From positions 1 to 64,000 of the forward strand of contig CABDVE010000001.1 of assembly GCA_901420285.1 (NCBI GenBank): 64,000 nucleotides of DNA. Reading direction: 5' to 3'. The notes below the pieces were generated by a model. The model saw only the letters and a program-made list of their open reading frames with translations. It did not search any database and had not been told where the DNA came from. Below are positions 1-64,000 of the stretch, piece after piece. The position numbers and the translations under genes are program-made. This stretch comes from Stutzerimonas stutzeri. Lineage in GTDB: Bacteria > Pseudomonadota > Gammaproteobacteria > Enterobacterales > Pasteurellaceae. The stretch's first letter is position 1. Every line of letters starts with the position of its first letter.

Positions 1-1356
1 GTGAGCCTCTCCAATCTTTGGCAAAACTGCCTTTCTCAATTACAAGATCACGTTTCCGCCACCGATTTAAGTACTTGGCTTCGTCCGTTGCAGGCGGATG
101 TGGTGTCCAACGATCAAATTGTCCTTTACGCATCCAACATGTTCGTCAAAGGCTGGGTGGAGACCCATTACCTTGTGCAAATCCAACAAATTTGCCAAAC
201 ACTCGCACAAAATCCAAATTTACAAATTATTCTTAAAGAAGGCGTAAAACCGGCTCCCAATGCGGTGCCCACAGCGCCTGTCAAACCATTAGCAACGGTC
301 GATTTTGAACAAGAAATTGAAAAACCAGTGAAATTCGAATCGCACCTCAATGCCAAACATTTATTTGAAAACTTTGTTGAAGGGAAATCCAATCAACTGG
401 CGCGCGCAGTAGGACAAAAGCTTGCGCAAGCACCAGGCGAACCTGCAGCGAATCCATTCTTTTTATACGGTGGCACCGGGTTAGGTAAAACTCACTTACT
501 ACACGCCATCGGCAACGGTATTTTAGCCAACAAACCGAATGCACGAGTACTTTACATTCACGCCAACAATTTCATGCAACACATGGTAAAAGCCATGCGT
601 GACAACAATATGGAGCAATTCAAAAAGTTTTATCGCTCATTGGATGCATTACTGGTGGATGACATCCAATTCTTTGCTGAAAAAGAGAAAACACAAGAAG
701 AATTCTTCCATATTTTCAATAATTTATTTGAAACCGGTCGGCAAATTATTTTAACTTCGGATCGTTATCCGAAAGAAATCGAAAAAATCGAAGAACGTTT
801 AAAATCCCGCTTCGGTTGGGGCCTAACTACCGCCATTGAGCCACCGGATCTGGAAACTCGCGTAGCGATTTTACTAAAAAAAGCAGAAGAACATCACATG
901 CATTTGCCTGAAGAAGTGGCGTTCTTTATTGCGCAACGTTTACGTACTAACGTACGTGAACTTGAAGGCGCACTTAACCGCGTAAAAGCTATGCAAGATT
1001 TCAAAGGTGGCGATATCAATATCGACTTTGTGCGTGATACGCTAAAAGATATTCTTGCGTTGCAAGAACGTTTGGTGACGATTGATAACATTCAAAAAAC
1101 CGTCGCGGAATACTACCGCATTAAAGTCTCGGATTTAAAATCGAAAAGCCGCCAACGCTCAGTTACCCGTCCACGCCAAATTGCCATGGCATTAGCCAAA
1201 GAATTGACCAACCGCAGTTTGCCCGAAATCGGCCGCGCATTTGATCGTGATCACACCACAGTATTAAACGCTTGCCGCGAAGTACCGAAATTCCGCGAAA
1301 AAGACAACAGTATTCAAGAAGATTGGGCGAACTTGATTCGCACGTTATCCGCATAA
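1..1356 (+). CDS. dnaA: Chromosomal replication initiator protein DnaA
   Basis: Binds DnaA boxes at oriC, opens the duplex and loads the helicase. The protein has 451 residues, a normal family length. It shows an N-terminal helicase-interaction domain, a variable linker (about 85-110), an AAA+ core with Walker A GGTGLGKT (157-164) and Walker B VDD (219-221), and a C-terminal DNA-binding helix with the RDHTTVLNA signature (about 414-422). The start is GTG at the first base of the window, so its promoter and ribosome site lie outside. It is followed by dnaN 9 bases downstream. One copy of the repeated word AATGCGGTGC lies in the linker at 259-268, where it encodes part of Asn-Ala-Val. Confidence 0.98.
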
Positions 1357-1365
1357 GGAGCCGTC

Positions 1366-2466
1366 ATGCAATTTAGTATTTCGAGAGAAAATCTCTTAAA
1401 ACCCTTACAGCAAGTTTGTGGTGTATTAACCAGCCGCCCGAACATTCCCGTGTTGAATAATGTATTGTTACACATTGAAGACAACCGCTTAACCATCACG
1501 GGAACGGATTTGGAAGTGGAACTGTCCAGCTGCACCCAACTTTCCTCCGCCACTGCAAACGGTAGTTTTACAATTCCGGCAAAAAAATTCCTTGATATCT
1601 GCCGTACATTGTCCGACGAGTTTGAAATTACCGTTAGTTTTGAAGAAGATCGTGCTATCGTACAGTCAGGCAGAAGTAAATTTAACCTCACGACACTGCC
1701 GGCGGAAGAATATCCGAACTTAACAGATTGGCAATCAGAAGTGGATTTTGAGTTGCCGCAAAGCACTTTGCGCCGCCTAATTGAAGCGACCCAATTTTCC
1801 ATGGCAAATCAAGATGCGCGCTATTTCTTAAACGGTATGAAGTTCGAAACTGAAGGCAATTTACTGCGTACCGTAGCAACCGACGGTCACCGTCTTGCAG
1901 TCTGTACCATCGCCCTTGAACAAGAATTACAAAATCATGCAGTAATTCTACCGCGTAAAGGTGTACTAGAACTTAGTCGCTTACTTGAAACGAGCGACGA
2001 ACCGGCCCGTTTACAAATCGGCACGAATAACCTTCGTATTCACCTTAACCACATTGTATTTACCTCAAAATTAATTGACGGTCGTTTTCCTGATTACCGT
2101 CGCGTATTACCGCGCAATGCGACGAAAATCGTCGAAGGCAGTTGGGAAGCATTAAAACAAGCCTTTGTACGCGCCTCAATTTTGTCTAACGAGCGGGTTC
2201 GCAGCGTACGTTTAAATTTAACCGAGAACCAACTTAAAATCACCGCATCCAACCCAGAACACGAAGTAGCGGAGGAAATCGTCGATGTGGCTTATGTCGG
2301 TGAAGAATTGGAAGTCGGCTTCAACGTCACCTACATTTTAGACGTACTGAACGCACTAAAATGCCAACAAGTTCGCATTCGCTTAACTGACGCCTCATCC
2401 AGCTGCTTAATTGAAAATTGTGAAGACAGTAGCAGCGAATACGTGATTATGCCGATGCGTCTGTAA
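1366..2466 (+). CDS. dnaN: DNA polymerase III beta sliding clamp
   Basis: Ring-shaped processivity clamp that tethers polymerases to DNA. The protein has 366 residues with the three-domain clamp fold. The start MQFSISRENLLKPLQQV and the end YVIMPMRL are the typical termini of the family. The ATG is preceded by AAGGAG overlapping the dnaA stop codon, which points to translation linked to dnaA in a dnaA-dnaN-recF operon. recF begins one base after the dnaN stop. Confidence 0.98.
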   Translation: MQFSISRENLLKPLQQVCGVLTSRPNIPVLNNVLLHIEDNRLTITGTDLEVELSSCTQLSSATANGSFTIPAKKFLDICRTLSDEFEITVSFEEDRAIVQSGRSKFNLTTLPAEEYPNLTDWQSEVDFELPQSTLRRLIEATQFSMANQDARYFLNGMKFETEGNLLRTVATDGHRLAVCTIALEQELQNHAVILPRKGVLELSRLLETSDEPARLQIGTNNLRIHLNHIVFTSKLIDGRFPDYRRVLPRNATKIVEGSWEALKQAFVRASILSNERVRSVRLNLTENQLKITASNPEHEVAEEIVDVAYVGEELEVGFNVTYILDVLNALKCQQVRIRLTDASSSCLIENCEDSSSEYVIMPMRL

Positions 2467-2467
2467 G

Positions 2468-3547
2468 ATGGCCATTTCCCGCTTATTAGTTGAAAAATTT
2501 CGTAATTTAAATGCCGTGGAGCTAGAATTTGCTCCCGGCTTTAACTTTTTGGTCGGCAACAACGGTAGCGGTAAAACCAGCCTGTTAGAGGCGATTTTCT
2601 ATTTGGGGCATGGCCGCTCCTTCAAAACTACGGTGACAAATCGCATTATTTCTTACGAAGAACCGTACTTCACCCTATTCGGACAAATTCAAGAAAGTCG
2701 GCATCAATGGTCGGTAGGCTTACAAAAACTGCGCCAAGGCAATACCCTCGTAAAAATCAATGGCGAAGATGGCAATAAAATTGCCGATCTCGCCCATCTT
2801 CTTCCTATGCAACTGATTACGCCGGAAGGTTTAACCTTGCTGAACGGTGGCCCAAGCTTTCGCCGCGCATTTTTAGATTGGGGTTTATTTCATCATCACT
2901 CCGGTTTCCATTCGGCATGGCGCAATCTCAATCGCTTACTCAAACAACGCAATGCGGTGCTGATCCAGCGACAACCTTATGCGGCAATAAGAGTATGGGA
3001 TTTGGAATTGGCTAAATTTGCTCATCAAGTTAGTCGCTGGCGTACGGAATACGCTGAAGCCTTACGCCCGAAAATCGAGCAAACTTGTCAATTATTTTTG
3101 CCTGAAATTGAAATCAACGTCAGTTTCCACCAAGGCTGGGACAAAGACACCGAATACGGCGATTTACTGGCACAAAGTTTTGAACGCGATAAAGCCCTAG
3201 GCTACACCTTTTCTGGTCCGCAAAAAGCCGATTTTCGTTTTAAAACCAACGGATTACCGGTAGAAGACGTACTTTCTCGCGGACAATTAAAACTGCTCAT
3301 GTGTGCCTTACGTCTAGCCCAAGGCGAACATTTAATGCAAGAAAAACAGCGCCGTTGCATTTTCTTAATTGACGATTTCGCCTCCGAGTTAGATCAGTTC
3401 AAACGCGCATTACTTGCCGAACGCTTACAACAAAGCGACTCACAAGTTTTTGTCAGCGCGATCACGCAAGATCAATTAAAAGAAATGAAAGTTGAGACAG
3501 GGAAATTATTTAAGGTTAATGAAGGAATTGTCCAAGCACTAGACTAA
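2468..3547 (+). CDS. recF: DNA replication and repair protein RecF
   Basis: SMC-like ATPase that helps load RecA at single-strand gaps. The protein has 359 residues. Walker A GNNGSGKT lies near residues 30-37, the ABC-type signature is SRGQLKLL (about 270), and Walker B is FLIDDFASELD (about 298-308). The start ATG is one base after the dnaN stop, so translation is almost certainly coupled. One exact AATGCGGTGC lies inside the gene at 2951-2960. A hairpin terminator follows immediately. The downstream genes converge on it from the other strand. Confidence 0.97.
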   Translation: MAISRLLVEKFRNLNAVELEFAPGFNFLVGNNGSGKTSLLEAIFYLGHGRSFKTTVTNRIISYEEPYFTLFGQIQESRHQWSVGLQKLRQGNTLVKINGEDGNKIADLAHLLPMQLITPEGLTLLNGGPSFRRAFLDWGLFHHHSGFHSAWRNLNRLLKQRNAVLIQRQPYAAIRVWDLELAKFAHQVSRWRTEYAEALRPKIEQTCQLFLPEIEINVSFHQGWDKDTEYGDLLAQSFERDKALGYTFSGPQKADFRFKTNGLPVEDVLSRGQLKLLMCALRLAQGEHLMQEKQRRCIFLIDDFASELDQFKRALLAERLQQSDSQVFVSAITQDQLKEMKVETGKLFKVNEGIVQALD

Positions 3548-3573
3548 AAAAACCCGCCAAAGCGGGCGTTTTT
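3546..3573. terminator. Bidirectional terminator between recF and iscX
   Basis: Stem CCCGC (3553-3557) / GCGGG (3562-3566) with a run of A on the left and of T on the right, so it can act for both converging operons. It overlaps the iscX stop codon region. Confidence 0.8.
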
Positions 3574-3766
3574 ACTCATATTCTTCTAACCACTTAAGCA
3601 AAATTGCTTCAAGGATACTTTCATTTGATTTTTGCGGATCATCGTCAAAACCGTCTAATTCACAAATCCATTGATGCAAATCGGTGAAACGGACGGTTTT
3701 CGGATCTAAATTCGGATTACGATCATAAAGCTCTTCGGCGATAAATTGCGTGTCAGTCCATTTCAT
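3572..3766 (-). CDS. iscX: Iron-sulfur cluster assembly accessory protein IscX
   Basis: Small acidic protein (64 residues) that binds IscS and modulates cluster assembly as an iron-dependent regulator. [18 protein letters not shown] and the closing [10 protein letters not shown] segment are typical of IscX/YfhJ. The start overlaps the end of fdx by four bases (ATGA type), so the two are translationally coupled. It is the last gene of the isc operon and ends in the terminator shared with recF. Confidence 0.95.
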
Positions 3767-4107
3767 GAATGCGCCGCCTCGTTGGCATGATTAATATTGT
3801 ATTTCGGAATTTCCACCACTAAATCTTCATCGCCGATAATGCATTGGCAAGAAAGACGGCTGTCCATTTCCAAGCCCCAAGCTTTATCCAACATATCTTC
3901 TTCCTGATCGCTAGTTTCGTTTAAAGAATCAAATCCTTCGCGGATAATCACATGGCAAGTCGTGCACGCACAAGAGCCGTCACACGCATGAGGAATTTCT
4001 ACGCCGGCATTATGCGCGACTTCCAATAAATTATCGCCGGCGGCGGCGTCTACCACCATACCTTCCGGGCAAATTTCTTCGTTAGGTAAAAAAATCACTT
4101 TTGGCAT
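3763..4107 (-). CDS. fdx: [2Fe-2S] ferredoxin, ISC type
   Basis: Electron donor for iron-sulfur cluster assembly. I place the start at ATG 4107 ([11 protein letters not shown]), giving 114 residues, because TAAGGAAAGT lies just upstream. The open frame continues about 30 residues further into DNA that does not look like ferredoxin. Cluster ligands are Cys42, Cys48, Cys51 and Cys87, the adrenodoxin-like spacing, with one extra cysteine (Cys46) between them. It lies downstream of hscA after a gap of nearly 200 bases holding two copies of the repeated motif, so it may be partly uncoupled from hscA. Confidence 0.96.
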
Positions 4108-4192
4108 ATTACTTTCCTTAAAATTATAAAAAAATCGGTTTAATACGCACTTTCCTTCACCGGATAAACACATTTTAAAGGTGAAGAGCGGT

Positions 4193-4279
4193 TTCAATGC
4201 GGTGCTAATTTAGGACTTCATCGCTACCAGCCGTTAGTTGAGAACAATTATGTTGCAACTTCAATGCGGTGCTAATTTA
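4193..4279. repeat. Two direct copies of the AATGCGGTGC motif between hscA and fdx
   Basis: A 20-base word beginning TTCAATGCGGTGCTAATT occurs identically at 4193-4212 and 4260-4279, 67 bases apart, in the same orientation. The bases between show no coding potential. These are solitary (not inverted) copies of the window-wide motif. Confidence 0.85.
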
Positions 4280-4301
4280 CAACTACAAGATAGTGTTTCG
4301 A

Positions 4302-6161
4302 TTAATTTTTCCCAATCTCCGACACATTTTTGCCGGTTAACGCTTTATTAATCGATGCATTCATACGGCGCGCGGCAAACGCTTGCGTCGCCGCATCCAG
4401 AGCCTTAATACCTTGCGCAATAGCGCTACAATCCAAACCTTGTTTCGCGTCCATCAACTGTTTCAGCGCCGCTTCAATTTGATGAAATTCATCGGTGCTC
4501 AGTAATTCTGAACCGTCCGTTTGCAATGCCACGATCACGCTTTCAATCACGCGTTCCGCTTCCACGCGTTGTTCTGCCAATTCGCGCGCTTGCATATCTT
4601 GTTGCGCATTGTCGAAAGAGGATTTAATCATCGCAGTCACTTCTTCATCGGTTAAACCATAGGACGGTTTAATTTGAATGGACGCCTGCACTTTAGTGGA
4701 TTTTTCCATTGCGCTGACGCTTAATAAACCGTCTGCATCGACTTGATAAGTCACACGAATATGCGCCGCGCCGGCAACCATCGGCGGAATGCCGCGTAAG
4801 GTGAAGCGACCTAGAGAACGGCAATCAGTCACTAATTCGCGCTCGCCTTGCACTACGTGAATGGTCATCGCTGTTTGTCCGTCTTTAAACGTAGTAAATT
4901 CTTGCGCACGCGCCACCGGAATTGTGGTGTTGCGCGGAATAATTTTTTCTACCAAGCCGCCCATGGTTTCGATACCAAGAGAAAGCGGTACGACATCCAG
5001 CAATAGCATATCGCTGTCAGTTTTATTGCCCACTAAAATATCTGCTTGAAGTGCGGCGCCAAGGGCAACGACTTTATCCGGATCGATAGATGTTAGCGGA
5101 GTTTTACCGAAAAATTCCCCCACTTGTTCACGCACGTAAGGCACGCGGGTTGAACCGCCTACCATCACAACTTGTTGCACTTCGTCGGCTTCTACATCGG
5201 CGTCTTTTAATGCGCGGCGACAAGTGAGTAATGAGCGTTTCACTAAGTTGTGAATCAATTCGTTAAATTGCCGGCGAGAGATTTCCACGGAAGAACCTTG
5301 CCAATAAATAGTTGTATTTTCGACATTAGTCAGAGCGACTTTGGTTTGATTTGCCAGTATTAAAAGTTCGCGTTGTTGATTAGCGTTTTGCGGTTTAATT
5401 TGAGTTTGCTCAACGACCCAATCGGCAATAAGATGATCAAAATCATCACCGCCCAATGCGGTGTCGCCGCCAGTCGCCAACACTTCAAACACCCCTTTGG
5501 ATAAACGCAAAATAGAAATATCGAACGTACCGCCGCCCAAATCATATACGGCGATAATACCTTCTTGTGTACTATCCAAGCCATAAGCCACCGCAGCGGC
5601 AGTCGGTTCATTAAGCAAACGCAACACATTTAGGCCGGCTAAACGGGCAGCATCTTTGGTACTTTGACGTTGCGCATCGTCAAAATACGCCGGCACGGTA
5701 ATTACGACACCGGAAAGCTCGCCACCAAGGCGTTGTTCTGCAATGTGATTTAAACGCGCTAAAATATCAGCAGACACTTCTACCGGGCTTTTTACCCCTT
5801 GCTCAGTTACGATAAGCGGCAAACCATTTTCACTCGCCACAAATTCATAAGGCATTGCTGGATAGCGTGCTTGCACATCCTCAAGACTACGACCGATTAA
5901 GCGTTTCACGGAGATCACGGTATTTTTCGGATCTTGCGACGCCAGTGCAAAAGCTTCCGCACCAACCTGTTTTTCCGCCGCGCCATAATGCACCACGGAC
6001 GGCACTAAACTTCGTTCTTGTTCATCATTTAAAATCATTACTTGTCCACTACGCACTGTGGCAACCAATGAATTTGTCGTACCTAAGTCAATCCCCGCCG
6101 CCAAACGATGTTGATGCGGTGCGGCAGTCTGTCCGGGTTCTGCAATTTGTAATAATGCCAT
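4302..6161 (-). CDS. hscA: Fe-S protein maturation chaperone HscA (Hsp70 family)
   Basis: Specialised Hsp70 that helps pass the cluster from IscU to acceptor proteins, working with HscB. The protein has 619 residues, the usual HscA length. The nucleotide-binding domain carries GIDLGTTNS near residue 23, YDLGGGTFD near 205 and GGSTRVP near 340; a substrate-binding domain and helical lid follow. ATG start at 6161. It is separated from hscB by an inserted DUF2625-like gene, which departs from the E. coli hscB-hscA order. Confidence 0.97.
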
Positions 6162-6186
6162 AATATTTCTTTTCTATTTCAATTAG

Positions 6187-6873
6187 TTATACGACAGAAT
6201 ACGCCATTTCAAACTTTTCTTTTTGCGCAAAACTCGCGTTGTAGTGCGTTTCGATATTTACTTCACGTTTCTGCCGCGCGTCAATCGGTGTGCTTTTATC
6301 TTCGCTCAAATCCGGCGTAAAAACAAAAAGCTGGTTACCGTCGAGCTGTTTTACGTCTTCTTGCCAATTTTGCCAGAATAAATCTTGGTAGAATGCATCA
6401 ATATTGCCGTTCAGCCCCCAAGCTAAAAATTCGGTGTAAGTAAAATTCAAATCATGCCAACTTAAATCTTTCGGAGAAAAATAGTAGATTTTTCCAAGAT
6501 TTTTTCCTAACGAGCCGCCATTTAACGCAAAATATCCACCAATCACATCATCCGCCACCAATAAATATTTCGGTTTCTCGCCGGATTGGCTGAAAGATTT
6601 GCTGAAATTCCAATCCATCAAACCACGTGCTAGTTTAAAACTGCCTGAACCTAAAATCCGTAACCAACCGTGATGAATCAAAATACCGCCAGTTTCATAA
6701 ATCACTGCTCCTATCGGTGAGGAAGTCGGCATTTGCATGGTGAAAAGTTCACGTTCAGCACTGGATTGATCTTTTTTAATCACTTCGCAGTGATTACGCG
6801 CTTGCTCAATCCATTGAGAAATGGTGTTCCAAGCGGAATGTTTCGGATTAGATAATTGTTCGAGAGTTTGCAT
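6187..6873 (-). CDS. DUF2625-like protein inside the isc operon
   Basis: Function unknown. The 228-residue protein has no signal peptide or membrane segment. Its start MQTLEQLSNPKHSAW and the internal IGAVIYETGGILIHHGWLRI block resemble the DUF2625 family as I recall it. The middle is rich in aromatic residues and Gly (LVADDVIGGYFALNGG). It lies between hscB and hscA on the same strand with short gaps (25 and 44 bases), so it is very likely co-transcribed with the Fe-S genes. There are no conserved cysteines to suggest that it binds a cluster. It may be a stable Pasteurellaceae insertion rather than an Isc component. Confidence 0.8.
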   Translation of the reverse strand: MQTLEQLSNPKHSAWNTISQWIEQARNHCEVIKKDQSSAERELFTMQMPTSSPIGAVIYETGGILIHHGWLRILGSGSFKLARGLMDWNFSKSFSQSGEKPKYLLVADDVIGGYFALNGGSLGKNLGKIYYFSPKDLSWHDLNFTYTEFLAWGLNGNIDAFYQDLFWQNWQEDVKQLDGNQLFVFTPDLSEDKSTPIDARQKREVNIETHYNASFAQKEKFEMAYSVV

Positions 6874-6917
6874 AATTCGCTAGATATGTTATGAAAGTGT
6901 GGATTTCATTAGGTGAT

Positions 6918-7439
6918 TTATGATTCAAAAAGCCGTTCTTCAACTCGTTCAATTTCTTCGCTTAACTTGCGGATAAAGCGCAATTTATCGCAAAACTGTA
7001 TCGCTTGCGCCCACTGAGCACCTTCAATGCGGTCGGCAAGTGCAACCAATAACGTTTGAGTTTCTTGTTTGATTTCTTTAGCAAACACACTTAGCGCTTG
7101 TTTGTCTTTTTGATTTTCTAATTCTTCCAACTGCTCGCGCCATTGTAACTGTTGCACTAAAAACGCTACATCTTGAGTGCTTTTTTGTTCAACATTTTGT
7201 TGCTCACCGGTGTTGAGCGCAATAATCGCCTCAGCACGCAAAATGGGGTCTTTTAACGTTTTTAAAGCATCATTCACTTCTGTCGATTTATGCATCGCAA
7301 GACGCTGTTGCCCAACATCGGCTGACGCAAAATTATCCGGATGCAACGATTTCTGTAGCGCTAAATAGCGTTCATTTAAGGCTTGCGTATCAAGTTGGAA
7401 ATTAACAGGTAAATCAAATACTTTAAAAGGGTTTTGCAT
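6918..7439 (-). CDS. hscB: Fe-S co-chaperone HscB (J-domain protein)
   Basis: Delivers IscU to HscA and stimulates its ATPase. The 173-residue protein has an N-terminal J domain with the HPD motif at residues 33-35 and a C-terminal three-helix domain that binds IscU. ATG at 7439, nine bases after iscA's stop. The order iscA-hscB is the standard one. Confidence 0.96.
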   Translation of the reverse strand: MQNPFKVFDLPVNFQLDTQALNERYLALQKSLHPDNFASADVGQQRLAMHKSTEVNDALKTLKDPILRAEAIIALNTGEQQNVEQKSTQDVAFLVQQLQWREQLEELENQKDKQALSVFAKEIKQETQTLLVALADRIEGAQWAQAIQFCDKLRFIRKLSEEIERVEERLFES

Positions 7440-7448
7440 GATAACTCC

Positions 7449-7772
7449 TTAAACATGGAAACTTTCGCCACAACCGCAAGATTCTTTTATGTTTGGATTG
7501 TTATATTTAAAGCCTTCATTTAAACCTTCTTTTACATAATCCAATTCAATTCCATTTAAATAAACTAAGCTTTTGGGGTCAACGATAACTTTTACGCCAT
7601 GTTGTTCAAAAACTTGATCTTCTTCATTTAGTACATCAACAAATTCAAGTACATACGCTAAACCTGAACAGCCCGAGGTTTTCACTCCCAAACGTAAACC
7701 TATGCCTTTGCCGCGATTATCCAAAAAAGCTTTCACACGTTGCGCAGCCTTTTCCGTCAATGTAATACTCAT
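7449..7772 (-). CDS. iscA: Iron-sulfur cluster assembly protein IscA
   Basis: A-type carrier that receives or transfers Fe-S clusters. The protein has 107 residues, with the three invariant cysteines at 35, 99 and 101 (SGCSG and SCGCG). Ribosome site GGAGG lies just before the ATG at 7772. The 51-base gap from iscU contains an inverted pair of canonical uptake sequences that could fold in the mRNA. Confidence 0.97.
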
Positions 7773-7790
7773 ATTTCCTCCGGAACGACG

Positions 7791-7818
7791 AAAAGTGCGG
7801 TTAATTTACCGCACTTTT
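7791..7818. repeat. Inverted pair of canonical AAGTGCGGT uptake sequences, iscU-iscA gap
   Basis: AAAAGTGCGGT at 7791-7801 and its exact reverse complement at 7808-7818, with a 6-base loop. The core is the Haemophilus-type uptake signal. A hairpin in the iscU-iscA message is expected. The T-rich side faces the + strand, so termination of the isc transcript should be weak. Confidence 0.85.
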
Positions 7819-7823
7819 TATTT

Positions 7824-8210
7824 TTATGATTTGGCTTGTTTGGTTTTGTAATCAGCAATCGCGGCTTTAATAGCATCCTCCGCCAAAATGGAGCAGTGTA
7901 CTTTTACTGGCGGTAATTCAAGTTCTTCAGCGATTTGGCTATTTTTGATGGATCCCGCTTCTTCCAAAGACTTGCCTTTGACCCATTCGGTGATTAAGGA
8001 ACTAGACGCAATGGCGGAACCGCAACCGTAGGTTTTAAATTTGGCATCTTCAATAATGCCATTGTCATTTACGCGAATTTGTAATTGCATAACGTCGCCG
8101 CATGCTGGTGCGCCCACCATGCCGGTACCGACAGTACTGTCTTTTTTATCCATAGCGCCCACATTACGCGGGTTTTCATAATGATCGATAACTTTGTCGC
8201 TGTATGCCAT
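7824..8210 (-). CDS. iscU: Iron-sulfur cluster scaffold protein IscU
   Basis: Scaffold on which new [2Fe-2S] and [4Fe-4S] clusters are built. The 128-residue protein has the three ligand cysteines Cys37 (PACGD), Cys63 (YGCGS) and Cys106 and the HscA recognition motif LPPVK (99-103). It lies 57 bases after iscS and is followed by the hairpin at 7791. Confidence 0.98.
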   Translation of the reverse strand: MAYSDKVIDHYENPRNVGAMDKKDSTVGTGMVGAPACGDVMQLQIRVNDNGIIEDAKFKTYGCGSAIASSSLITEWVKGKSLEEAGSIKNSQIAEELELPPVKVHCSILAEDAIKAAIADYKTKQAKS

Positions 8211-8267
8211 ATTTTGTTCCTTTCCTAAAATAATGTGCTAATCGGGCAACTCTCATCGCCCGCCAAA

Positions 8268-9482
8268 TTAGTGGGCTGACCACTTAATAGTATTTAAGTC
8301 TATACCTTCTTTAAACATATCCCAAAGCGGAGATAATGCGCGTAATTTTTCTACTGCGCCTTTCATCAAGTTAATGGTGTAGTCGATTTCTTCTTCTGTT
8401 GTAAAACGACCTAAGGTGAAGCGAATTGAGCTGTGTGCCAATTCATCATTACGACCTAAGGCCCGCAATACGTAAGATGGCTCAAGGCTGGCGGAAGTAC
8501 AGGCAGATCCAGAAGAAACCGCGATGTCGCGCAATGCCATCATTAAAGATTCACCTTCTACATAGTTAAAACTGATGTTGAGGTTATTGGCGACGCGACG
8601 TTCCATGGAGCCATTCACATAGGTTTCTTCAATGTCTTTTAAACCATTGTACAGACGATCGCGCAGGATTTTAATGCGTGGGATCTCTGTCGCCATTTCT
8701 TCTTTGGCAATACGATAGGCTTCACCCATCCCGACAATTTGATGTACCGGCAATGTACCGGAACGCATACCGCGTTCATGACCACCACCATGAATAATGG
8801 CCTCTAAACGAATACGCGGCTTGCGGCGAACGTATAATGCACCAATGCCTTTTGGACCATATAATTTATGGCTGGACATAGACATTAAATCCACTGGTAA
8901 CTGGGCGAGATTGATATCCACTTTGCCTACACTTTGGGTGGCATCTACATGGAAGATCGTTTTGTTGGCTCGGCATAATTCACCGATGGCTTTGATATCC
9001 TGAATCACGCCGATTTCGTTATTCACGTGCATGATAGAGGCTAAAATGGTATCCGGACGCAATGCCGCTTTGAATTTTTCTAAATCGATTAAGCCATCGG
9101 ATTCCGGTTCTAAATAAGTGACTTCAAAACCTTCACGTTCTAATTGGCGACAAGTATCAAGCACGGCTTTGTGTTCGGTTTTACAAGTGATAATGTGCTT
9201 ACCTTTAGTTTGATAAAAGTGCGCTGCACCTTTTATCGCTAAATTGTCGGATTCTGTCGCACCGGAGGTAAACACAATTTCACGGGAATCAGCACCGATT
9301 AAATCGGCGATTTGATTACGTGCAACATCAACCGCTTCTTCAGCTTGCCAGCCGAATTTGTGGGAACGAGAAGCCGGATTACCGAAAACACCATCGATAG
9401 TTAAATATTCCATCATTTTTTTCGCCACGCGTTCATCAACCGGGCAAGTCGCCGCATAATCTAAATAAATGGGTAATTTCAT
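8268..9482 (-). CDS. iscS: Cysteine desulfurase IscS
   Basis: PLP enzyme that removes sulfur from cysteine and supplies it to IscU and to tRNA thiolation. I choose ATG 9482 ([12 protein letters not shown]), giving 404 residues as in E. coli, because AGGAG lies seven bases upstream. The open frame extends 12 residues more without support. The PLP lysine lies in [10 protein letters not shown] (about 206) and the persulfide cysteine in [11 protein letters not shown] (about 328). Confidence 0.98.
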
Positions 9483-9537
9483 TTTCACTCCTAAAATCTT
9501 TCCAAAACTTGAGCGCACTTATATAAGGTAACTTTTC

Positions 9538-9993
9538 TTACTGATTAATAATTAATAAATTTTCAAAATTATTATGTGGTTGGTGCTTTGGCACTCTTTT
9601 ATTCACCAATTCGGCTAAGGTAATCTCGTTTAAAAAACTCTCAATGCGGTTGCTTAGCTCATCCCAAAGTGCATGAGTTAAACACTCTTTACCATTTTGA
9701 CAATTTCCGGCACCAAGACACTTTGTTACATGAATATTTTCATTTACGGCAGAGACGATCATCCCCACTGAAATTTTGTCGCTTGGTAAACCTAACCTAT
9801 AACCGCCCCCTGGGCCACGTACGCTTTGAACTAAACCGTCACGACGCAACTTCGCAAAAAGCTGTTCTAAATAAGATAGTGAAATATTCTGACGTTCTGA
9901 AATATCAGCAAGGTTCACAGGCCCATTCGCTGCGTTTAATGCGATATCTAAAACCGCTGTCACTGCATAGCGCCCTTTTGAAGTTAGTTTCAT
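9538..9993 (-). CDS. iscR: Fe-S cluster-sensing transcriptional regulator IscR
   Basis: Rrf2-family repressor of the isc operon that senses cluster supply through its own [2Fe-2S] cluster. Start [11 protein letters not shown] at 9993 gives 151 residues. AGGGGA precedes it. An N-terminal winged helix is followed by ligands Cys92, Cys98, Cys104 and His107. It is first in the operon. A type-1-like operator lies 35-60 bases upstream, consistent with autorepression. Confidence 0.97.
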
Positions 9994-10020
9994 AAAGTCC
10001 CCTTTAAAAAGTCGTCCCAA

Positions 10021-10052
10021 TGTTTACATGTCCAACTAGAATAGTCAACTAT
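10021..10052 (-). promoter_or_regulatory. iscR promoter with IscR type 1-like operator
   Basis: On the minus strand the 25-base block at 10052-10028 begins ATAGTTGACTATTCTAGT. It matches the E. coli IscR type 1 consensus (ATASYYGACTRWWWYAGTCRRSTAT) at about 21 of 25 positions by my reading. It contains a -35-like TTGACT (10048-10043). TAAACA (10026-10021), 16 bases on, could be the -10. The block overlaps the trmJ stop codon. Confidence 0.7.
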
Positions 10053-10785
10053 CTATATTAAGTAACTCTAAGCGTTTTTCAACCGCACTTAACATGCCAT
10101 GTAAAATATTTAATTCATTTTCTTCTACACTTGCACGGTTATACAAACGTCGTAATTTTTGCATAACACCTTGATTTTTAATAAATCCTAATGATTGATA
10201 AACACGCTCTGTATGCTTAAAGAAATATTCCATCTCCTGCGCATTAGCATGCCTTTTTGACTCATCAGATTTATTAGCCAAGGAAAATGAAAAACCATTT
10301 TCCTTATTTGCTAAAAATGCCATTCTAAGTTCGTAGCTCACCAATTGAACAGCCATTGCCAAGTTGAGCGAGGAATAATCAGGATTTGCAGGAATCGTTA
10401 AATGATAATGACATTTCAGCAGTTCCTCATTACGCAGACCTACACGCTCACGTCCAAATACAATCGCAATATTCCCTTGATATAATGATATTTTTTCAGC
10501 ACATTCTCTTGGCCCAAGCAGAGTACTTTGTAAATGGCGCAAACGCGCGCTAGCACCTATCACTAATGAGCAATCTGCAATAGCTTCATCAAAACTTGAG
10601 ACAATATGTGCGTTCGTGACAATATCATCCGCACCGGCTGCCAAGGCAAGCGATTGTTTATCAACCGATTTTGGAGAAACAAGATACAACTGAGAAAGTC
10701 CCATTGTTTTCATTGCTCGAGCCGCAGAACCTATATTTCCACTATGAGAAGTTTCAATAAGCACTATTCGAATATGATCAAACAT
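10045..10785 (-). CDS. trmJ: tRNA (cytidine/uridine-32 2'-O) methyltransferase TrmJ
   Basis: SPOUT methyltransferase that modifies position 32 of several tRNAs. The protein has 246 residues. It starts MFDHIRIVLIETSHSGNIGSA and carries the AdoMet knot segments IVFGRERVGLRNEE and NPDYSSLNLAMAVQL. It lies just upstream of iscR, as in E. coli, and its last codons overlap the iscR control site. One canonical uptake sequence lies near its 3' end (10082-10090). Confidence 0.95.
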   Translation of the reverse strand: MFDHIRIVLIETSHSGNIGSAARAMKTMGLSQLYLVSPKSVDKQSLALAAGADDIVTNAHIVSSFDEAIADCSLVIGASARLRHLQSTLLGPRECAEKISLYQGNIAIVFGRERVGLRNEELLKCHYHLTIPANPDYSSLNLAMAVQLVSYELRMAFLANKENGFSFSLANKSDESKRHANAQEMEYFFKHTERVYQSLGFIKNQGVMQKLRRLYNRASVEENELNILHGMLSAVEKRLELLNIDS

Positions 10786-10900
10786 AACACTCTAGTATTT
10801 GACTATAATTTAAGGTTATTATAGCACGATAACTTCGACTTTGAGTCTAGAATCTTCTTATTTAAAAAATAAAGACAACTTATCAATAGAAGATATTGGT

Positions 10901-11029
10901 ATTATGCAGCAAATGCACAAAACTATTTGAGGAATTAAGTTTACTTCACAAAATAGCACCGCATCGGAAGTCATTTCAATGCGGTGCTATTTTGTGAGGT
11001 CATTTCAGCTTTATACACAGCTGCATAAT
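10901..11029. repeat. Palindromic intergenic element, copy A
   Basis: 129-base non-coding unit. The outer arms ATTATGCAGC (10901-10910) and GCTGCATAAT (11020-11029) are perfect inverted repeats. An inner 19-bp perfect inverted repeat (10946-10964 / 10979-10997) is built from the AATGCGGTGC motif. The word GCAAATGCACAAAAC after the left arm recurs in copies B (29215) and C (58082). It lies downstream of the tRNA genes and upstream of trmJ. Confidence 0.65.
10946..10997 (-). terminator. Hairpin of paired motif copies after the tRNA-Lys cluster
   Basis: Perfect 19-bp inverted repeat with a 14-base loop, arms 10946-10964 and 10979-10997. One arm holds an exact AATGCGGTGC and the other a one-base variant. 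It lies 44 bases past the last tRNA and probably ends that transcript, although a long T run is missing. Confidence 0.5.
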
Positions 11030-11040
11030 TTCAGAAAATA

Positions 11041-11116
11041 TGGTGGGTTGTGAGAGACTCGAACTCTCGACTAACGGATTAAGAGTCCGCTGCTCTACCA
11101 ACTGAGCTAACAACCC
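11041..11116 (-). tRNA. tRNA-Lys (CTT)
   Basis: 76-base cloverleaf read from 11116 to 11041: acceptor GGGTTGT, D arm TAGCTCAGTTGGTAGAGCA, anticodon loop CTCTTAA with anticodon CTT, T arm GTTCGAGTC, and encoded CCA. It reads AAG codons. It is the third and last gene of the tRNA cluster and a diverged paralogue of the two upstream copies. Confidence 0.95.
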
Positions 11117-11147
11117 AACTGAGGAAATACGAGTTTTGAAAATAAAG

Positions 11148-11223
11148 TGGTGGGTCGTGAAGGATTCGAACCTTCGACCAACGGATTAAAAGTCCGCTGC
11201 TCTACCGACTGAGCTAACGACCC
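11148..11223 (-). tRNA. tRNA-Lys (TTT), second copy
   Basis: 76-base cloverleaf with acceptor GGGTCGT, anticodon loop CTTTTAA (anticodon TTT) and encoded CCA. It is identical base for base to the copy at 11247-11322 over its whole length, pointing to recent duplication or gene conversion. Confidence 0.96.
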
Positions 11224-11246
11224 CAAGAGGAGGAATATATCTTAAG

Positions 11247-11322
11247 TGGTGGGTCGTGAAGGATTCGAACCTTCGACCAACGGATTAAAAGTCCGCTGCT
11301 CTACCGACTGAGCTAACGACCC
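11247..11322 (-). tRNA. tRNA-Lys (TTT), first copy
   Basis: 76-base cloverleaf with anticodon TTT and encoded CCA, first gene of the three-tRNA transcript. A short leader hairpin (inverted ACGTCA/TGACGT) lies between it and the promoter. Confidence 0.96.
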
Positions 11323-11342
11323 ACGTCATTTTGACGTGCCGT

Positions 11343-11370
11343 ATATTACTGATTTTATTTTTTGGCGCAA
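11343..11370 (-). promoter_or_regulatory. Candidate promoter of the tRNA-Lys cluster
   Basis: On the minus strand TTGCGC (11370-11365), a 16-base spacer, then TAATAT (11348-11343), followed by a G/C-rich stretch typical of stringently controlled tRNA promoters. Transcription would begin near 11336. Confidence 0.55.
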
Positions 11371-11436
11371 GGAAAATTTTAGGTTTTTTAGTTAGTTGGA
11401 CGAATCCTCATCAATTTCATAACATTCGGCTTATAA

Positions 11437-11467
11437 AAAACAAAAGACGGAGACTTACGTCTCCGTC
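11437..11467 (-). terminator. Terminator after pal
   Basis: Stem GACGGAGAC (11446-11454) / GTCTCCGTC (11459-11467) with a 4-base loop. On the minus strand it is followed by TTTTGTTTTTT. It closes the tol-pal operon. Confidence 0.88.
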
Positions 11468-11494
11468 CTCTTTAAACTAGACTTATTCTAAAAA

Positions 11495-11950
11495 TTAGTA
11501 TGCCAATACTGCGCGGCGGTTTTTAGAATATGCGGCTTCATCATGACCTAATACAGCCGGTTTTTCTTCACCGTAGGAAACAGTTGAAACTTTGCTACCT
11601 TCAACACCTTTACCAGCTAAGAAAGATTTAACTGCATCTGCACGACGTTGACCTAAAGCGATGTTATACTCTGGGGTACCACGTTCGTCAGTATTACCTT
11701 CAACAACTACTTTAGATGCCGGAGTTGCATTTAAATATGCTGCGTGCGCATCTAAGATTTGAACATACTGGCCTTCAATGTTGTATTTATCAAAACCAAA
11801 ATACACAGTGTTATAACGTTGTTGAAGATCTTCAACAGAATAGCCACCGAAAGTTTGACCGTTTGCACCTGCATCGTTGCTAGAAGAGCTACATGCTGCC
11901 AAAGCAGCTACAGAACCCGCAACTAATAATGATTTAACAAATTTGTTCAT
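11495..11950 (-). CDS. pal: Peptidoglycan-associated lipoprotein Pal
   Basis: Outer-membrane lipoprotein that binds peptidoglycan and TolB (the P6 protein of Haemophilus). The 151-residue protein has a lipoprotein signal ending in LAAC, with Cys20 as the lipid site. Its OmpA-like domain carries [22 protein letters not shown]. It is the last gene of the operon and is followed by a strong terminator. Confidence 0.98.
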
Positions 11951-11971
11951 TAGATTCTCCTAATCACATTT

Positions 11972-13255
11972 TTATTTAGTTAAGTATGGCGACCAAGCTG
12001 GAAATTTCACTTGGCCATTACTTCCTGGAAGACTCGCCTTAAAGCGACCATCTGCAGAAACTAATTGTAGCACCTTTCCTAAGCCTTGTGTAGAACTATA
12101 AATAATCATAATTCCATTAGGTGAAATACTCGGACTTTCGCCTAAAAAAGATGTACTTAATATTTCCGAGGCACCGGTAGAAAGATCTTGTTTTACGACA
12201 TTGTTATTACCGTTGATCATAACAAGCATCTTACCATCGCCACTAATTTGCGCGCTACCTCGACCTCCAATTGGTGAAGCGCTACCACCACTAGCACTCA
12301 TTAGATAAACTTGAGGGGAACCACTTCTATCAGAGGTAAACAAAATTGAGCTACCATCCGGTGACCAAGACGGTTCGGTATTATTACCCGAACCACGTGT
12401 TAATTGAGTTACAGCTCCCCCATTTGCGCTCATCACGTAAATATTTAATGTACCGTCTTGTGATGAAGCAAAGGCTAAACGCGAACCATCTGGTGAGAAT
12501 GCCGGAGCACCGTTATGCCCTGGAAACGATGCGACAACTTTACGCGCACCTGAACCAAGATCTTGTACGACAAGCTGTGATTTTTTATTCTCAAACGAAA
12601 CATATGCTAAACGTTTACCATCTGGCGACCAGGCTGGAGACATAATCGGTTGCGAACTACGGTTCACGATAAATTGATTATACCCGTCATAATCAGCCAC
12701 CCGAACTTCATAAGGTTGTGAACCACCATTTTTTTGCACCACATATGCAATTCGGGTTCTAAAAGCCCCTCGAATACCCGTTAATTTTTCAAATACCTCA
12801 TCACTTACTGTATGAGCACCATAGCGTAACCATTTATCCGTCACTGTATAGCTATTTTGTACGAGTACCGTCCCAGGAGTACCTGATGCGCCTACCGTAT
12901 CTACTAACTGATAGGAGATATTATAACCACTTCCGGTTGAAGTCACTTGTCCGACCACAACTGCATCAATGCCTAATGCAGTCCAAGCTTCCGGATTTAC
13001 TTCAGAAGCTGAAGTCGGTTTCTGAGGCATCCTAGCTTCCGAAATAGGATTGAATTTACCGCTATTACGCAAATCATCCGCAATGATTTTGCCAATATTT
13101 TCAGGGGCAGAACCTGCGAACGGCACGACGGCAATAGGACGAGCACCATCCACCCCTTCATCAATCACAATGCGAACTTCATCATCCGCCACAACGTGAC
13201 CTGCAACAACAAAGAGCGCTGCAAATACACCTATTAATTTTTTGAATAATTTCAT
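11972..13255 (-). CDS. tolB: Tol-Pal system beta-propeller protein TolB
   Basis: Periplasmic partner of Pal and of the TolQRA complex. The 427-residue protein has a cleavable signal peptide (hydrophobic 7-20, cleavage after about VVA), an N-terminal alpha/beta domain and a C-terminal six-blade propeller with repeated [11 protein letters not shown]-like motifs (about 205-420). ATG at 13255, 42 bases after tolA. Confidence 0.97.
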
Positions 13256-13297
13256 TTTGTTATCCTTACGTTAACGAGTACATACTTCTCAAAACAA

Positions 13298-14455
13298 TCA
13301 TTTGATATCGAAATCAATAATCGGTGCTTTGTATTTTTCATACACAGCATCAGACGGTGCCGCAGGAACTTTCTTGGTTCTAGCCACTGCACTGAGTGCA
13401 GCAGTACAAATATCCTCGGAACCTGACACCTTCTGATAACCTAGAATCGTACCATCTCGCTCCAACTGAATCTTAATTCGACAAACTTTTCCCGCAAAAC
13501 TTGGATCTTTTAGGAAACGACGCTGAATTTCACGCTTAATAACACCTGCATATTGGTCACCTACTTTACCGCCGTCGCCCAAGCCCAAGCTAGCGCCACT
13601 ACCTTGCGTTCCACCTTTGCTTGCATTGCCACCTTTAGAAGCGCTACCGCCGCCAAGATCGCCTCCGTTCATAAAATCATCTAATGCAGTTTGATCCGCT
13701 TTACGCTTAGCTGCAGCTTCCGCTTTTGCTTTCGCATCCGCGGCAGCTTTTGCCTTAGCATCTGCTTTCGCCTTTGCATCCGCCGCAGCCTTCGCATCAG
13801 CCTCTGCTTTAGCCTTCGCTTCTGCTTCAGCTTTCGCTTTGGCCTCTGCCTCTACTTTGGCTTTTTCCTCTGCTTGTTTCTTCGCTTTTTCGGCTGCCTC
13901 TGCCGCCTTAGCCTTAGCCTCTTCTTCCGCTTGTTTTGCTGCTGCGGCTAAACGTTTAGCCTCTGCCTCAGCTTTAAGCTTTGCCGCTTCCGCGGCTTGT
14001 TTTGCTTTCGCTTCTTCGGCTTGTTTTTGCTTTTCCAATGCTTCTTGGCGAACAAGTTCTTGCTGTCTTTGCTTCTCTATTAATTCTTGCTTTTGACGTT
14101 CAATTTCTTGTTGGCGCTGAATTTCCTGCTGATGCTTCAGTTCTTCTTGTTTTGCAATTTCTTGCCGACGAACTTCTTCTTGCTGTTCAACAAGCGGTTT
14201 TTCTTCTACCGGATCTGTCTTTTTCTGTTTATCGGTTTGCCCTTTATTCTGCTGTTGAATGCGCCCCCATTCTTGCGCTGCATTCCCCGTATCAACCATT
14301 ACCGCGCCAAGTGCATCGCCATCACCTTCACCGCCACCCATAATTTCAACGGTTTGATAGAAAGAGCTCCAAATCAACAGGCCGAACAAAGCAAGGTGCA
14401 TAAGAATCGAAATGACAAACGCATTCGCACCTTTTTTTTGTCGATTATTCTGCAC
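13298..14455 (-). CDS. tolA: Cell-envelope integrity protein TolA
   Basis: Inner-membrane protein that spans the periplasm and links TolQR to TolB-Pal. It has 385 residues. The start is GTG at 14455, preceded by an AGTAGG-type site. One membrane segment lies near residues 13-32. A long Lys/Ala/Glu-rich helical stretch (about 90-250) is made of degenerate AKAEAEAKAKA-type repeats. The C-terminal domain (about 290-385) contains the conserved CRIKIQL and EDICTAAL cysteines. The repeat tract is low-complexity and may vary in length between strains. Confidence 0.95.
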   Translation of the reverse strand: MQNNRQKKGANAFVISILMHLALFGLLIWSSFYQTVEIMGGGEGDGDALGAVMVDTGNAAQEWGRIQQQNKGQTDKQKKTDPVEEKPLVEQQEEVRRQEIAKQEELKHQQEIQRQQEIERQKQELIEKQRQQELVRQEALEKQKQAEEAKAKQAAEAAKLKAEAEAKRLAAAAKQAEEEAKAKAAEAAEKAKKQAEEKAKVEAEAKAKAEAEAKAKAEADAKAAADAKAKADAKAKAAADAKAKAEAAAKRKADQTALDDFMNGGDLGGGSASKGGNASKGGTQGSGASLGLGDGGKVGDQYAGVIKREIQRRFLKDPSFAGKVCRIKIQLERDGTILGYQKVSGSEDICTAALSAVARTKKVPAAPSDAVYEKYKAPIIDFDIK

Positions 14456-14472
14456 GTTTTACCTACTCTAGA

Positions 14473-14892
14473 TTAAATTGGGTTCGTCATTAAACCGACA
14501 GATTTAATACCCGCCAAATGAAGTAAATTCAATGCTTTGATAACTTCTTCATAAGGCACTTCTTTTGCTCCTCCAACAAGGAACATTGTATTGTTATCCT
14601 TATCAAATTCTTGTTTTGATAACTGCGTCACCATTTCTTCCGTTAGGCCTTCCTGGCGCTCACCGCCGATAGAAAGCGCGTACTGTCCAACGCCGGAAAC
14701 TTCTAAAATCACCGGTGTTTTATCTTCATTTGACACATTTTGACTTTGTACCGAATCTGGCAATTCCACTTGGACGCTTTGACTAATAATGGGTGCGGTC
14801 GCCATAAAGATAAGTACTAGCACTAGCAATACATCCAAGAACGGCACAATATTAATTTCAGATTTAATTTCTTTACGTGAACGACGAGCCAT
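14473..14892 (-). CDS. tolR: Biopolymer transport protein TolR
   Basis: Proton-channel component of the Tol motor. The 139-residue protein has a short cytoplasmic tail and one membrane helix (about 16-36) with the essential aspartate in PFLDVLLVLVLIFM (about residue 20). A periplasmic domain follows. It lies between tolQ and tolA. Confidence 0.97.
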   Translation of the reverse strand: MARRSRKEIKSEINIVPFLDVLLVLVLIFMATAPIISQSVQVELPDSVQSQNVSNEDKTPVILEVSGVGQYALSIGGERQEGLTEEMVTQLSKQEFDKDNNTMFLVGGAKEVPYEEVIKALNLLHLAGIKSVGLMTNPI

Positions 14893-14943
14893 ATTTTCCC
14901 CTAAAAACCACGCTAAAAGACTACATTTTTAACGTTTTCCCGT

Positions 14944-15636
14944 TTAATGGGAATGCGGTGCTCTACCAAAGGCTTGACGATGTAAAATCGTGGTAAATTC
15001 ATCAATAAAGTTACCGTAATTTTGCTCAATCGCATTTACACGTAAGCTTAACCGGTTATAAGCCATGACGGCCGGAATCGCAGCAAACAAACCGATGGCA
15101 GTTGCAATCAATGCTTCCGCAATCCCCGGCGCTACCATTTGTAAAGTAGCTTGCTTAGCGCCACTTAATGCCATAAAAGCGTGCATAATCCCCCAAACGG
15201 TACCGAACAAACCGATATACGGGCTTACAGAAGCCACTGTCGCTAAGAACGGCACGCGACTTTCAAGCATTTCCACTTCTCGATTCATCGCTAAATTCAT
15301 TGCACGCGAAGTTCCTTTAATTATTGCTTCAGGCGCCTCCGGATTGACTTGCTTTAAACGAGAAAATTCCTTAAAACCGACAAAGAAAATTTGTTCGCTT
15401 CCAGTTAACCCATCGCGGCGATTTGATAAACCTTCGTATAATTTATTTAAGTCTTCGCCTGACCAGAAACGATCTTCAAAAGTATTCGCTTCTTTTAACG
15501 CATTTGTTAATACACGACTACGTTGGATAATAATCGTCCAAGAAATAATTGAGAATGAAATTAAAATCACAATTACAAGTTGAACAACAATACTCGCTTT
15601 TAGAAAAAGCTCTAAAAAGTTCAATTCTGCAGTCAT
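14944..15636 (-). CDS. tolQ: Tol-Pal system protein TolQ
   Basis: MotA/ExbB-like proton-channel subunit. The 230-residue protein has three membrane helices, near 15-37, 135-157 and 170-192. The conserved Gly/Thr-rich block [13 protein letters not shown] lies in the second. GGAG precedes the ATG at 15636. An exact AATGCGGTGC lies within the last codons (14952-14961). Confidence 0.97.
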
Positions 15637-15654
15637 CAGCTACTCCGAAAAGTG

Positions 15655-16065
15655 TTATATATTGTTTAAAAAGGCGGCTTTTATTTCTGTCGGAATCGCC
15701 GCCGGTTTCATTTTGCCTAAATCAACATAGGCTACTTTTACAGTAGCCTTTGATAAAATCACCGTATCACGTATTAATCGTTGCTCAAAAAGGATTGTCG
15801 CACCTTTAATCGCGCTAACTTCGGTTTCAATAATAAGATAATCATCCAATTTTGCCGGAACGCGATAGTCAATCGCCATCGATTTGACAACAAACGCGCT
15901 TTGTTGTTCCTGCAACAAGGTTTGTTGAGAAAATTCCAGCAGTCTTAGATATTCCGTTCTGGCGCGTTCGAAAAAATGCAAATAGCGAGCGTGATAAACT
16001 ACTCCACCAGCATCCGTATCCTCATAATAAACACGAACCGGAAAACGAAAAATCCTTGAATTCAC
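15655..16065 (-). CDS. ybgC: Acyl-CoA thioesterase YbgC
   Basis: Hot-dog fold thioesterase acting on acyl-CoA or acyl-ACP, linked to envelope lipid metabolism. I place the start at GTG 16065 with GGGGAAAG upstream. This gives 136 residues, the length I recall for the H. influenzae protein. A longer frame to 16128 would add 21 residues without similarity. The catalytic block is YYEDTDAGGVVYHARYLHFFERAR, whose Asp lies near residue 16. It starts the tol segment of the cyd-tol gene run. Confidence 0.93.
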   Translation of the reverse strand: MNSRIFRFPVRVYYEDTDAGGVVYHARYLHFFERARTEYLRLLEFSQQTLLQEQQSAFVVKSMAIDYRVPAKLDDYLIIETEVSAIKGATILFEQRLIRDTVILSKATVKVAYVDLGKMKPAAIPTEIKAAFLNNI

Positions 16066-16136
16066 CTTGCTTTCCCCATTAAAAAGTCTGAGGTCGCGTA
16101 TTTTAGAGACTGTTTTTACTCGGTGCAAGCACTTTC

Positions 16137-16146
16137 AATGCGGTGC
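16137..16146 (+). repeat. Solitary AATGCGGTGC motif, ybgE-ybgC gap
   Basis: One intergenic copy with the full CTATTTT extension, within the 93 bases between ybgE and ybgC. Confidence 0.8.
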
Positions 16147-16158
16147 TATTTTGACTTG

Positions 16159-16440
16159 TCAATAATGAACGATGATCGCCGATAAAAACGCAAGGTACCC
16201 CCAATAAGGCAAAAAAGGTAGACGCCAAAAGGCGAGCTTCACTTCAAAGCCGATGCCGTGGACCCAAGAGGTTATTAAGCCCCATAAAATAAATAAGATT
16301 AGAAAAGGATTGGCTGTTCTTAGTCCGCTGGAGAAACTATTAAAATTGAAGAAAAAAGCGAATGTTAATGCTATCGCCAAAATAAATGAAAGGGTTCTGA
16401 ACGAACCCTTATTAACATATTGATAAAGAACGCGAATCAT
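16159..16440 (-). CDS. ybgE: Cyd operon protein YbgE
   Basis: Small inner-membrane protein (93 residues) encoded with cytochrome bd; exact function not established. Three hydrophobic segments lie near 15-33, 43-58 and 71-92. Its ATG shares one base with the cydX stop codon (TAATG), so translation is coupled to cydX. Confidence 0.9.
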   Translation of the reverse strand: MIRVLYQYVNKGSFRTLSFILAIALTFAFFFNFNSFSSGLRTANPFLILFILWGLITSWVHGIGFEVKLAFWRLPFLPYWGYLAFLSAIIVHY

Positions 16441-16538
16441 TATTCGTCGAATTTCCCTAAATTTTCTTTACTTTTTGTGACTTTTACGCTTGCAAAAATT
16501 GCTGTTAAAACACCCACTATCCAAATTGCGTATAACAT
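16440..16538 (-). CDS. cydX: Cytochrome bd accessory subunit CydX
   Basis: A 32-residue one-helix protein, MLYAIWIVGVLTAIFASVKV followed by a charged tail ending KFDE. It sits between cydB and ybgE. ATG at 16538 is preceded by AAGGAGA. Its stop overlaps the ybgE start. Size, position, the N-terminal hydrophobic helix and the conserved Tyr-Ala-x-Trp pattern match CydX, which stabilises the CydAB haems. Confidence 0.93.
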   Translation of the reverse strand: MLYAIWIVGVLTAIFASVKVTKSKENLGKFDE

Positions 16539-16547
16539 ATTGTCTCC

Positions 16548-17684
16548 TTAGTATAATGAGTTTTTGTTGTTTGACACGAAGCTTTCATCCAAACGGCCGA
16601 ACATTTTCATGTATGACCAAATGGTGTACGCGAGAGAAATCGTTACAAATACGAGCGCTAAACCTAGCATTAAGGTTAAGGTTAATTCGCTTGAGGTTGC
16701 ATCCCACATTAACAAGCTTTGTTCCGGATGAGAACTTGAAGGCATTACGAACGGGAACATAGAAACCGCAGCGGTAATAATCACGCCGGCCATAGTTAAT
16801 GCCGAAAAGAAGAACGCGAAACCGCAACGATTTGCTTTAGAAGCGGCAACATTTAGCAATGCGCCCACCACTGCCAATGCCGGGAAAAGCCATAGAATCG
16901 GCATTTCGTTGAAGTTTTTGAACCATGCTCCAATTTCTACTTTCACTTCTTTACCCATAGGAGAAGAAGGCGCTAAGTGGTCAATAGCGCTGGTTACAAC
17001 ATAACCATCCTTAAAGTATAACCATACGCCTGCAAGCACAAATGCGATCAAAGTTACAAGTGCGCCAATTTGAGTAATTGCACGAGCACGATCTCTTAAT
17101 TCAGCCGTGGTTTTCATTTGTAACCAGTTTGCACCGTGCGTGACAAGCATGGCCAAACTAATCACACCGCATAATAAAGCGAACGGGTTTAATAAAGCAA
17201 AAAATGACCCCGTATAGGTGACTTGTGCGATTTCATTGAATTCAAATGGCACACCTTGTAGTAAATTACCGAATGCTACGCCAAACACTAATGCCGGTAC
17301 AAAACCACCTGCAAACAACCCCCAATCCCAGGCAGTACGCCATGTTGGGCTATCAATTTTGGCACGGTATTCAAAACCAATCGGACGGAAGAATAACGCT
17401 GCCAACACTAATACCAATGCGATATAGAAACCGGAGAAAGAAACGGCATATACGATAGGCCAGGCTGCGAACACCGCACCACCGGCGGTTAACAACCAAA
17501 CTTGGTTACCGTCCCAATGCGGTGCTATTGTGTTAATCATAATTCGACGTTCCACTTCTTTTTTACCGACAATTGGTAAAAGCGCGGTTACGCCCATATC
17601 AAAGCCATCAGTTACAGAAAAACCGATCAGCAATACGATGACCAATATCCACCAAATAAAACGTAGAAATTCATAATCAATCAT
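16548..17684 (-). CDS. cydB: Cytochrome bd ubiquinol oxidase subunit II
   Basis: Membrane subunit of the high-affinity quinol oxidase. The 378-residue protein has about eight membrane helices. The conserved start YEFLRFIWWILVIVLLIGFSVTDGFDMG and the APHWDGNQVWLL block are present. The repeated word, read on the opposite strand at 17516-17525, encodes Ala-Pro-His of that conserved block, so in this gene the word fits an existing protein constraint. It lies 14 bases after cydA. Confidence 0.97.
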   Translation of the reverse strand: MIDYEFLRFIWWILVIVLLIGFSVTDGFDMGVTALLPIVGKKEVERRIMINTIAPHWDGNQVWLLTAGGAVFAAWPIVYAVSFSGFYIALVLVLAALFFRPIGFEYRAKIDSPTWRTAWDWGLFAGGFVPALVFGVAFGNLLQGVPFEFNEIAQVTYTGSFFALLNPFALLCGVISLAMLVTHGANWLQMKTTAELRDRARAITQIGALVTLIAFVLAGVWLYFKDGYVVTSAIDHLAPSSPMGKEVKVEIGAWFKNFNEMPILWLFPALAVVGALLNVAASKANRCGFAFFFSALTMAGVIITAAVSMFPFVMPSSSHPEQSLLMWDATSSELTLTLMLGLALVFVTISLAYTIWSYMKMFGRLDESFVSNNKNSLY

Positions 17685-17698
17685 AATTCGTCTCCTGC

Positions 17699-19264
17699 TT
17701 ATTTAGATGATTGCTCAAAGTAGTATTTGCCGGTTTTCAATGCACTTGGCCCTAAACGTGCATATTTAAACATTAAGTACATTTCAACAATAATAAAGGC
17801 TAAATAAAGTGCGCAGATTAAACCGATAGAGAACCAAAGATCGCCCACACTTAGGTGAGAAGCAGAAATGCCTACCGGCAACACTTCATAAATTGCCCAT
17901 GGTTGACGACCGTATTCCGCCAAGAACCAACCGCATTCGATGGCAATCCAAGGCAACGGTAACCCCCATAATAAAGCTTTTAGCAATAATCGACTTTGCA
18001 TCACTTTATTACGCAAGTTTTGAACAAATGCGCCGAAGGCTAATAAGGCGATTAAACCACCCGCAGCGAGCATTGCGCGAAACGCCCAAAAGTTAGGCCC
18101 CACATTTGGAATGGTATCGCGCGCAGCCTGTTTAATTTGCTCTTCTGTCGCATCCACCACCTTATCGGTGTAGCGTTTTAACAATAAACCGAAACCAAGA
18201 TCTTTTTTCACTTCATCGAATTTCGCTTTAGTTTCAGGATTGACTTGACCCGATGCTTTTTTCTCCGCTTTTAATTGAGTGAAAAGATCATAAGCCACCA
18301 TACCGTTACGCACCCGATTTTCGTTTAATGCTTGGAGTTCTTTTAAACCGGTAATTTCTTTATCAAAAGAACGAGTTGCAATTACGCCACCAAGCATAGG
18401 TACACTAATCGCAAAATCATTTTTCATTTCAGCGGTATTTGGAATCGCAACCGGATGGAATGCCGTCGGTGCTGGATGCGTTTCAAATTCCGCTTCCATC
18501 GCCGCTAATTTCACCGGCTGAGCCTTACCGATGTCGTAACCGGACTCATCCCCTAAAATTACAACCGCAAGCGAAGCGATAAAACCAAAGGTTGCCGCAA
18601 CAGAGAAAGAACGTTTGGCAAAACCAAGATCGCGACCTTTTAACAAATAGAAGGCACTAATTGCCAATACAAAAAAAGCGCCTGAGGTATAACCGGCGGA
18701 AAGGGTGTGTAAGAATTTACTTTGCGCAACAGGATTCAACCATAAATCCATAAAGCTCGTCATTTCCATGCGTACGGTTTCAAAATTGAACTCCGCCGCA
18801 ACCGGGTTTTGCATCCAACCGTTTGCCACCAAAATCCACATTGCAGAAAGGTTTGAACCGAACGCTACGCAATAAGTTGCAAGTAAGTGTTTACCTTTAG
18901 TTAAGCGATCCCAACCAAAGAAAAATAAACCGACGAAAGTCGATTCTAAGAAAAATGCAAGTAATGCTTCAATCGCCAACGGTGCACCGAAAATATCACC
19001 TACATAATGAGAATAGTAAGACCAGTTAGTACCGAATTGGAATTCCATAATGATACCGGTGGTCACGCCAAGGGCAAAGTTAATACCAAATAACTTACCC
19101 CAAAATTTTGTCATATCTTTATAAACTTCTTTACCTGTCACCACATAGGTCGTTTCCATAATGACGAGAATGAAAGACAAACCTAATGTAAGAGGAACAA
19201 AAATAAAGTGATATAACGCAGTTAAAGCAAACTGCAAGCGAGAAAGTTCAACAACGTCCAACAT
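17699..19264 (-). CDS. cydA: Cytochrome bd ubiquinol oxidase subunit I
   Basis: Catalytic subunit that carries haems b558, b595 and d and oxidises quinol at low oxygen. The 521-residue protein has His19 in [12 protein letters not shown], a second ligand His in [15 protein letters not shown] (about 186), and a quinol loop near residues 250-380. AGAGG precedes the ATG. A 17-bp perfect palindrome (19273-19289) lies directly upstream of the ribosome site. Confidence 0.97.
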
Positions 19265-19272
19265 CTCAACCT

Positions 19273-19289
19273 CTTGTAATAATTACAAG
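19273..19289. promoter_or_regulatory. 17-bp perfect palindrome upstream of cydA
   Basis: CTTGTAAT-A-ATTACAAG, a perfect inverted repeat ending just before the cydA ribosome site. It could be an operator or, in the mRNA, a hairpin that affects cydA translation. I cannot assign a regulator. Confidence 0.5.
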
Positions 19290-19564
19290 TCATTCACTAT
19301 GATTAATAAAGGAACCCTTAAATAATCACCCCAAAAGCTACTCAACAACAGACAAAATGCACAATTATTAAGCGAAAACTGAATTACCGCACACAATAAT
19401 CCCATTTGCGAACTACATCAAATTACGGATTACAACGCGGATAACTCAAGAATGGTAGTTATTCTACTACTAAACATAAGGATAAAAAACACTAAAAATG
19501 CTATCCACATCATATTTTTTGATATAAATAGCAAATACCCCATTATAGCTAGTTATGTATGAAA

Positions 19565-19578
19565 TTGATTTATATCAA
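19565..19578. promoter_or_regulatory. FNR box
   Basis: TTGATTTATATCAA matches the FNR consensus TTGAT-N4-ATCAA at every specified base. It is 161 bases from the + strand gene and about 300 from cydA. Oxygen-dependent control of cydA, the small gene, or both is the likely role. Confidence 0.7.
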
Positions 19579-19738
19579 ATTTCTCTTTTTTCTAAAATAG
19601 ATAGGATATTACGGAGCCAATAAAATAAATAGTACGTCCGTTTATCGCAAAATTATCAATTTTCCCTAGACAATAATCTCGTATTTTGCTAACTTCGCGT
19701 AGCATCGTATCTAGAAAATCTTATCAAAGGATTTCATA

Positions 19739-20044
19739 ATGAAAAAAATCTCAAGTATTTTAGCTGCATTATTTTCTATGGTTTCGTTTTCCACAATTGC
19801 AGCAACAGCAGAAAAAAATATGTTGCCGCAACAATGCGAGCAATTATTCAAAGAAACAGAAAATTTAATTGCGCAGGCTGAAAAACAACCGGGTACGCAT
19901 ACTCAAGTAAGCAAAATCAAAAATAAACTAAACCAAAGTAAGCAACAAATTCTTGAAATGGAACTAGCTACACAGTTGAAAAGTTGCAATATAGGTTTAG
20001 CAAAACTTAGTAGCATGAAGGGTTATGCTGAGGAAACAAATTAA
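19739..20044 (+). CDS. Small secreted protein, DUF5339-like
   Basis: Function unknown. The 101-residue protein has a clear Sec signal peptide (MKK, hydrophobic 4-20, cleavage near ATA-AAT). The mature part is helical and Gln/Lys/Glu-rich with two cysteines (in QQCEQLF and KSCNIGL) that could form a disulfide. It resembles small periplasmic Pasteurellaceae proteins that I recall under DUF5339, but this assignment is tentative. AAAGGA lies upstream of the ATG, and a strong terminator follows, so it is a single-gene unit. Confidence 0.75.
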   Translation: MKKISSILAALFSMVSFSTIAATAEKNMLPQQCEQLFKETENLIAQAEKQPGTHTQVSKIKNKLNQSKQQILEMELATQLKSCNIGLAKLSSMKGYAEETN

Positions 20045-20055
20045 GCAAGGTTCCG

Positions 20056-20092
20056 AAAAAAGGCTTATTAAAAACATTAATAAGCCTTTTTA
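20056..20092 (+). terminator. Terminator of the small secreted protein gene
   Basis: Stem AAAAGGCTTATTA (20058-20070) paired with TAATAAGCCTTTT (20078-20090), with a T run at the 3' side. Symmetrical enough to serve mltF on the other strand too. Confidence 0.88.
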
Positions 20093-20136
20093 TTTGTTAT
20101 TTTTCTACTGGGCTTGGGCAGGTCTATCTTTCCTTT

Positions 20137-21579
20137 CTATTCCGTGTTTTTAACCGCATCTTGATTATCGCGTGAGGCATCTTTACCTTGCTCAAAGCGG
20201 TTCTGATTTTCCTTAACGCGATGATAATTCACAATGCTATTCATATATCGGCGGATATTTTCTACGTATTGATATGCCTCATAACCTCGAGCATAGCCAT
20301 ATTTTAGTCCATTATAATGGCGTTTCTCTGACAGTAACGGCAAGTTATTCTTTACATCTAACCAATTATCCGGGTTGGCGCCTAGTTTTTTTGTTAAACG
20401 ACGTAGATCCACTACATGCCCTAGCCCCATATTATAAGCGGTGAGCGCATACCAAATTCGGTCTTCTTGCGGAATACTATCCGGCATCTGTGCAATCAAC
20501 CAATGAAGATAATCTGAACCGGCTTTAATACTTTGCTCAGGATCGGTTCGATCATCGATTTTCATCCGCTCTGCCGTATCTTTGGTGAGCATCATCATGC
20601 CACGTACCCCGGTAGGTGAGGTAGCATCAGGGTTCCAATGAGACTCTTGATAAGCCACCGCCGCCAACAAACGCCAATCCAACTCCCCCTTGTATTTTTC
20701 AAAAAGCGGTTGATATTGCGGCAAAATGTTTTCAACGGCATCTAAATAAGCGCGACTATCCACGTAATCAAACTGCGCAATATGCCGAAAATATTTCTCT
20801 TCAATACGATCGATTAAACCGCTGTCCAATGCGGTGCTCATAAAGTCTAGTAAACTAGCCTGCAGCTCGTTGTAAGAATTATCGGCAAGATACCAATGTA
20901 CGCCGGCTTCGTCTGTTAAATCAAAGGCGATTGCAAGGTCAGGACGAATTTGCTGAGCCATCGCCACATCAATGGAATTAGCGATCGTGTAAGGAATGTA
21001 GCCTTCCGCAACTTGAATCAATAACTCTTCTTGCGTTAACTGCTTGTTACTTTTCCATCGCAGCTTCGGAAATTTTTTCTGCGATTGCGCCAATAGTTCG
21101 TCTAATTCCGATCCTTCGGCAATCACAATCTCTTGTTGTACTTGGCCTAAATCTTTCGGACGATTTTCCCCTTTACGGTAAACCAATTGCCATGAAGCTG
21201 AAGTATAAGACGGACCGATTTGGAATTGCTCCGCACGTTTGGAGTAGAATAATAAACTTGCCGCCGCCAAATCTATCCGATTATTCTCAAGCGCGCCGAG
21301 CACCGCATTGGGATTGTCAAATACTGCAATTTCTAACTTCACCCCCAAATAATCCGCAAAGCTTTTTGCCAACTCGTATTCCAAACCGGATTCTCCCTCC
21401 GATCCGACAAAATAATAGAGTGGGTTATTGATTGTGCCAACCACTAGCGTACCGCGCGATTGAACCGTCTGATAACGATTTTCTTCGGAGCGTATAATTT
21501 TTTGCCACGGAAATATCATATCAATCGCCCAAAGCAACAGTATAAATGAGACGATAATACGTAAAAATAAACCTTTCAA
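20137..21579 (-). CDS. mltF: Membrane-bound lytic murein transglycosylase F
   Basis: Cleaves peptidoglycan glycan strands at the outer membrane. The 480-residue protein has an N-terminal hydrophobic segment (5-21), a solute-binding-like domain (about 45-270) and a lysozyme-like SLT domain with the catalytic Glu in [12 protein letters not shown] (about residue 313). The GVRGMMMLT and [11 protein letters not shown] motifs follow. An AATGCGGTGC copy lies inside at 20828-20837. Confidence 0.95.
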
Positions 21580-21640
21580 ATATGTAGCCCTTTTGTAAAA
21601 GCCGGTGGATTTTAGCGAGAATTTGATTTATAGACAATAA

Positions 21641-21665
21641 AAAGCCCCTTTCGATTCAAGGGGCT
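21641..21665 (-). terminator. Terminator after deaD
   Basis: Stem AGCCCCTT (21643-21650) / AAGGGGCT (21658-21665). On the minus strand it is followed by TTTTTATTG. It ends the pnp-nlpI-deaD gene run. Confidence 0.85.
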
Positions 21666-21694
21666 ACAATGATTAATTAACTAAGGCGCTCTTA

Positions 21695-23518
21695 TTAACC
21701 GCGGCGCTCTCTATAAGAGCGCTCGCCGAAAGTGCGACTATTTTTCTCATTAAATTTACGACCACCTCGTTCATTGCGTCCACGATCTCCGAAATCGCCG
21801 CGCTCAACACTGCGACCTCCACGACGTTTCCCCCTGAAGTCATCGCCACCGCGAGCACCGTCGGATTTCGCTTCGCCTAAAAAAGACATTTGCATTTGCT
21901 TATTCAACACGCGGGTTTTAGCAAATTGTTGCAACAATTCCTTCGGCATGCCTTGCGGCAATTCGACAGTAGAATAATCGTCGTAAAGTTTGATATGGCC
22001 AATATAGCGACTGTTAATGTCTCCTTCATTAGCGATAGCGCCCACGATATGACGTACTTCCACGCCATCGCCGCGTCCCACTTCAATGCGATATAGATCC
22101 ATCGGCTGCGGATTACCGTAGCCTTTGCGTTCCCCCCGACGTTCCGCCGAACGCGGATTTTCACTGCGCTCATTGCGATCGCGACGACGTTTATCCATCG
22201 GCGGATCCGGTGGAAGAATCAATTTTTGCTTGCCTTGCAACAACATCAACATGGCTGCGGCGATATCTTCCTGATCTTGATCGGCGGTAAACAAATCTTC
22301 CAACAAACTGCGATATTGTTCCAAATCGTGGTGTTCAAGCTGTTTGGTAATTTTCGCCACGAATTTTTTGCGACGGCATTCTTGTAACACTAAATGATTC
22401 GGCAATTCCACTTCATTAATACCTTTTTTCATTAAATGTTCAATGTTACGAAGTAAACGACGTTCACGCGGTTCGACAAACAATAAGGCGCGACCTGAAC
22501 GCCCTGCACGACCGGTACGACCAATGCGGTGCACATAGGACTCTGCATCCAACGGAATGTCGTAATTCACCACAAGACTGATACGCTCAATGTCGATACC
22601 GCGTGCGGCTACATCCGTCGCCACCACGATATCCAAACTGCCGTTACGCAAACGATCAAGCGTTTGTTCGCGCAATTGTTGGGTCATATCGCCATTCAAT
22701 GCGGCGGAGCGGAAACCGCTTTTTTCAAGCAGTTCGGTAATATCTAACGTGGCAGTTTTGGTGCGGGCAAAAATAATCGCGGCGTCAAAATCTTCCACTT
22801 CTAAAAAACGTAACAAGGCTTCGTTTTTACGCACACCATGCACGTACCAACAGCTTTGCTCAATATCCGGCGCGTTGTCGTTGTTCACTTTGATCTTCAC
22901 TTCTTTCGGATCGTTCATAAAGTGTTTGGTAATACGACGAATCGGCTCCGGCATAGTTGCTGAGAATAACGCGGTTTGATGATGTTCCGGCAATTCCGCC
23001 ATTACGGTTTCCACATCATCAATAAAGCCCATACGCAACATTTCGTCCGCTTCATCTAACACGATGAAACGTAATTCAGCAAGATTTAACGTACCGCGGC
23101 GAATGTGATCGAGAATACGTCCAGGCGTACCTACCACCACTTGAGCGCCTTGTTTTAGAGCTCGCAGTTGGATATCGTAACGTTGCCCGCCGTACAAGGT
23201 CACAATGCGGATGCCACGAGCGTGTTTAACAAATTGTTCGCACGCGTCCGCCACTTGAATGGCAAGTTCGCGCGTCGGCGCCATCACCAACATTTGCGGA
23301 TGTTTTTCTTCCGAGTTAATTTGCGCAAGCAATGGAAGAGCAAATGCCGCCGTTTTACCGCTACCGGTTTGCGCCATACCCAAAACGTCATTGCCGTTAA
23401 GTAAATGCGGAATACATTCTTGTTGAATCGGAGAGGGAGTTTCAAAACCTAAGTCTGAAACGGCTTTTAAGATAAACTCAGGCAAACCTAAGTCATTAAA
23501 AGTGATTTTGTCTGTCAT
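21695..23518 (-). CDS. deaD: ATP-dependent RNA helicase DeaD (CsdA)
   Basis: DEAD-box helicase for ribosome assembly and mRNA turnover in the cold. The 607-residue protein has a Q motif, motif I AQTGSGKT (about 50), DEAD (about 155), SAT (about 188) and motif [13 protein letters not shown] (about 330). An RNA-binding domain and an Arg/Gly-rich tail (about 545-607) follow. It lies downstream of nlpI and pnp, the same order as in E. coli, linking RNA decay functions. An AATGCGGTGC copy sits at 22523-22532. Confidence 0.97.
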
Positions 23519-23703
23519 TAAAATTCTCGAATAAAATGAGGAAAGCTCAAGGGGCTTTCGGGTTTATTTGTTGATTGTATTCCTGATATCTAACCTTTCC
23601 GGTTTCCGAGGGAAAAATGCGAAGGCACTTTAAGTGTTGGCTTTACCAACAATCCCGAAGGGAGAGCAAAGAAATCGGAGAATCGTAAAAAGGCGGTCGG
23701 CTG

Positions 23704-24648
23704 TTAAAATGCCGTGGCTCTAGTTACCGCACTTTTTACTTCTTTTTCGTCTTCCGCTTGAGCCGGTTTTAATTTCATCAGCTCAAAGGAGGCAAAACGA
23801 TACTCAACAAAGTTATAAACCTGATTCGCCATGGCCAGTTTGAACAAAGTCGCCGCCTCGTCCACCAGCACCGCATTGAGTTTTTGTTTTGCTAGATAAA
23901 AATAGGTTTCTGTCAAAATTTCAGCGTATTGTTGCGCGTTTTCCGCAAAATCGGCTGCGCGCCGCTGCAATTCTTCCACAGAAATGCGTCCTAAGTAGTA
24001 TTGAACGATATTTGTTCCCCAGAAGTCCTTTGATAGCCCTTTTGCTCGTTCGACAAGATTTGCGCGGGCTTCTTGTGGTTTTAATTTTTGTTCGTTCAAA
24101 TATAGCCATAAGACACGATAAGGATCTTTGGTATCGGCTTGGTAGAACTGTAAGAAATCCTGCTCGGCAAGATTATAGCGCCCTACATAATAAAAATTTA
24201 AACCACGATTAAGGTGGGTATAGTCATAACTCGGATCCAATTCCAGCGCCGCATTGAACGTCTCCAGTGCGCCGTCGTAATCTTCTTCAAGCAATAAGTA
24301 AAGCCCCAAATAGTTATACACGGAAGCCATTTTCGGCTGCAATGCAAGGGCTTGCGTAAAGTCGTAACGGGCGAGTCCCCATAATCCAAGAGAATCATAT
24401 AATACACCGCGCTCAAAATGCATGGCAGCGCGTTCTTCGTTACTCATTTTTCCAACTAAAAGTACTTGGCTAATACGTACAATCATCACTTCTTGTTCAA
24501 AGTGCGTATTCGGATTTTGTTCAGCAAGTACAATTCGATTGTTAGATACAAAAGTACCCTCGGACCGGACACAGCCAGTAAGGAACAACACCGCACATAG
24601 GCTAAATAAATAGGCTATAAAACGACGAAATAATCGAAAACACAGCAT
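23704..24648 (-). CDS. nlpI: Lipoprotein NlpI
   Basis: TPR lipoprotein of the outer membrane that acts as an adaptor for peptidoglycan hydrolases and the Prc protease. I choose ATG 24648 (MLCFRLFRRF), 314 residues. The open frame extends 21 residues upstream without a signal-like start. The lipobox is FLTGC, with Cys26. TPR units span about 65-170. One motif copy (23868-23877) and one canonical uptake sequence (23726-23734) lie in its 3' half. Confidence 0.93.
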   Translation of the reverse strand: MLCFRLFRRFIAYLFSLCAVLFLTGCVRSEGTFVSNNRIVLAEQNPNTHFEQEVMIVRISQVLLVGKMSNEERAAMHFERGVLYDSLGLWGLARYDFTQALALQPKMASVYNYLGLYLLLEEDYDGALETFNAALELDPSYDYTHLNRGLNFYYVGRYNLAEQDFLQFYQADTKDPYRVLWLYLNEQKLKPQEARANLVERAKGLSKDFWGTNIVQYYLGRISVEELQRRAADFAENAQQYAEILTETYFYLAKQKLNAVLVDEAATLFKLAMANQVYNFVEYRFASFELMKLKPAQAEDEKEVKSAVTRATAF

Positions 24649-24733
24649 CTGCTTTCTTTTTGTACGAATAGTGAGTTGGAAAATAACAAAACTTGATGGC
24701 AATGCCACCAAGTTTTGATTGGGTTAACCAAGA

Positions 24734-26863
24734 TTATTCTTGCTCTTCGGCAAGTTCTTCTTGGTTGCTTTCTGCTTCCTGTTTAGGCGCAAGATCTTTC
24801 ATGGTTAAACGGATACGACCTTGACGATCGATTTCTACTACTTTCACCATCACTTCTTGCCCTACTTGCAGGTAATCGCTGACTTTCTCCACACGTTCTT
24901 CGGCAATTTGCGAAATGTGAACCAAGCCCTCTTTATTACCCACGATAGCCACAAATGCACCGAAATCTGCTAAGCGGGTCACTTTACCTTTGTAAACCGC
25001 ACCGGCTTCCACTTCGGCGGTGATGTCTTCGATACGCGCCATCACATCTTGTACTGCGTTTTTATCTACGGCAGCAATTTTTACTGTACCGTCGTCATCA
25101 ATATCAATGGATGTACCAGTTTCTTCAGTCAACGCACGAATCACCGCACCACCTTTACCGATCACATCTTTGATTTTCTTTGGATCGATCTTCATGGTGT
25201 AAATACGCGGGGCGAAATCAGAAATATCCGCACGCGGCGCCGGAATAGCTTGTTCCATCACGCCAAGAATGTGCATACGGGCACTTTTCGCTTGATTTAA
25301 TGCGATTTGCATGATTTCTGCAGTAATACCTTCGATTTTGATGTCCATTTGAAGTGCTGTGACACCTTCACGAGTACCGGCTACTTTAAAGTCCATATCA
25401 CCTAAGTGATCTTCATCTCCAAGAATATCGGAAAGCACGACAAATTTGTCATCTTCTTTCACCAAGCCCATCGCAATACCTGCTACCGCCGCTTTAATCG
25501 GCACGCCTGCGTCCATTAACGCAAGGGATGCGCCGCACACAGAAGCCATAGAAGAAGAACCGTTGGATTCGGTGATTTCTGATACTACACGTACCACATA
25601 TGGGAATTCTGCTAAGGTTGGCATCACTGCTGCCACGCCACGTTTCGCCAAACGACCATGACCAATTTCACGACGTTTCGGTGAACCGATCATACCGGTT
25701 TCCCCGACGGAATACGGAGGGAAGTTATAGTGGAACAAGAAGTGATCTTGACGCTCACCGGTTAATTCATCAATGATTTGCGCATCGCGTTCAGTCCCTA
25801 AAGTGGCAACAGCCAACGCTTGGGTTTCACCACGGGTAAAAATCGCAGAACCATGAGTACGCGGTAACACGCCGGTGCAAATATCCAATGCACGAACAGT
25901 ATCAACGGTACGTCCGTCGATACGAGGTTCGCCCGCGATAATACGACCGCGCACGATTTGGCTTTCAAGAGCGGTGAAAATATCCACAATTTTACCTTCA
26001 CTGACCTCTTCATCTTCAGCGGTGATTTGTGCAATCACATCCGCTTTAATAGCATCAATTTGCTCATAACGGGTTTGTTTCTCAGTGATACGGTATGCAT
26101 CGCCTAAGCGCGCTTCGGCAATTGCTTTCACTTTGTTGATTAAATCGGTATTTGGCTCCGGTGCGACCCAATCCCAACGAGGCTTACCGGCTTCGGCAAC
26201 CAATTCTTTAATCGCTTCAATCACCACTTGTTGCTGTTGGTGACCGAATACGACCGCAGATAACATTTGTTCTTCGGTTAAAATATCCGCTTCAGATTCA
26301 ACCATCAACACGGCTTTGTCGGTTCCCGCCACCACTAAATCCAAACGGCTTTGTTTTTGTTCACTCATGGTAGGATTTAACACGAATTGACCGTTAATGA
26401 ATCCTACACGTGCAGCCCCGATCGGACCGTTAAACGGCACGCCGGACAATGAAAGCGCAGCAGACGCACCGATCATTGCCACTAAATCTGGGCTGATTTG
26501 CGGGTTTACTGAAACAACGGTGGCAACTACTTGAATTTCATTGAAGAAACCTTCCGGGAATAACGGACGAATCGGACGATCGATTAAACGGGCAATTAAG
26601 GTTTCGCCCTCAGATGGACGACCTTCACGTTTGAAGAAACCGCCTGGAATACGGCCGGCGGCATAAGTACGTTCTTGATAGTTTACGGTTAACGGAAAGA
26701 AATCTTGGCCTTCTTTCACGTCTTTTTTGGCCACTACAGTGACGAATACGGTGGTATCGTCCATGCTTGCCATCACAGCAGCCGTCGCCTGACGGGCAAT
26801 GGCGCCGGTTTCTAAGGTGACGGTATGTTGACCATATTTAAATTGTTTAACAATTGGATTCAC
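24734..26863 (-). CDS. pnp: Polyribonucleotide nucleotidyltransferase
   Basis: PNPase, a phosphorolytic 3'-5' exoribonuclease and degradosome component. The 709-residue protein has two RNase PH domains (about 10-145 and 320-550), a KH domain with [12 protein letters not shown] (about 565) and an S1 domain (about 620-690). The start is GTG at 26863 with AAAGGA upstream. nlpI and deaD follow on the same strand. Confidence 0.97.
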
Positions 26864-27032
26864 AATGTTTTCCTTTAAATTACATTAAAAATAATGCTTT
26901 ATTTTCCAGATTGCGACTAGCAAAAGAAATCTATCGCCAATTAACCACCGTTTAAAATCTCTTTTGATAGCCGCACGCTAACACAGAAAATAAAGCTCGC
27001 GTATTATACAGATGTTTTGATGTGATTGGTAA

Positions 27033-27572
<540 letters not shown>

Positions 27573-27588
27573 TTTCTCAAAATAAATA

Positions 27589-27623
27589 AAAAGAGTTGAT
27601 CGAAAAATACGCTCAACTCTTTT
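27589..27623 (+). terminator. Terminator after the YhcH-family gene
   Basis: Stem AAAAGAGTTGA (27589-27599) / TCAACTCTTTT (27613-27623) with a 13-base loop, flanked by an A run and a T run. Confidence 0.85.
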
Positions 27624-27695
27624 ATCTACTCCCTATCTATAATGTTTAATACCAATTAAACGGAATACCTACATTACAGATAAACCCAAGAATTA

Positions 27696-28106
27696 CTAGA
27701 ATGTCCACCAAGATTTCTTATTACCCTCGCCGTTACGTTCGATAATGGTATTATTCTCACTTTGCGATGCCACTTCCGGCAACGGTTTATCCAAATGTGT
27801 TTCCGTTACAACACCGCTCTGGTCAAATTTTACGGTAAAAGTATGTTGGTCAGGCGCTTGATAGGCTCGCTGTTGCAAGAACACATAATACCAAGTCAAA
27901 TTGCTATAAGGGTCAATTAAAACCGGCGTACCAAGCAAATATTGTACTTGTTGTGCAGTCATACCTTGTTTGACTTGCGCCACATTGGTGGCTTCCAAAT
28001 AGTTGCCTTGTGGCACGTCAATGCGATAAACCACTTTTTCAACCGTAGAACAAGCTGAAAGGCTTAATGCCAATACAGCGACGCCCAAAAGAATTTTAAA
28101 TTGCAT
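27696..28106 (-). CDS. bamE: Outer-membrane assembly lipoprotein BamE
   Basis: Small lipoprotein of the BAM complex that inserts outer-membrane beta-barrels. The 136-residue protein has the lipobox SLSAC (Cys19). The SmpA/OmlA core has QGNYLEATNVAQVKQGMT and VQYLLGTPVLIDPY (about 33-70). The C-terminal 35 residues are hydrophilic and low in conservation. ATG at 28106. Confidence 0.93.
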   Translation of the reverse strand: MQFKILLGVAVLALSLSACSTVEKVVYRIDVPQGNYLEATNVAQVKQGMTAQQVQYLLGTPVLIDPYSNLTWYYVFLQQRAYQAPDQHTFTVKFDQSGVVTETHLDKPLPEVASQSENNTIIERNGEGNKKSWWTF

Positions 28107-28168
28107 TTTCTTTACCTATCCTTGCAAAATTTTGTGAAATAATACCCAAACTTAAAAATATTGCCAAA

Positions 28169-29185
28169 CTAATTCTCGGCTTTTAAAGCCTTTTGCAGTT
28201 GGTCTTTTAAGTTAGGCGGTAAACCGTTAATACTTAACGTATCCGTCATCGGATCCCAGCAAACGCGCGTATTAAGCAATTCCGCATCAAAAGTTAGGCT
28301 AATGCCTTTACCTGAACCGGAAAATTTAGTGAGTGATTTTAACGCCGAACGCAGTGGAGGAATATGTTCTTCTAAACCGTAATTTTGTTCTTCCGCAAAG
28401 GCGACAAAGGGCCGCTCGTTTAGAGTCGGCAAGCTGTCGGAAAGTTCAGTCAGGGCGATATCTTCACCGCCGGCAATCTGCCCTTTGCAATATTCAAACA
28501 CTTGTTTTTTTACTGCTTGAGCTTGCTCTTTATTCAACTCCCCTTGCTCACAATAATCGCTCACGGCCTGCAATAAACACTGGTTTTGCAGTTGCGGATT
28601 CAATCCTTCTTCCGCCCCCAAAAAATCCATAAAGAAATCGCTGATTTTGCGCCCTACGCGCCCTTTAATAAAGGTCAGATAACGATTGGACTTGGCGTTT
28701 ATTTGCAAATCGGTCAAATTCACCCGTGCGGCGATATCAAATTGCGTAATATCAAGATATTCCGTGCGACGAATATCCAAGTGTTCGTCCACCCACATAC
28801 TGTGGCGGCTATCAAGCAAGGCGATAAACAAATAATCGGTGGCGAGGAAATTGTATTGACATAGCACAAGTGTACCACTATCGGCAAAGTTATATTTGCT
28901 TAATTCATCCGCCAAAAGCTTTGTCGAATATTGGCTGAAATCTAAAAATTCTGTTTCTTGTTCCAGTAAACGATTTAATTGTTGCGCAAATACCGAATTA
29001 TCTTGAAACACACCGAAAGCCTTGGCTTTATTTTGATAGCCTTGATGCAACTGCAACATCATTTGTTCCACCTCCGCCGTGATCGGATGTAACTCGTTAC
29101 GTAAAATGCTTTCCATTTTATTATCGTCACCATCGATTCGCTTAATTAATTGGTGCAACACGATTTGATTTACAGTAATGCTCAT
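28169..29185 (-). CDS. yejK: Nucleoid-associated protein YejK
   Basis: NdpA-family protein found on the nucleoid. The 338-residue protein opens [13 protein letters not shown] and has [23 protein letters not shown]-like segments (here [16 protein letters not shown], about 167-183), diagnostic of the family. It is divergent from yejL and yejM, the conserved yej arrangement of gamma-proteobacteria. Confidence 0.93.
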
Positions 29186-29569
29186 TTTCTTTTCCTTTAT
29201 TAAAAAACATCGACATTATGCTGCGGCAAATGCACAAAACGATTGCCGAATCGTCTGACGGACTTATCTAACCGTTAGCAAAAATCCGAGCACTTCGCCA
29301 ACAGCACCGCATTGAACGCCATTCCAATGCGGTGCTATTTGGGAAGTCCAAAAATAACATTGCTTACACTTCAAACACGCCTTGTGAAGCCCGAAATCTC
29401 TCAAATATTACCCAACCGGCATTATTTCAGCGTTGGGCAAGCACAACATAACGTCGCAAAACCTCGCGAATTATAACTGCTCTCTTTTAACAAGAAAAAA
29501 GAAATTATTTAGATTCGGGCAAATAATCGGGTATGATAAGGCAACTTTTTTTCCCCTTTTCAAACAAAA
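29186..29569. other. Divergent yejK / yejL intergenic region with element B
   Basis: 384 bases without a gene. It contains a larger variant of the palindromic element (about 29215-29452) with an inverted motif pair (29303-29314 / 29325-29336). TATGAT at 29532-29537, with TTAGAT 17 bases upstream, is a weak candidate promoter for yejL. Confidence 0.6.
29215..29452. repeat. Palindromic intergenic element, copy B (expanded)
   Basis: The left side starts ATTATGCTGC and soon contains GCAAATGCACAAAACG. The right side contains CAGCGTTGGGCAAGCACA then ACATAAC, which mirrors it imperfectly. An inner 12-bp inverted pair of the AATGCGGTGC motif lies at 29303-29336. It is about 100 bases longer than copies A and C. 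The membership is by eye. Confidence 0.45.
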
Positions 29570-29788
29570 ATGGCTCAATCTTCCAAATACTCCGACGCGC
29601 AATTAAGCGCCATTGTCAACGATATGATCGCGGTGCTGGAAAAACACCAAGCGCCGGTTGGCTTATCCTTAATTGCCCTCGGCAATATGACAAGCAACTT
29701 GCTCGCCACCAGCGTACCGCAAACGCAACGCGAAGCCTTGGCGCAAGCCTTTGCCAGTTCTTTAATCAATGCAATAAAAACTCACTGA
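29570..29788 (+). CDS. yejL: YejL family protein
   Basis: Small soluble protein of unknown role, 72 residues, with the family block LEKHQAPVGLSLIALGNMTSNLL (about 23-45). It directly precedes yejM with one base between stop and ATG, so the two are co-translated. Confidence 0.9.
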   Translation: MAQSSKYSDAQLSAIVNDMIAVLEKHQAPVGLSLIALGNMTSNLLATSVPQTQREALAQAFASSLINAIKTH

Positions 29789-29789
29789 T

Positions 29790-31535
29790 ATGATCAGTTT
29801 TAAAAAAGGCGACTTCAACGGTAAACAATACCGCGACGACACCTCGCGAAAAATTTCGTGGGGTCATTGGTTTGCCTTTTTTAACATTATTATTGCGATT
29901 TTTATCGGTTCCCGTTATGCCTTTTTAATCGACTGGCCGGACACATTGGGCGGGAAACTTTACTTTTTCGTCAGCCTGCTCGGACATTTTAGTTTTAGCG
30001 TCTTTGCCGTCTATTTATTGGTGGTCTTTCCGCTAAGTTTCGTCATTAAAAATCACCGCACTTTTCGTGGCTTAACAGTCATTCTGGCGACCATATTCAT
30101 CACATTATTACTTTTTGATACTGCCGTATTCAGTCGTTTCAATTTGCATTTATCTTCCATCGTATGGAACTTATTGGTAAATCCCGAAAATGGCGAGATG
30201 TCGCGCAACTGGCAAATTTTCTTTGTGCCGATGCCGATGATTTTGCTGGTACAAATGCTTTTTTCTCGTTGGAGCTGGGAGAAACTGCGTAGTCTTGAAC
30301 GCCAAACATGGCTGAAATATGTCGGCGTATTTTTCACTGTGACATTCATTGCCTCTCATTTAATTTATGCTTGGGCCGATGCCTATTTATATCGTCCGAT
30401 TACTATGCAACGTTCTAATTTCCCGCTGTCTTACCCGATGACCGCACGTTCTTTTTTAGAAAAACACGGTTTATTGGATGGCGAAGAATATGAACAAAAA
30501 TTAGCGCAAGAAGGGCGTTTGGACGCATTAAAAATCGGATATCCTAAGCATCCTTTAACCTTTAGTGCCATGGAACATAAGCCGAATATTTTGCTAATTA
30601 CGGTTTCTGGCTTACGTTACGATGCGGTTGTCTCTGAAAAAATGCCGAAACTCGCCGAATTTGCCCTTCGTTCGACTCAATTCACCAATCATTATAGTAG
30701 CGGCAACACAAATAACGCAGGATTAGTCGGCTTGTTTTACGGATTAAACGCAAACTACACGGATAGTATTTTAAGCAATCACACTCCGTCCGTACTTATT
30801 GAAAAACTGCGAGCGGAAAAATACCGCTTCGGTTTGTTCTCCGCTTCAGGCTTTAAGGACAGCTTATTTCGCCAAGCCTTGTTCCGCGGCATGACGTTAG
30901 CGAAAGAAAAAACGACGAACGAAAATGTAGTCAAACAATTCAATGAATTTATCGCTCAAAAATCGGAAACGCCTTGGTTCGTCTATCTTGATTTAGATTT
31001 AAACGCAAAGGACCCGATAGAATACGAACGCGTTCTCGCACACACAGATCCGTTATTCGAACAAATTTTAACCAATCCAACGTTAGAAAATACCTTGGTA
31101 ATCATAACGGCCGAGCACGGTTTAAGTTTCAACGAAATGCATAAGAAAGATCAGTACAATTATTTCGGCCGTGATGAAATTCAAGTGCCGCTGTTAGTGT
31201 TCTGGAAAGATTTGCCGGCCGGCGTTGAAAGCGCATTGACCAGTCATACAGATTTATTGCCGGCATTAATGACACAAATTTTTAACGTGCAAAATCCGTC
31301 GAAAGATTATGCTCAAGGTCGCAATTTATTTGATTTGCGAGGCGATGATTGGGTATTAGCATCAAATTATCGCTGGAACGTATTAATCCAACCTGACGGT
31401 ACGCAATATCATCTAGACCGCAAAGGAAACTACAAAAAATTCGACCGCGCTTATCAAGAACAATCCTCCGATCGCCCACCGTTAGGGCTATTCTTAGAAA
31501 TGTTTAAGAGCGAAAATTCCTTTTTTGATAAATAA
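29790..31535 (+). CDS. yejM: Inner-membrane sulfatase-like protein YejM (PbgA/LapC)
   Basis: Regulates lipopolysaccharide synthesis through the LapB-FtsH-LpxC pathway in enterobacteria. The 581-residue protein has five membrane helices in the first 190 residues and a large periplasmic alkaline-phosphatase/sulfatase-like domain (about 250-530) with NILLITVSGLRYDAV and ITAEHGLSFNE. In that fold it keeps the aspartate and histidine positions only in part, consistent with a non-enzymatic sensor. One canonical uptake sequence lies at 30055. Confidence 0.92.
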   Translation: MISFKKGDFNGKQYRDDTSRKISWGHWFAFFNIIIAIFIGSRYAFLIDWPDTLGGKLYFFVSLLGHFSFSVFAVYLLVVFPLSFVIKNHRTFRGLTVILATIFITLLLFDTAVFSRFNLHLSSIVWNLLVNPENGEMSRNWQIFFVPMPMILLVQMLFSRWSWEKLRSLERQTWLKYVGVFFTVTFIASHLIYAWADAYLYRPITMQRSNFPLSYPMTARSFLEKHGLLDGEEYEQKLAQEGRLDALKIGYPKHPLTFSAMEHKPNILLITVSGLRYDAVVSEKMPKLAEFALRSTQFTNHYSSGNTNNAGLVGLFYGLNANYTDSILSNHTPSVLIEKLRAEKYRFGLFSASGFKDSLFRQALFRGMTLAKEKTTNENVVKQFNEFIAQKSETPWFVYLDLDLNAKDPIEYERVLAHTDPLFEQILTNPTLENTLVIITAEHGLSFNEMHKKDQYNYFGRDEIQVPLLVFWKDLPAGVESALTSHTDLLPALMTQIFNVQNPSKDYAQGRNLFDLRGDDWVLASNYRWNVLIQPDGTQYHLDRKGNYKKFDRAYQEQSSDRPPLGLFLEMFKSENSFFDK

Positions 31536-31753
31536 CGACAAGGCGTTTATCCGCCCGCCCGGTCAAAAAGAAATAGCTTTTTTGCAACCGAAACTTTATA
31601 CTTCCGGCCCAGTTTAAGACTGAAAAGATGTTATTAATGGAAAATCCGTGAGTTTTTCATAACATTGCCACAATGCTTCTCGCCGCGCCCGTCGAGCCGT
31701 TTCAATTAATACGCTTCTCGTCTTTTTATCCTCATTCTTTTTACGGAGTTTGT

Positions 31754-32746
31754 ATGAAAAGCCATGTTCGTAGTTTCAAAACATTTATTCGCGATGAAAT
31801 CATTAAAAAAGGCGGTTGGGTCAATGCCCACGCCCATGCCGATCGCGCCTTCACCATGACGCCGGAAAAAATCGGCATTTATCACAACAGTAATTTGCAA
31901 CAAAAATGGGATTTGGTGGATGAAGTGAAACGCACGTCCAGCGTGGATGATTACTACGCTCGTTTTTGCCAATCCATTGAATTAATGATTTCCCAAGGCG
32001 TCACTGCATTCGGCACATTCGTAGATATCGACCCGATTTGCGAAGATCGCGCGATTATCGCGGCACATAAAGCCCGCGAAGTTTACAAACACGACATCGT
32101 TTTGAAATTTGCCAACCAAACCTTAAAAGGCGTGATCGAGCCGACCGCGCGCAAATGGTTCGATATCGGCGCCGAAATGGTGGATATGATTGGCGGTCTA
32201 CCGTATCGTGACGAACTGGATTACGGCCGCGGCTTAGAGGCGATGGACATTTTGTTAGATAAGGCGAAATCTCTTGGCATTATGTGTCACGTGCACGTGG
32301 ATCAGTTTAATAATCCGAACGAAAAAGAAACGGAGCAACTTTGCGACAAAACCATCGAGCACGGCATGGAAGGGCGCGTGGTAGGCATTCACGGCATTTC
32401 TATCGGTTCGCATCCCAAAGAATATCGCTACCGACTTTATGAAAAAATGCGTAAAGCAAAAATGATGATGATCGCCTGCCCGATGGCCTGGATTGACAGC
32501 AATCGAAAAGAAGATTTAATGCCGTTCCACAATGCATTAACGCCGGCCGACGAAATGATTCCCGAAGGCATTACGGTGGCGCTCGGCACCGATAATATCT
32601 GCGATTATATGGTACCGCTTTGCGAAGGCGATTTATGGCAGGAATTAAGTTTGCTCGCTGCCGGTTGTCGTTTCCCGCATTTAGACGCCATGGTGGATAT
32701 CGCCAGTCTTAACGGGCGTAAAGTGCTCGGACTGGAGCCGGTTTAA
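31754..32746 (+). CDS. Amidohydrolase, cytosine-deaminase-like
   Basis: Predicted metal-dependent hydrolase of 330 residues. I choose ATG 31754 (MKSHVRSFKTF) with ACGGAG upstream. The frame extends 27 residues further with no support. Metal-site motifs include NAHAHADRAF (about 25-34), HVHVDQFNNPNE (about 180-191), GIHGISIGSH (about 213) and LGTDNICDY (about 279). Together these suggest a mononuclear site of the cytosine deaminase subgroup. The substrate is not evident; nearby genes give no pathway. It has its own transcription unit, with a terminator shared with xerD. Confidence 0.8.
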   Translation: MKSHVRSFKTFIRDEIIKKGGWVNAHAHADRAFTMTPEKIGIYHNSNLQQKWDLVDEVKRTSSVDDYYARFCQSIELMISQGVTAFGTFVDIDPICEDRAIIAAHKAREVYKHDIVLKFANQTLKGVIEPTARKWFDIGAEMVDMIGGLPYRDELDYGRGLEAMDILLDKAKSLGIMCHVHVDQFNNPNEKETEQLCDKTIEHGMEGRVVGIHGISIGSHPKEYRYRLYEKMRKAKMMMIACPMAWIDSNRKEDLMPFHNALTPADEMIPEGITVALGTDNICDYMVPLCEGDLWQELSLLAAGCRFPHLDAMVDIASLNGRKVLGLEPV

Positions 32747-32795
32747 GCGCGCTGTAACGGTCGACATAAAAGCAACGCAACGAAGTGCCAAATCA

Positions 32796-32805
32796 GCACC
32801 GCATT
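32796..32805 (-). repeat. Solitary AATGCGGTGC motif, amidohydrolase-xerD gap
   Basis: GCACCGCATT on the + strand, intergenic, just before the terminator. It lacks the usual CTATTTT extension. Confidence 0.7.
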
Positions 32806-32822
32806 GAAATAGGTGTTGAAAG

Positions 32823-32860
32823 AAAGAGCGGTCAAAACTTAAGCTTTGACCGCTCTTTTT
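32823..32860. terminator. Bidirectional terminator, amidohydrolase / xerD
   Basis: 14-bp perfect stem AAAGAGCGGTCAAA (32823-32836) / TTTGACCGCTCTTT (32845-32858) followed by TT. It abuts the xerD stop codon. Confidence 0.88.
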
Positions 32861-33752
32861 ATCCTCTTGGATGAAAACGTTCGTGCAAATATTTCAAACG
32901 TTCTTTTGCCACATGGGTATAAATTTGCGTGGTGGAAAGATCGCTGTGACCAAGCAACATCTGCACCACCCGCAAATCTGCGCCGTGATTCACCAAATGG
33001 GTGGCAAATGCATGGCGTAACACGTGTGGCGAAAGCGCATCAGCATTGATGTCTGCCAATATTGCATAATGCTTAATGCGGTGCCAAAACGTCTGTCGGG
33101 TCATTGGTTTGGCGCGTCGACTAGGAAAAACAATATCGGTGCTTTGCCCGTTCAACAGCTGTGGCCGTCCATAAAGCACAAACTGACGCAGCCAATAGGC
33201 TGCCTCTTCCCCCATCGGCACAATGCGTTCCTTGTTGCCCTTACCGATAACGCGCACTGCGCCTTGTTGCAGGTTCATATTTTCAATGGTCAGCGAAACT
33301 AATTCAGTGACGCGTAAGCCGGTGGCATAGAGTAGTTCCAGCATTGCTTTATCGCGCAATTCGAGCGGAATTTCTAGGTTGGGTGCGTTCAATAAATCGC
33401 TGACTTGTTGTTCACTTAAATATTTCGGTAAACGGCTTGGCAGTTTAGGCGAACTAAGCAGCGCTCCGGGATCGTCAGTGCGGTATTTTTCACGATACAA
33501 ATATTGGAACAATTTGCGTACCGCGCTTAACAGTCGAGCCGTACTGCTGGCTTTGTAACCTTGCGCCAAGCGTTCCCCCAAAAAACCTTGCAAATCCACC
33601 GCATCCAAGGTTTCTAACGATAAATCATTTTTCTCCAACCAATCACACAATGCATTCAAATCTAACCGATAAGATTGCACGGTGTTTTGCGACAGCCCTT
33701 TTTCAAGCCAATAATCGTTGAGAAAAAGATCGATAAGTGCGCGGTTGTTCAT
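32859..33752 (-). CDS. xerD: Tyrosine recombinase XerD
   Basis: Resolves chromosome dimers at dif with XerC. The 297-residue protein has an N-terminal SAM-like domain and a C-terminal catalytic domain with Arg in ATGLRVTELVSL (about 148). HVLRHAFATHL supplies the His and Arg, the second His is in LLGHSDLSTTQIY, and the Tyr nucleophile is in IYTHV (about 279). An AATGCGGTGC copy at 33075-33084 lies inside the catalytic domain. Confidence 0.96.
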   Translation of the reverse strand: MNNRALIDLFLNDYWLEKGLSQNTVQSYRLDLNALCDWLEKNDLSLETLDAVDLQGFLGERLAQGYKASSTARLLSAVRKLFQYLYREKYRTDDPGALLSSPKLPSRLPKYLSEQQVSDLLNAPNLEIPLELRDKAMLELLYATGLRVTELVSLTIENMNLQQGAVRVIGKGNKERIVPMGEEAAYWLRQFVLYGRPQLLNGQSTDIVFPSRRAKPMTRQTFWHRIKHYAILADINADALSPHVLRHAFATHLVNHGADLRVVQMLLGHSDLSTTQIYTHVAKERLKYLHERFHPRG

Positions 33753-33773
33753 AGAGTCAACATCATTTTAAGA

Positions 33774-35210
33774 TTATAAAAATTTTGGCGTCGTTTTTTC
33801 GCCCCATCGATTACCAATTAAAAACGCAACTAAACCAAATGCCAAAGCCGGCACAATTTGATGAAAACCAAGTAATTTGACGCCCAATTGCGTGAGCAAA
33901 ATATAGCTGCCTAGGCCGACGAGCATTGAACTCAGCGCACCATAAGCATTAGCCTTGTCCCAATAAATGCCGAGCACGATCACCCAAAGAAAAGCGGCTT
34001 CCAGCCCGCCGAAAGCAAACAGATTTAGCCAAATGATCATATCCGGCGGATTAAGCGCAGCGATAATTAAAAGCGCGGTTAAAATTAGGGTAATAACGGA
34101 AGAAATATAACCAATTTTTTTCTCGTTTTTAGCCGCTTGCGGTTTAGCCGAAAGGTATAAATCTTTCACGAAAATAGACGAAGATTGAATTAATTGCGCG
34201 TCAATAGTGGACATAATTGCAGACATCGGTGCCGCCAAGAAAATCCCGGCTACAATCGGCGGCAGCACTTGCAACATTAAAGTCGGAATAACTTGATCGG
34301 AGATCTTCAAATCGGGAATAATCGCGCGACCGAGTGCGCCCGCCAAATGCATACCAAACATAATCAGCGAAAGTACCAGCGTGCCGATCAGCATACCACG
34401 ATGCAAGGCTTTACTGTCCTTAAAGGCCATACAACGCACGGCGGTATGCGGTAAGCCTACCACACCAAAACACACCAACACCCAAAAAGATGCCATAAAT
34501 TGGAAGCCAAGCATCTCGTCCGGGCCATAAGGACTGACTAACGCCGGATCAATTTCGGTTAATTTATGCATCGCATTTTCCACGCCGCCCAAGGCATAAA
34601 GCGTGCCGCCAAGCAAAATCAGGGTGCCGACAATCATCACCGTGCCTTGAATGGTGTCCGTTAAAACCACCGCACGAAAGCCGCCGATAAAGGTGTAAAT
34701 GCCCACAGTTAGGGCAAACAGTAGCAAGGCTTGGGTGTAGGAAATGCCGATGGTGGTTTCCAGCAAACGCGCGCCGCCGATAAATTGCACGGTCATCGCT
34801 GCAAAGAAAGCAAGCAACAAAGCAAGGCCGGAAAGCCATACGAGATATTTGTTTTTGTAACGATAAAGGAATAAGTCGTTAATGGTCAACGCATTGGTTT
34901 CGCGCGAAAGCAAAGCAAATTTTTTGCCCAGTGCGCCCAACGCCAGCCATACCGCCGGAACTTGAATCATCGCCAACAACACCCAGCCCAAACCGTATTT
35001 ATAAGCTGCCCCCGGACCGCCCACAAAAGAACTGGCGCTGGCGTAGGTGGATGCGGTGGTCATCGCGAGCACAAACCCCGTCATTGAACGATTGCCGACG
35101 TAATATTCCGTTAAAAAATCGCCCTTGGTACGTTTCACATAAGCATAAATCGCCGCGCCGAAAATAAATGCGAGATAAATGATTAAAGGAAGAATAATTC
35201 CCAGATTCAT
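33774..35210 (-). CDS. panF: Sodium/pantothenate symporter PanF
   Basis: Sodium-coupled uptake of pantothenate. The 478-residue protein belongs to the SSS family with 12-13 membrane helices. Diagnostic blocks are DFLTEYYVGNRSMTGFVLAMT (about 30-50), YASASSFVGGPGAAYKYGLGW and FIGGFRAVVLTDTIQG (about 175-190). It overlaps yhdT by four bases; this yhdT-panF pair is conserved in gamma-proteobacteria. Confidence 0.94.
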   Translation of the reverse strand: MNLGIILPLIIYLAFIFGAAIYAYVKRTKGDFLTEYYVGNRSMTGFVLAMTTASTYASASSFVGGPGAAYKYGLGWVLLAMIQVPAVWLALGALGKKFALLSRETNALTINDLFLYRYKNKYLVWLSGLALLLAFFAAMTVQFIGGARLLETTIGISYTQALLLFALTVGIYTFIGGFRAVVLTDTIQGTVMIVGTLILLGGTLYALGGVENAMHKLTEIDPALVSPYGPDEMLGFQFMASFWVLVCFGVVGLPHTAVRCMAFKDSKALHRGMLIGTLVLSLIMFGMHLAGALGRAIIPDLKISDQVIPTLMLQVLPPIVAGIFLAAPMSAIMSTIDAQLIQSSSIFVKDLYLSAKPQAAKNEKKIGYISSVITLILTALLIIAALNPPDMIIWLNLFAFGGLEAAFLWVIVLGIYWDKANAYGALSSMLVGLGSYILLTQLGVKLLGFHQIVPALAFGLVAFLIGNRWGEKTTPKFL

Positions 35211-35479
35211 TGTTTATTCTCCTTTTCGTGCGTTTCGGGCGCATTGATTTCAAGCGAAATATCCAGATAAACGATTTTGATCACCCAATAGCCGATGACA
35301 AGAAATAAAATCGGTAAATAAATGCAAGAAAGTTCGAACCAAAGGGGAAAACCTATCGGCCCGGTGGTGTTTTTCGGTAGGTAGGCGCATAAACACCAGC
35401 CAATCACATATAAAACGGACAGGCCTAAGGCCCATCGCGCTTCCTTGGCGGCTTGCTTGTATCGTTGTACTAATGTCAT
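35207..35479 (-). CDS. yhdT: YhdT family membrane protein
   Basis: Small DUF997 protein of 90 residues with two membrane helices (about 17-33 and 45-72), linked to PanF by gene order and a 4-base overlap. It may help the transporter; direct evidence is lacking. ATG at 35479. Confidence 0.88.
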   Translation of the reverse strand: MTLVQRYKQAAKEARWALGLSVLYVIGWCLCAYLPKNTTGPIGFPLWFELSCIYLPILFLVIGYWVIKIVYLDISLEINAPETHEKENKQ

Positions 35480-35512
35480 AAAGTTCTCGTTTTAAATTAA
35501 GAATACGGTTCC

Positions 35513-35554
35513 AATGCGGTGCTATTTCAATGCGGTGCCGTTTCAATGCGGTGC
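35513..35554 (+). repeat. Triple tandem AATGCGGTGC, 16-bp period
   Basis: Exact copies start at 35513, 35529 and 35545, all in the same orientation, with spacing of exactly 16 bases. The spacers read CTATTTC, CGTTTC and CTATTTG. It sits upstream of yhdT and downstream of pyrG. This is the only tight cluster of the motif in the window. Confidence 0.9.
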
Positions 35555-35639
35555 TATTTGAGCAGGCTACCGGCAAAACCGCAGTGTAAGCGGGTTTAAA
35601 GTAAAGTGATGCCGATAGTTGTCGGCGCATACTAAATAA

Positions 35640-35673
35640 AAAAGTGCAATCCGTTTTTTTTAACCGCACTTTT
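35640..35673 (-). terminator. Terminator after pyrG, containing a canonical uptake sequence
   Basis: Stem AAAAGTGC (35640-35647) / GCACTTTT (35666-35673) with an 18-base loop. On the minus strand the second arm runs into TTTTTTATTT. ACCGCACTT (35663-35671) is an exact Haemophilus-type uptake signal in one arm. Confidence 0.65.
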
Positions 35674-35695
35674 AAATGTTTAACTGAATTTCTGC

Positions 35696-37417
<1,722 letters not shown>

Positions 37418-37542
37418 CTATCAAAGACGGGGCGCTAGTTTACAGGATTTGCAGGATTAACTCAACGGAATAAAACGAACTTACGCTCTGACACGTTCTA
37501 CGCTAGAATATGCCCAATTTTTTGTTCACCAAGAGAGAATTT

Positions 37543-38913
37543 ATGACAAGCAAAACACTAAGCGCCGTTATTTTAGCCGCGGGAAAAGGAACGCGAATGT
37601 ATTCAGATTTACCGAAAGTATTGCACTGCGTAGCGGGCAAACCGATGGTGAAGCATGTGATTGATACGGCTACCGCATTGGGCGCGGAAAACGTGCATTT
37701 AATTTACGGTCACGGCGGCGAATTAATGCGTGAACGTCTTGCCAACGAAAAGGTGAATTGGGTATTCCAAAACGAGCAACTCGGTACCGCCCATGCCGTG
37801 CAGCAGGCGGCGCCGTTTTTCAAAGACGATGAAAATATTGTCGTACTTTACGGCGATGCGCCACTAATCAGCGTCGAGACCCTAGAAAAACTGATTGCGG
37901 CGAAACCAGAAAACGGCATTGCGCTTTTAACCGTGAATCTTGATAACCCGACCGGCTACGGTCGCATTCTTCGCGAAAACGGTAATGTGGTGGCAATCGT
38001 CGAACAGAAAGATGCGAACGCCGAGCAATTAAAAATTCAAGAGGTAAACACCGGCGTCATGGTATCCGACGGTGCAAACTTCAAAAAATGGCTGGCGCGT
38101 GTGGATAATCACAACGCGCAAGGCGAATATTATCTAACAGACTTAATTGCCCTCGCAAACCAAGACGGTTGCCAAGTAATGGCGGTACAAGCCGTCGATG
38201 CAATAGAAGTGGAAGGCGCGAACAATCGCTTACAGCTTGCGGCGTTAGAGCGTTATTACCAACATAAACAAGCGCAACATTTATTACTTGCCGGCGTGAC
38301 CTTGCTCGATCCGGCGCGCTTTGATTTACGTGGCACGCTCGAACACGGTAAAGACGTAGAAATCGATACGAACGTCATCCTTGAAGGAAATGTACGTTTA
38401 GGCAATCGCGTGAAAATTGGTGCAGGTTGCGTGTTGAAAAACGTGACGCTTGGCGATGAAGTAGAAGTGAAACCTTATTCCGTACTGGAAGATACCGTTA
38501 TCGGCGAAAAAGCGGCCATCGGACCTTTCTCCCGTTTACGTCCGGGCACGGAACTCGCGGCACAAACGCATGTCGGCAATTTTGTGGAAATCAAAAAATC
38601 AATCGTCGGCAAGGGCTCGAAAGTAAATCACCTCACTTATATCGGCGACACTGAAATCGGCGCGGATTGCAACATCGGCGCTGGCGTCATCACCTGTAAT
38701 TACGACGGTGCAAACAAATTTAAAACCCTCATTGGCGATAACGTTTTCGTCGGTTCCGATACTCAATTGGTCGCACCGGTAATCGTCGAAGACGGCGCCA
38801 CCATCGGAGCCGGTTCAACCATCACGCAAAATATTGCGAAAGACGAACTGGTCATCACCCGTGTGCCACAACGTCATATTCAAGGCTGGCAGCGTCCGAG
38901 CAAGAAAAAATAA
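37543..38913 (+). CDS. glmU: Bifunctional UDP-GlcNAc pyrophosphorylase / GlcN-1-P acetyltransferase
   Basis: Makes UDP-N-acetylglucosamine for peptidoglycan and lipopolysaccharide. I choose ATG 37543 ([16 protein letters not shown]) with AAGAGAG upstream, giving the typical 456 residues. The N-terminal uridyltransferase has LAAGKGTRM (about 12-20). The C-terminal left-handed beta-helix acetyltransferase has hexapeptide repeats (about 250-430). A DnaA-box-like TGTGGATAA lies inside by chance at about 38100. Confidence 0.97.
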
Positions 38914-38920
38914 CACATAC

Positions 38921-38948
38921 AAAATCCCGCCTGATGCGGGATTTTTGT
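38921..38948. terminator. Terminator between glmU and folB
   Basis: Stem AATCCCGC (38923-38930) / GCGGGATT (38936-38943) with T-run and A-run flanks, usable by both converging genes. Confidence 0.88.
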
Positions 38949-38972
38949 TAAGCGTAATTAATTTTCGCCGAA

Positions 38973-39329
38973 TCATTCCAACGAACCTTTTTCCACCACC
39001 ACGCCAACGGACTTCGCTTGCGGCACCGCATTGGGTTTGCTAAGTTTCAAGCGTAACCATTGAACGCCAAAACGCGTTTGCAATTTTTCCGCCACCTCGT
39101 AAGCGACCCGCTCCACCAATAAAAACGGCTTCGACTGCACGTAATCCAGCACAAATTGGCTTACTTCCGCATAATTTAAGCAATATTGCACGTCATCAGT
39201 TTGTGCGGCTTTCCGGCAATCCCAAGCCATTTCGATGTCGAACACGAGTTTTTGTTTGATTTGTTGCTCCCAATCATATACGCCGATTTGAGCGAACACG
39301 CTTAATTCTTCGATAAAAACACGATCCAC
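38973..39329 (-). CDS. folB: Dihydroneopterin aldolase
   Basis: Folate pathway enzyme that makes 6-hydroxymethyl-dihydropterin. I choose GTG 39329 (start M/VDRVFIEELSVFAQIGVYDWE) because GGAGG lies eight bases upstream. This gives 118 residues, the usual Pasteurellaceae size. The TTG 15 bases earlier would sit in the ribosome site. The catalytic Lys is near residue 99 in LKLSKPNAV. The 39023-39032 motif copy encodes Asn-Ala-Val in that block. Confidence 0.94.
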   Translation of the reverse strand: MDRVFIEELSVFAQIGVYDWEQQIKQKLVFDIEMAWDCRKAAQTDDVQYCLNYAEVSQFVLDYVQSKPFLLVERVAYEVAEKLQTRFGVQWLRLKLSKPNAVPQAKSVGVVVEKGSLE

Positions 39330-39411
39330 GGTAAATTCCTCCAAAATTGTTAGGGTATGCTACCAAGTTTAGGTAAAATACCGAACGATTTTTAGCATTT
39401 CGAGGTACAAA

Positions 39412-40011
39412 ATGAGCCTTTTTGCCGTTTTTTATATGATTTTTGCCTATCTTTTAGGCTCCGTTTCCAGCGCGATTTTAATTTGCAAAATGGCGGGCTT
39501 GCCGGATCCGCGCCAAAACGGCTCGCACAACCCGGGCGCAACGAACGTATTACGCCTCGGCGGTCGTTGGGCGGCACTCGGTGTATTAGTGTTCGATATT
39601 TTAAAAGGTATGCTACCGGTATGGGCGGGCTACTATCTTGGTTTAAGCCAGTTTGAACTAGGCATGGTGGCGCTCGGGGCTTGTCTGGGGCACATTTTCC
39701 CGATTTTCTTTCAATTTAAAGGCGGCAAAGGCGTAGCCACCGCATTCGGCGCCATCGCCCCAATCGCTTGGGCGGTTGCCGGTTCCACTTTCGGTACTTG
39801 GCTCGCAGTATTTTTGGTAAGCGGCTATTCTTCCTTAAGCGCCGTCGTCACCGCATTACTTGTACCGTTTTATGTGTGGTGGTTTAAACCGGAATTTACT
39901 TTTCCGGTAGCATTGGTCAGTTGCCTGTTGATTTATCGCCATCACGACAACATTCAACGTTTATGGCGCGGGCAGGAAGACAAAATGTGGTCGAAATTTA
40001 AAAAAAACTAA
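39412..40011 (+). CDS. plsY: Glycerol-3-phosphate acyltransferase PlsY
   Basis: Inner-membrane enzyme that acylates glycerol-3-phosphate from acyl-phosphate. The 199-residue protein has about five membrane helices. Conserved motifs are [10 protein letters not shown] (about 16), [14 protein letters not shown] (about 38-51) and [11 protein letters not shown] (about 103-113). It is divergent from folB, and its end faces rpoH. Confidence 0.95.
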
Positions 40012-40022
40012 ACAGGGTTTCC

Positions 40023-40032
40023 AATGCGGTGC
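40023..40032 (+). repeat. Solitary AATGCGGTGC motif, plsY-rpoH gap
   Basis: Intergenic copy 11 bases after the plsY stop, before the shared terminator. Confidence 0.8.
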
Positions 40033-40070
40033 TCAATCGCACGGTCACTTGGCGTCAATATTCAGAAACA

Positions 40071-40099
40071 AAAAAACCTGCCAGTTCGGCAGGTTTTTG
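40071..40099. terminator. Bidirectional terminator, plsY / rpoH
   Basis: Stem AAAACCTGCC (40073-40082) / GGCAGGTTTT (40088-40097) with a 5-base loop, flanked by A and T runs. Confidence 0.9.
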
Positions 40100-40103
40100 C
40101 TTT

Positions 40104-40949
40104 TTAAAAGCTGACGGCGCTCTTTAGTTTTTTCAAGGCATTACTTTCAAGCTGACGAATCCGTTCCGCTGACACATTATATTTTGCCGCCAAATCATGC
40201 AATGTCGCTTTGTCATCGTCCAACCAACGGGCTTTGATAATATCTTGACTGCGCGCATCAAGCGTTTTCAATGCGGTGCTCAATTGCTCGGTCGCTTGAC
40301 TTTCAAAATTTTCATTTTCCAACTCGGCCGCAAAATTCGAACTTTGATCTTCCAAATAAAGCGCCGGAGAATAAACGGTTTCGGCGTCGGCATCCGTAGG
40401 CAAATCAAAGCCCACATCGGCACCGGTCATACGGGATTCCATTTCGATGACATCTTCTTTGGACACGCCTAATTCGTTTGCCACCATATCCACTTCGTTT
40501 TCGTTGAACCAACCCAAACGTTGTTTGGTTTTGCGCAGATTAAAGAACAATTTGCGTTGTGCTTTGGTCGTCGCTACTTTCACGATACGCCAGTTTTTCA
40601 ACACATATTCATGAATTTCCGCTTTAATCCAATGTACGGCAAAAGACACCAAGCGCACGCCCACTTCCGGATTAAAACGTTTCACCGCCTTCATTAAGCC
40701 AATATTGCCTTCTTGAATCAAATCCGCTTGCGGCAAACCATAACCGGAATAACCGCGCGCTACGTGGATAACAAAACGAAGGTGTGATAACACCAATTTT
40801 TTCGCCGCATCAATATCTTCGTGATAATACAAACGCTCTGCCAATTCTTTTTCTTCCTCGGCGGTCAGCATCGGATATTCATTTGCCGCACGAATATAGC
40901 CTTCGATACTGCCTTGAGGAACCAACATCATTTGTGTTTCTTTATCCAT
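40104..40949 (-). CDS. rpoH: RNA polymerase heat-shock sigma factor RpoH (sigma-32)
   Basis: Directs transcription of heat-shock genes. The 281-residue protein has region 2 with [37 protein letters not shown] (about 56-92) and the RpoH box in [15 protein letters not shown] (about 133-147). Region 4 helix-turn-helix lies at about 250-275. An AATGCGGTGC copy is present at 40270-40279, with in-frame readout in the segment before region 4. I did not verify a 5' RNA thermosensor. Confidence 0.97.
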
Positions 40950-41104
40950 TTTTTCCCTCTTTCTTTTAGCTGTTACCGCTTAGTGAGTCAAGTTATAGCA
41001 CAATAAGTCATTTTATTGAACCAATTTGTGCCTTAAGACAGGTTTTACCGATTGAAAGTTCAATTATTTTATCAATTTTTAATAATTAATTACAAATAGA
41101 ACAA

Positions 41105-41842
41105 CTACCCTAAACGCTGACGCACGATTTCAAACAAACACACTCCGGTAGCCACCGAAACATTCAGCGATGATACAGAACCGGCCATCGGAATACTGAT
41201 AAGTTGATCGCAGTGTTCGCGGGTTAAACGTCGCATTCCCTCGCCCTCCGCCCCCATCACAAGCGCTAACGGGCCGGTCAACTTAGTTTGATAAATCGTT
41301 TCCGCAGCTTCTCCTGCCGTACCCACCACCCAAATATTGTAGTTTTGTTGCAAATCGCGCAAGCTACGCGAAAGATTGGTCACGCGAATTAACGGCACGC
41401 TTTCTGCCGCACCGCAAGCCACTTTACGGGCAATTGAAGTAAGTTGCGCCGATTTGTCTTTCGGTACAATTACCGCATCCACACCTGCGGCATCCGCCGA
41501 ACGCAAACAAGCGCCGAGATTATGCGGATCCGTCACGCCATCTAACACTAACAACAACGGATTTTGTTTGTTCGCCAAAATCGCGTCAAGATCGTTTTCA
41601 TTGAATTCTTTCGCCGCCTGCACGCGTGCAATTACGCCTTGGTGCACTTCACCGTTGGCTTTTTTATCTAAGGTTTGGCGATTGACAAACTGTACACCGA
41701 TACCAAGCTCGTAAAGTTGATTTAACAATGGCTGCAAACGTTTATCTTCACGCCCCTTTAACACGAAAACTTCAATCAAACGTTCCGGCGCATGGGCTAA
41801 AATACTGTTGACGGCGTGAATACCGTAGATTTGTTCTGACAT
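41105..41842 (-). CDS. rlmB: 23S rRNA (guanosine-2251 2'-O) methyltransferase RlmB
   Basis: SPOUT-class rRNA methyltransferase. The 245-residue protein starts [22 protein letters not shown]. The knot motifs are [21 protein letters not shown] (about 99-119), [11 protein letters not shown] (about 195) and [16 protein letters not shown] (about 215-230). It lies downstream of rnr on the same strand, the common rnr-rlmB pair. Confidence 0.96.
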
Positions 41843-41903
41843 AGGATTCTCTTTTTATATTTTATTATCCGGCCGCTCCACCAAGGGCGAGGCAAAGCAT
41901 CTC

Positions 41904-41913
41904 AATGCGGTGC
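41904..41913 (+). repeat. Solitary AATGCGGTGC motif, rnr-rlmB gap
   Basis: Intergenic copy with TAATTTG extension between rnr and rlmB. The 102-base gap shows no other clear signal. Confidence 0.8.
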
Positions 41914-41944
41914 TAATTTGCCCTTTCACTTACCGAAGCTTTAA

Positions 41945-44308
41945 TCATGCGGGCTTTCGCACGGATTTCTTAGGCACGGATTTCTTAGACGCTGCCTTCT
42001 TTTTCGTGGTATTTTTACCGCGTTTCGAGGTGTTTGGTGGTAATTCTTTAAAAACTTTTTTAGCCTTTGTTTTGGCGGTTTTGCCTGCTCGGCGAGGTTT
42101 GCGTTCGCTGCCGACAAGGGAAAAATCCACCATTTTTTGTGCTAAATGCACCGCTTCCACGCGAATACGCACCTTATCGCCCAGTCGATATTGCATTCCG
42201 CTGTTTTCGCCGATTAAGCGCTGTTTCGCCGCATCCAATTGATAATAATCGTTTTCCAAAGAAGAAATATGCACCAATCCGCTAATCAATAAATCGTCCA
42301 AGCGCACGAATAAACCGAAACTCGTTACGGAAGAAATCACACCGTTAAATTCACTGCCGATGTGATCTTGCATATATTCGCACTTCAGCCAATCGGCCAC
42401 TTCGCGCGTAGCTTCGTCGGCGCGGCGTTCGGTCATGGAGCAATGCTCGCCCAGTAAATCTATTTCTTCCACCGAATAATGGTAACCGCCGCTATTGGTT
42501 GTTTTGCGTTTCGCGCCTTGTTCTTTGGCAAGCAAATATTTAATACCGCGATGCAGCGTGAGATCGGGATAACGGCGAATCGGCGAAGTAAAATGGGCGT
42601 ACTCTTCCAACGCCAAACCGAAATGCCCGATATTATCCGCGTTGTACACCGCTTGGCTCAATGAACGCAGCAACATGGTTTGAATTAATTCGTGATCCGG
42701 CCGCGCTTTCACTTTTTCTAATAGCGCCGCGTAATCTTTCGTGGTTGGCTTTAACGCGCCGCCTAATGTCAAACCGAGCTCGCTTAAAAAGCTGCGGAAC
42801 GATGTTAGTTTTTCTTCGCTCGGCGCGGCGTGAATACGGTATAACGCCGGTTCTTTATGTTTTTCCATAAAATTCGCCGCCGCAATATTTGCCAAAATCA
42901 TACATTCTTCAATGATTTTATGCGCATCGTTGCGCACCACGGGTTCAATGCGGTCGATTCTGCCCATGGCGTTGAAAATAAACTTGGTTTCGACGGTTTC
43001 AAAATCAATCGCACCGCGTTGATGGCGCGCACCGAGCAAGGCTTGATACAAATGATGAAGTTCTTCCAAATGCGGCACAAGGGCAGCATAACGCTCACGC
43101 AATGCTTCATCACCTTCCAGTATTTTCGCCACTTTTGTGTAAGTTAACCGCGCATGGGAATTCATCACGGCTTCATAAAAGCGATAATCCGTCAGTTTAC
43201 CTTTGGCGGAAATTCGCATTTCGCACACCATGCACAAGCGATCCACTTGCGGATTAAGTGAACACAAACCGTTCGATAAAATCTCCGGCAACATCGGCAC
43301 CACGCGATTCGGGAAATACACGGAATTGCCACGATGATAGGCTTCCGTATCCAACGCCGAACGCAAACGCACGTAATAACTCACATCCGCAATCGCTACC
43401 CAAAGTTTCCAGCCTTTGCCATGTTTTTCGCAGTAAACGGCATCGTCGAAGTCGCGCGCGTCTTCGCCATCAATGGTGACCAACGGCAAAGCACGTAAAT
43501 CTACGCGGCCTTTTTTCGCGTCTTCCGGCACCTCTTCGCTGAATTTTTTCACGTATTTTTCCACCGCGCTTGGGAATTGGTGCGGAATATCATGATTGCG
43601 CAAGGCAATTTCCACTTCCATGCCTTTCGCCATATTGTCGCCTAGAATCTCGCGGATAACACCGACAGGTTGATTAAAGCCGGCGCTGCGTTCTTGTAAT
43701 TCCACTACAACGACTTGTCCCATACGGGCGCCATTGCGGTGCTCATTTGGCACCAGAATATCGCGCCCAATGCGGTTGTCATCCGGCACCACATAAGCGA
43801 AACCATTTTCCAAAAAGAAACGACCGACAATTTGTTTTTTGCGGTTTTCCAGCACACGCACAATACGTACTTCACGCCGCCCACGGCGATCCAAGCCCAT
43901 CGGTTGCGCCAATACGAAATCGCCGTGCATCACGCGTTGCATTTGATGATTCGGGATAAATAAATCGTCTTTTTGCCCTTCCACCTGCAAAAAGCCAAAG
44001 CCCTCGCGATGGCCGATGACGGTACCTTTGAGCAAATCCAATTTTTCCGGAAGCGCATAACGTTTGCGTTTGGTAAACACCAGTTGCCCGTCATTTTCCA
44101 TTGCGCGCAAACGGCGGCGTATTCCTTCAATTTGTTTTTCGTCATGAATCGAAAGTGCGGTCAAAATTTCTTCCCGATTCATCGGCGCGTTATTCTCGCG
44201 AATCAGGTTTAAAATAAACTCACGGCTTGGAATCGGATTGTCGTATTTTTCCACTTCCTGCTGATAATGCGGATCTTGGTATGCTAAATTTTTTTGCTTT
44301 TTTGCCAT
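41945..44308 (-). CDS. rnr: Ribonuclease R
   Basis: Processive 3'-5' exoribonuclease that degrades structured RNA. The 787-residue protein has an N-terminal helix-turn-helix (about 25-70), cold-shock domains (about 85-235) and an RNB catalytic domain with the Asp cluster in [15 protein letters not shown] (about 275-289). An S1 domain (about 635-720) and a Lys/Arg-rich tail (about 735-787) complete it. A canonical uptake sequence lies at 44153. Near 43733 there is a one-base variant of the new motif. Confidence 0.97.
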
Positions 44309-44486
44309 TTTCTTTTGTTACTTAACATCTAAAAAATCGGGAGGAGTTTGACACCGTAGGGCGGAGAATGCAAGGAAAGAAAATCAGCCCCCATTGATCA
44401 GTACAAATGATAAGTAAAAATGATGAATACAGTTAATGAGTGCAGATGATAAATGGGTTTTGCAGCAAGCGGAAATTCATGGCTTC

Positions 44487-44531
44487 AAATAGCACCGCAT
44501 TGGAGCGCCTTCCAATGCGGTGCTATTTTTA
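44487..44531 (-). terminator. Hairpin of paired motif copies after rluA
   Basis: 18-bp perfect inverted repeat (44487-44504 / 44511-44528) with a 6-base loop. Both arms contain an exact AATGCGGTGC. The arms end in ATTT/AAAT and T or A runs follow. Position fits a terminator for the rapA-rluA operon. Confidence 0.7.
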
Positions 44532-44571
44532 ACGTCCGTTTGCGCGTTGCAACGCTTGTATATCAGAGACG

Positions 44572-45249
44572 TCATATCGCGTTTTTGCTTTGAAAATTTG
44601 CTTCTGCCCGAAATGTCATGGGCTCAGCCGTAATCGGGTGAGTAATGGTGAGTTGTTCTGCGTGCAAACAAAGGCGCGATGCCATGCTTTTTGCCTGCGG
44701 ATGAGCATAAAATTTATCGCCTAAAATCGGATGACCGAGCGCCAACATATGTAATCGAAGCTGGTGCGAACGTCCGGTAATCGGTGTGAGTTTTACACGC
44801 GTGCTGTTGTTCGGTAAACGTTGTAAAACTTCAAATCGAGTAACCGCGCTTTTGCCGAATACAAAATCCAAGCGCTGCCGCGGGCGGTTTTCCCAGTCGC
44901 AAATCATCGGCAAATCGATTTCGCCGCGATCTTCTTTAATCTGTCCCCATACCAAAGCTTGATAATATTTTTTCGGTTCACGTTCGCGAAATTGGCGTTT
45001 AAGTTCTTTGTCTGCAGCCTTGCTTAAGGCGAATAAAATAATGCCGCTGGTCGCCATATCAAGACGGTGCGCCGGTTCGCAAAAACCAAATTTTTCTTTC
45101 ACGCGGCTCATCGCGCTGTCATGATATTGTGGTTGGTTGCCCGGCACGGAAAGCAAGCCACTCGGTTTATTCACCACGCAAAGATGATTGTCTTGATAAA
45201 TAATGTCCAAATAAGGTTCCATCGGCGGATGGTATTCAATCAACGCCAT
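44572..45249 (-). CDS. rluA: Dual-specificity pseudouridine synthase RluA
   Basis: Makes pseudouridine at 23S rRNA 746 and tRNA 32. I choose ATG 45249 (MALIEYHPPMEPYLDIIYQD), 225 residues; the frame extends 21 residues into rapA. The catalytic Asp is in HRLDMATSGIIL (about residue 64), and the uridine-binding block is PITGRSHQLRLHM (about 165). It starts four bases past the rapA stop. Confidence 0.95.
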   Translation of the reverse strand: MALIEYHPPMEPYLDIIYQDNHLCVVNKPSGLLSVPGNQPQYHDSAMSRVKEKFGFCEPAHRLDMATSGIILFALSKAADKELKRQFREREPKKYYQALVWGQIKEDRGEIDLPMICDWENRPRQRLDFVFGKSAVTRFEVLQRLPNNSTRVKLTPITGRSHQLRLHMLALGHPILGDKFYAHPQAKSMASRLCLHAEQLTITHPITAEPMTFRAEANFQSKNAI

Positions 45250-45253
45250 ACGA

Positions 45254-48031
45254 TTATTCCTTGTTTGTGATGATGACGCGCAAACTGTCCAATCGCCAAT
45301 TGGCTTTGGCAAGTTCCTGCAGGGATTGGTCGCGTTGTGCGCTCAAAATCTCAATTTCAGTTCGACGAATATTTTTATTCACTGCTTGTAACGCTTGCAG
45401 ACGATGAAGTTCCGCGCTTAAAGTTTGGTCGGCAAGCTGTTGCGCCTCGGCGATAACCGCTTGCGCCAAGGGCTCAATGCGGTGCTCTCCGACGAGTAGT
45501 AGCCGTTCCAATGTCGGTCGTGCCATTTTTATCATTTTGCTTGCCACTTCCCGTCCGAGTGGTTTAAGTTTGTCTTGTAAGGTTTCAAAGGCCACTTGGG
45601 CGGCAATGTCATGACCTTTGTTATCAAGTAATAAACGAATCGGCGTCGGCGGCAAAAAACGACTAAGTTGCAGCCCTTTCGGCGACTGACTTTCCACCAA
45701 ATACACCAATTCTAATAACAATGTACCGGCCGGCAATCGTTTGTTGATAAGCAACGCCGCAGCGGCCTTGCCGATGTCGCCGGAGGCGATTAAATCGATT
45801 CCTTGACGAATCATTGGGTGATCCCAAGTAAAAAATTCCAGTTCTTCGCGCGCCAGCGCAAGATTGCGATCAAAGGTTACCGTTACGCCTTCTTCTTTTA
45901 AGCCCGGGAAATCCGGCACCAGCATGGTGCCGGTCGGCGTAATCACAATGCTGTTCTCACCCAAATCCTCTTGTTCCACGCCGATAATATCGAATAAATT
46001 CAGCGTAAAGTTCACCAATTCGCTTTCGTTATCTTGCGCCGCGATGGCTTCGGCTAGAGCTTGCGCTTGCTCGCCACCGTTAGAATTAAGTTCCAACAAG
46101 CGATCGCGGCCTTTTTCTAACTCAAGTGCAAGTTTTTCGCGCGCTTCTTGGGTTTGCTTAATCAACGACTCAAAAAACGTTTCAGAAATTGAGCGCACTT
46201 TCGCCAGTTCATCGGCGAAACGTTCAAATAACGCCATGCCCGTCGAACTGCTTTGCACAAAGGCGTTCAAGCCTTCGTGATACCAACGCGCCAGTTTTTG
46301 CTCCGTCGAACCTGCTACGCAGGGCACGTAAATTTGCACATCGCGCAACTGCCCGATGCGATCCAAGCGGCCGATAGATTGCTCCAATAAATCGGGATTT
46401 TGCGGCAAATCAAATAAGACTAAAGTACCGGCAAACTGGAAGTTACGCCCTTCCGAACCGATGCTTGAACTAAGCAACACCTGCGCCCCCTGTTCCGTAT
46501 CGGCAAAATACGCCGCGGCGCGGTCGCGTTCGACAATCGACATATTTTCATGGAACAGCGCGGCGCGAATGGCTTCTTTTTCACGCAAAATTTGTTCCAA
46601 CGCCATCGCGGTCTGCGCACTTTGGCAAATCACTAATACTTTTTCAGTACGCCGGGTTATAAGAAAATCTCTCAGCCATTGCGTTTTCACCGCCTCTATT
46701 TCGGATTCATTTTCCGCCTGCAACGTAATTTGATGATAAATACGACGCGGAAAACCCTTCACTCCTTGACGCGTATTACGAAACAAAACGCGGCTGGTGC
46801 CGTGACGGTCAATTAAATTTTGTATCAATTCTTGGCGTGCGCGTTGCTGCGCTTCTGCATGATCGGAAGCCATTGCACGAAATAGCGGTGCGGCATCTTG
46901 CTCACCCAATAAATCGGAAATATGATTTTTTTCTGCCGCGCTTAAGGCGTTGTCGGCAAGCAAAGATAGCACCGCATCGGCAACCGGTTGATAGTGTTGT
47001 TGCTCTTTTTGGAACGCGGCATAATCAAAGAATCGCTCCGGATCGAGCAGTCGCAAGCGGGCAAAATGACTTTGCCGACCAAGTTGTTCCGGCGTAGCGG
47101 TGAGCAATAACACGGAAGGCGTCGCTTGAGCGAGTCGCTCCACCAATAAATAGGCGGGACTTGGTTCTTCTTCGTGCCAAACCAAATGATGCGCTTCGTC
47201 CACAATTAAACAATCGAAACCGGCGGCAAGTGCTTGTTCGACGCGTTGAGGCGAATCGGCCAACCAATCCAACGCGCAAATAATCAGCGCCTCCGAGGCG
47301 AACGGATTCTCACCGCCGGCGGCAAAATCGGCGCAACGTTCTTCGTCGAATAAGGAAAAATGCAAATTAAAACGCCGCAACATTTCCACCAGCCATTGAT
47401 GTTGCAAGGTTTCCGGTACCAAAATCAACACGCGCCGCACTTTTTCGGCAAATAACTGATTTTGCAAAATCATGCCCGCTTCAATGGTTTTTCCTAATCC
47501 CACTTCGTCCGCCAACAACACACGCGGATTCACGCGATTGCCTACTTCGGCGGCGATATGTAATTGGTGCGGAATCAGCCCCGCGCGAATGCCGCGCAGC
47601 CCGCGTAATGACGATTTGAATTGCGCCCGTTGATGTTGCAAGGTGCGATAACGTAAGGCGAAATGATGACTGCGGTCAAGTTGCGCCGAAAAGAGACGAT
47701 CTTTTGCAGAACTGAACGAAATAAGCGGTGAAATATCGCTTTCTTGCACAATCACCCGTTCACCCTGTGAATTTTTCACTAAATAGAAATTCAACCCATT
47801 TAGGTGTTGAATATCCTCAACATTGCCTTGCCAACCTTCTTTATGGCTAAGAAATTCGCCCTTGTTAAATTGAATGCGCATAAGCGGCGCTTGGGCGACA
47901 GAATAAATTCGCGTTTCATCCGATGCAGGAAAATGGAGCGTTACAGTGCGCGCATCAAATGCGGTGACTACGCCTAATCCAAGATTATTTTCAGTTTCGC
48001 TCAACCAACGCTGACCAAGGGCAAAGGGCAT
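45254..48031 (-). CDS. rapA: RNA polymerase-associated ATPase RapA
   Basis: Swi2/Snf2-family protein that recycles RNA polymerase. I choose ATG 48031 ([14 protein letters not shown]), 925 residues; another ATG lies directly before it, and the open frame continues to 48130. An N-terminal Tudor-like region is followed by helicase motifs [16 protein letters not shown] (about 170-186) and DEAH (about 277). The C-terminal helicase lobe has [11 protein letters not shown], and [11 protein letters not shown] follows near 560. It carries two copies of the motif (45476; a one-base variant at 46970). Confidence 0.95.
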
Positions 48032-48225
48032 CATATCGTTCTTTCTTTTTCGTTCGTTTCGGTACGGGGCGGCTATTGTAGCCCGATTAAAAGGGAAAGC
48101 AACGAAAACTGTGATCTGCTTCACAGTCATAAGAATTCCCGCCTTTGTCGCTTTACTTTGAACTTTACTTTGAAAAAGTGCGGTGCAAAAATGGCGCGGA
48201 TTTTCATTTAAAAACGGAGTAAAAA

Positions 48226-48909
48226 ATGAATTGGTCTGAACGTTTAAAACGCGAATTTTTATCCGGCTGGAAGCCTTTTGAGGTGATTTGGCTGACCCTT
48301 TTCGTGCTTGCGCAAATTTGGGCTTATATCCAAGCGCCGGACTCTTGGCTGGCGATGATTTCCGGGATTTCCGGGATTTTATGCGTGGTATTGGTGAGTA
48401 AAGGAAAAATCAGTAACTATTTGTTTGGACTGATTTTTGCCTACACTTATTTTTATGTAGCTTGGAGTGCGAATTTTTTAGGTGAAATGAACACGGTGCT
48501 TTATGTTTATTTGCCGTCGCAATTTATCGGTTATTTTATGTGGAAAAACCATATGCAAAACGACCACGGCGGCGCAAGCGTAGTGGCAAAAGCGTTGAGT
48601 GCAAAAGGTTGGGCAACCTTAATTATTGCGACTGCCGTCGGCACCTTGTTATTCGTGCAGGCATTACGCACGGCCGGCGGCAGTTCCACCGGTTTGGATG
48701 GACTGACCACCGTTATCACCGTCGCCGCTCAATTATTGATGATTTTGCGTTACCGCGAACAATGGTTGTTATGGATCGCTTTAAACGTGCTTTCCATTGC
48801 ACTTTGGGCAGAAACCCCGGCGATGTATTTAATGTATGGCGCGTATTTGCTGAACTCCCTTTACGGTTTTTACAACTGGAGCAAATTGGTCAAACAAGCC
48901 GACGTTTAA
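48226..48909 (+). CDS. pnuC: Nicotinamide riboside transporter PnuC
   Basis: Takes up nicotinamide riboside for NAD synthesis. It is important in Pasteurellaceae, many of which cannot make NAD from simple precursors. The 227-residue protein has about seven membrane helices and the WKNHM / [19 protein letters not shown] family segments. ACGGAG lies upstream of the ATG. It is a single-gene unit with a strong terminator, and a canonical uptake sequence lies just upstream (48176). Confidence 0.94.
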
Positions 48910-48924
48910 AATTTTGCTAAACCG

Positions 48925-48951
48925 AACGCACCCGTTGGGTGCGTTTTTTTT
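48925..48951 (+). terminator. Terminator after pnuC
   Basis: Stem AACGCACCC (48925-48933) / GGGTGCGTT (48937-48945) with a 3-base loop, running into eight or more T. Confidence 0.92.
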
Positions 48952-48959
48952 GACTTATA

Positions 48960-49003
48960 AAAATAGCACCGCATTGGAGCCTGTCTCAATGCGGTGCTAT
49001 TTT
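48960..49003 (-). terminator. Hairpin of paired motif copies after the efflux operon
   Basis: 17-bp perfect inverted repeat (48960-48976 / 48987-49003) with a 10-base loop. Both arms contain an exact AATGCGGTGC and end in four A/T. It follows acrB on the minus strand, 33 bases past its stop. Confidence 0.65.
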
Positions 49004-49010
49004 CAAAGTA

Positions 49011-49040
49011 CAATTAAAGTGCAATTAAAGTGCAATTAAT
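49011..49040. repeat. 11-bp tandem repeat at the acrB stop
   Basis: CAATTAAAGTG occurs at 49011-49021 and 49022-49032, and a third partial copy (CAATTAAT) at 49033-49040 includes the acrB stop codon. Confidence 0.85.
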
Positions 49041-52000
49041 GCGCGGGTTTGCTTGCGTTTTCTTCAAACACTGGTAACGGTTTGTGTTCGGTCGCCACAT
49101 AGCTGTACACCACAGGCAATACGAATAGGGTGAAAATGGTGCCGATGGATAAACCGGCTACAATAACGATACCGATACTAAAACGCGATACCGCGCCGGC
49201 CCCCGTTGCGTAAAGCAGCGGAATCAAACCGGCTACCATTGCAGCGGTAGTCATCAAAATCGGACGTAAACGCACTTTTGCAGCAGCGGTAATCGCGTCA
49301 ATGCGATTCTTACCGTGTAATAACTGCTCTTCTTTCGCCACTTCGCACATTAAAATACCGTGCTTGGTGATAAGCCCGACGAGGGTAATTAAGCCTACTT
49401 GCGAGTAAATATTCAAGGTGGTGCCTGAAATACCGAAGAAAGATAACAAGTTAAGCATCAATAACGCGCCGCTTACCGCCAATGGCACGGAAATCATAAT
49501 CACCATCGGATCGCGAACCGATTCAAATTGAATCGCCAACACCAAGAAAATAATGATCACCGCCAAGGCGAAAGTGACCGCCAACGCGTTGCCTTCCTGT
49601 ATCAGCTGACGCGATTCCGATTTGAAGTCGTAAGTATAGCCTTGCGGAAGAGTGCTATCCGCTTGTTGTTGCAACCAAGCTACCGCATCGCCGGTGGAAC
49701 TGCCCGGCATCGGCACCGCACTGATGGTCGCCGCATTTAATTGACTAAAGCGCGGTAACGAAGTCGGTTGGGTTTCAAGTTTTATGCTAATCAAACTGCT
49801 CAGCGGTACGGCTTCGCCATTGCTGGCATTTAAGTAGTAATTGTTGAAACTTTCCGGCGATAAACGATCGTCGCGTTTTACTTGCGAAATCACTTTATAA
49901 GCCCGCCCGTCGATATCGACTCGAGTAATGGTGGCGCCCGACAAGAAACTGCCTAACGTATTACTGATTTGTTGCATGCTGATACCGTAAGTTCCCGCTT
50001 TTTCCTTATCGACGGAAATCGTCATCTGCGCGGTATCATATTTCAAGTCAAGATTGGTATAAATAAACTTACCCGACGCTTTCATCGCTTGTAAAAATTT
50101 CTCGGCGGTATTGGCTAAAGCATTATAGTCTTGCGCCGTTTTCAACACGATGGAAACCGGCGGACCTTGTTCTCCCGTATCGATTTCTGGGAAGTTAAAG
50201 GCAGACACGGAAACTTCCGGAATGCTTTTTGCCTTCGCATTCAGTTCGTTCATAATTGCTGCTTGTTTGCGAGAACGTTCTTTCCAATCTTTCAGTGTCA
50301 CGATATTCAACGATGCGTTAGAACTCGGCGCGCCGGCGATACTCATTCCAAACGATACTTCCGGCATCTCCATCAGGTTTTTCATATAAGGCTGCATCGC
50401 ATCTTGAATGTAGTCCACGTTTACATTAGACGGTGCCGAACCGATAGCGATAAATGCCCCCTTGTCTTCATTCGGCGTCAATTCGCTGGAAAGCGAATTG
50501 AAAAGAAACGGCAAACTTGCAAAGATCGCCATCGCAAAAACCACCATAGATTTACGGTTTTGCATCACGATGTCTAACATATAGTTATACAGCGCATTCA
50601 TTTTTCCGAGCGTATGTTCGACTTTGCGTTCCATCCAAGTCGGTTGCGCATTGGATTTCAGCAATTTGCTGGTCATCATCGGTGACAGCGTTAATGCCAC
50701 GATACCCGAAATGAACACCGCACCGGCAAGTGTTAAGGCGAATTCTTTAAACAGCGTACCGGTAATACCGCCCATTAAAGCCATCGGAGAATACACGGCG
50801 ATTAAAGAAATCGTCATGGAAATAACCGGCAAGGCAATTTCGCGCGTACCGATAATTGCTGCACGGAACGGCGTTTCCCCTTCTTTAATATGTCGATCCA
50901 CATTTTCCAATACGACAATCGCATCGTCCACCACCAAACCGATGGCAAGAATGAGCGCTAACAATGTCATCAAGTTAATGGAAAAATCTAAACTTTGTAA
51001 CATCATTAACACCCCAATCAAAGAAATCGGAATGGTTAACACCGGAATTAAAATGGCGCGCAGCGAGCCGATAAACATCAAAATCACTACCAAAACGATC
51101 ACCGTTGCTTCAACGATGGTTTTTACCACTTCATTGATCGAGCTGTTAATCGCAATGGTGCGGTCGTAGAGGATGTCGGATTCAATACTGTCCGGCAATT
51201 GTTTCTTAATGTTGTCGTACAACGGACGAATTTTTTCCGCTACCGTCAACGGGTTGGCGGAAGAGGTCGGGTTAATGCCTAATACTACAGAATCCGCGCC
51301 GTTAGCCGTGGCGCGCGAGTTATCGCTTTCTTTATTTAATTCAATGGTCGCAATATCGCGTAAGCGCACTAAATCATCGCCGTTTGAAGCCACAATCAGG
51401 TTGCCCAATTGTTCGACAGATTTCGTGGTGGTTTCCACTTTGTTGCGATAAGTCACATAGTAACCGTTGTCGCTACCCGCGGCGGTTTGTACGTTGTTCG
51501 CCGACAGAGCGGACATCACAGCTGGGGCGGAAAGATTTTGCCCAGCCATTTTTTGCGGATCCAACCAAATACGCATCGCATATTCCGCGGCACCAAAGAT
51601 TTGTACTTCCGCCACCCCTTCAATGGTAAAGAACTGCGGTTTCACCACACGGTTGATATAGTCGGTTACCTGGCTGGAATCGAGTTTCTTGGAACGGAAA
51701 CTAATATACATAATCCCCGTACCGCCCGATGAAGACGCCACGGTTGGATCTTCAATCCCGCTTGGTAACTCGGAGCGCACCGCATTGACCTTCGCCAATA
51801 CATCCGCAAGCGCCCCCGCCGGATCCGTATTAAGCTTCATTTTTACAGTGATGGTGGAAGAGCTCGGCGCACTTGAGGAAGACATATAATCAATATTGTC
51901 CGCTTGGGCGATCGATTCTTCCAGTTTTGAGGTGACAAAAGCTTGAATCAAGTTTGCATCTGCCCCCGGATATGCGGTGGTTACGGTAATAACCGTGGTC

Positions 52001-52122
52001 GTCATTTTAGGATATTCACGCACGGCTAATTTTGAGATTGCCTGCAAACCCAAAATAATGATCAACAAGCTAATCGAAACCGCTAAAACCGGGCGACGAA
52101 TAAATATATCGGTAAATTTCAT
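49036..52122 (-). CDS. acrB: Multidrug efflux RND pump, inner-membrane subunit
   Basis: Proton-driven exporter of drugs, dyes and detergents. The 1028-residue protein is a full-length HAE-1 family member with 12 membrane helices. The proton-relay Asp pair lies in GLVVDDAIVVLENVDRH (about 405), and large periplasmic loops occupy about 40-335 and 560-870. It is preceded by its membrane-fusion partner 14 bases upstream. Substrate range cannot be read from sequence. A motif copy lies at 51777-51786 (Asn-Ala-Val in the first loop). Confidence 0.94.
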   Translation of the reverse strand: MKFTDIFIRRPVLAVSISLLIIILGLQAISKLAVREYPKMTTTVITVTTAYPGADANLIQAFVTSKLEESIAQADNIDYMSSSSAPSSSTITVKMKLNTDPAGALADVLAKVNAVRSELPSGIEDPTVASSSGGTGIMYISFRSKKLDSSQVTDYINRVVKPQFFTIEGVAEVQIFGAAEYAMRIWLDPQKMAGQNLSAPAVMSALSANNVQTAAGSDNGYYVTYRNKVETTTKSVEQLGNLIVASNGDDLVRLRDIATIELNKESDNSRATANGADSVVLGINPTSSANPLTVAEKIRPLYDNIKKQLPDSIESDILYDRTIAINSSINEVVKTIVEATVIVLVVILMFIGSLRAILIPVLTIPISLIGVLMMLQSLDFSINLMTLLALILAIGLVVDDAIVVLENVDRHIKEGETPFRAAIIGTREIALPVISMTISLIAVYSPMALMGGITGTLFKEFALTLAGAVFISGIVALTLSPMMTSKLLKSNAQPTWMERKVEHTLGKMNALYNYMLDIVMQNRKSMVVFAMAIFASLPFLFNSLSSELTPNEDKGAFIAIGSAPSNVNVDYIQDAMQPYMKNLMEMPEVSFGMSIAGAPSSNASLNIVTLKDWKERSRKQAAIMNELNAKAKSIPEVSVSAFNFPEIDTGEQGPPVSIVLKTAQDYNALANTAEKFLQAMKASGKFIYTNLDLKYDTAQMTISVDKEKAGTYGISMQQISNTLGSFLSGATITRVDIDGRAYKVISQVKRDDRLSPESFNNYYLNASNGEAVPLSSLISIKLETQPTSLPRFSQLNAATISAVPMPGSSTGDAVAWLQQQADSTLPQGYTYDFKSESRQLIQEGNALAVTFALAVIIIFLVLAIQFESVRDPMVIMISVPLAVSGALLMLNLLSFFGISGTTLNIYSQVGLITLVGLITKHGILMCEVAKEEQLLHGKNRIDAITAAAKVRLRPILMTTAAMVAGLIPLLYATGAGAVSRFSIGIVIVAGLSIGTIFTLFVLPVVYSYVATEHKPLPVFEENASKPAH

Positions 52123-52135
52123 TCGTATTTCCTAA

Positions 52136-53332
52136 TTAAAGATTGGTTTTCTTCGCCGGTGCGGTGCCGCCAACAATATCTTTCTTAATCCACTCAACAA
52201 GGCTGCCGTTGCCGATGCCTTGTTGACCGCCGGTAACGATTTTATCGCCAACTTTCACTTCATCACCTTGTAATTGAGAATAAATACCTTGGCGATCTTT
52301 GGTAAAGACAGTGATTTGTTTCGCGCGATACAGTGAATCCAATTTCGGGTTATCGGCAAATTTAGCTTTATCTTCTTCAGATAACGGCTCTAACAAATAA
52401 GAAATTTCACCATACATGTTATAACTTATCGCCACTTGCGGCACCACAATTTGGTTGGTTTCGGTCGGCAGCGCAACATGCAACCGCGAGAACATACCGG
52501 AAAGCAATTTTTTACTGTCTTCCGCATCAAACGTCGCTTGTACATCCACTAAACCGGTTGCCGAATTAATCGCTGGCTCAATTGCGCTAATACGGGCGGA
52601 AAAAGTTTCGCCTTGACGCGCGTCAGTGGTGGCGGTAACGCGTTGACCGATGGTTAATTTGTCCAAGTCATTTTGCGAAATGGCGAAATCAACTTTCATT
52701 GAACTGGTATCTTCCACCCGCACAATTTCTGATCCGACGTTCACATATTGACCGACATTCACTTTCACGATACCGGTTTTACCATCAAACGGCGCGACAA
52801 TTTGACGACGTTGGATGGTTGCTTTTAACGATTCGATATTCGCCACTTGCGCATCATAGGCGGATTTTGCATTGTCCGCTTCTTGACGAGATACGGCTCC
52901 GCCGGCCACCAAATTAGCATAACGTTGATAGGTTTGCTGAAGCGCCGGAAGTTGAGCTTGTGCTGCTTGAAGACTGGCTCGTTCAACTGAACTATCCAGT
53001 TCAACCAATAAATCGCCTTTCTTCACGTTTTGGCCGTTTGTCACTAACACGCGCGAAACGCTCCCCGCATTTTGAGCACTTAACATCGCTCCTTGATTCG
53101 GACGAACCAGCCCCGTAGTATGAATAACCGGCGTCCATTCGCTGGCGCGTACTTCCAATGCGGTGACCGGGCTGGACTGTTCCGGCATATTCGCTAGCGC
53201 TTTGCCAATCATAATGCCGCGTAACATATTAAAGCCGATGACACCGGCAAAAATTAAGACAAACACGACTAAAATGATTTTCATAAAGAAAACATGCGAG
53301 CGTTTCGGTCTTTGGATTTGAGTTTGACTCAT
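52136..53332 (-). CDS. acrA: Multidrug efflux membrane-fusion protein
   Basis: Periplasmic adaptor of the RND pump. The 398-residue protein has an uncleaved N-terminal membrane anchor (about 14-35), unlike the lipid-anchored E. coli AcrA. Biotinyl-lipoyl half-motifs, a coiled-coil hairpin (about 110-165) and beta-barrel domains follow. GKTGIVKVNVGQYVNVGSEIVRVED (about 185-210) is typical. It starts 31 bases after acrR. Confidence 0.93.
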   Translation of the reverse strand: MSQTQIQRPKRSHVFFMKIILVVFVLIFAGVIGFNMLRGIMIGKALANMPEQSSPVTALEVRASEWTPVIHTTGLVRPNQGAMLSAQNAGSVSRVLVTNGQNVKKGDLLVELDSSVERASLQAAQAQLPALQQTYQRYANLVAGGAVSRQEADNAKSAYDAQVANIESLKATIQRRQIVAPFDGKTGIVKVNVGQYVNVGSEIVRVEDTSSMKVDFAISQNDLDKLTIGQRVTATTDARQGETFSARISAIEPAINSATGLVDVQATFDAEDSKKLLSGMFSRLHVALPTETNQIVVPQVAISYNMYGEISYLLEPLSEEDKAKFADNPKLDSLYRAKQITVFTKDRQGIYSQLQGDEVKVGDKIVTGGQQGIGNGSLVEWIKKDIVGGTAPAKKTNL

Positions 53333-53363
53333 TTAAAAAAAACTCCGTTAATATTTAAGAAGA

Positions 53364-53927
53364 TTACTTCTGAATTGCCCGCCAAGAGCGTTCAATCACA
53401 GATTCTAAAATTTCATTGTTGAGCGACACATCGATAAATTTCATATCCGTCGCAATCACAATAGACGTTTTTAAACTTAATAAAAAAAGAATGTCGTCAG
53501 GTAAGTCCGTCAAAATATCAGCCTTGCGGGCCTGCCGACAAAAGAATTCCCAACGATCGTTTTTCACTCCCCGGCAAATTTCAAAGAAATTCGGTAGTGA
53601 TTGATATTGATTCAAATTGGACAAAACCGTGGGATTCTCTTGCAAAAATTGCCAAATGTTCCACCACATTTGTCGATATTGTTCAAAAAAAGATTTCGAT
53701 TCGTCGAAATCTTTCTCCAGTGTCGCCATAAATATGGCAAACACGCGTCGAGCAAATTGTTCCAGTAATTCATCCTTATTTTTAAAATAAAGATAAATCG
53801 TGCCGGCCGCCACGTTGGCTTCTTTTGCCAACTTGTGCATCGAAAGCTGAGTTAAACCTTCTTTTGCCATTAAACGATCGGTTGCCATAAAAATTTGCTC
53901 GGCTAAATCTGTTTTAGTATGTTGCAT
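53364..53927 (-). CDS. acrR: TetR-family repressor AcrR
   Basis: Probable repressor of the downstream pump. I choose ATG 53927 (MQHTKTDLAEQIFMATD), 187 residues; the frame extends 16 residues further. The helix-turn-helix is GLTQLSMHKLAKEANVAAGTIYLYFKNKDEL (about 24-54). The C-terminal ligand domain has no clear match by eye. Its position as first gene of acrR-acrA-acrB on one strand implies it also controls itself; I do not see an obvious palindromic operator in the short upstream gap. Confidence 0.88.
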   Translation of the reverse strand: MQHTKTDLAEQIFMATDRLMAKEGLTQLSMHKLAKEANVAAGTIYLYFKNKDELLEQFARRVFAIFMATLEKDFDESKSFFEQYRQMWWNIWQFLQENPTVLSNLNQYQSLPNFFEICRGVKNDRWEFFCRQARKADILTDLPDDILFLLSLKTSIVIATDMKFIDVSLNNEILESVIERSWRAIQK

Positions 53928-54031
53928 AATAGAATTTAGGTTAAAAATTGAAAGAAAGGACATTTGGGCCAGCAAAATGAATAAGCGTTCATTTTATGTT
54001 TTTTTTCGTTTTTAGCAAGCTAAAAATAAAA

Positions 54032-54056
54032 AAGCACGGTTATTTTCACCGTGCTT
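54032..54056 (-). terminator. Terminator after ftsN
   Basis: Stem AAGCACGGT (54032-54040) / ACCGTGCTT (54048-54056). On the minus strand it runs into TTTTTATTTTT. Confidence 0.9.
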
Positions 54057-54069
54057 GCTTGATTTCAGA

Positions 54070-54834
54070 TTACATCCCGATAATTACGCAACTGATCACC
54101 TCTTTGGCCTTATCTTGCGCTTGTACCGCGCCCTCTCGATTTGGAAACGGCCCCACGCGCACGCGATTCCATTCTCCCGCTTCCAGCACCTGCGCATTTA
54201 CGCCGGCCATCGCCAAACGACCTTGTAAACTCTCCGCTTGGGCACGGTTCTTAAAAGCACCGCATTGAAGACCAAAGCGCTTACTACCGGCGGCTACCGT
54301 TTCCACCGGTTTACTTTCTGCCGCTTTAGTCTCCACTTTCTTCGCCGTTTCAACTTTGACAGCTTCGGCTTTTTTCACCGTTTCTGCCGACTTTTTCGCT
54401 TCTGCTTTAGCCTCATCGGTTTGCGCCGTTTCCTGAGCTTGTGCTTTTTGCTCCGCCTCTTTGCGCATATCTTCCGCCGCCTTTTGCTCTTTTTCCATTT
54501 GAATCAGCACTTGGCGCTGTTCTTCCGTTAAACGCATATTTTTTTCCACGCTGGACGGTTTATCATCCACCGGCACGGTACGAGTTTCCAAAGCTTTAAT
54601 ATAACTCCACACTTCTTCCGGGCGATTCGGTAAGACACTTTTCGGCTGCGTTTTTTCCGGCACCGGCGCTACGGAAGCCGCCCCTTCTGGAGCCTTACTT
54701 TTCAAAAAATAAAGCCCCGCACCAAAAGCAAATAACACTGCGAAAGCGATGCCAATCAGCATATTTTTATTATTGCTGTCTTTCTTTTTTTTCTTATTTG
54801 AACCGCGACGCGCGGCGAAATCTCGATGAGCCAC
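54070..54834 (-). CDS. ftsN: Cell division protein FtsN
   Basis: Late divisome protein that triggers septal peptidoglycan synthesis. The 254-residue protein has a short Lys-rich cytoplasmic tail, one membrane helix (about 25-44), a Lys/Ala/Glu-rich linker and a C-terminal SPOR domain (about 180-254). The start is GTG at 54834. It sits downstream of priA, as in E. coli. The motif copy at 54257-54266 encodes part of the SPOR start (LQCGAFKN). Confidence 0.93.
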   Translation of the reverse strand: MAHRDFAARRGSNKKKKKDSNNKNMLIGIAFAVLFAFGAGLYFLKSKAPEGAASVAPVPEKTQPKSVLPNRPEEVWSYIKALETRTVPVDDKPSSVEKNMRLTEEQRQVLIQMEKEQKAAEDMRKEAEQKAQAQETAQTDEAKAEAKKSAETVKKAEAVKVETAKKVETKAAESKPVETVAAGSKRFGLQCGAFKNRAQAESLQGRLAMAGVNAQVLEAGEWNRVRVGPFPNREGAVQAQDKAKEVISCVIIGM

Positions 54835-54934
54835 AATAAAATCCTAACATATCCGTTTAACCCCAAACGGGAAATAAAAAAGCGCCTAATTCTACTGAAA
54901 AAGGCAATTATTGGCTAGTGTAAATATCCGGCAA

Positions 54935-57127
54935 TCAAGTCAGATCTTGCGGATCTACATCTAATATCAAACGCACTTGAGTGTTTTTTTCCACATGCGA
55001 AAAACGGTATTCCCGTAACGCCTTTTGTAAGGCCGTTCGCGAAGTATGTTGCAACAACAACTGCCAACGAAATCGTCCCGCCTTTTTGCTAAAAGGCGCC
55101 GGCAACGGGCCAAGAATCTGTAATCCTGTAATATTCTTCTCGCGGAAAAAATCCGCAATTCGTGCCAATTGGTTTTCCGCCGCCTCCGAATCGCGCGCCT
55201 GCGCTTTGAACAATGCTTGGAAACTAAAAGGTGGCAAGCCCATGGCACGGCGTAAACGCAAGGTTTCTTGCGCAAATGCTTGATAACCGTGCGCCAGCAA
55301 CGCGTTCAATAAAGGATGATCGGGGTAATGAGTTTGCAGCACCACTTCCCCTTGTTTTTCTGCCCGTCCTGAACGCCCCGCCACTTGCACATAAAGCTGT
55401 GCCAAGCGTTCTTCCGCACGGAAATCCAAGGAAAATAAAGCGCCGTCCACGTTTACCAAAGCCGCCAAAGTAACATTCGGGAAATGATGCCCTTTTGCCA
55501 ACATTTGTGTACCGATAAGAATTTGACTTTTGCCCTGCTGAATATCTGCCAAATAACCTTCCAACTTCCCTTTGCGCGCCGTGCTGTCGCGATCAATACG
55601 CGCCACGGAATAGTTCGGGAAGCGGGCTTTTAACGTTTCTTCCAATTGTTCGGTGCCCAATCCGGTGGTTACCAAGTGTGTGCTCCCACAAGCACCGCAT
55701 TGACGCGGCACCGTTTTCTGCGAGCCGCAATGATGACAGCGCAATGCGCGTTGATGTTGGTGATAAGTATAAGGTTTTTCGCAATGGGGACATTGCGCCA
55801 TCCAACCGCATTCGTGGCACAGCAACACCGGCGCGAAGCCGCGTCGGTTCAAAAATAACAACACTTGATTGCCTTTTTCCAAATGGCTTTGCATATGTTC
55901 CAACAAAGGTTGCGACAAGCCGTTTTGTACGCGCTGATTTTTTAAATCAATGACAAATTGACGAAGAGTTCCCGCATTTCCTGCTCTTTTTGATAGCACC
56001 AAGTGCTTAAATTTACCGTTTTGTACGTTATTAATACTTTCCAAACTTGGCGTTGCCGAGCCCATCAGAACCGGAATATTGAGCTTTTGAGCCAGCACGA
56101 TGGCCAAATCGCGTGCGTGATAGCGCCAGCCGTCATGCTGTTTGAATGACGCGTCGTGTTCTTCATCTAAAATAATGCAACCCAAATCGGCAAATTGCGT
56201 AAATAGCGCTGAGCGGGTGCCGATCAGCACCGCATTGAGCCCGCTTCTGGCGCGCTCCCACACATGCAACCGTTGGGTGTCGTTTAAATTCGAATGCAAC
56301 ACGTCGATTTCTACGTTAAAACGCGCTTTGAAACGTTGCACCGTTTGCGGCGTCAGTCCGATTTCCGGCACCAACACCAACACCTGTTTACCGACTTTCA
56401 ACATTTCTTCGATATATTGCAGATAAATTTCGGTTTTGCCCGAGCCCGTCACGCCGTCCAACAGCCATACGTTAAAATCGCGTTGAAATATCAGTTGACT
56501 AAACGCCAACGCTTGTTGTTTGTTCAACGTTAAGCGATTTTCCAAATTCACCAAAGGCTTGTTGCCCAAGACTTCCCGCCAACTTTTAGGTTCGATATGA
56601 AGGCGTATTTCGTCCACCAAATGTTTACCTTTCAAGGCCGACCAAATTGTTGTCGAAAACCCATTATTGCCCTTTTCCAAATCTTGCTCGAGCAAACATT
56701 GCAAGGCTTCCGCTTGTTTTTTAGAACGTTTCAGTTCGCCTTGCGCAAGCGCTTTTTCGCCCGCCGCATTAATGCGCCAAAATGCGCGTTCTTCTTGCGC
56801 CAATTTTTCACCGTTACGCAATTTCACCGGCAATGCCTGAAACAACACTTCGCCGATCGCTGCCTGATAATAATTCGCCGCCCAATGCAGCCAATTCCAA
56901 TAAATCGGTGCAAATAACGATTGCTCATCCAAAGGTTCAAGCACGGTTTTTAATTTCTCCGCCGACATCGCCGATTGCGCCGCCAACTCCACCACTATCG
57001 CCAGCCGCTTTTGCGAACCGAAAGGCACCCAAACGCGCCCGCCCGGCGGTAACGGCATATCGTCGGGTGCGAGATAATCAAACAAATGGGGAAGCGGCAC
57101 AGCAAGCGCCACGCGGACAATTTTCAT
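54935..57127 (-). CDS. priA: Primosomal protein N' (PriA helicase)
   Basis: Restarts stalled replication forks. I choose ATG 57127 ([16 protein letters not shown]), 730 residues; the open frame extends 34 residues. A 3'-DNA-binding domain (1-105) is followed by Walker A VTGSGKTE (about 226), DEEH (about 320) and eight zinc-ligand cysteines (about 436-480, [15 protein letters not shown] pattern). Two motif copies lie inside (55692-55701 and 56227-56236). Confidence 0.96.
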
Positions 57128-57214
57128 AGCAAGCCTTAGGAAAAATTCGAGGGGAAAATCCGGCTTATTATACGTAAAAAGCCCGATAAAGATCGAAAAG
57201 ATCGCGATTTCGTG

Positions 57215-57220
57215 TATAAT
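57215..57220 (+). promoter_or_regulatory. Candidate trmB promoter -10
   Basis: A perfect TATAAT about 35 bases upstream of the trmB ATG. The matching -35 is poor (TCGAAA-like near 57193). Confidence 0.45.
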
Positions 57221-57254
57221 CGCCGCCAATTTTTTTCACGCAAAAATATCCGTT

Positions 57255-57995
57255 ATGACACAAACTTTTGCCGATCAAAAACGTAAAACCGTAGAAACCG
57301 CCGAATTCACTGAAGACGGCCGCTACAAACGCAAAGTGCGCAGTTTCGTGCTACGTACCGGACGTTTAAGCGAATTTCAAAAAAACATGATGAATGATAA
57401 CTGGCCAACACTAGGTTTGGATTATCAGAAGGAACCTTTTGATTTTGCGAAAATTTACGGCGACGACAAACCTGTTGTGCTGGAAATCGGTTTTGGTATG
57501 GGAAAATCCTTAGTGGAGATGGCCGCCGCCAATCCCGATAAAAACTACCTCGGTATCGAAGTACACACGCCGGGCGTAGGTGCCTGTATCGCTTACGCAG
57601 TGGAAAAAGGCGTGAAAAATTTACGTGTGATCTGCCACGATGCCACCGAAATCCTGCGCGACAGTATCGCCGATGGTGCGCTCGGCGGCCTGCAACTGTT
57701 CTTCCCCGACCCTTGGCAGAAAGCCAAACATCATAAACGTCGCATTGTACAGCCGCATTTTGTTGCACAAGTTGTACAAAAACTTCGTCGCCACGGCTTC
57801 ATTCATATGGCCACCGATTGGGAAAACTATGCGGAACAGATGTTGGAAGTGCTAAGCGCCAACAGGGAATTAGTAAATACGGCAAAGAGCGGAGATTATA
57901 TTCCGCGTCCGGATTTTAGACCTTTGACAAAATTTGAGGCGCGCGGACATCGACTCGGGCATGGAGTGTGGGATTTGTATTTTGTGAAGAAATAA
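57255..57995 (+). CDS. trmB: tRNA (guanine-N7) methyltransferase TrmB
   Basis: Methylates G46 of tRNAs. The 246-residue protein has the AdoMet-binding motif [16 protein letters not shown] (about 75-90). [21 protein letters not shown] (about 152-172) carries the conserved catalytic/substrate residues. Divergent from priA. yggL follows after a 307-base gap that holds element C. Confidence 0.96.
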
Positions 57996-58302
57996 TTTAT
58001 TTCTCTGAAAAATTTATTTGCTTCCTTTTTGTTTAATTATCATCGGCGAAACTCGATATAAAAAACAAATACATTCCTGCGAAATTATGTAGCAAATGCA
58101 CCAAACCGTTGAATCAAGAGTTAGCATCAAACATAGCACCGCATTGAAAGCAGCTCCAATGCGGTGCTATTTTGCAAAGGTAATTCCAGCGTTGTGCAAC
58201 TGCTACATAATTTCCCATTCCTGTCCACAAAACCCAATGCCAAAATTCCCAATTTAATATAGAATACCCGCCCGATTTAACCTCAACCATTAGGAGAAAC
58301 CC
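57996..58302. other. trmB-yggL intergenic region with element C
   Basis: 307 bases without a gene. The middle is the 132-base palindromic element (58082-58213) with a paired motif. The rest is A/T-rich with no other clear signal. TAGGAGA (58291-58297) is the yggL ribosome site. Confidence 0.65.
58082..58213. repeat. Palindromic intergenic element, copy C
   Basis: Outer 13-bp perfect inverted repeats AAATTATGTAGCA (58082-58094) / TGCTACATAATTT (58201-58213). An inner 14-bp inverted pair of the AATGCGGTGC motif lies at 58133-58146 / 58157-58170. The segment GCAAATGCACCAAAC just inside the left arm is shared with copies A and B. No open frame of note. Confidence 0.7.
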
Positions 58303-58647
58303 ATGGCTAAATCTCGTAATCAACGTCAACGCAAAAAACTCCATCTTGCCGAGTTCCAAGAATTAGGTTTTTTGGTGAACTTTCAATTCGCCGAGGGCAC
58401 CACTATCGAAACAGTGGATGAAATCATCGATCGTTTTATCGCCGAAGTGATTCAACCGAACGGGTTGGCTTATGAGGGCAGCGGTTACTTACACTGGGAA
58501 GGTTTGGTGTGTCTGGAAAAAATCGGTAAATGTGATGAAAGCCAGCGTGAAGCGGTGAGAACATGGCTTGAAGCGAACGGTTTGCAACAAATCGAAATCA
58601 GCGAATTATTCGATATTTGGTGGGAATATCCGACAAAGAAAGTCTAA
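58303..58647 (+). CDS. yggL: YggL family 50S ribosome-binding protein
   Basis: Small DUF469 protein (114 residues) reported to bind the large ribosomal subunit. It opens MAKSRNQRQRKKLHLAEFQELGF with a basic N-terminus and an acidic/aromatic end FDIWWEYP. TAGGAGA precedes the ATG. Downstream of trmB, as in E. coli (trmB-yggL). Confidence 0.92.
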   Translation: MAKSRNQRQRKKLHLAEFQELGFLVNFQFAEGTTIETVDEIIDRFIAEVIQPNGLAYEGSGYLHWEGLVCLEKIGKCDESQREAVRTWLEANGLQQIEISELFDIWWEYPTKKV

Positions 58648-58659
58648 TTTAATCCATAA

Positions 58660-58695
58660 AAAACGGCGTTGAAAGGTGATTTTCCACGCTGTTTT
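58660..58695 (+). terminator. Terminator after yggL
   Basis: Stem AAAACGGCGT (58660-58669) / ACGCTGTTTT (58686-58695), with one G-T pair. Confidence 0.65.
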
Positions 58696-58738
58696 CGTTT
58701 CAATATCAAGAGGAATTTATGTTTAATTCGTTCAATCT

Positions 58739-58791
58739 TTGATCTACCACAACAAAAAGTTCAGTTTTTATTAAATTACCCCTTTTAGGTA
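58739..58791 (+). promoter_or_regulatory. nap control region: weak FNR-like and NarP-like sites
   Basis: TTGATCTACCACAA (58739-58752) has one good FNR half-site and a poor second half. TACCCCTTTTAGGTA (58777-58791) contains inverted TACC/GGTA heptamer-like halves, but is one base shorter than the NarL/NarP 7-2-7 consensus. Anaerobic and nitrate control of nap is known in related bacteria. Confidence 0.4.
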
Positions 58792-58869
58792 GTTTTTATT
58801 ATCTCTGCTCAAAAGCATAATCCAACGCTTAAAAATTGTATCAAAAAACCATACATAAAAGGTTGCTTG

Positions 58870-59409
58870 ATGACCGTTGAAAACTTATCACGCCGACAAC
58901 TGTTACGTGGAAAACTTTTAACATCGTTACAGTCAAAAAGCGAGCAAACCGAAGATTTTGCCCCGATTCGTCCGCCTTGGTCAGTGACTAATGAGGAATT
59001 TATTGCTCAATGTACGCGTTGCGGAGAGTGCCTCAATGTTTGTGAAACGCACATTTTGGTTAAAGGTGATGGCGATTTTCCGGAATTGAATTTTGAACAC
59101 GGCGAATGCACTTTTTGTGGAAAATGTGTCGATATCTGTGAACAGCCGATTTTTCGTCCTAAAGAGGAAACGCCTTGGTCATACAAGATCAGCATTTCAA
59201 CCGGATGTCTTACTGAGCACCGCATTGAATGTCGTTCCTGCCAAGATAGTTGTCCCCAAAACGCCATTCGTTTTCGTTTACAATTAGGTGGCGTAGCAAA
59301 ACCAAGTGTAGCCTTGGAAAGCTGTAATGGGTGCGGTGCTTGCGTAGCGAATTGTCCAACAAAAGCAATTAGTATTAGAAGAGGAATAGTTAACGATAAC
59401 CATGAATAA
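58870..59409 (+). CDS. napF: Ferredoxin-type protein NapF
   Basis: Cytoplasmic protein with four [4Fe-4S] sites that helps mature NapA. It has 179 residues. I choose ATG 58870 rather than the preceding TTG; AAAAGG lies upstream. CxxCxxxC-type clusters are CTRCGECLNVC, CTFCGKCVDIC, CRSCQDSCP and CNGCGACVANCP. It overlaps napD by eight bases. A motif copy at 59217-59226 lies at the third cluster (EHRIEC). Confidence 0.95.
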   Translation: MTVENLSRRQLLRGKLLTSLQSKSEQTEDFAPIRPPWSVTNEEFIAQCTRCGECLNVCETHILVKGDGDFPELNFEHGECTFCGKCVDICEQPIFRPKEETPWSYKISISTGCLTEHRIECRSCQDSCPQNAIRFRLQLGGVAKPSVALESCNGCGACVANCPTKAISIRRGIVNDNHE

Positions 59410-59686
59410 TGCTAAAATTTTAACGATGAATGACGCTGAAGATTGGCATGTAGTCGGCTTATATATTCAAGCCAATCCACAGAAAATGGCTTCAATTAAA
59501 GCCACCCTTTTGTCCATTCCACATACTGAAATTCCTACCGAAGATGATGTTCAAGGAAAATTAGTGGTAGTAATGCAATCTCATGATGAGCATATTTTAT
59601 TAGACAATATGGAAGCGATAAAAGACATCGATGGAGTGATTACTGTCTTACTGGTTTATCATCAGCAAGACGAGCATTCAAAATAA
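59402..59686 (+). CDS. napD: NapD chaperone
   Basis: Binds the twin-arginine signal of NapA and prevents early export. The 94-residue protein has the ferredoxin-like NapD fold, with the family elements WHVVGLYIQANPQKM (about 14-28) and GKLVVVMQSHDE (about 53-64). The start overlaps napF, and napA follows after about 37 bases. Confidence 0.93.
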   Translation: MNNAKILTMNDAEDWHVVGLYIQANPQKMASIKATLLSIPHTEIPTEDDVQGKLVVVMQSHDEHILLDNMEAIKDIDGVITVLLVYHQQDEHSK

Positions 59687-59722
59687 TTTTTAATTAAACA
59701 AAAAATAGTGGGGGAAAACGCT

Positions 59723-62206
59723 ATGAATTTAAGTCGTCGAGACTTTATGAAAGCCAATGCGGCCATGGCAGCTGCAACGGCTGCGGGATTAACCATCCCG
59801 GTCAAAAATGTGGTTGCGGCCGAATCCGAAATTAAGTGGGATAAAGCTGTTTGTCGTTTCTGTGGTACGGGTTGCGCCGTACTGGTGGGAACCAAAGACG
59901 GACGTGTTGTCGCGTCGCAAGGCGATCCTGATGCGGAAGTAAACCGTGGGTTAAACTGTATTAAAGGCTATTTTTTACCGAAAATTATGTACGGTAAAGA
60001 CCGTTTAACACAGCCAATGCTTCGTATGAAAGACGGTAAATACGATAAAAATGGTGATTTCACGCCAATTAGTTGGGATATGGCATTTAAAACCATGGCG
60101 GAGAAATTTAAAGCAGCAATTAAGGAACTTGGCCCTAATGGCATCGGTATGTTTAGTTCCGGTCAAACTACCATTTTTGAAGGCTACGCAAAATCCAAAC
60201 TATGGAAAGCCGGTTTCCGTTCCAATAACATCGATCCAAATGCCCGTCACTGTATGGCATCTGCTGCAGTAGCGTTCATGCGTACTTTTGGTATGGATGA
60301 ACCTATGGGTTGCTATAATGATATTGAACAAGCAGAAGCCTTTGTGCTTTGGGGTTCCAATATGGCGGAAATGCACCCGATTTTGTGGTCTCGCATTACT
60401 GACCGTCGTTTATCCAATCCGGATGTTAAAGTTGCGGTGCTTTCTACCTTCGAACATCGTAGTTTTGAATTAGCTGATTATGGTTTAATTTTTAAACCAC
60501 AAACTGACTTAGTCATTTTAAACTACATTATCAATTACTTAATTCAAAACGATGCCATTAACTGGGATTTCGTTAATAAACACACCAAATTCAAACGTGG
60601 TGAAACCGATATTGGTTACGGCTTACGTGATGATCATCCGTTACAAAAAGCTGCCAAAAACCCAAACAGCGGTAAGATGTATGACAGTAACTTCGAAGAA
60701 TTAAAAGCCCTAGTTTCTGAATACACCTTAGACAAAGCTCACGAAATGTCCGGCGTGCCAAAAAATGTATTAGAAGAGCTTGCAAAATTATATGCAGATC
60801 CGAAACGTAAAGTCGTGTCTTTCTGGACTATGGGCTTCAACCAACACACCCGCGGTGTGTGGGCGAACCAGTTAATCTATAACATTCACCTCTTAACCGG
60901 TAAAATTTCTATTCCGGGTTGCGGTCCGTTCTCTTTAACCGGTCAACCGTCTGCCTGTGGTACGGCGCGCGAAGTCGGTACCTTTATTCACCGTTTACCG
61001 GCAGACTTAGTGGTTACCAATCCAAAACACCGTGAAATTGCGGAAAAAATTTGGAAACTGCCTGCCGGTTTAATTCCTGATTTGCTTGGTTTCCATGCAG
61101 TGGCACAAAGCCGTGCACTAAAAGACGGCAAAATGCGTGTGTTATGGCAAATGTGTACCAATAACATGCAAGGTGGTCCAAACATTAACGAAGAGACCTT
61201 CCCGGGCTGGCGTAATCCGGATAACTTTATTGTGGTGTCCGACCCATACCCAACAGTTTCTTGCTTAGCCGCCGACTTAATGCTTCCGACAGCAATGTGG
61301 GTAGAAAAAGAAGGGGCTTACGGTAACGCAGAACGTCGTACGCAATTCTGGCGCCAACAAGTCAAAGCGCCGGGTGAAGCAAAATCTGACGTATGGCAGC
61401 TAGTAGAATTCTCTAAATATTTCACCACCGATGAAATGTGGCCGGCTGAAATTCTAGAGAAAAATCCGGAATATAAAGGTAAAACCTTATATGAAGTGTT
61501 ATACCGCAATGGTCAAGTGGATAAATTCCCATTAAGCGATCTTGCAGAAGGCCAATTAAATGATGAGTCCTACGACTTCGGCTTCTATTTACATAAAGGC
61601 TTATTTGAAGAGTACGCTTCATTCGGTCGTGGTCATGGTCATGACTTGGCACCGTTTGATATGTATCACAAAGCACGTGGCTTGCGTTGGCCGGTAGTTG
61701 ACGGCAAAGAAACCTTATGGCGTTACCGTGAAGGCTATGATCCGTATGTGAAAGAAGGCGAGGGTGTGGCGTTCTACGGCTATCCGGATAAAAAAGCGAT
61801 TATCCTTGCTGTGCCTTATGAGCCACCTGCAGAATCACCGGATGAAGAATATGACTTATGGCTATCTACCGGTCGTGTGTTAGAACATTGGCATACCGGT
61901 ACGATGACTCGTCGTGTGCCTGAGTTACACCGTGCCTTCCCAAACAATCTTGTTTGGATGCACCCATTGGATGCTGAGGCTCGAGGTTTACGTCATGGTG
62001 ACAAAGTTAAGGTTTCATCTCGTCGTGGTGAAATAATTTCTTACTTAGATACACGTGGACGTAACAAACCGCCTCGTGGCTTGGTTTACACCACTTTCTT
62101 TGATGCAGGCCAGTTGGCAAACAAATTAACGTTGGATGCGACTGACCCAATTTCAAAAGAAACCGACTACAAAAAATGTGCGGTAAAAGTGGAAAAAGCA
62201 GCCTAA
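59723..62206 (+). CDS. napA: Periplasmic nitrate reductase, molybdopterin subunit
   Basis: Reduces nitrate to nitrite in the periplasm. I choose ATG 59723 ([15 protein letters not shown]) with GGGGGAA upstream, giving 827 residues as in H. influenzae NapA. A twin-arginine signal (SRRDFMK, cleavage near VAA-ES) is followed by [4Fe-4S] ligands Cys44, Cys47, Cys51 and about Cys79. The Mo-coordinating Cys is at about 177 in [10 protein letters not shown]. Electrons would come from NapB/NapGH. Confidence 0.98.
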
Positions 62207-62222
62207 ACGTATCACTAAAATA

Positions 62223-62252
62223 GCACCGCATTGAGCCCTTGCCTGATGCGGT
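62223..62252. repeat. Motif copy with imperfect inverted partner, napA-napG gap
   Basis: Exact GCACCGCATT (62223-62232) and a partial inverted ATGCGGT (62246-62252). It lies within the nap operon, so it is unlikely to be a full terminator. Confidence 0.7.
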
Positions 62253-62264
62253 TAAGAAAAGAAA

Positions 62265-63080
62265 ATGAAGAAACCTATCCTTAATCCTGAACGCAGAAAA
62301 TTTTTAAAAGACGCCGGTAGAACCGCCGGCGGCTTAGCCGGCGTGGGGATTTTGTTGGGGTTACAACAAAGCCAAAGTCTTGCTCGCGAAGGCGTGGCGT
62401 TGCGCCCCCCTTTTGCTTTGCAAGATGCCAAAGCCTTTTCGGCCGCTTGTATCCGCTGCGGACAATGCGTACAAGCTTGTCCTTACGATATGTTGTACTT
62501 GGCGTCTTTATTATCGCCATTGGAAGCGGGCACGCCGTACTTTATCGCACGCGATAAACCTTGCGAAATGTGCCCGGACATTCCTTGTGCCCACGCTTGT
62601 CCTAGCGGTGCCTTGGATCGTTATGCGACGGATATCAACGAATCGCGTATGGGGCTTGCGGTATTGCTCGATCATGAAACCTGCCTGAACTGGCAAGGAT
62701 TACGTTGTGATGTGTGTTATCGGGTTTGCCCGTTAATCGATAAAGCGATTACACTGGAAAAACAACATAATCCACGTTCGGATAAACATGCTTTATTTAT
62801 CCCGACCGTGCATTCTGACGCCTGTACCGGCTGCGGAAAATGCGAACAGGCTTGCGTGCTAGAGGAAGCGGCGATCAAAGTATTACCGATGGATCTCGCT
62901 AAAGGTATGTTAGGCAAGCATTATCGTTTGGGCTGGGAAGAAAAGACAAAAGCCGGTCATTCCCTCGCGCCGAAAGATATGATTTCGTTGCCAACGCGTA
63001 CACCGGAAGCCGCCGCAACGGCGACTATGCCGGAACCGGCGGAACCGATTTTGGCACCGACTTTAGGAGGGGCTAAATAA
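62265..63080 (+). CDS. napG: Ferredoxin-type protein NapG
   Basis: Periplasm-facing [4Fe-4S] protein that passes electrons from menaquinol via NapH. The 271-residue protein has a twin-arginine signal [12 protein letters not shown] (about 9-20) and four Cys clusters, including [35 protein letters not shown] and [12 protein letters not shown] Pro/Ala-rich C-terminal tail (about 240-271) makes it longer than the E. coli protein. One base of its stop is shared with napH. Confidence 0.95.
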
Positions 63081-63943
63081 TGGCGAATGCACCGAAATAC
63101 GCAGGTAAGGAATCCCGTGAAAAATGGGGTTGGTGGTATGCCAATCGTTTCTTATTTTGGCGCCGCTTAAGTCAATTTAGCATTCTCGCAATGTTTTTAA
63201 GCGGGCCTTATTTAGGCGTATGGATTCTAAAAGGCAATTATAGCGGAAGTTTATTGCTGGATACCGTGCCGTTAAGCGATCCCTTAATTACGGCAGAAAG
63301 CTTGGCTGCGCGTCATTTACCCGATGTGTTGACCTTAATCGGTGCGGTAATTGTCGTGTTGTTTTACGCATTACTCGGCAGCAAAGTTTTTTGTGGCTGG
63401 GTATGTCCGTTGAATGTGGTCACCGATGCGGCCGCTTGGTTACGTCGTAAACTCGGTATTCGTCAAACCGCCAAACTCTCTCGCGGCTTGCGTTATGGTA
63501 TTTTAACCATGATTTTAGCGGGCAGTGCGGCAAGCGGTATGCTCCTTTGGGAATGGATTAATCCCGTCGCAGCATTCGGTCGCGCTTTTATATTCGGCTT
63601 CGGCGCAACCGCTTGGTTATTGTTGGTCATTTTTCTTTTCGATTTATTAATTGTAGAACACGGCTGGTGCGGCCATCTTTGCCCGATTGGCGCTGCTTAC
63701 GGCGTTATCGGCGCAAAAAGCCTAATCCGAATTAAAGTAATTGATCGCGCGAAATGCGACAATTGTATGGATTGCTACAATGTCTGCCCGGAAGCCCAAG
63801 TGTTACGTTCGCCTTTACACGGCAAAAAAGACGAAAGCCTTCTCGTGCTTTCTAAAGATTGCATCAGCTGCGGACGTTGTATTGACGTTTGCGCTGAAAA
63901 AGTTTTTAAATTTTCGACCAGATTCGATCATTCAGGGGAGTGA
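63080..63943 (+). CDS. napH: Quinol dehydrogenase membrane component NapH
   Basis: Inner-membrane protein that oxidises quinol for the Nap pathway. The 287-residue protein has four membrane helices, near 28-50, 90-112, 138-158 and 175-195. CGWVCPLN and CGHLCPIG motifs face the cytoplasm, and two C-terminal [4Fe-4S] sites read CDNCMDCYNVCP and CISCGRCIDVC. Its ATG overlaps the napG stop. Confidence 0.95.
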   Translation: MANAPKYAGKESREKWGWWYANRFLFWRRLSQFSILAMFLSGPYLGVWILKGNYSGSLLLDTVPLSDPLITAESLAARHLPDVLTLIGAVIVVLFYALLGSKVFCGWVCPLNVVTDAAAWLRRKLGIRQTAKLSRGLRYGILTMILAGSAASGMLLWEWINPVAAFGRAFIFGFGATAWLLLVIFLFDLLIVEHGWCGHLCPIGAAYGVIGAKSLIRIKVIDRAKCDNCMDCYNVCPEAQVLRSPLHGKKDESLLVLSKDCISCGRCIDVCAEKVFKFSTRFDHSGE

Positions 63944-63948
63944 TTAAA

Positions 63949-64000
63949 ATGACTAAACAGGTATCTAAAATTTTAGCGGGTTTCATCACCGCGCTTTTGG
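63949..64000 (+). CDS. napB: Periplasmic nitrate reductase cytochrome subunit NapB (5' end only)
   Basis: Only the first 17 codons are in the window: MTKQVSKILAGFITALL, the start of a Sec signal peptide. The identification rests on position after napH in the napFDAGHB order; no haem motif is visible. GGGGAG in the napH end serves as the ribosome site. Confidence 0.75.
   Translation, partial: MTKQVSKILAGFITALL

Follow-up and report, generated by a model that had tools for sequence, protein, structure and literature searches.

What does a ten-base word, AATGCGGTGC, do in a genome where it recurs on both strands, and why does it differ from the uptake sequence (USS) of the close relatives? Until now, USS have been accepted to come in two types, each tied to a deep subclade of its own; a 2025 receptor paper counts two types (PMC12616744), and a 2006 study left room for further specificities (PMC1626085). 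Comparison of sequences indicates that AATGCGGTGC is very probably the core of a third Pasteurellaceae USS dialect, which became fixed when uptake specificity changed in this one species.

Copy number and dispersal of the word

The window (the whole 64-kb stretch analysed) held 36 copies of AATGCGGTGC on both strands, while dinucleotide-preserving shuffles of it gave a mean of 0.28 and a maximum of 2, which agrees with the initial annotation that the word was far above chance. All 35 starts and orientations listed there were recovered in the recount, with one copy overlooked (21300, minus strand), and its division into 16 copies inside and 19 between genes was close to the 16 and 20 obtained at a minimum ORF length of 150 aa (22 and 14 at 60 aa). 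In the whole genome (1.93 Mb) 1,180 copies were counted (656 + 524 by strand, about 0.6 per kb), and only 7 (6 + 1) of the reversed control, so that the word was neither near chance nor confined to a single region, and occurred in the hundreds to thousands of copies, in both orientations, that mark a USS. Each of another 19 stretches of 20 kb from the same genome contained it as well.

About a third of the copies (105 of 312 in 444 kb of own sequence sampled) lay in dense clusters, and 88 of the copies listed lay within the repeats of two giant trimeric-autotransporter-like (adhesin) genes, all in a single orientation. The remaining 207 copies were dispersed across the sampled stretches, and when the two adhesin stretches were left out, the strand totals added up over these stretches were even (110 and 109). 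The features of the window are as follows, where core stands for the putative new-dialect USS core.

259..268, plus strand, core AATGCGGTGC
2951..2960, plus strand, core
4196..4205, plus strand, core
4263..4272, plus strand, core
10978..10987, plus strand, core
14952..14961, plus strand, core
16137..16146, plus strand, core
17516..17525, plus strand, core
20828..20837, plus strand, core
21300..21309, minus strand, core, the one absent from the initial annotation
22523..22532, plus strand, core
23868..23877, minus strand, core
29304..29335, inverted pair (29304 minus, 29326 plus), hairpin, -24.1 kcal/mol in a 55-nt fold
32796..32805, minus strand, core
33075..33084, plus strand, core
35513..35554, plus strand, tandem of three cores (35513, 35529, 35545), period 16
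39023..39032, minus strand, core
40023..40032, plus strand, core
40270..40279, plus strand, core
41904..41913, plus strand, core
44492..44523, inverted pair (44492 minus, 44514 plus), terminator-like hairpin, -30.3 kcal/mol
45476..45485, plus strand, core within rapA; 13 of 13 aligned sisters have no Haemophilus-type site there
48966..48997, inverted pair (48966 minus, 48988 plus), terminator-like hairpin, -27.7 kcal/mol
51777..51786, minus strand, core in an RND (AcrB-family) transporter gene
54257..54266, minus strand, core; identical 11-mer in one aligned sister
55692..55701, minus strand, core in priA
56227..56236, minus strand, core in priA; 8 of 13 aligned sisters have a Haemophilus-type USS here, in the same direction and in ungapped register
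58136..58167, inverted pair (58136 minus, 58158 plus), terminator-like hairpin, -23.9 kcal/mol
59217..59226, minus strand, core
62223..62232, minus strand, core; both aligned sisters (2 of 2) have a Haemophilus-type USS here in the same direction, with alignment gaps nearby
7793..7816, AAGTGCGGT pair (7793 plus, 7808 minus), read as relic
10082..10090, minus strand, Haemophilus-type USS, read as relic
23726..23734, minus strand, Haemophilus-type USS, read as relic
30055..30063, minus strand, Haemophilus-type USS, read as relic
35663..35671, minus strand, Haemophilus-type USS, read as relic
44153..44161, plus strand, Haemophilus-type USS, read as relic
48176..48184, plus strand, Haemophilus-type USS, read as relic

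Motif anatomy and distribution in Pasteurellaceae

In the profile of 212 sites outside clusters, the core was preceded by T (.70), Y (.95) and C (.89) and followed by T (.87) and an AT tract; at +21 to +27 a second, weaker element showed a preference for C and A. The fuller form is about YCAATGCGGTGCT, followed by the AT tract and, about one helical turn on, by the second element; the fuller form given in the initial annotation was right, and the motif reaches further still. The GCGGT core, and with it the inner core GCGG of USS, was retained, and of the two AT-rich segments expected 3' of a USS core the first was clear and the second weaker.

Like the Hin-USS (AAGTGCGGT), the new motif has the GCGGT core, an AT tract after it, a second element about one turn downstream, a similar density, paired terminator-like copies and an origin by point mutation. 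It differs in having CAAT for AAGT and a fixed GCT after the core, which upholds the shared core and altered flanks noticed at the outset, in a second element that is TTCAATT-like rather than GTTTTT, and in an AT tract shifted by about 1 base. The Apl-USS (Actinobacillus pleuropneumoniae-type, ACAAGCGGT) shares the GCGGT core and the three-part plan, but the four bases before the core are different, the fixed GCT is missing, and it marks a whole subclade (PMC1626085) instead of one species. In Neisseriaceae, too, related species use different dialects of a common signal, the DNA uptake sequence, and one dialect was reported from a single species' genome (PMC3630211); its motif is unrelated and has no AT-rich flanks (PMC1626085).

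The source species was placed in Rodentibacter, a rodent-associated group, and stood beside its congeners in a RapA tree, within the Haemophilus-type clade; source genome and relatives are Pasteurellaceae with uptake sequences, in line with the behaviour first ascribed to the word. The 11-mer CAATGCGGTGC was counted 1,090 and 1,091 times in two assemblies of the source species and 0-9 times per genome in a search of 138 others from the family, so among these genomes it was restricted to the source species. The ordinary Haemophilus word AAGTGCGGT had 1,270-1,816 copies in 13 of 13 other Rodentibacter species compared; in the source genome it was not dominant, with 357 copies (backwards control 42) versus 1,180 of the new word. 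An Apl-type origin of the new word was rejected, since ACAAGCGGT was at background (42 copies, control 50). A word different from that of the close relatives suggests that the DNA-import gate of the source species changed its preference.

A further new word with the core ACCGCGGTC reached 916 copies in one genome of another genus. Small samples from genomes lacking the two known USS were searched for other words, and a USS-like word was absent from those of G024 (100 kb), G129 (120 kb), G106 (60 kb), G142 (40 kb) and G103, G104 and G105 (20 kb each). In the G129 sample TCAATGACT was mildly enriched (14 copies, 1.0 expected), and the G103 sample contained a local repeat.

Turnover of sites and alternative readings

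The ratio of exact to one-mismatch copies was 197:81 for the new word, and for AAGTGCGGT it was 80:186 in the source genome and 426:271 in 39 sister stretches. Sister species shared 7,036 of 9,185 AAGTGCGGT cells with each other, and 86 of 651 sister cells survived in the source species; the 357 remaining copies look like decaying relics. A second strain (98.06% identity) kept 64 of 65 new sites and 11 of 15 old AAGTGCGGT sites (Fisher p 0.004), the neutral-rate expectation for the new sites being about 82% with coding constraint ignored.

The new motif arises by point mutation rather than insertion, sometimes on a relative's Haemophilus-type site. No gap was present around the word in 240 of 315 aligned site-by-sister cells, 23 of 31 sites differed from the best ungapped sister at 2-5 of 11 bases, and 4 of the 31 alignable sites overlapped a sister AAGTGCGGT in identical orientation, two of them in ungapped register.

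From established USS biology, the type IV pilus uptake machine of the source species would bind and pull in fragments bearing the word, and recombination would then spread and maintain it. Along the species' stem branch, the specificity of the machine would have moved from AAGTGCGGT to the new word; the old sites, their upkeep gone, would decay as relics, and new ones would build up by mutation and uptake bias, in part where old sites had been. A single genome with relics, conversions and new sites side by side would then capture a dialect change midway, and possibly a species-level barrier to gene exchange.

It is improbable that the word is a former dialect of a lineage which has since lost competence, even though frequent loss was proposed (PMC1626085) and G129 has shed most of its AAGTGCGGT, with no clear replacement seen in 120 kb. 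The retention of new sites between the strains is above the neutral rate, comNOPQ (the pilus-tip operon) was open in both strains, and the secretin, PilB and ComEC domains were stop-free in both. The host has type IV pilus competence genes (comNOPQ, comA/B/C/E/F, pilABCD, ComEC), with comA/B/C/F and pilA/C/D as open frames in the window's genome, in an inventory limited to the genes named here and comD, which was not identified.

That the word is a transcription terminator or regulatory hairpin, its abundance reflecting gene ends instead of DNA uptake, is more improbable still. Neighbours in opposite orientation within 60 bases had an identical 22-base offset in 22 of 29 cases, the four such pairs of the window fold as strong hairpins followed by TATTT or TATTTT, and 90 of 207 non-cluster copies lay between genes though noncoding DNA made up 13% of the sequence (own ORF call). 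However, 115 of the 207 lay in genes (42 sense, 73 antisense), known USS, too, have been described to form pairs that act as terminators (PMC12616744), and this reading would leave unexplained why AAGTGCGGT decays in the source genome.

Invasion of the source species by a short repeat of REP or MITE-like kind, mobile or spread by copying, would fit the high and species-specific copy number, but it is hardly credible given the ungapped cells and base differences above and the degenerate flanks around a common short motif, with no repeat unit. Motifs with other genome-wide roles can be abundant too, but a recombination hot spot, segregation or methylation signal is just as remote, in view of the three-part USS anatomy with GCGG core, the absence of the word from 13 congeners which retain AAGTGCGGT, the overlap with sister sites and the even strand totals outside the two adhesin stretches.

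Candidate determinants of uptake specificity

A dialect switch offers a natural experiment for finding the still unproven sensor of the gate. The published coevolution signal is bound up with deep phylogeny, from which a recent change within one genus uncouples dialect. The receptor ComP is established in Neisseriaceae, while none is established in Pasteurellaceae (PMC12616744). ComN is the published receptor candidate in Pasteurellaceae.

Residues invariant among the sisters were changed in the source species at 24 of 133 positions in comO, 15 of 93 in comP and 9 of 94 in comN, compared with 457 of 11,252 in 43 other genes pooled, a contrast that takes columns as independent and was chosen after the data had been seen. 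Among 46 genes, comO, comP and comN ranked 3, 5 and 8 by distance ratio, 2, 5 and 8 by tree stem, and 2, 3 and 7 by invariant residues; the family matches of comN and comO were weak. By one measure or more, small non-competence genes came in among or ahead of these three (window 58303-58647, 58867-59409, 59402-59686 and 44572-45312, and likewise 11328-11765 of L192), and above comN stood pilD and comA by tree stem and comA and comB by invariant residues. Synonymous and nonsynonymous differing codons between the strains (comO 15 and 1, comN 8 and 4, comP 4 and 6) were too small in number to use.

In the pilus-tip operon, comO and comP, and more weakly comN, have changed fast, as have some small genes unrelated to competence. 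The idea that the changed receptor is ComN by itself was rejected, because comN was only mildly fast on all three measures. The likeliest cause of the specificity change, put forward as a plausible rather than a probable one, may be the comNOPQ minor pilins, most clearly ComO and ComP. It is conceivable, though somewhat less likely than not, that USS specificity switches at low rank instead of lying fixed in two ancient dialects, one per subclade. One Rodentibacter species would then have turned to CAATGCGGTGC, while AACCGCGGTC would be the word of a species in a different genus; the Rodentibacter switch would have come by a burst of change in ComO and ComP with ComN, and specificity would reside in a tip complex rather than in ComN by itself.

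Contig 2 of the source assembly matches small Haemophilus plasmids.

Abundance, placement and anatomy of the new word

The 10-mer AATGCGGTGC was present in 36 copies in the window, against 0.28 expected from shuffles. All 35 places given by the initial annotation, which proposed the word as a candidate uptake dialect, were correct, and one further copy (21300, minus) had been overlooked. Genome-wide (1,931,086 bases in two contigs) there were 656 forward and 524 reverse copies, against 7 for the word read backwards. In 459 kb of the species' sequence (the window plus nineteen stretches of 20 kb and one of 15 kb) the motif's words ranked first among overrepresented 9- and 10-mers, and 21/21 pieces contained copies, two of them being dense in the word (57 and 43 copies). 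Two giant trimeric-autotransporter-like genes were observed in L146 (4968-19475, 4,835 aa) and L148 (6870-17789, 3,639 aa), and 88 of the copies in the two dense pieces, all in one orientation, belonged to their repeats, so the genome total overstates the number of independent sites. Other enriched words of the 9- and 10-mer ranking, e.g. CTGTGCTGT, were likewise found in the repeats of these two genes. A short region flanked by long ORFs carried three tandem copies with a period of 16 (window 35513-35554). The second contig (L132, 3,313 bases), a small plasmid, contained neither AATGCGGTGC nor the Haemophilus-type uptake signal sequence (USS) word AAGTGCGGT; 11 Haemophilus plasmid records matched it at 99% or more, the best spanning 95%+ of its length.

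With a plain ORF call over 444 kb, the 207 non-cluster copies were divided into 115 genic (73 antisense, 42 sense), 90 intergenic and 2 at edges. Among 29 pairs of opposite neighbours within 60 bases, 22 had the identical head-to-head offset of 22, and the four such pairs of the window folded at -24 to -30 kcal/mol (z scores -4.5 to -8.0). Terminators formed by paired USS are already known (PMC12616744).

The anatomy of the word was derived from 212 non-cluster sites, out of 317 with full flanks. The core was preceded by T (.70), C/T (.95) and C (.89), and followed by T (.87), A/G (.75) and a T-rich tract, with a weaker, TTCAATT-like second element at +21 to +27 (strongest base C,.63). Numbered from GCGG, the two elements occupied positions close to those of both AT-rich segments in the Haemophilus USS of the sisters, the 13 other Rodentibacter species (94 sites). 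In 80 AAGTGCGGT sites remaining in the species these segments were present but weakened, e.g. T.60 vs.91 in sisters at +14 and.74 vs.90 at +25.

Taxonomic range and probable change of dialect

The 11-mer form CAATGCGGTGC occurred 1,090 times in the genome and 1,091 times in the second assembly, another strain of the species, vs 0 to 9 times in each of the 138 others among 140 family genomes. For AATGCGGTGC, 50 copies was the maximum in a set of 60 other genomes, comprising 13 congeners, 23 further members of the family and 24 genomes from other families of the order. This count came from G049, a 4.3-Mb genome of another family, where the backwards word occurred 7 times, a mild and unexplained excess.

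Judged from sequence, the species is a member of Rodentibacter. The rapA genes on two compared contigs (G003:C73 and G012:C39) had the sequences of R. mrazii and Rodentibacter sp. Ppn85 rapA. In a midpoint-rooted RapA tree of 34 rows both assemblies grouped beside the 13 other Rodentibacter species, and this group was nested in a larger clade of 26 rows; in the loci of every named member of that clade the predominant word was AAGTGCGGT, not the Actinobacillus pleuropneumoniae-type word ACAAGCGGT. The RapA of one record titled Rodentibacter caecimuris (L006) fell outside the Rodentibacter group, where it formed a long branch. The 13 congeners held 1,270 to 1,816 copies of AAGTGCGGT each, and the species held 357 (195 + 162; backwards control 42), with 334 in the second assembly; ACAAGCGGT was at background (42 vs 50 in the control). 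The simplest reading would place the change of uptake word on the stem of the window's species.

Two USS types are described in PMC12616744 and PMC1626085, the latter, from 2006, leaving further specificities possible. A report of AATGCGGTGC with uptake and Pasteurellaceae was not found in open-licence PubMed Central full text, and may exist elsewhere; for its short forms, no title among the matches listed was that of an uptake paper. The only title naming Rodentibacter among the matches listed for natural transformation or uptake in that genus was a Cas9 paper, and the word Rodentibacter is absent from the main text of PMC12616744.

A further word was found in G026, the sole member of its genus among the searched genomes, where AAGTGCGGT (48) and ACAAGCGGT (37) were at background. 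Its core ACCGCGGTC (fuller form AAACCGCGGTCAAAAATTCAAGCGTTTTTT) occurred 19 times in 40 kb (L228, L247) with USS-like flanks resembling those of the Haemophilus USS, and 916 times in the genome, vs 0 to 23 in each of 139 other family genomes. These counts and flanks bring the USS-like words of the family to at least four. The one open-licence match for ACCGCGGTC with uptake and Pasteurellaceae was a meningococcus paper. Another genome, G129, held 205 AAGTGCGGT vs 1,276 to 1,481 in its 10 congeners, and no replacement USS-like word was seen in 120 kb (L171, L207-L211), an apparent loss of USS upkeep.

Origin and upkeep of sites

Alignments with sisters (about 815 kb, mean identity 77%) covered 31 distinct new sites. 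At four, a sister AAGTGCGGT of matching orientation overlapped the new site (26/315 site-by-sister cells); at the other 27 there was no overlap.

New sites lying on a sister AAGTGCGGT
L173:12343, 4/11 sisters, GCGGT in ungapped register
L232:13249, 12/12 sisters, most if not all cells with nearby gaps
Window 56227, 8/13 sisters, GCGGT in ungapped register
Window 62223, 2/2 sisters, most if not all cells with nearby gaps

Ungapped cells numbered 240/315, with three sites having none; at 23/31 sites the closest sister sequence without gaps showed 2 to 5 mismatches over the 11 bases, and at window 54257 one sister had the identical 11-mer. Between sisters, 7,036/9,185 AAGTGCGGT cells were common (75% even for pairs at 70-78% identity), and 86/651 sister cells survived in the species (mean identity 75.7%). 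Of its own AAGTGCGGT cells, 84/107 were common to sisters.

The two assemblies of the species, 98.06% identical over shared loci, kept 64/65 new and 11/15 old sites (Fisher p 0.004), where about 82% and 84% were expected under neutrality; the probability of keeping at least 64/65 new sites at the neutral rate was 4e-5, coding constraint being ignored. Outside the two adhesin stretches, the ratio of exact to one-mismatch sites was 197:81 for the new word and 80:186 for AAGTGCGGT, and the corresponding ratios in 39 sister stretches were 0:13 and 426:271. In this species AAGTGCGGT resembles a relic in decay, and the new word one that is being maintained.

Competence machinery and candidate receptor

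The names given to the competence genes are putative, based on gene order, family matches and background knowledge. Family matches gave comE as PilQ, comP as DUF2572 and comQ as DUF5374; pilA was recognized by its pilin motif, and comN and comO matched prepilin-peptidase-dependent proteins only weakly. The pilus-tip (minor pilin) operon comNOPQ adjoined recC, and was open in both assemblies and 12/13 congeners, with the contig cut in the thirteenth. Secretin (comE), PilB and ComEC domains were present without stops in 15/15 genus genomes, and comA, B, C, F and pilA, C, D were open frames in the window's genome.

ComN (PpdA) was proposed as the receptor in 2025 on the basis of modelling and of coevolution with two dialects, with speculation on its C-terminal part (PMC12616744). 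Divergence was compared for 46 genes, each with at least 9 sister orthologues. The ratio of own-to-sister to sister-to-sister distance was 2.17 for comO, 1.90 for comP and 1.75 for comN (ranks 3, 5 and 8), with a median of 1.41 and 1.12 to 1.49 for 11 other competence genes. The FastTree stem measure was 4.40, 3.68 and 2.94 (ranks 2, 5 and 8), pilD and comA exceeding comN. Sister-invariant residues were changed at 24/133, 15/93 and 9/94 positions (ranks 2, 3 and 7), vs 457/11,252 in the 43 other genes pooled. With Fisher p values of 1e-9, 6e-6 and 0.015 for this contrast, which is post hoc and uses non-independent columns, the divergence tentatively points to the pilin operon, ComO and ComP above ComN.

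In comO, 24/55 species-specific columns lay within columns 121-180 of about 240, and the two strains differed by 15 synonymous codons and 1 nonsynonymous codon over the whole gene, as if a burst had been followed by constraint.

Counting against a link to the pilin operon, some small non-competence genes were equally fast on at least one measure (window 58303-58647, 58867-59409, 59402-59686 and 44572-45312; L192 11328-11765). Those at window 58303-59686, two of which had an orthologue in just 9/13 sisters' stretches, are three small genes preceding a molybdopterin oxidoreductase gene, with a divergence from sisters about that of comO or comP.
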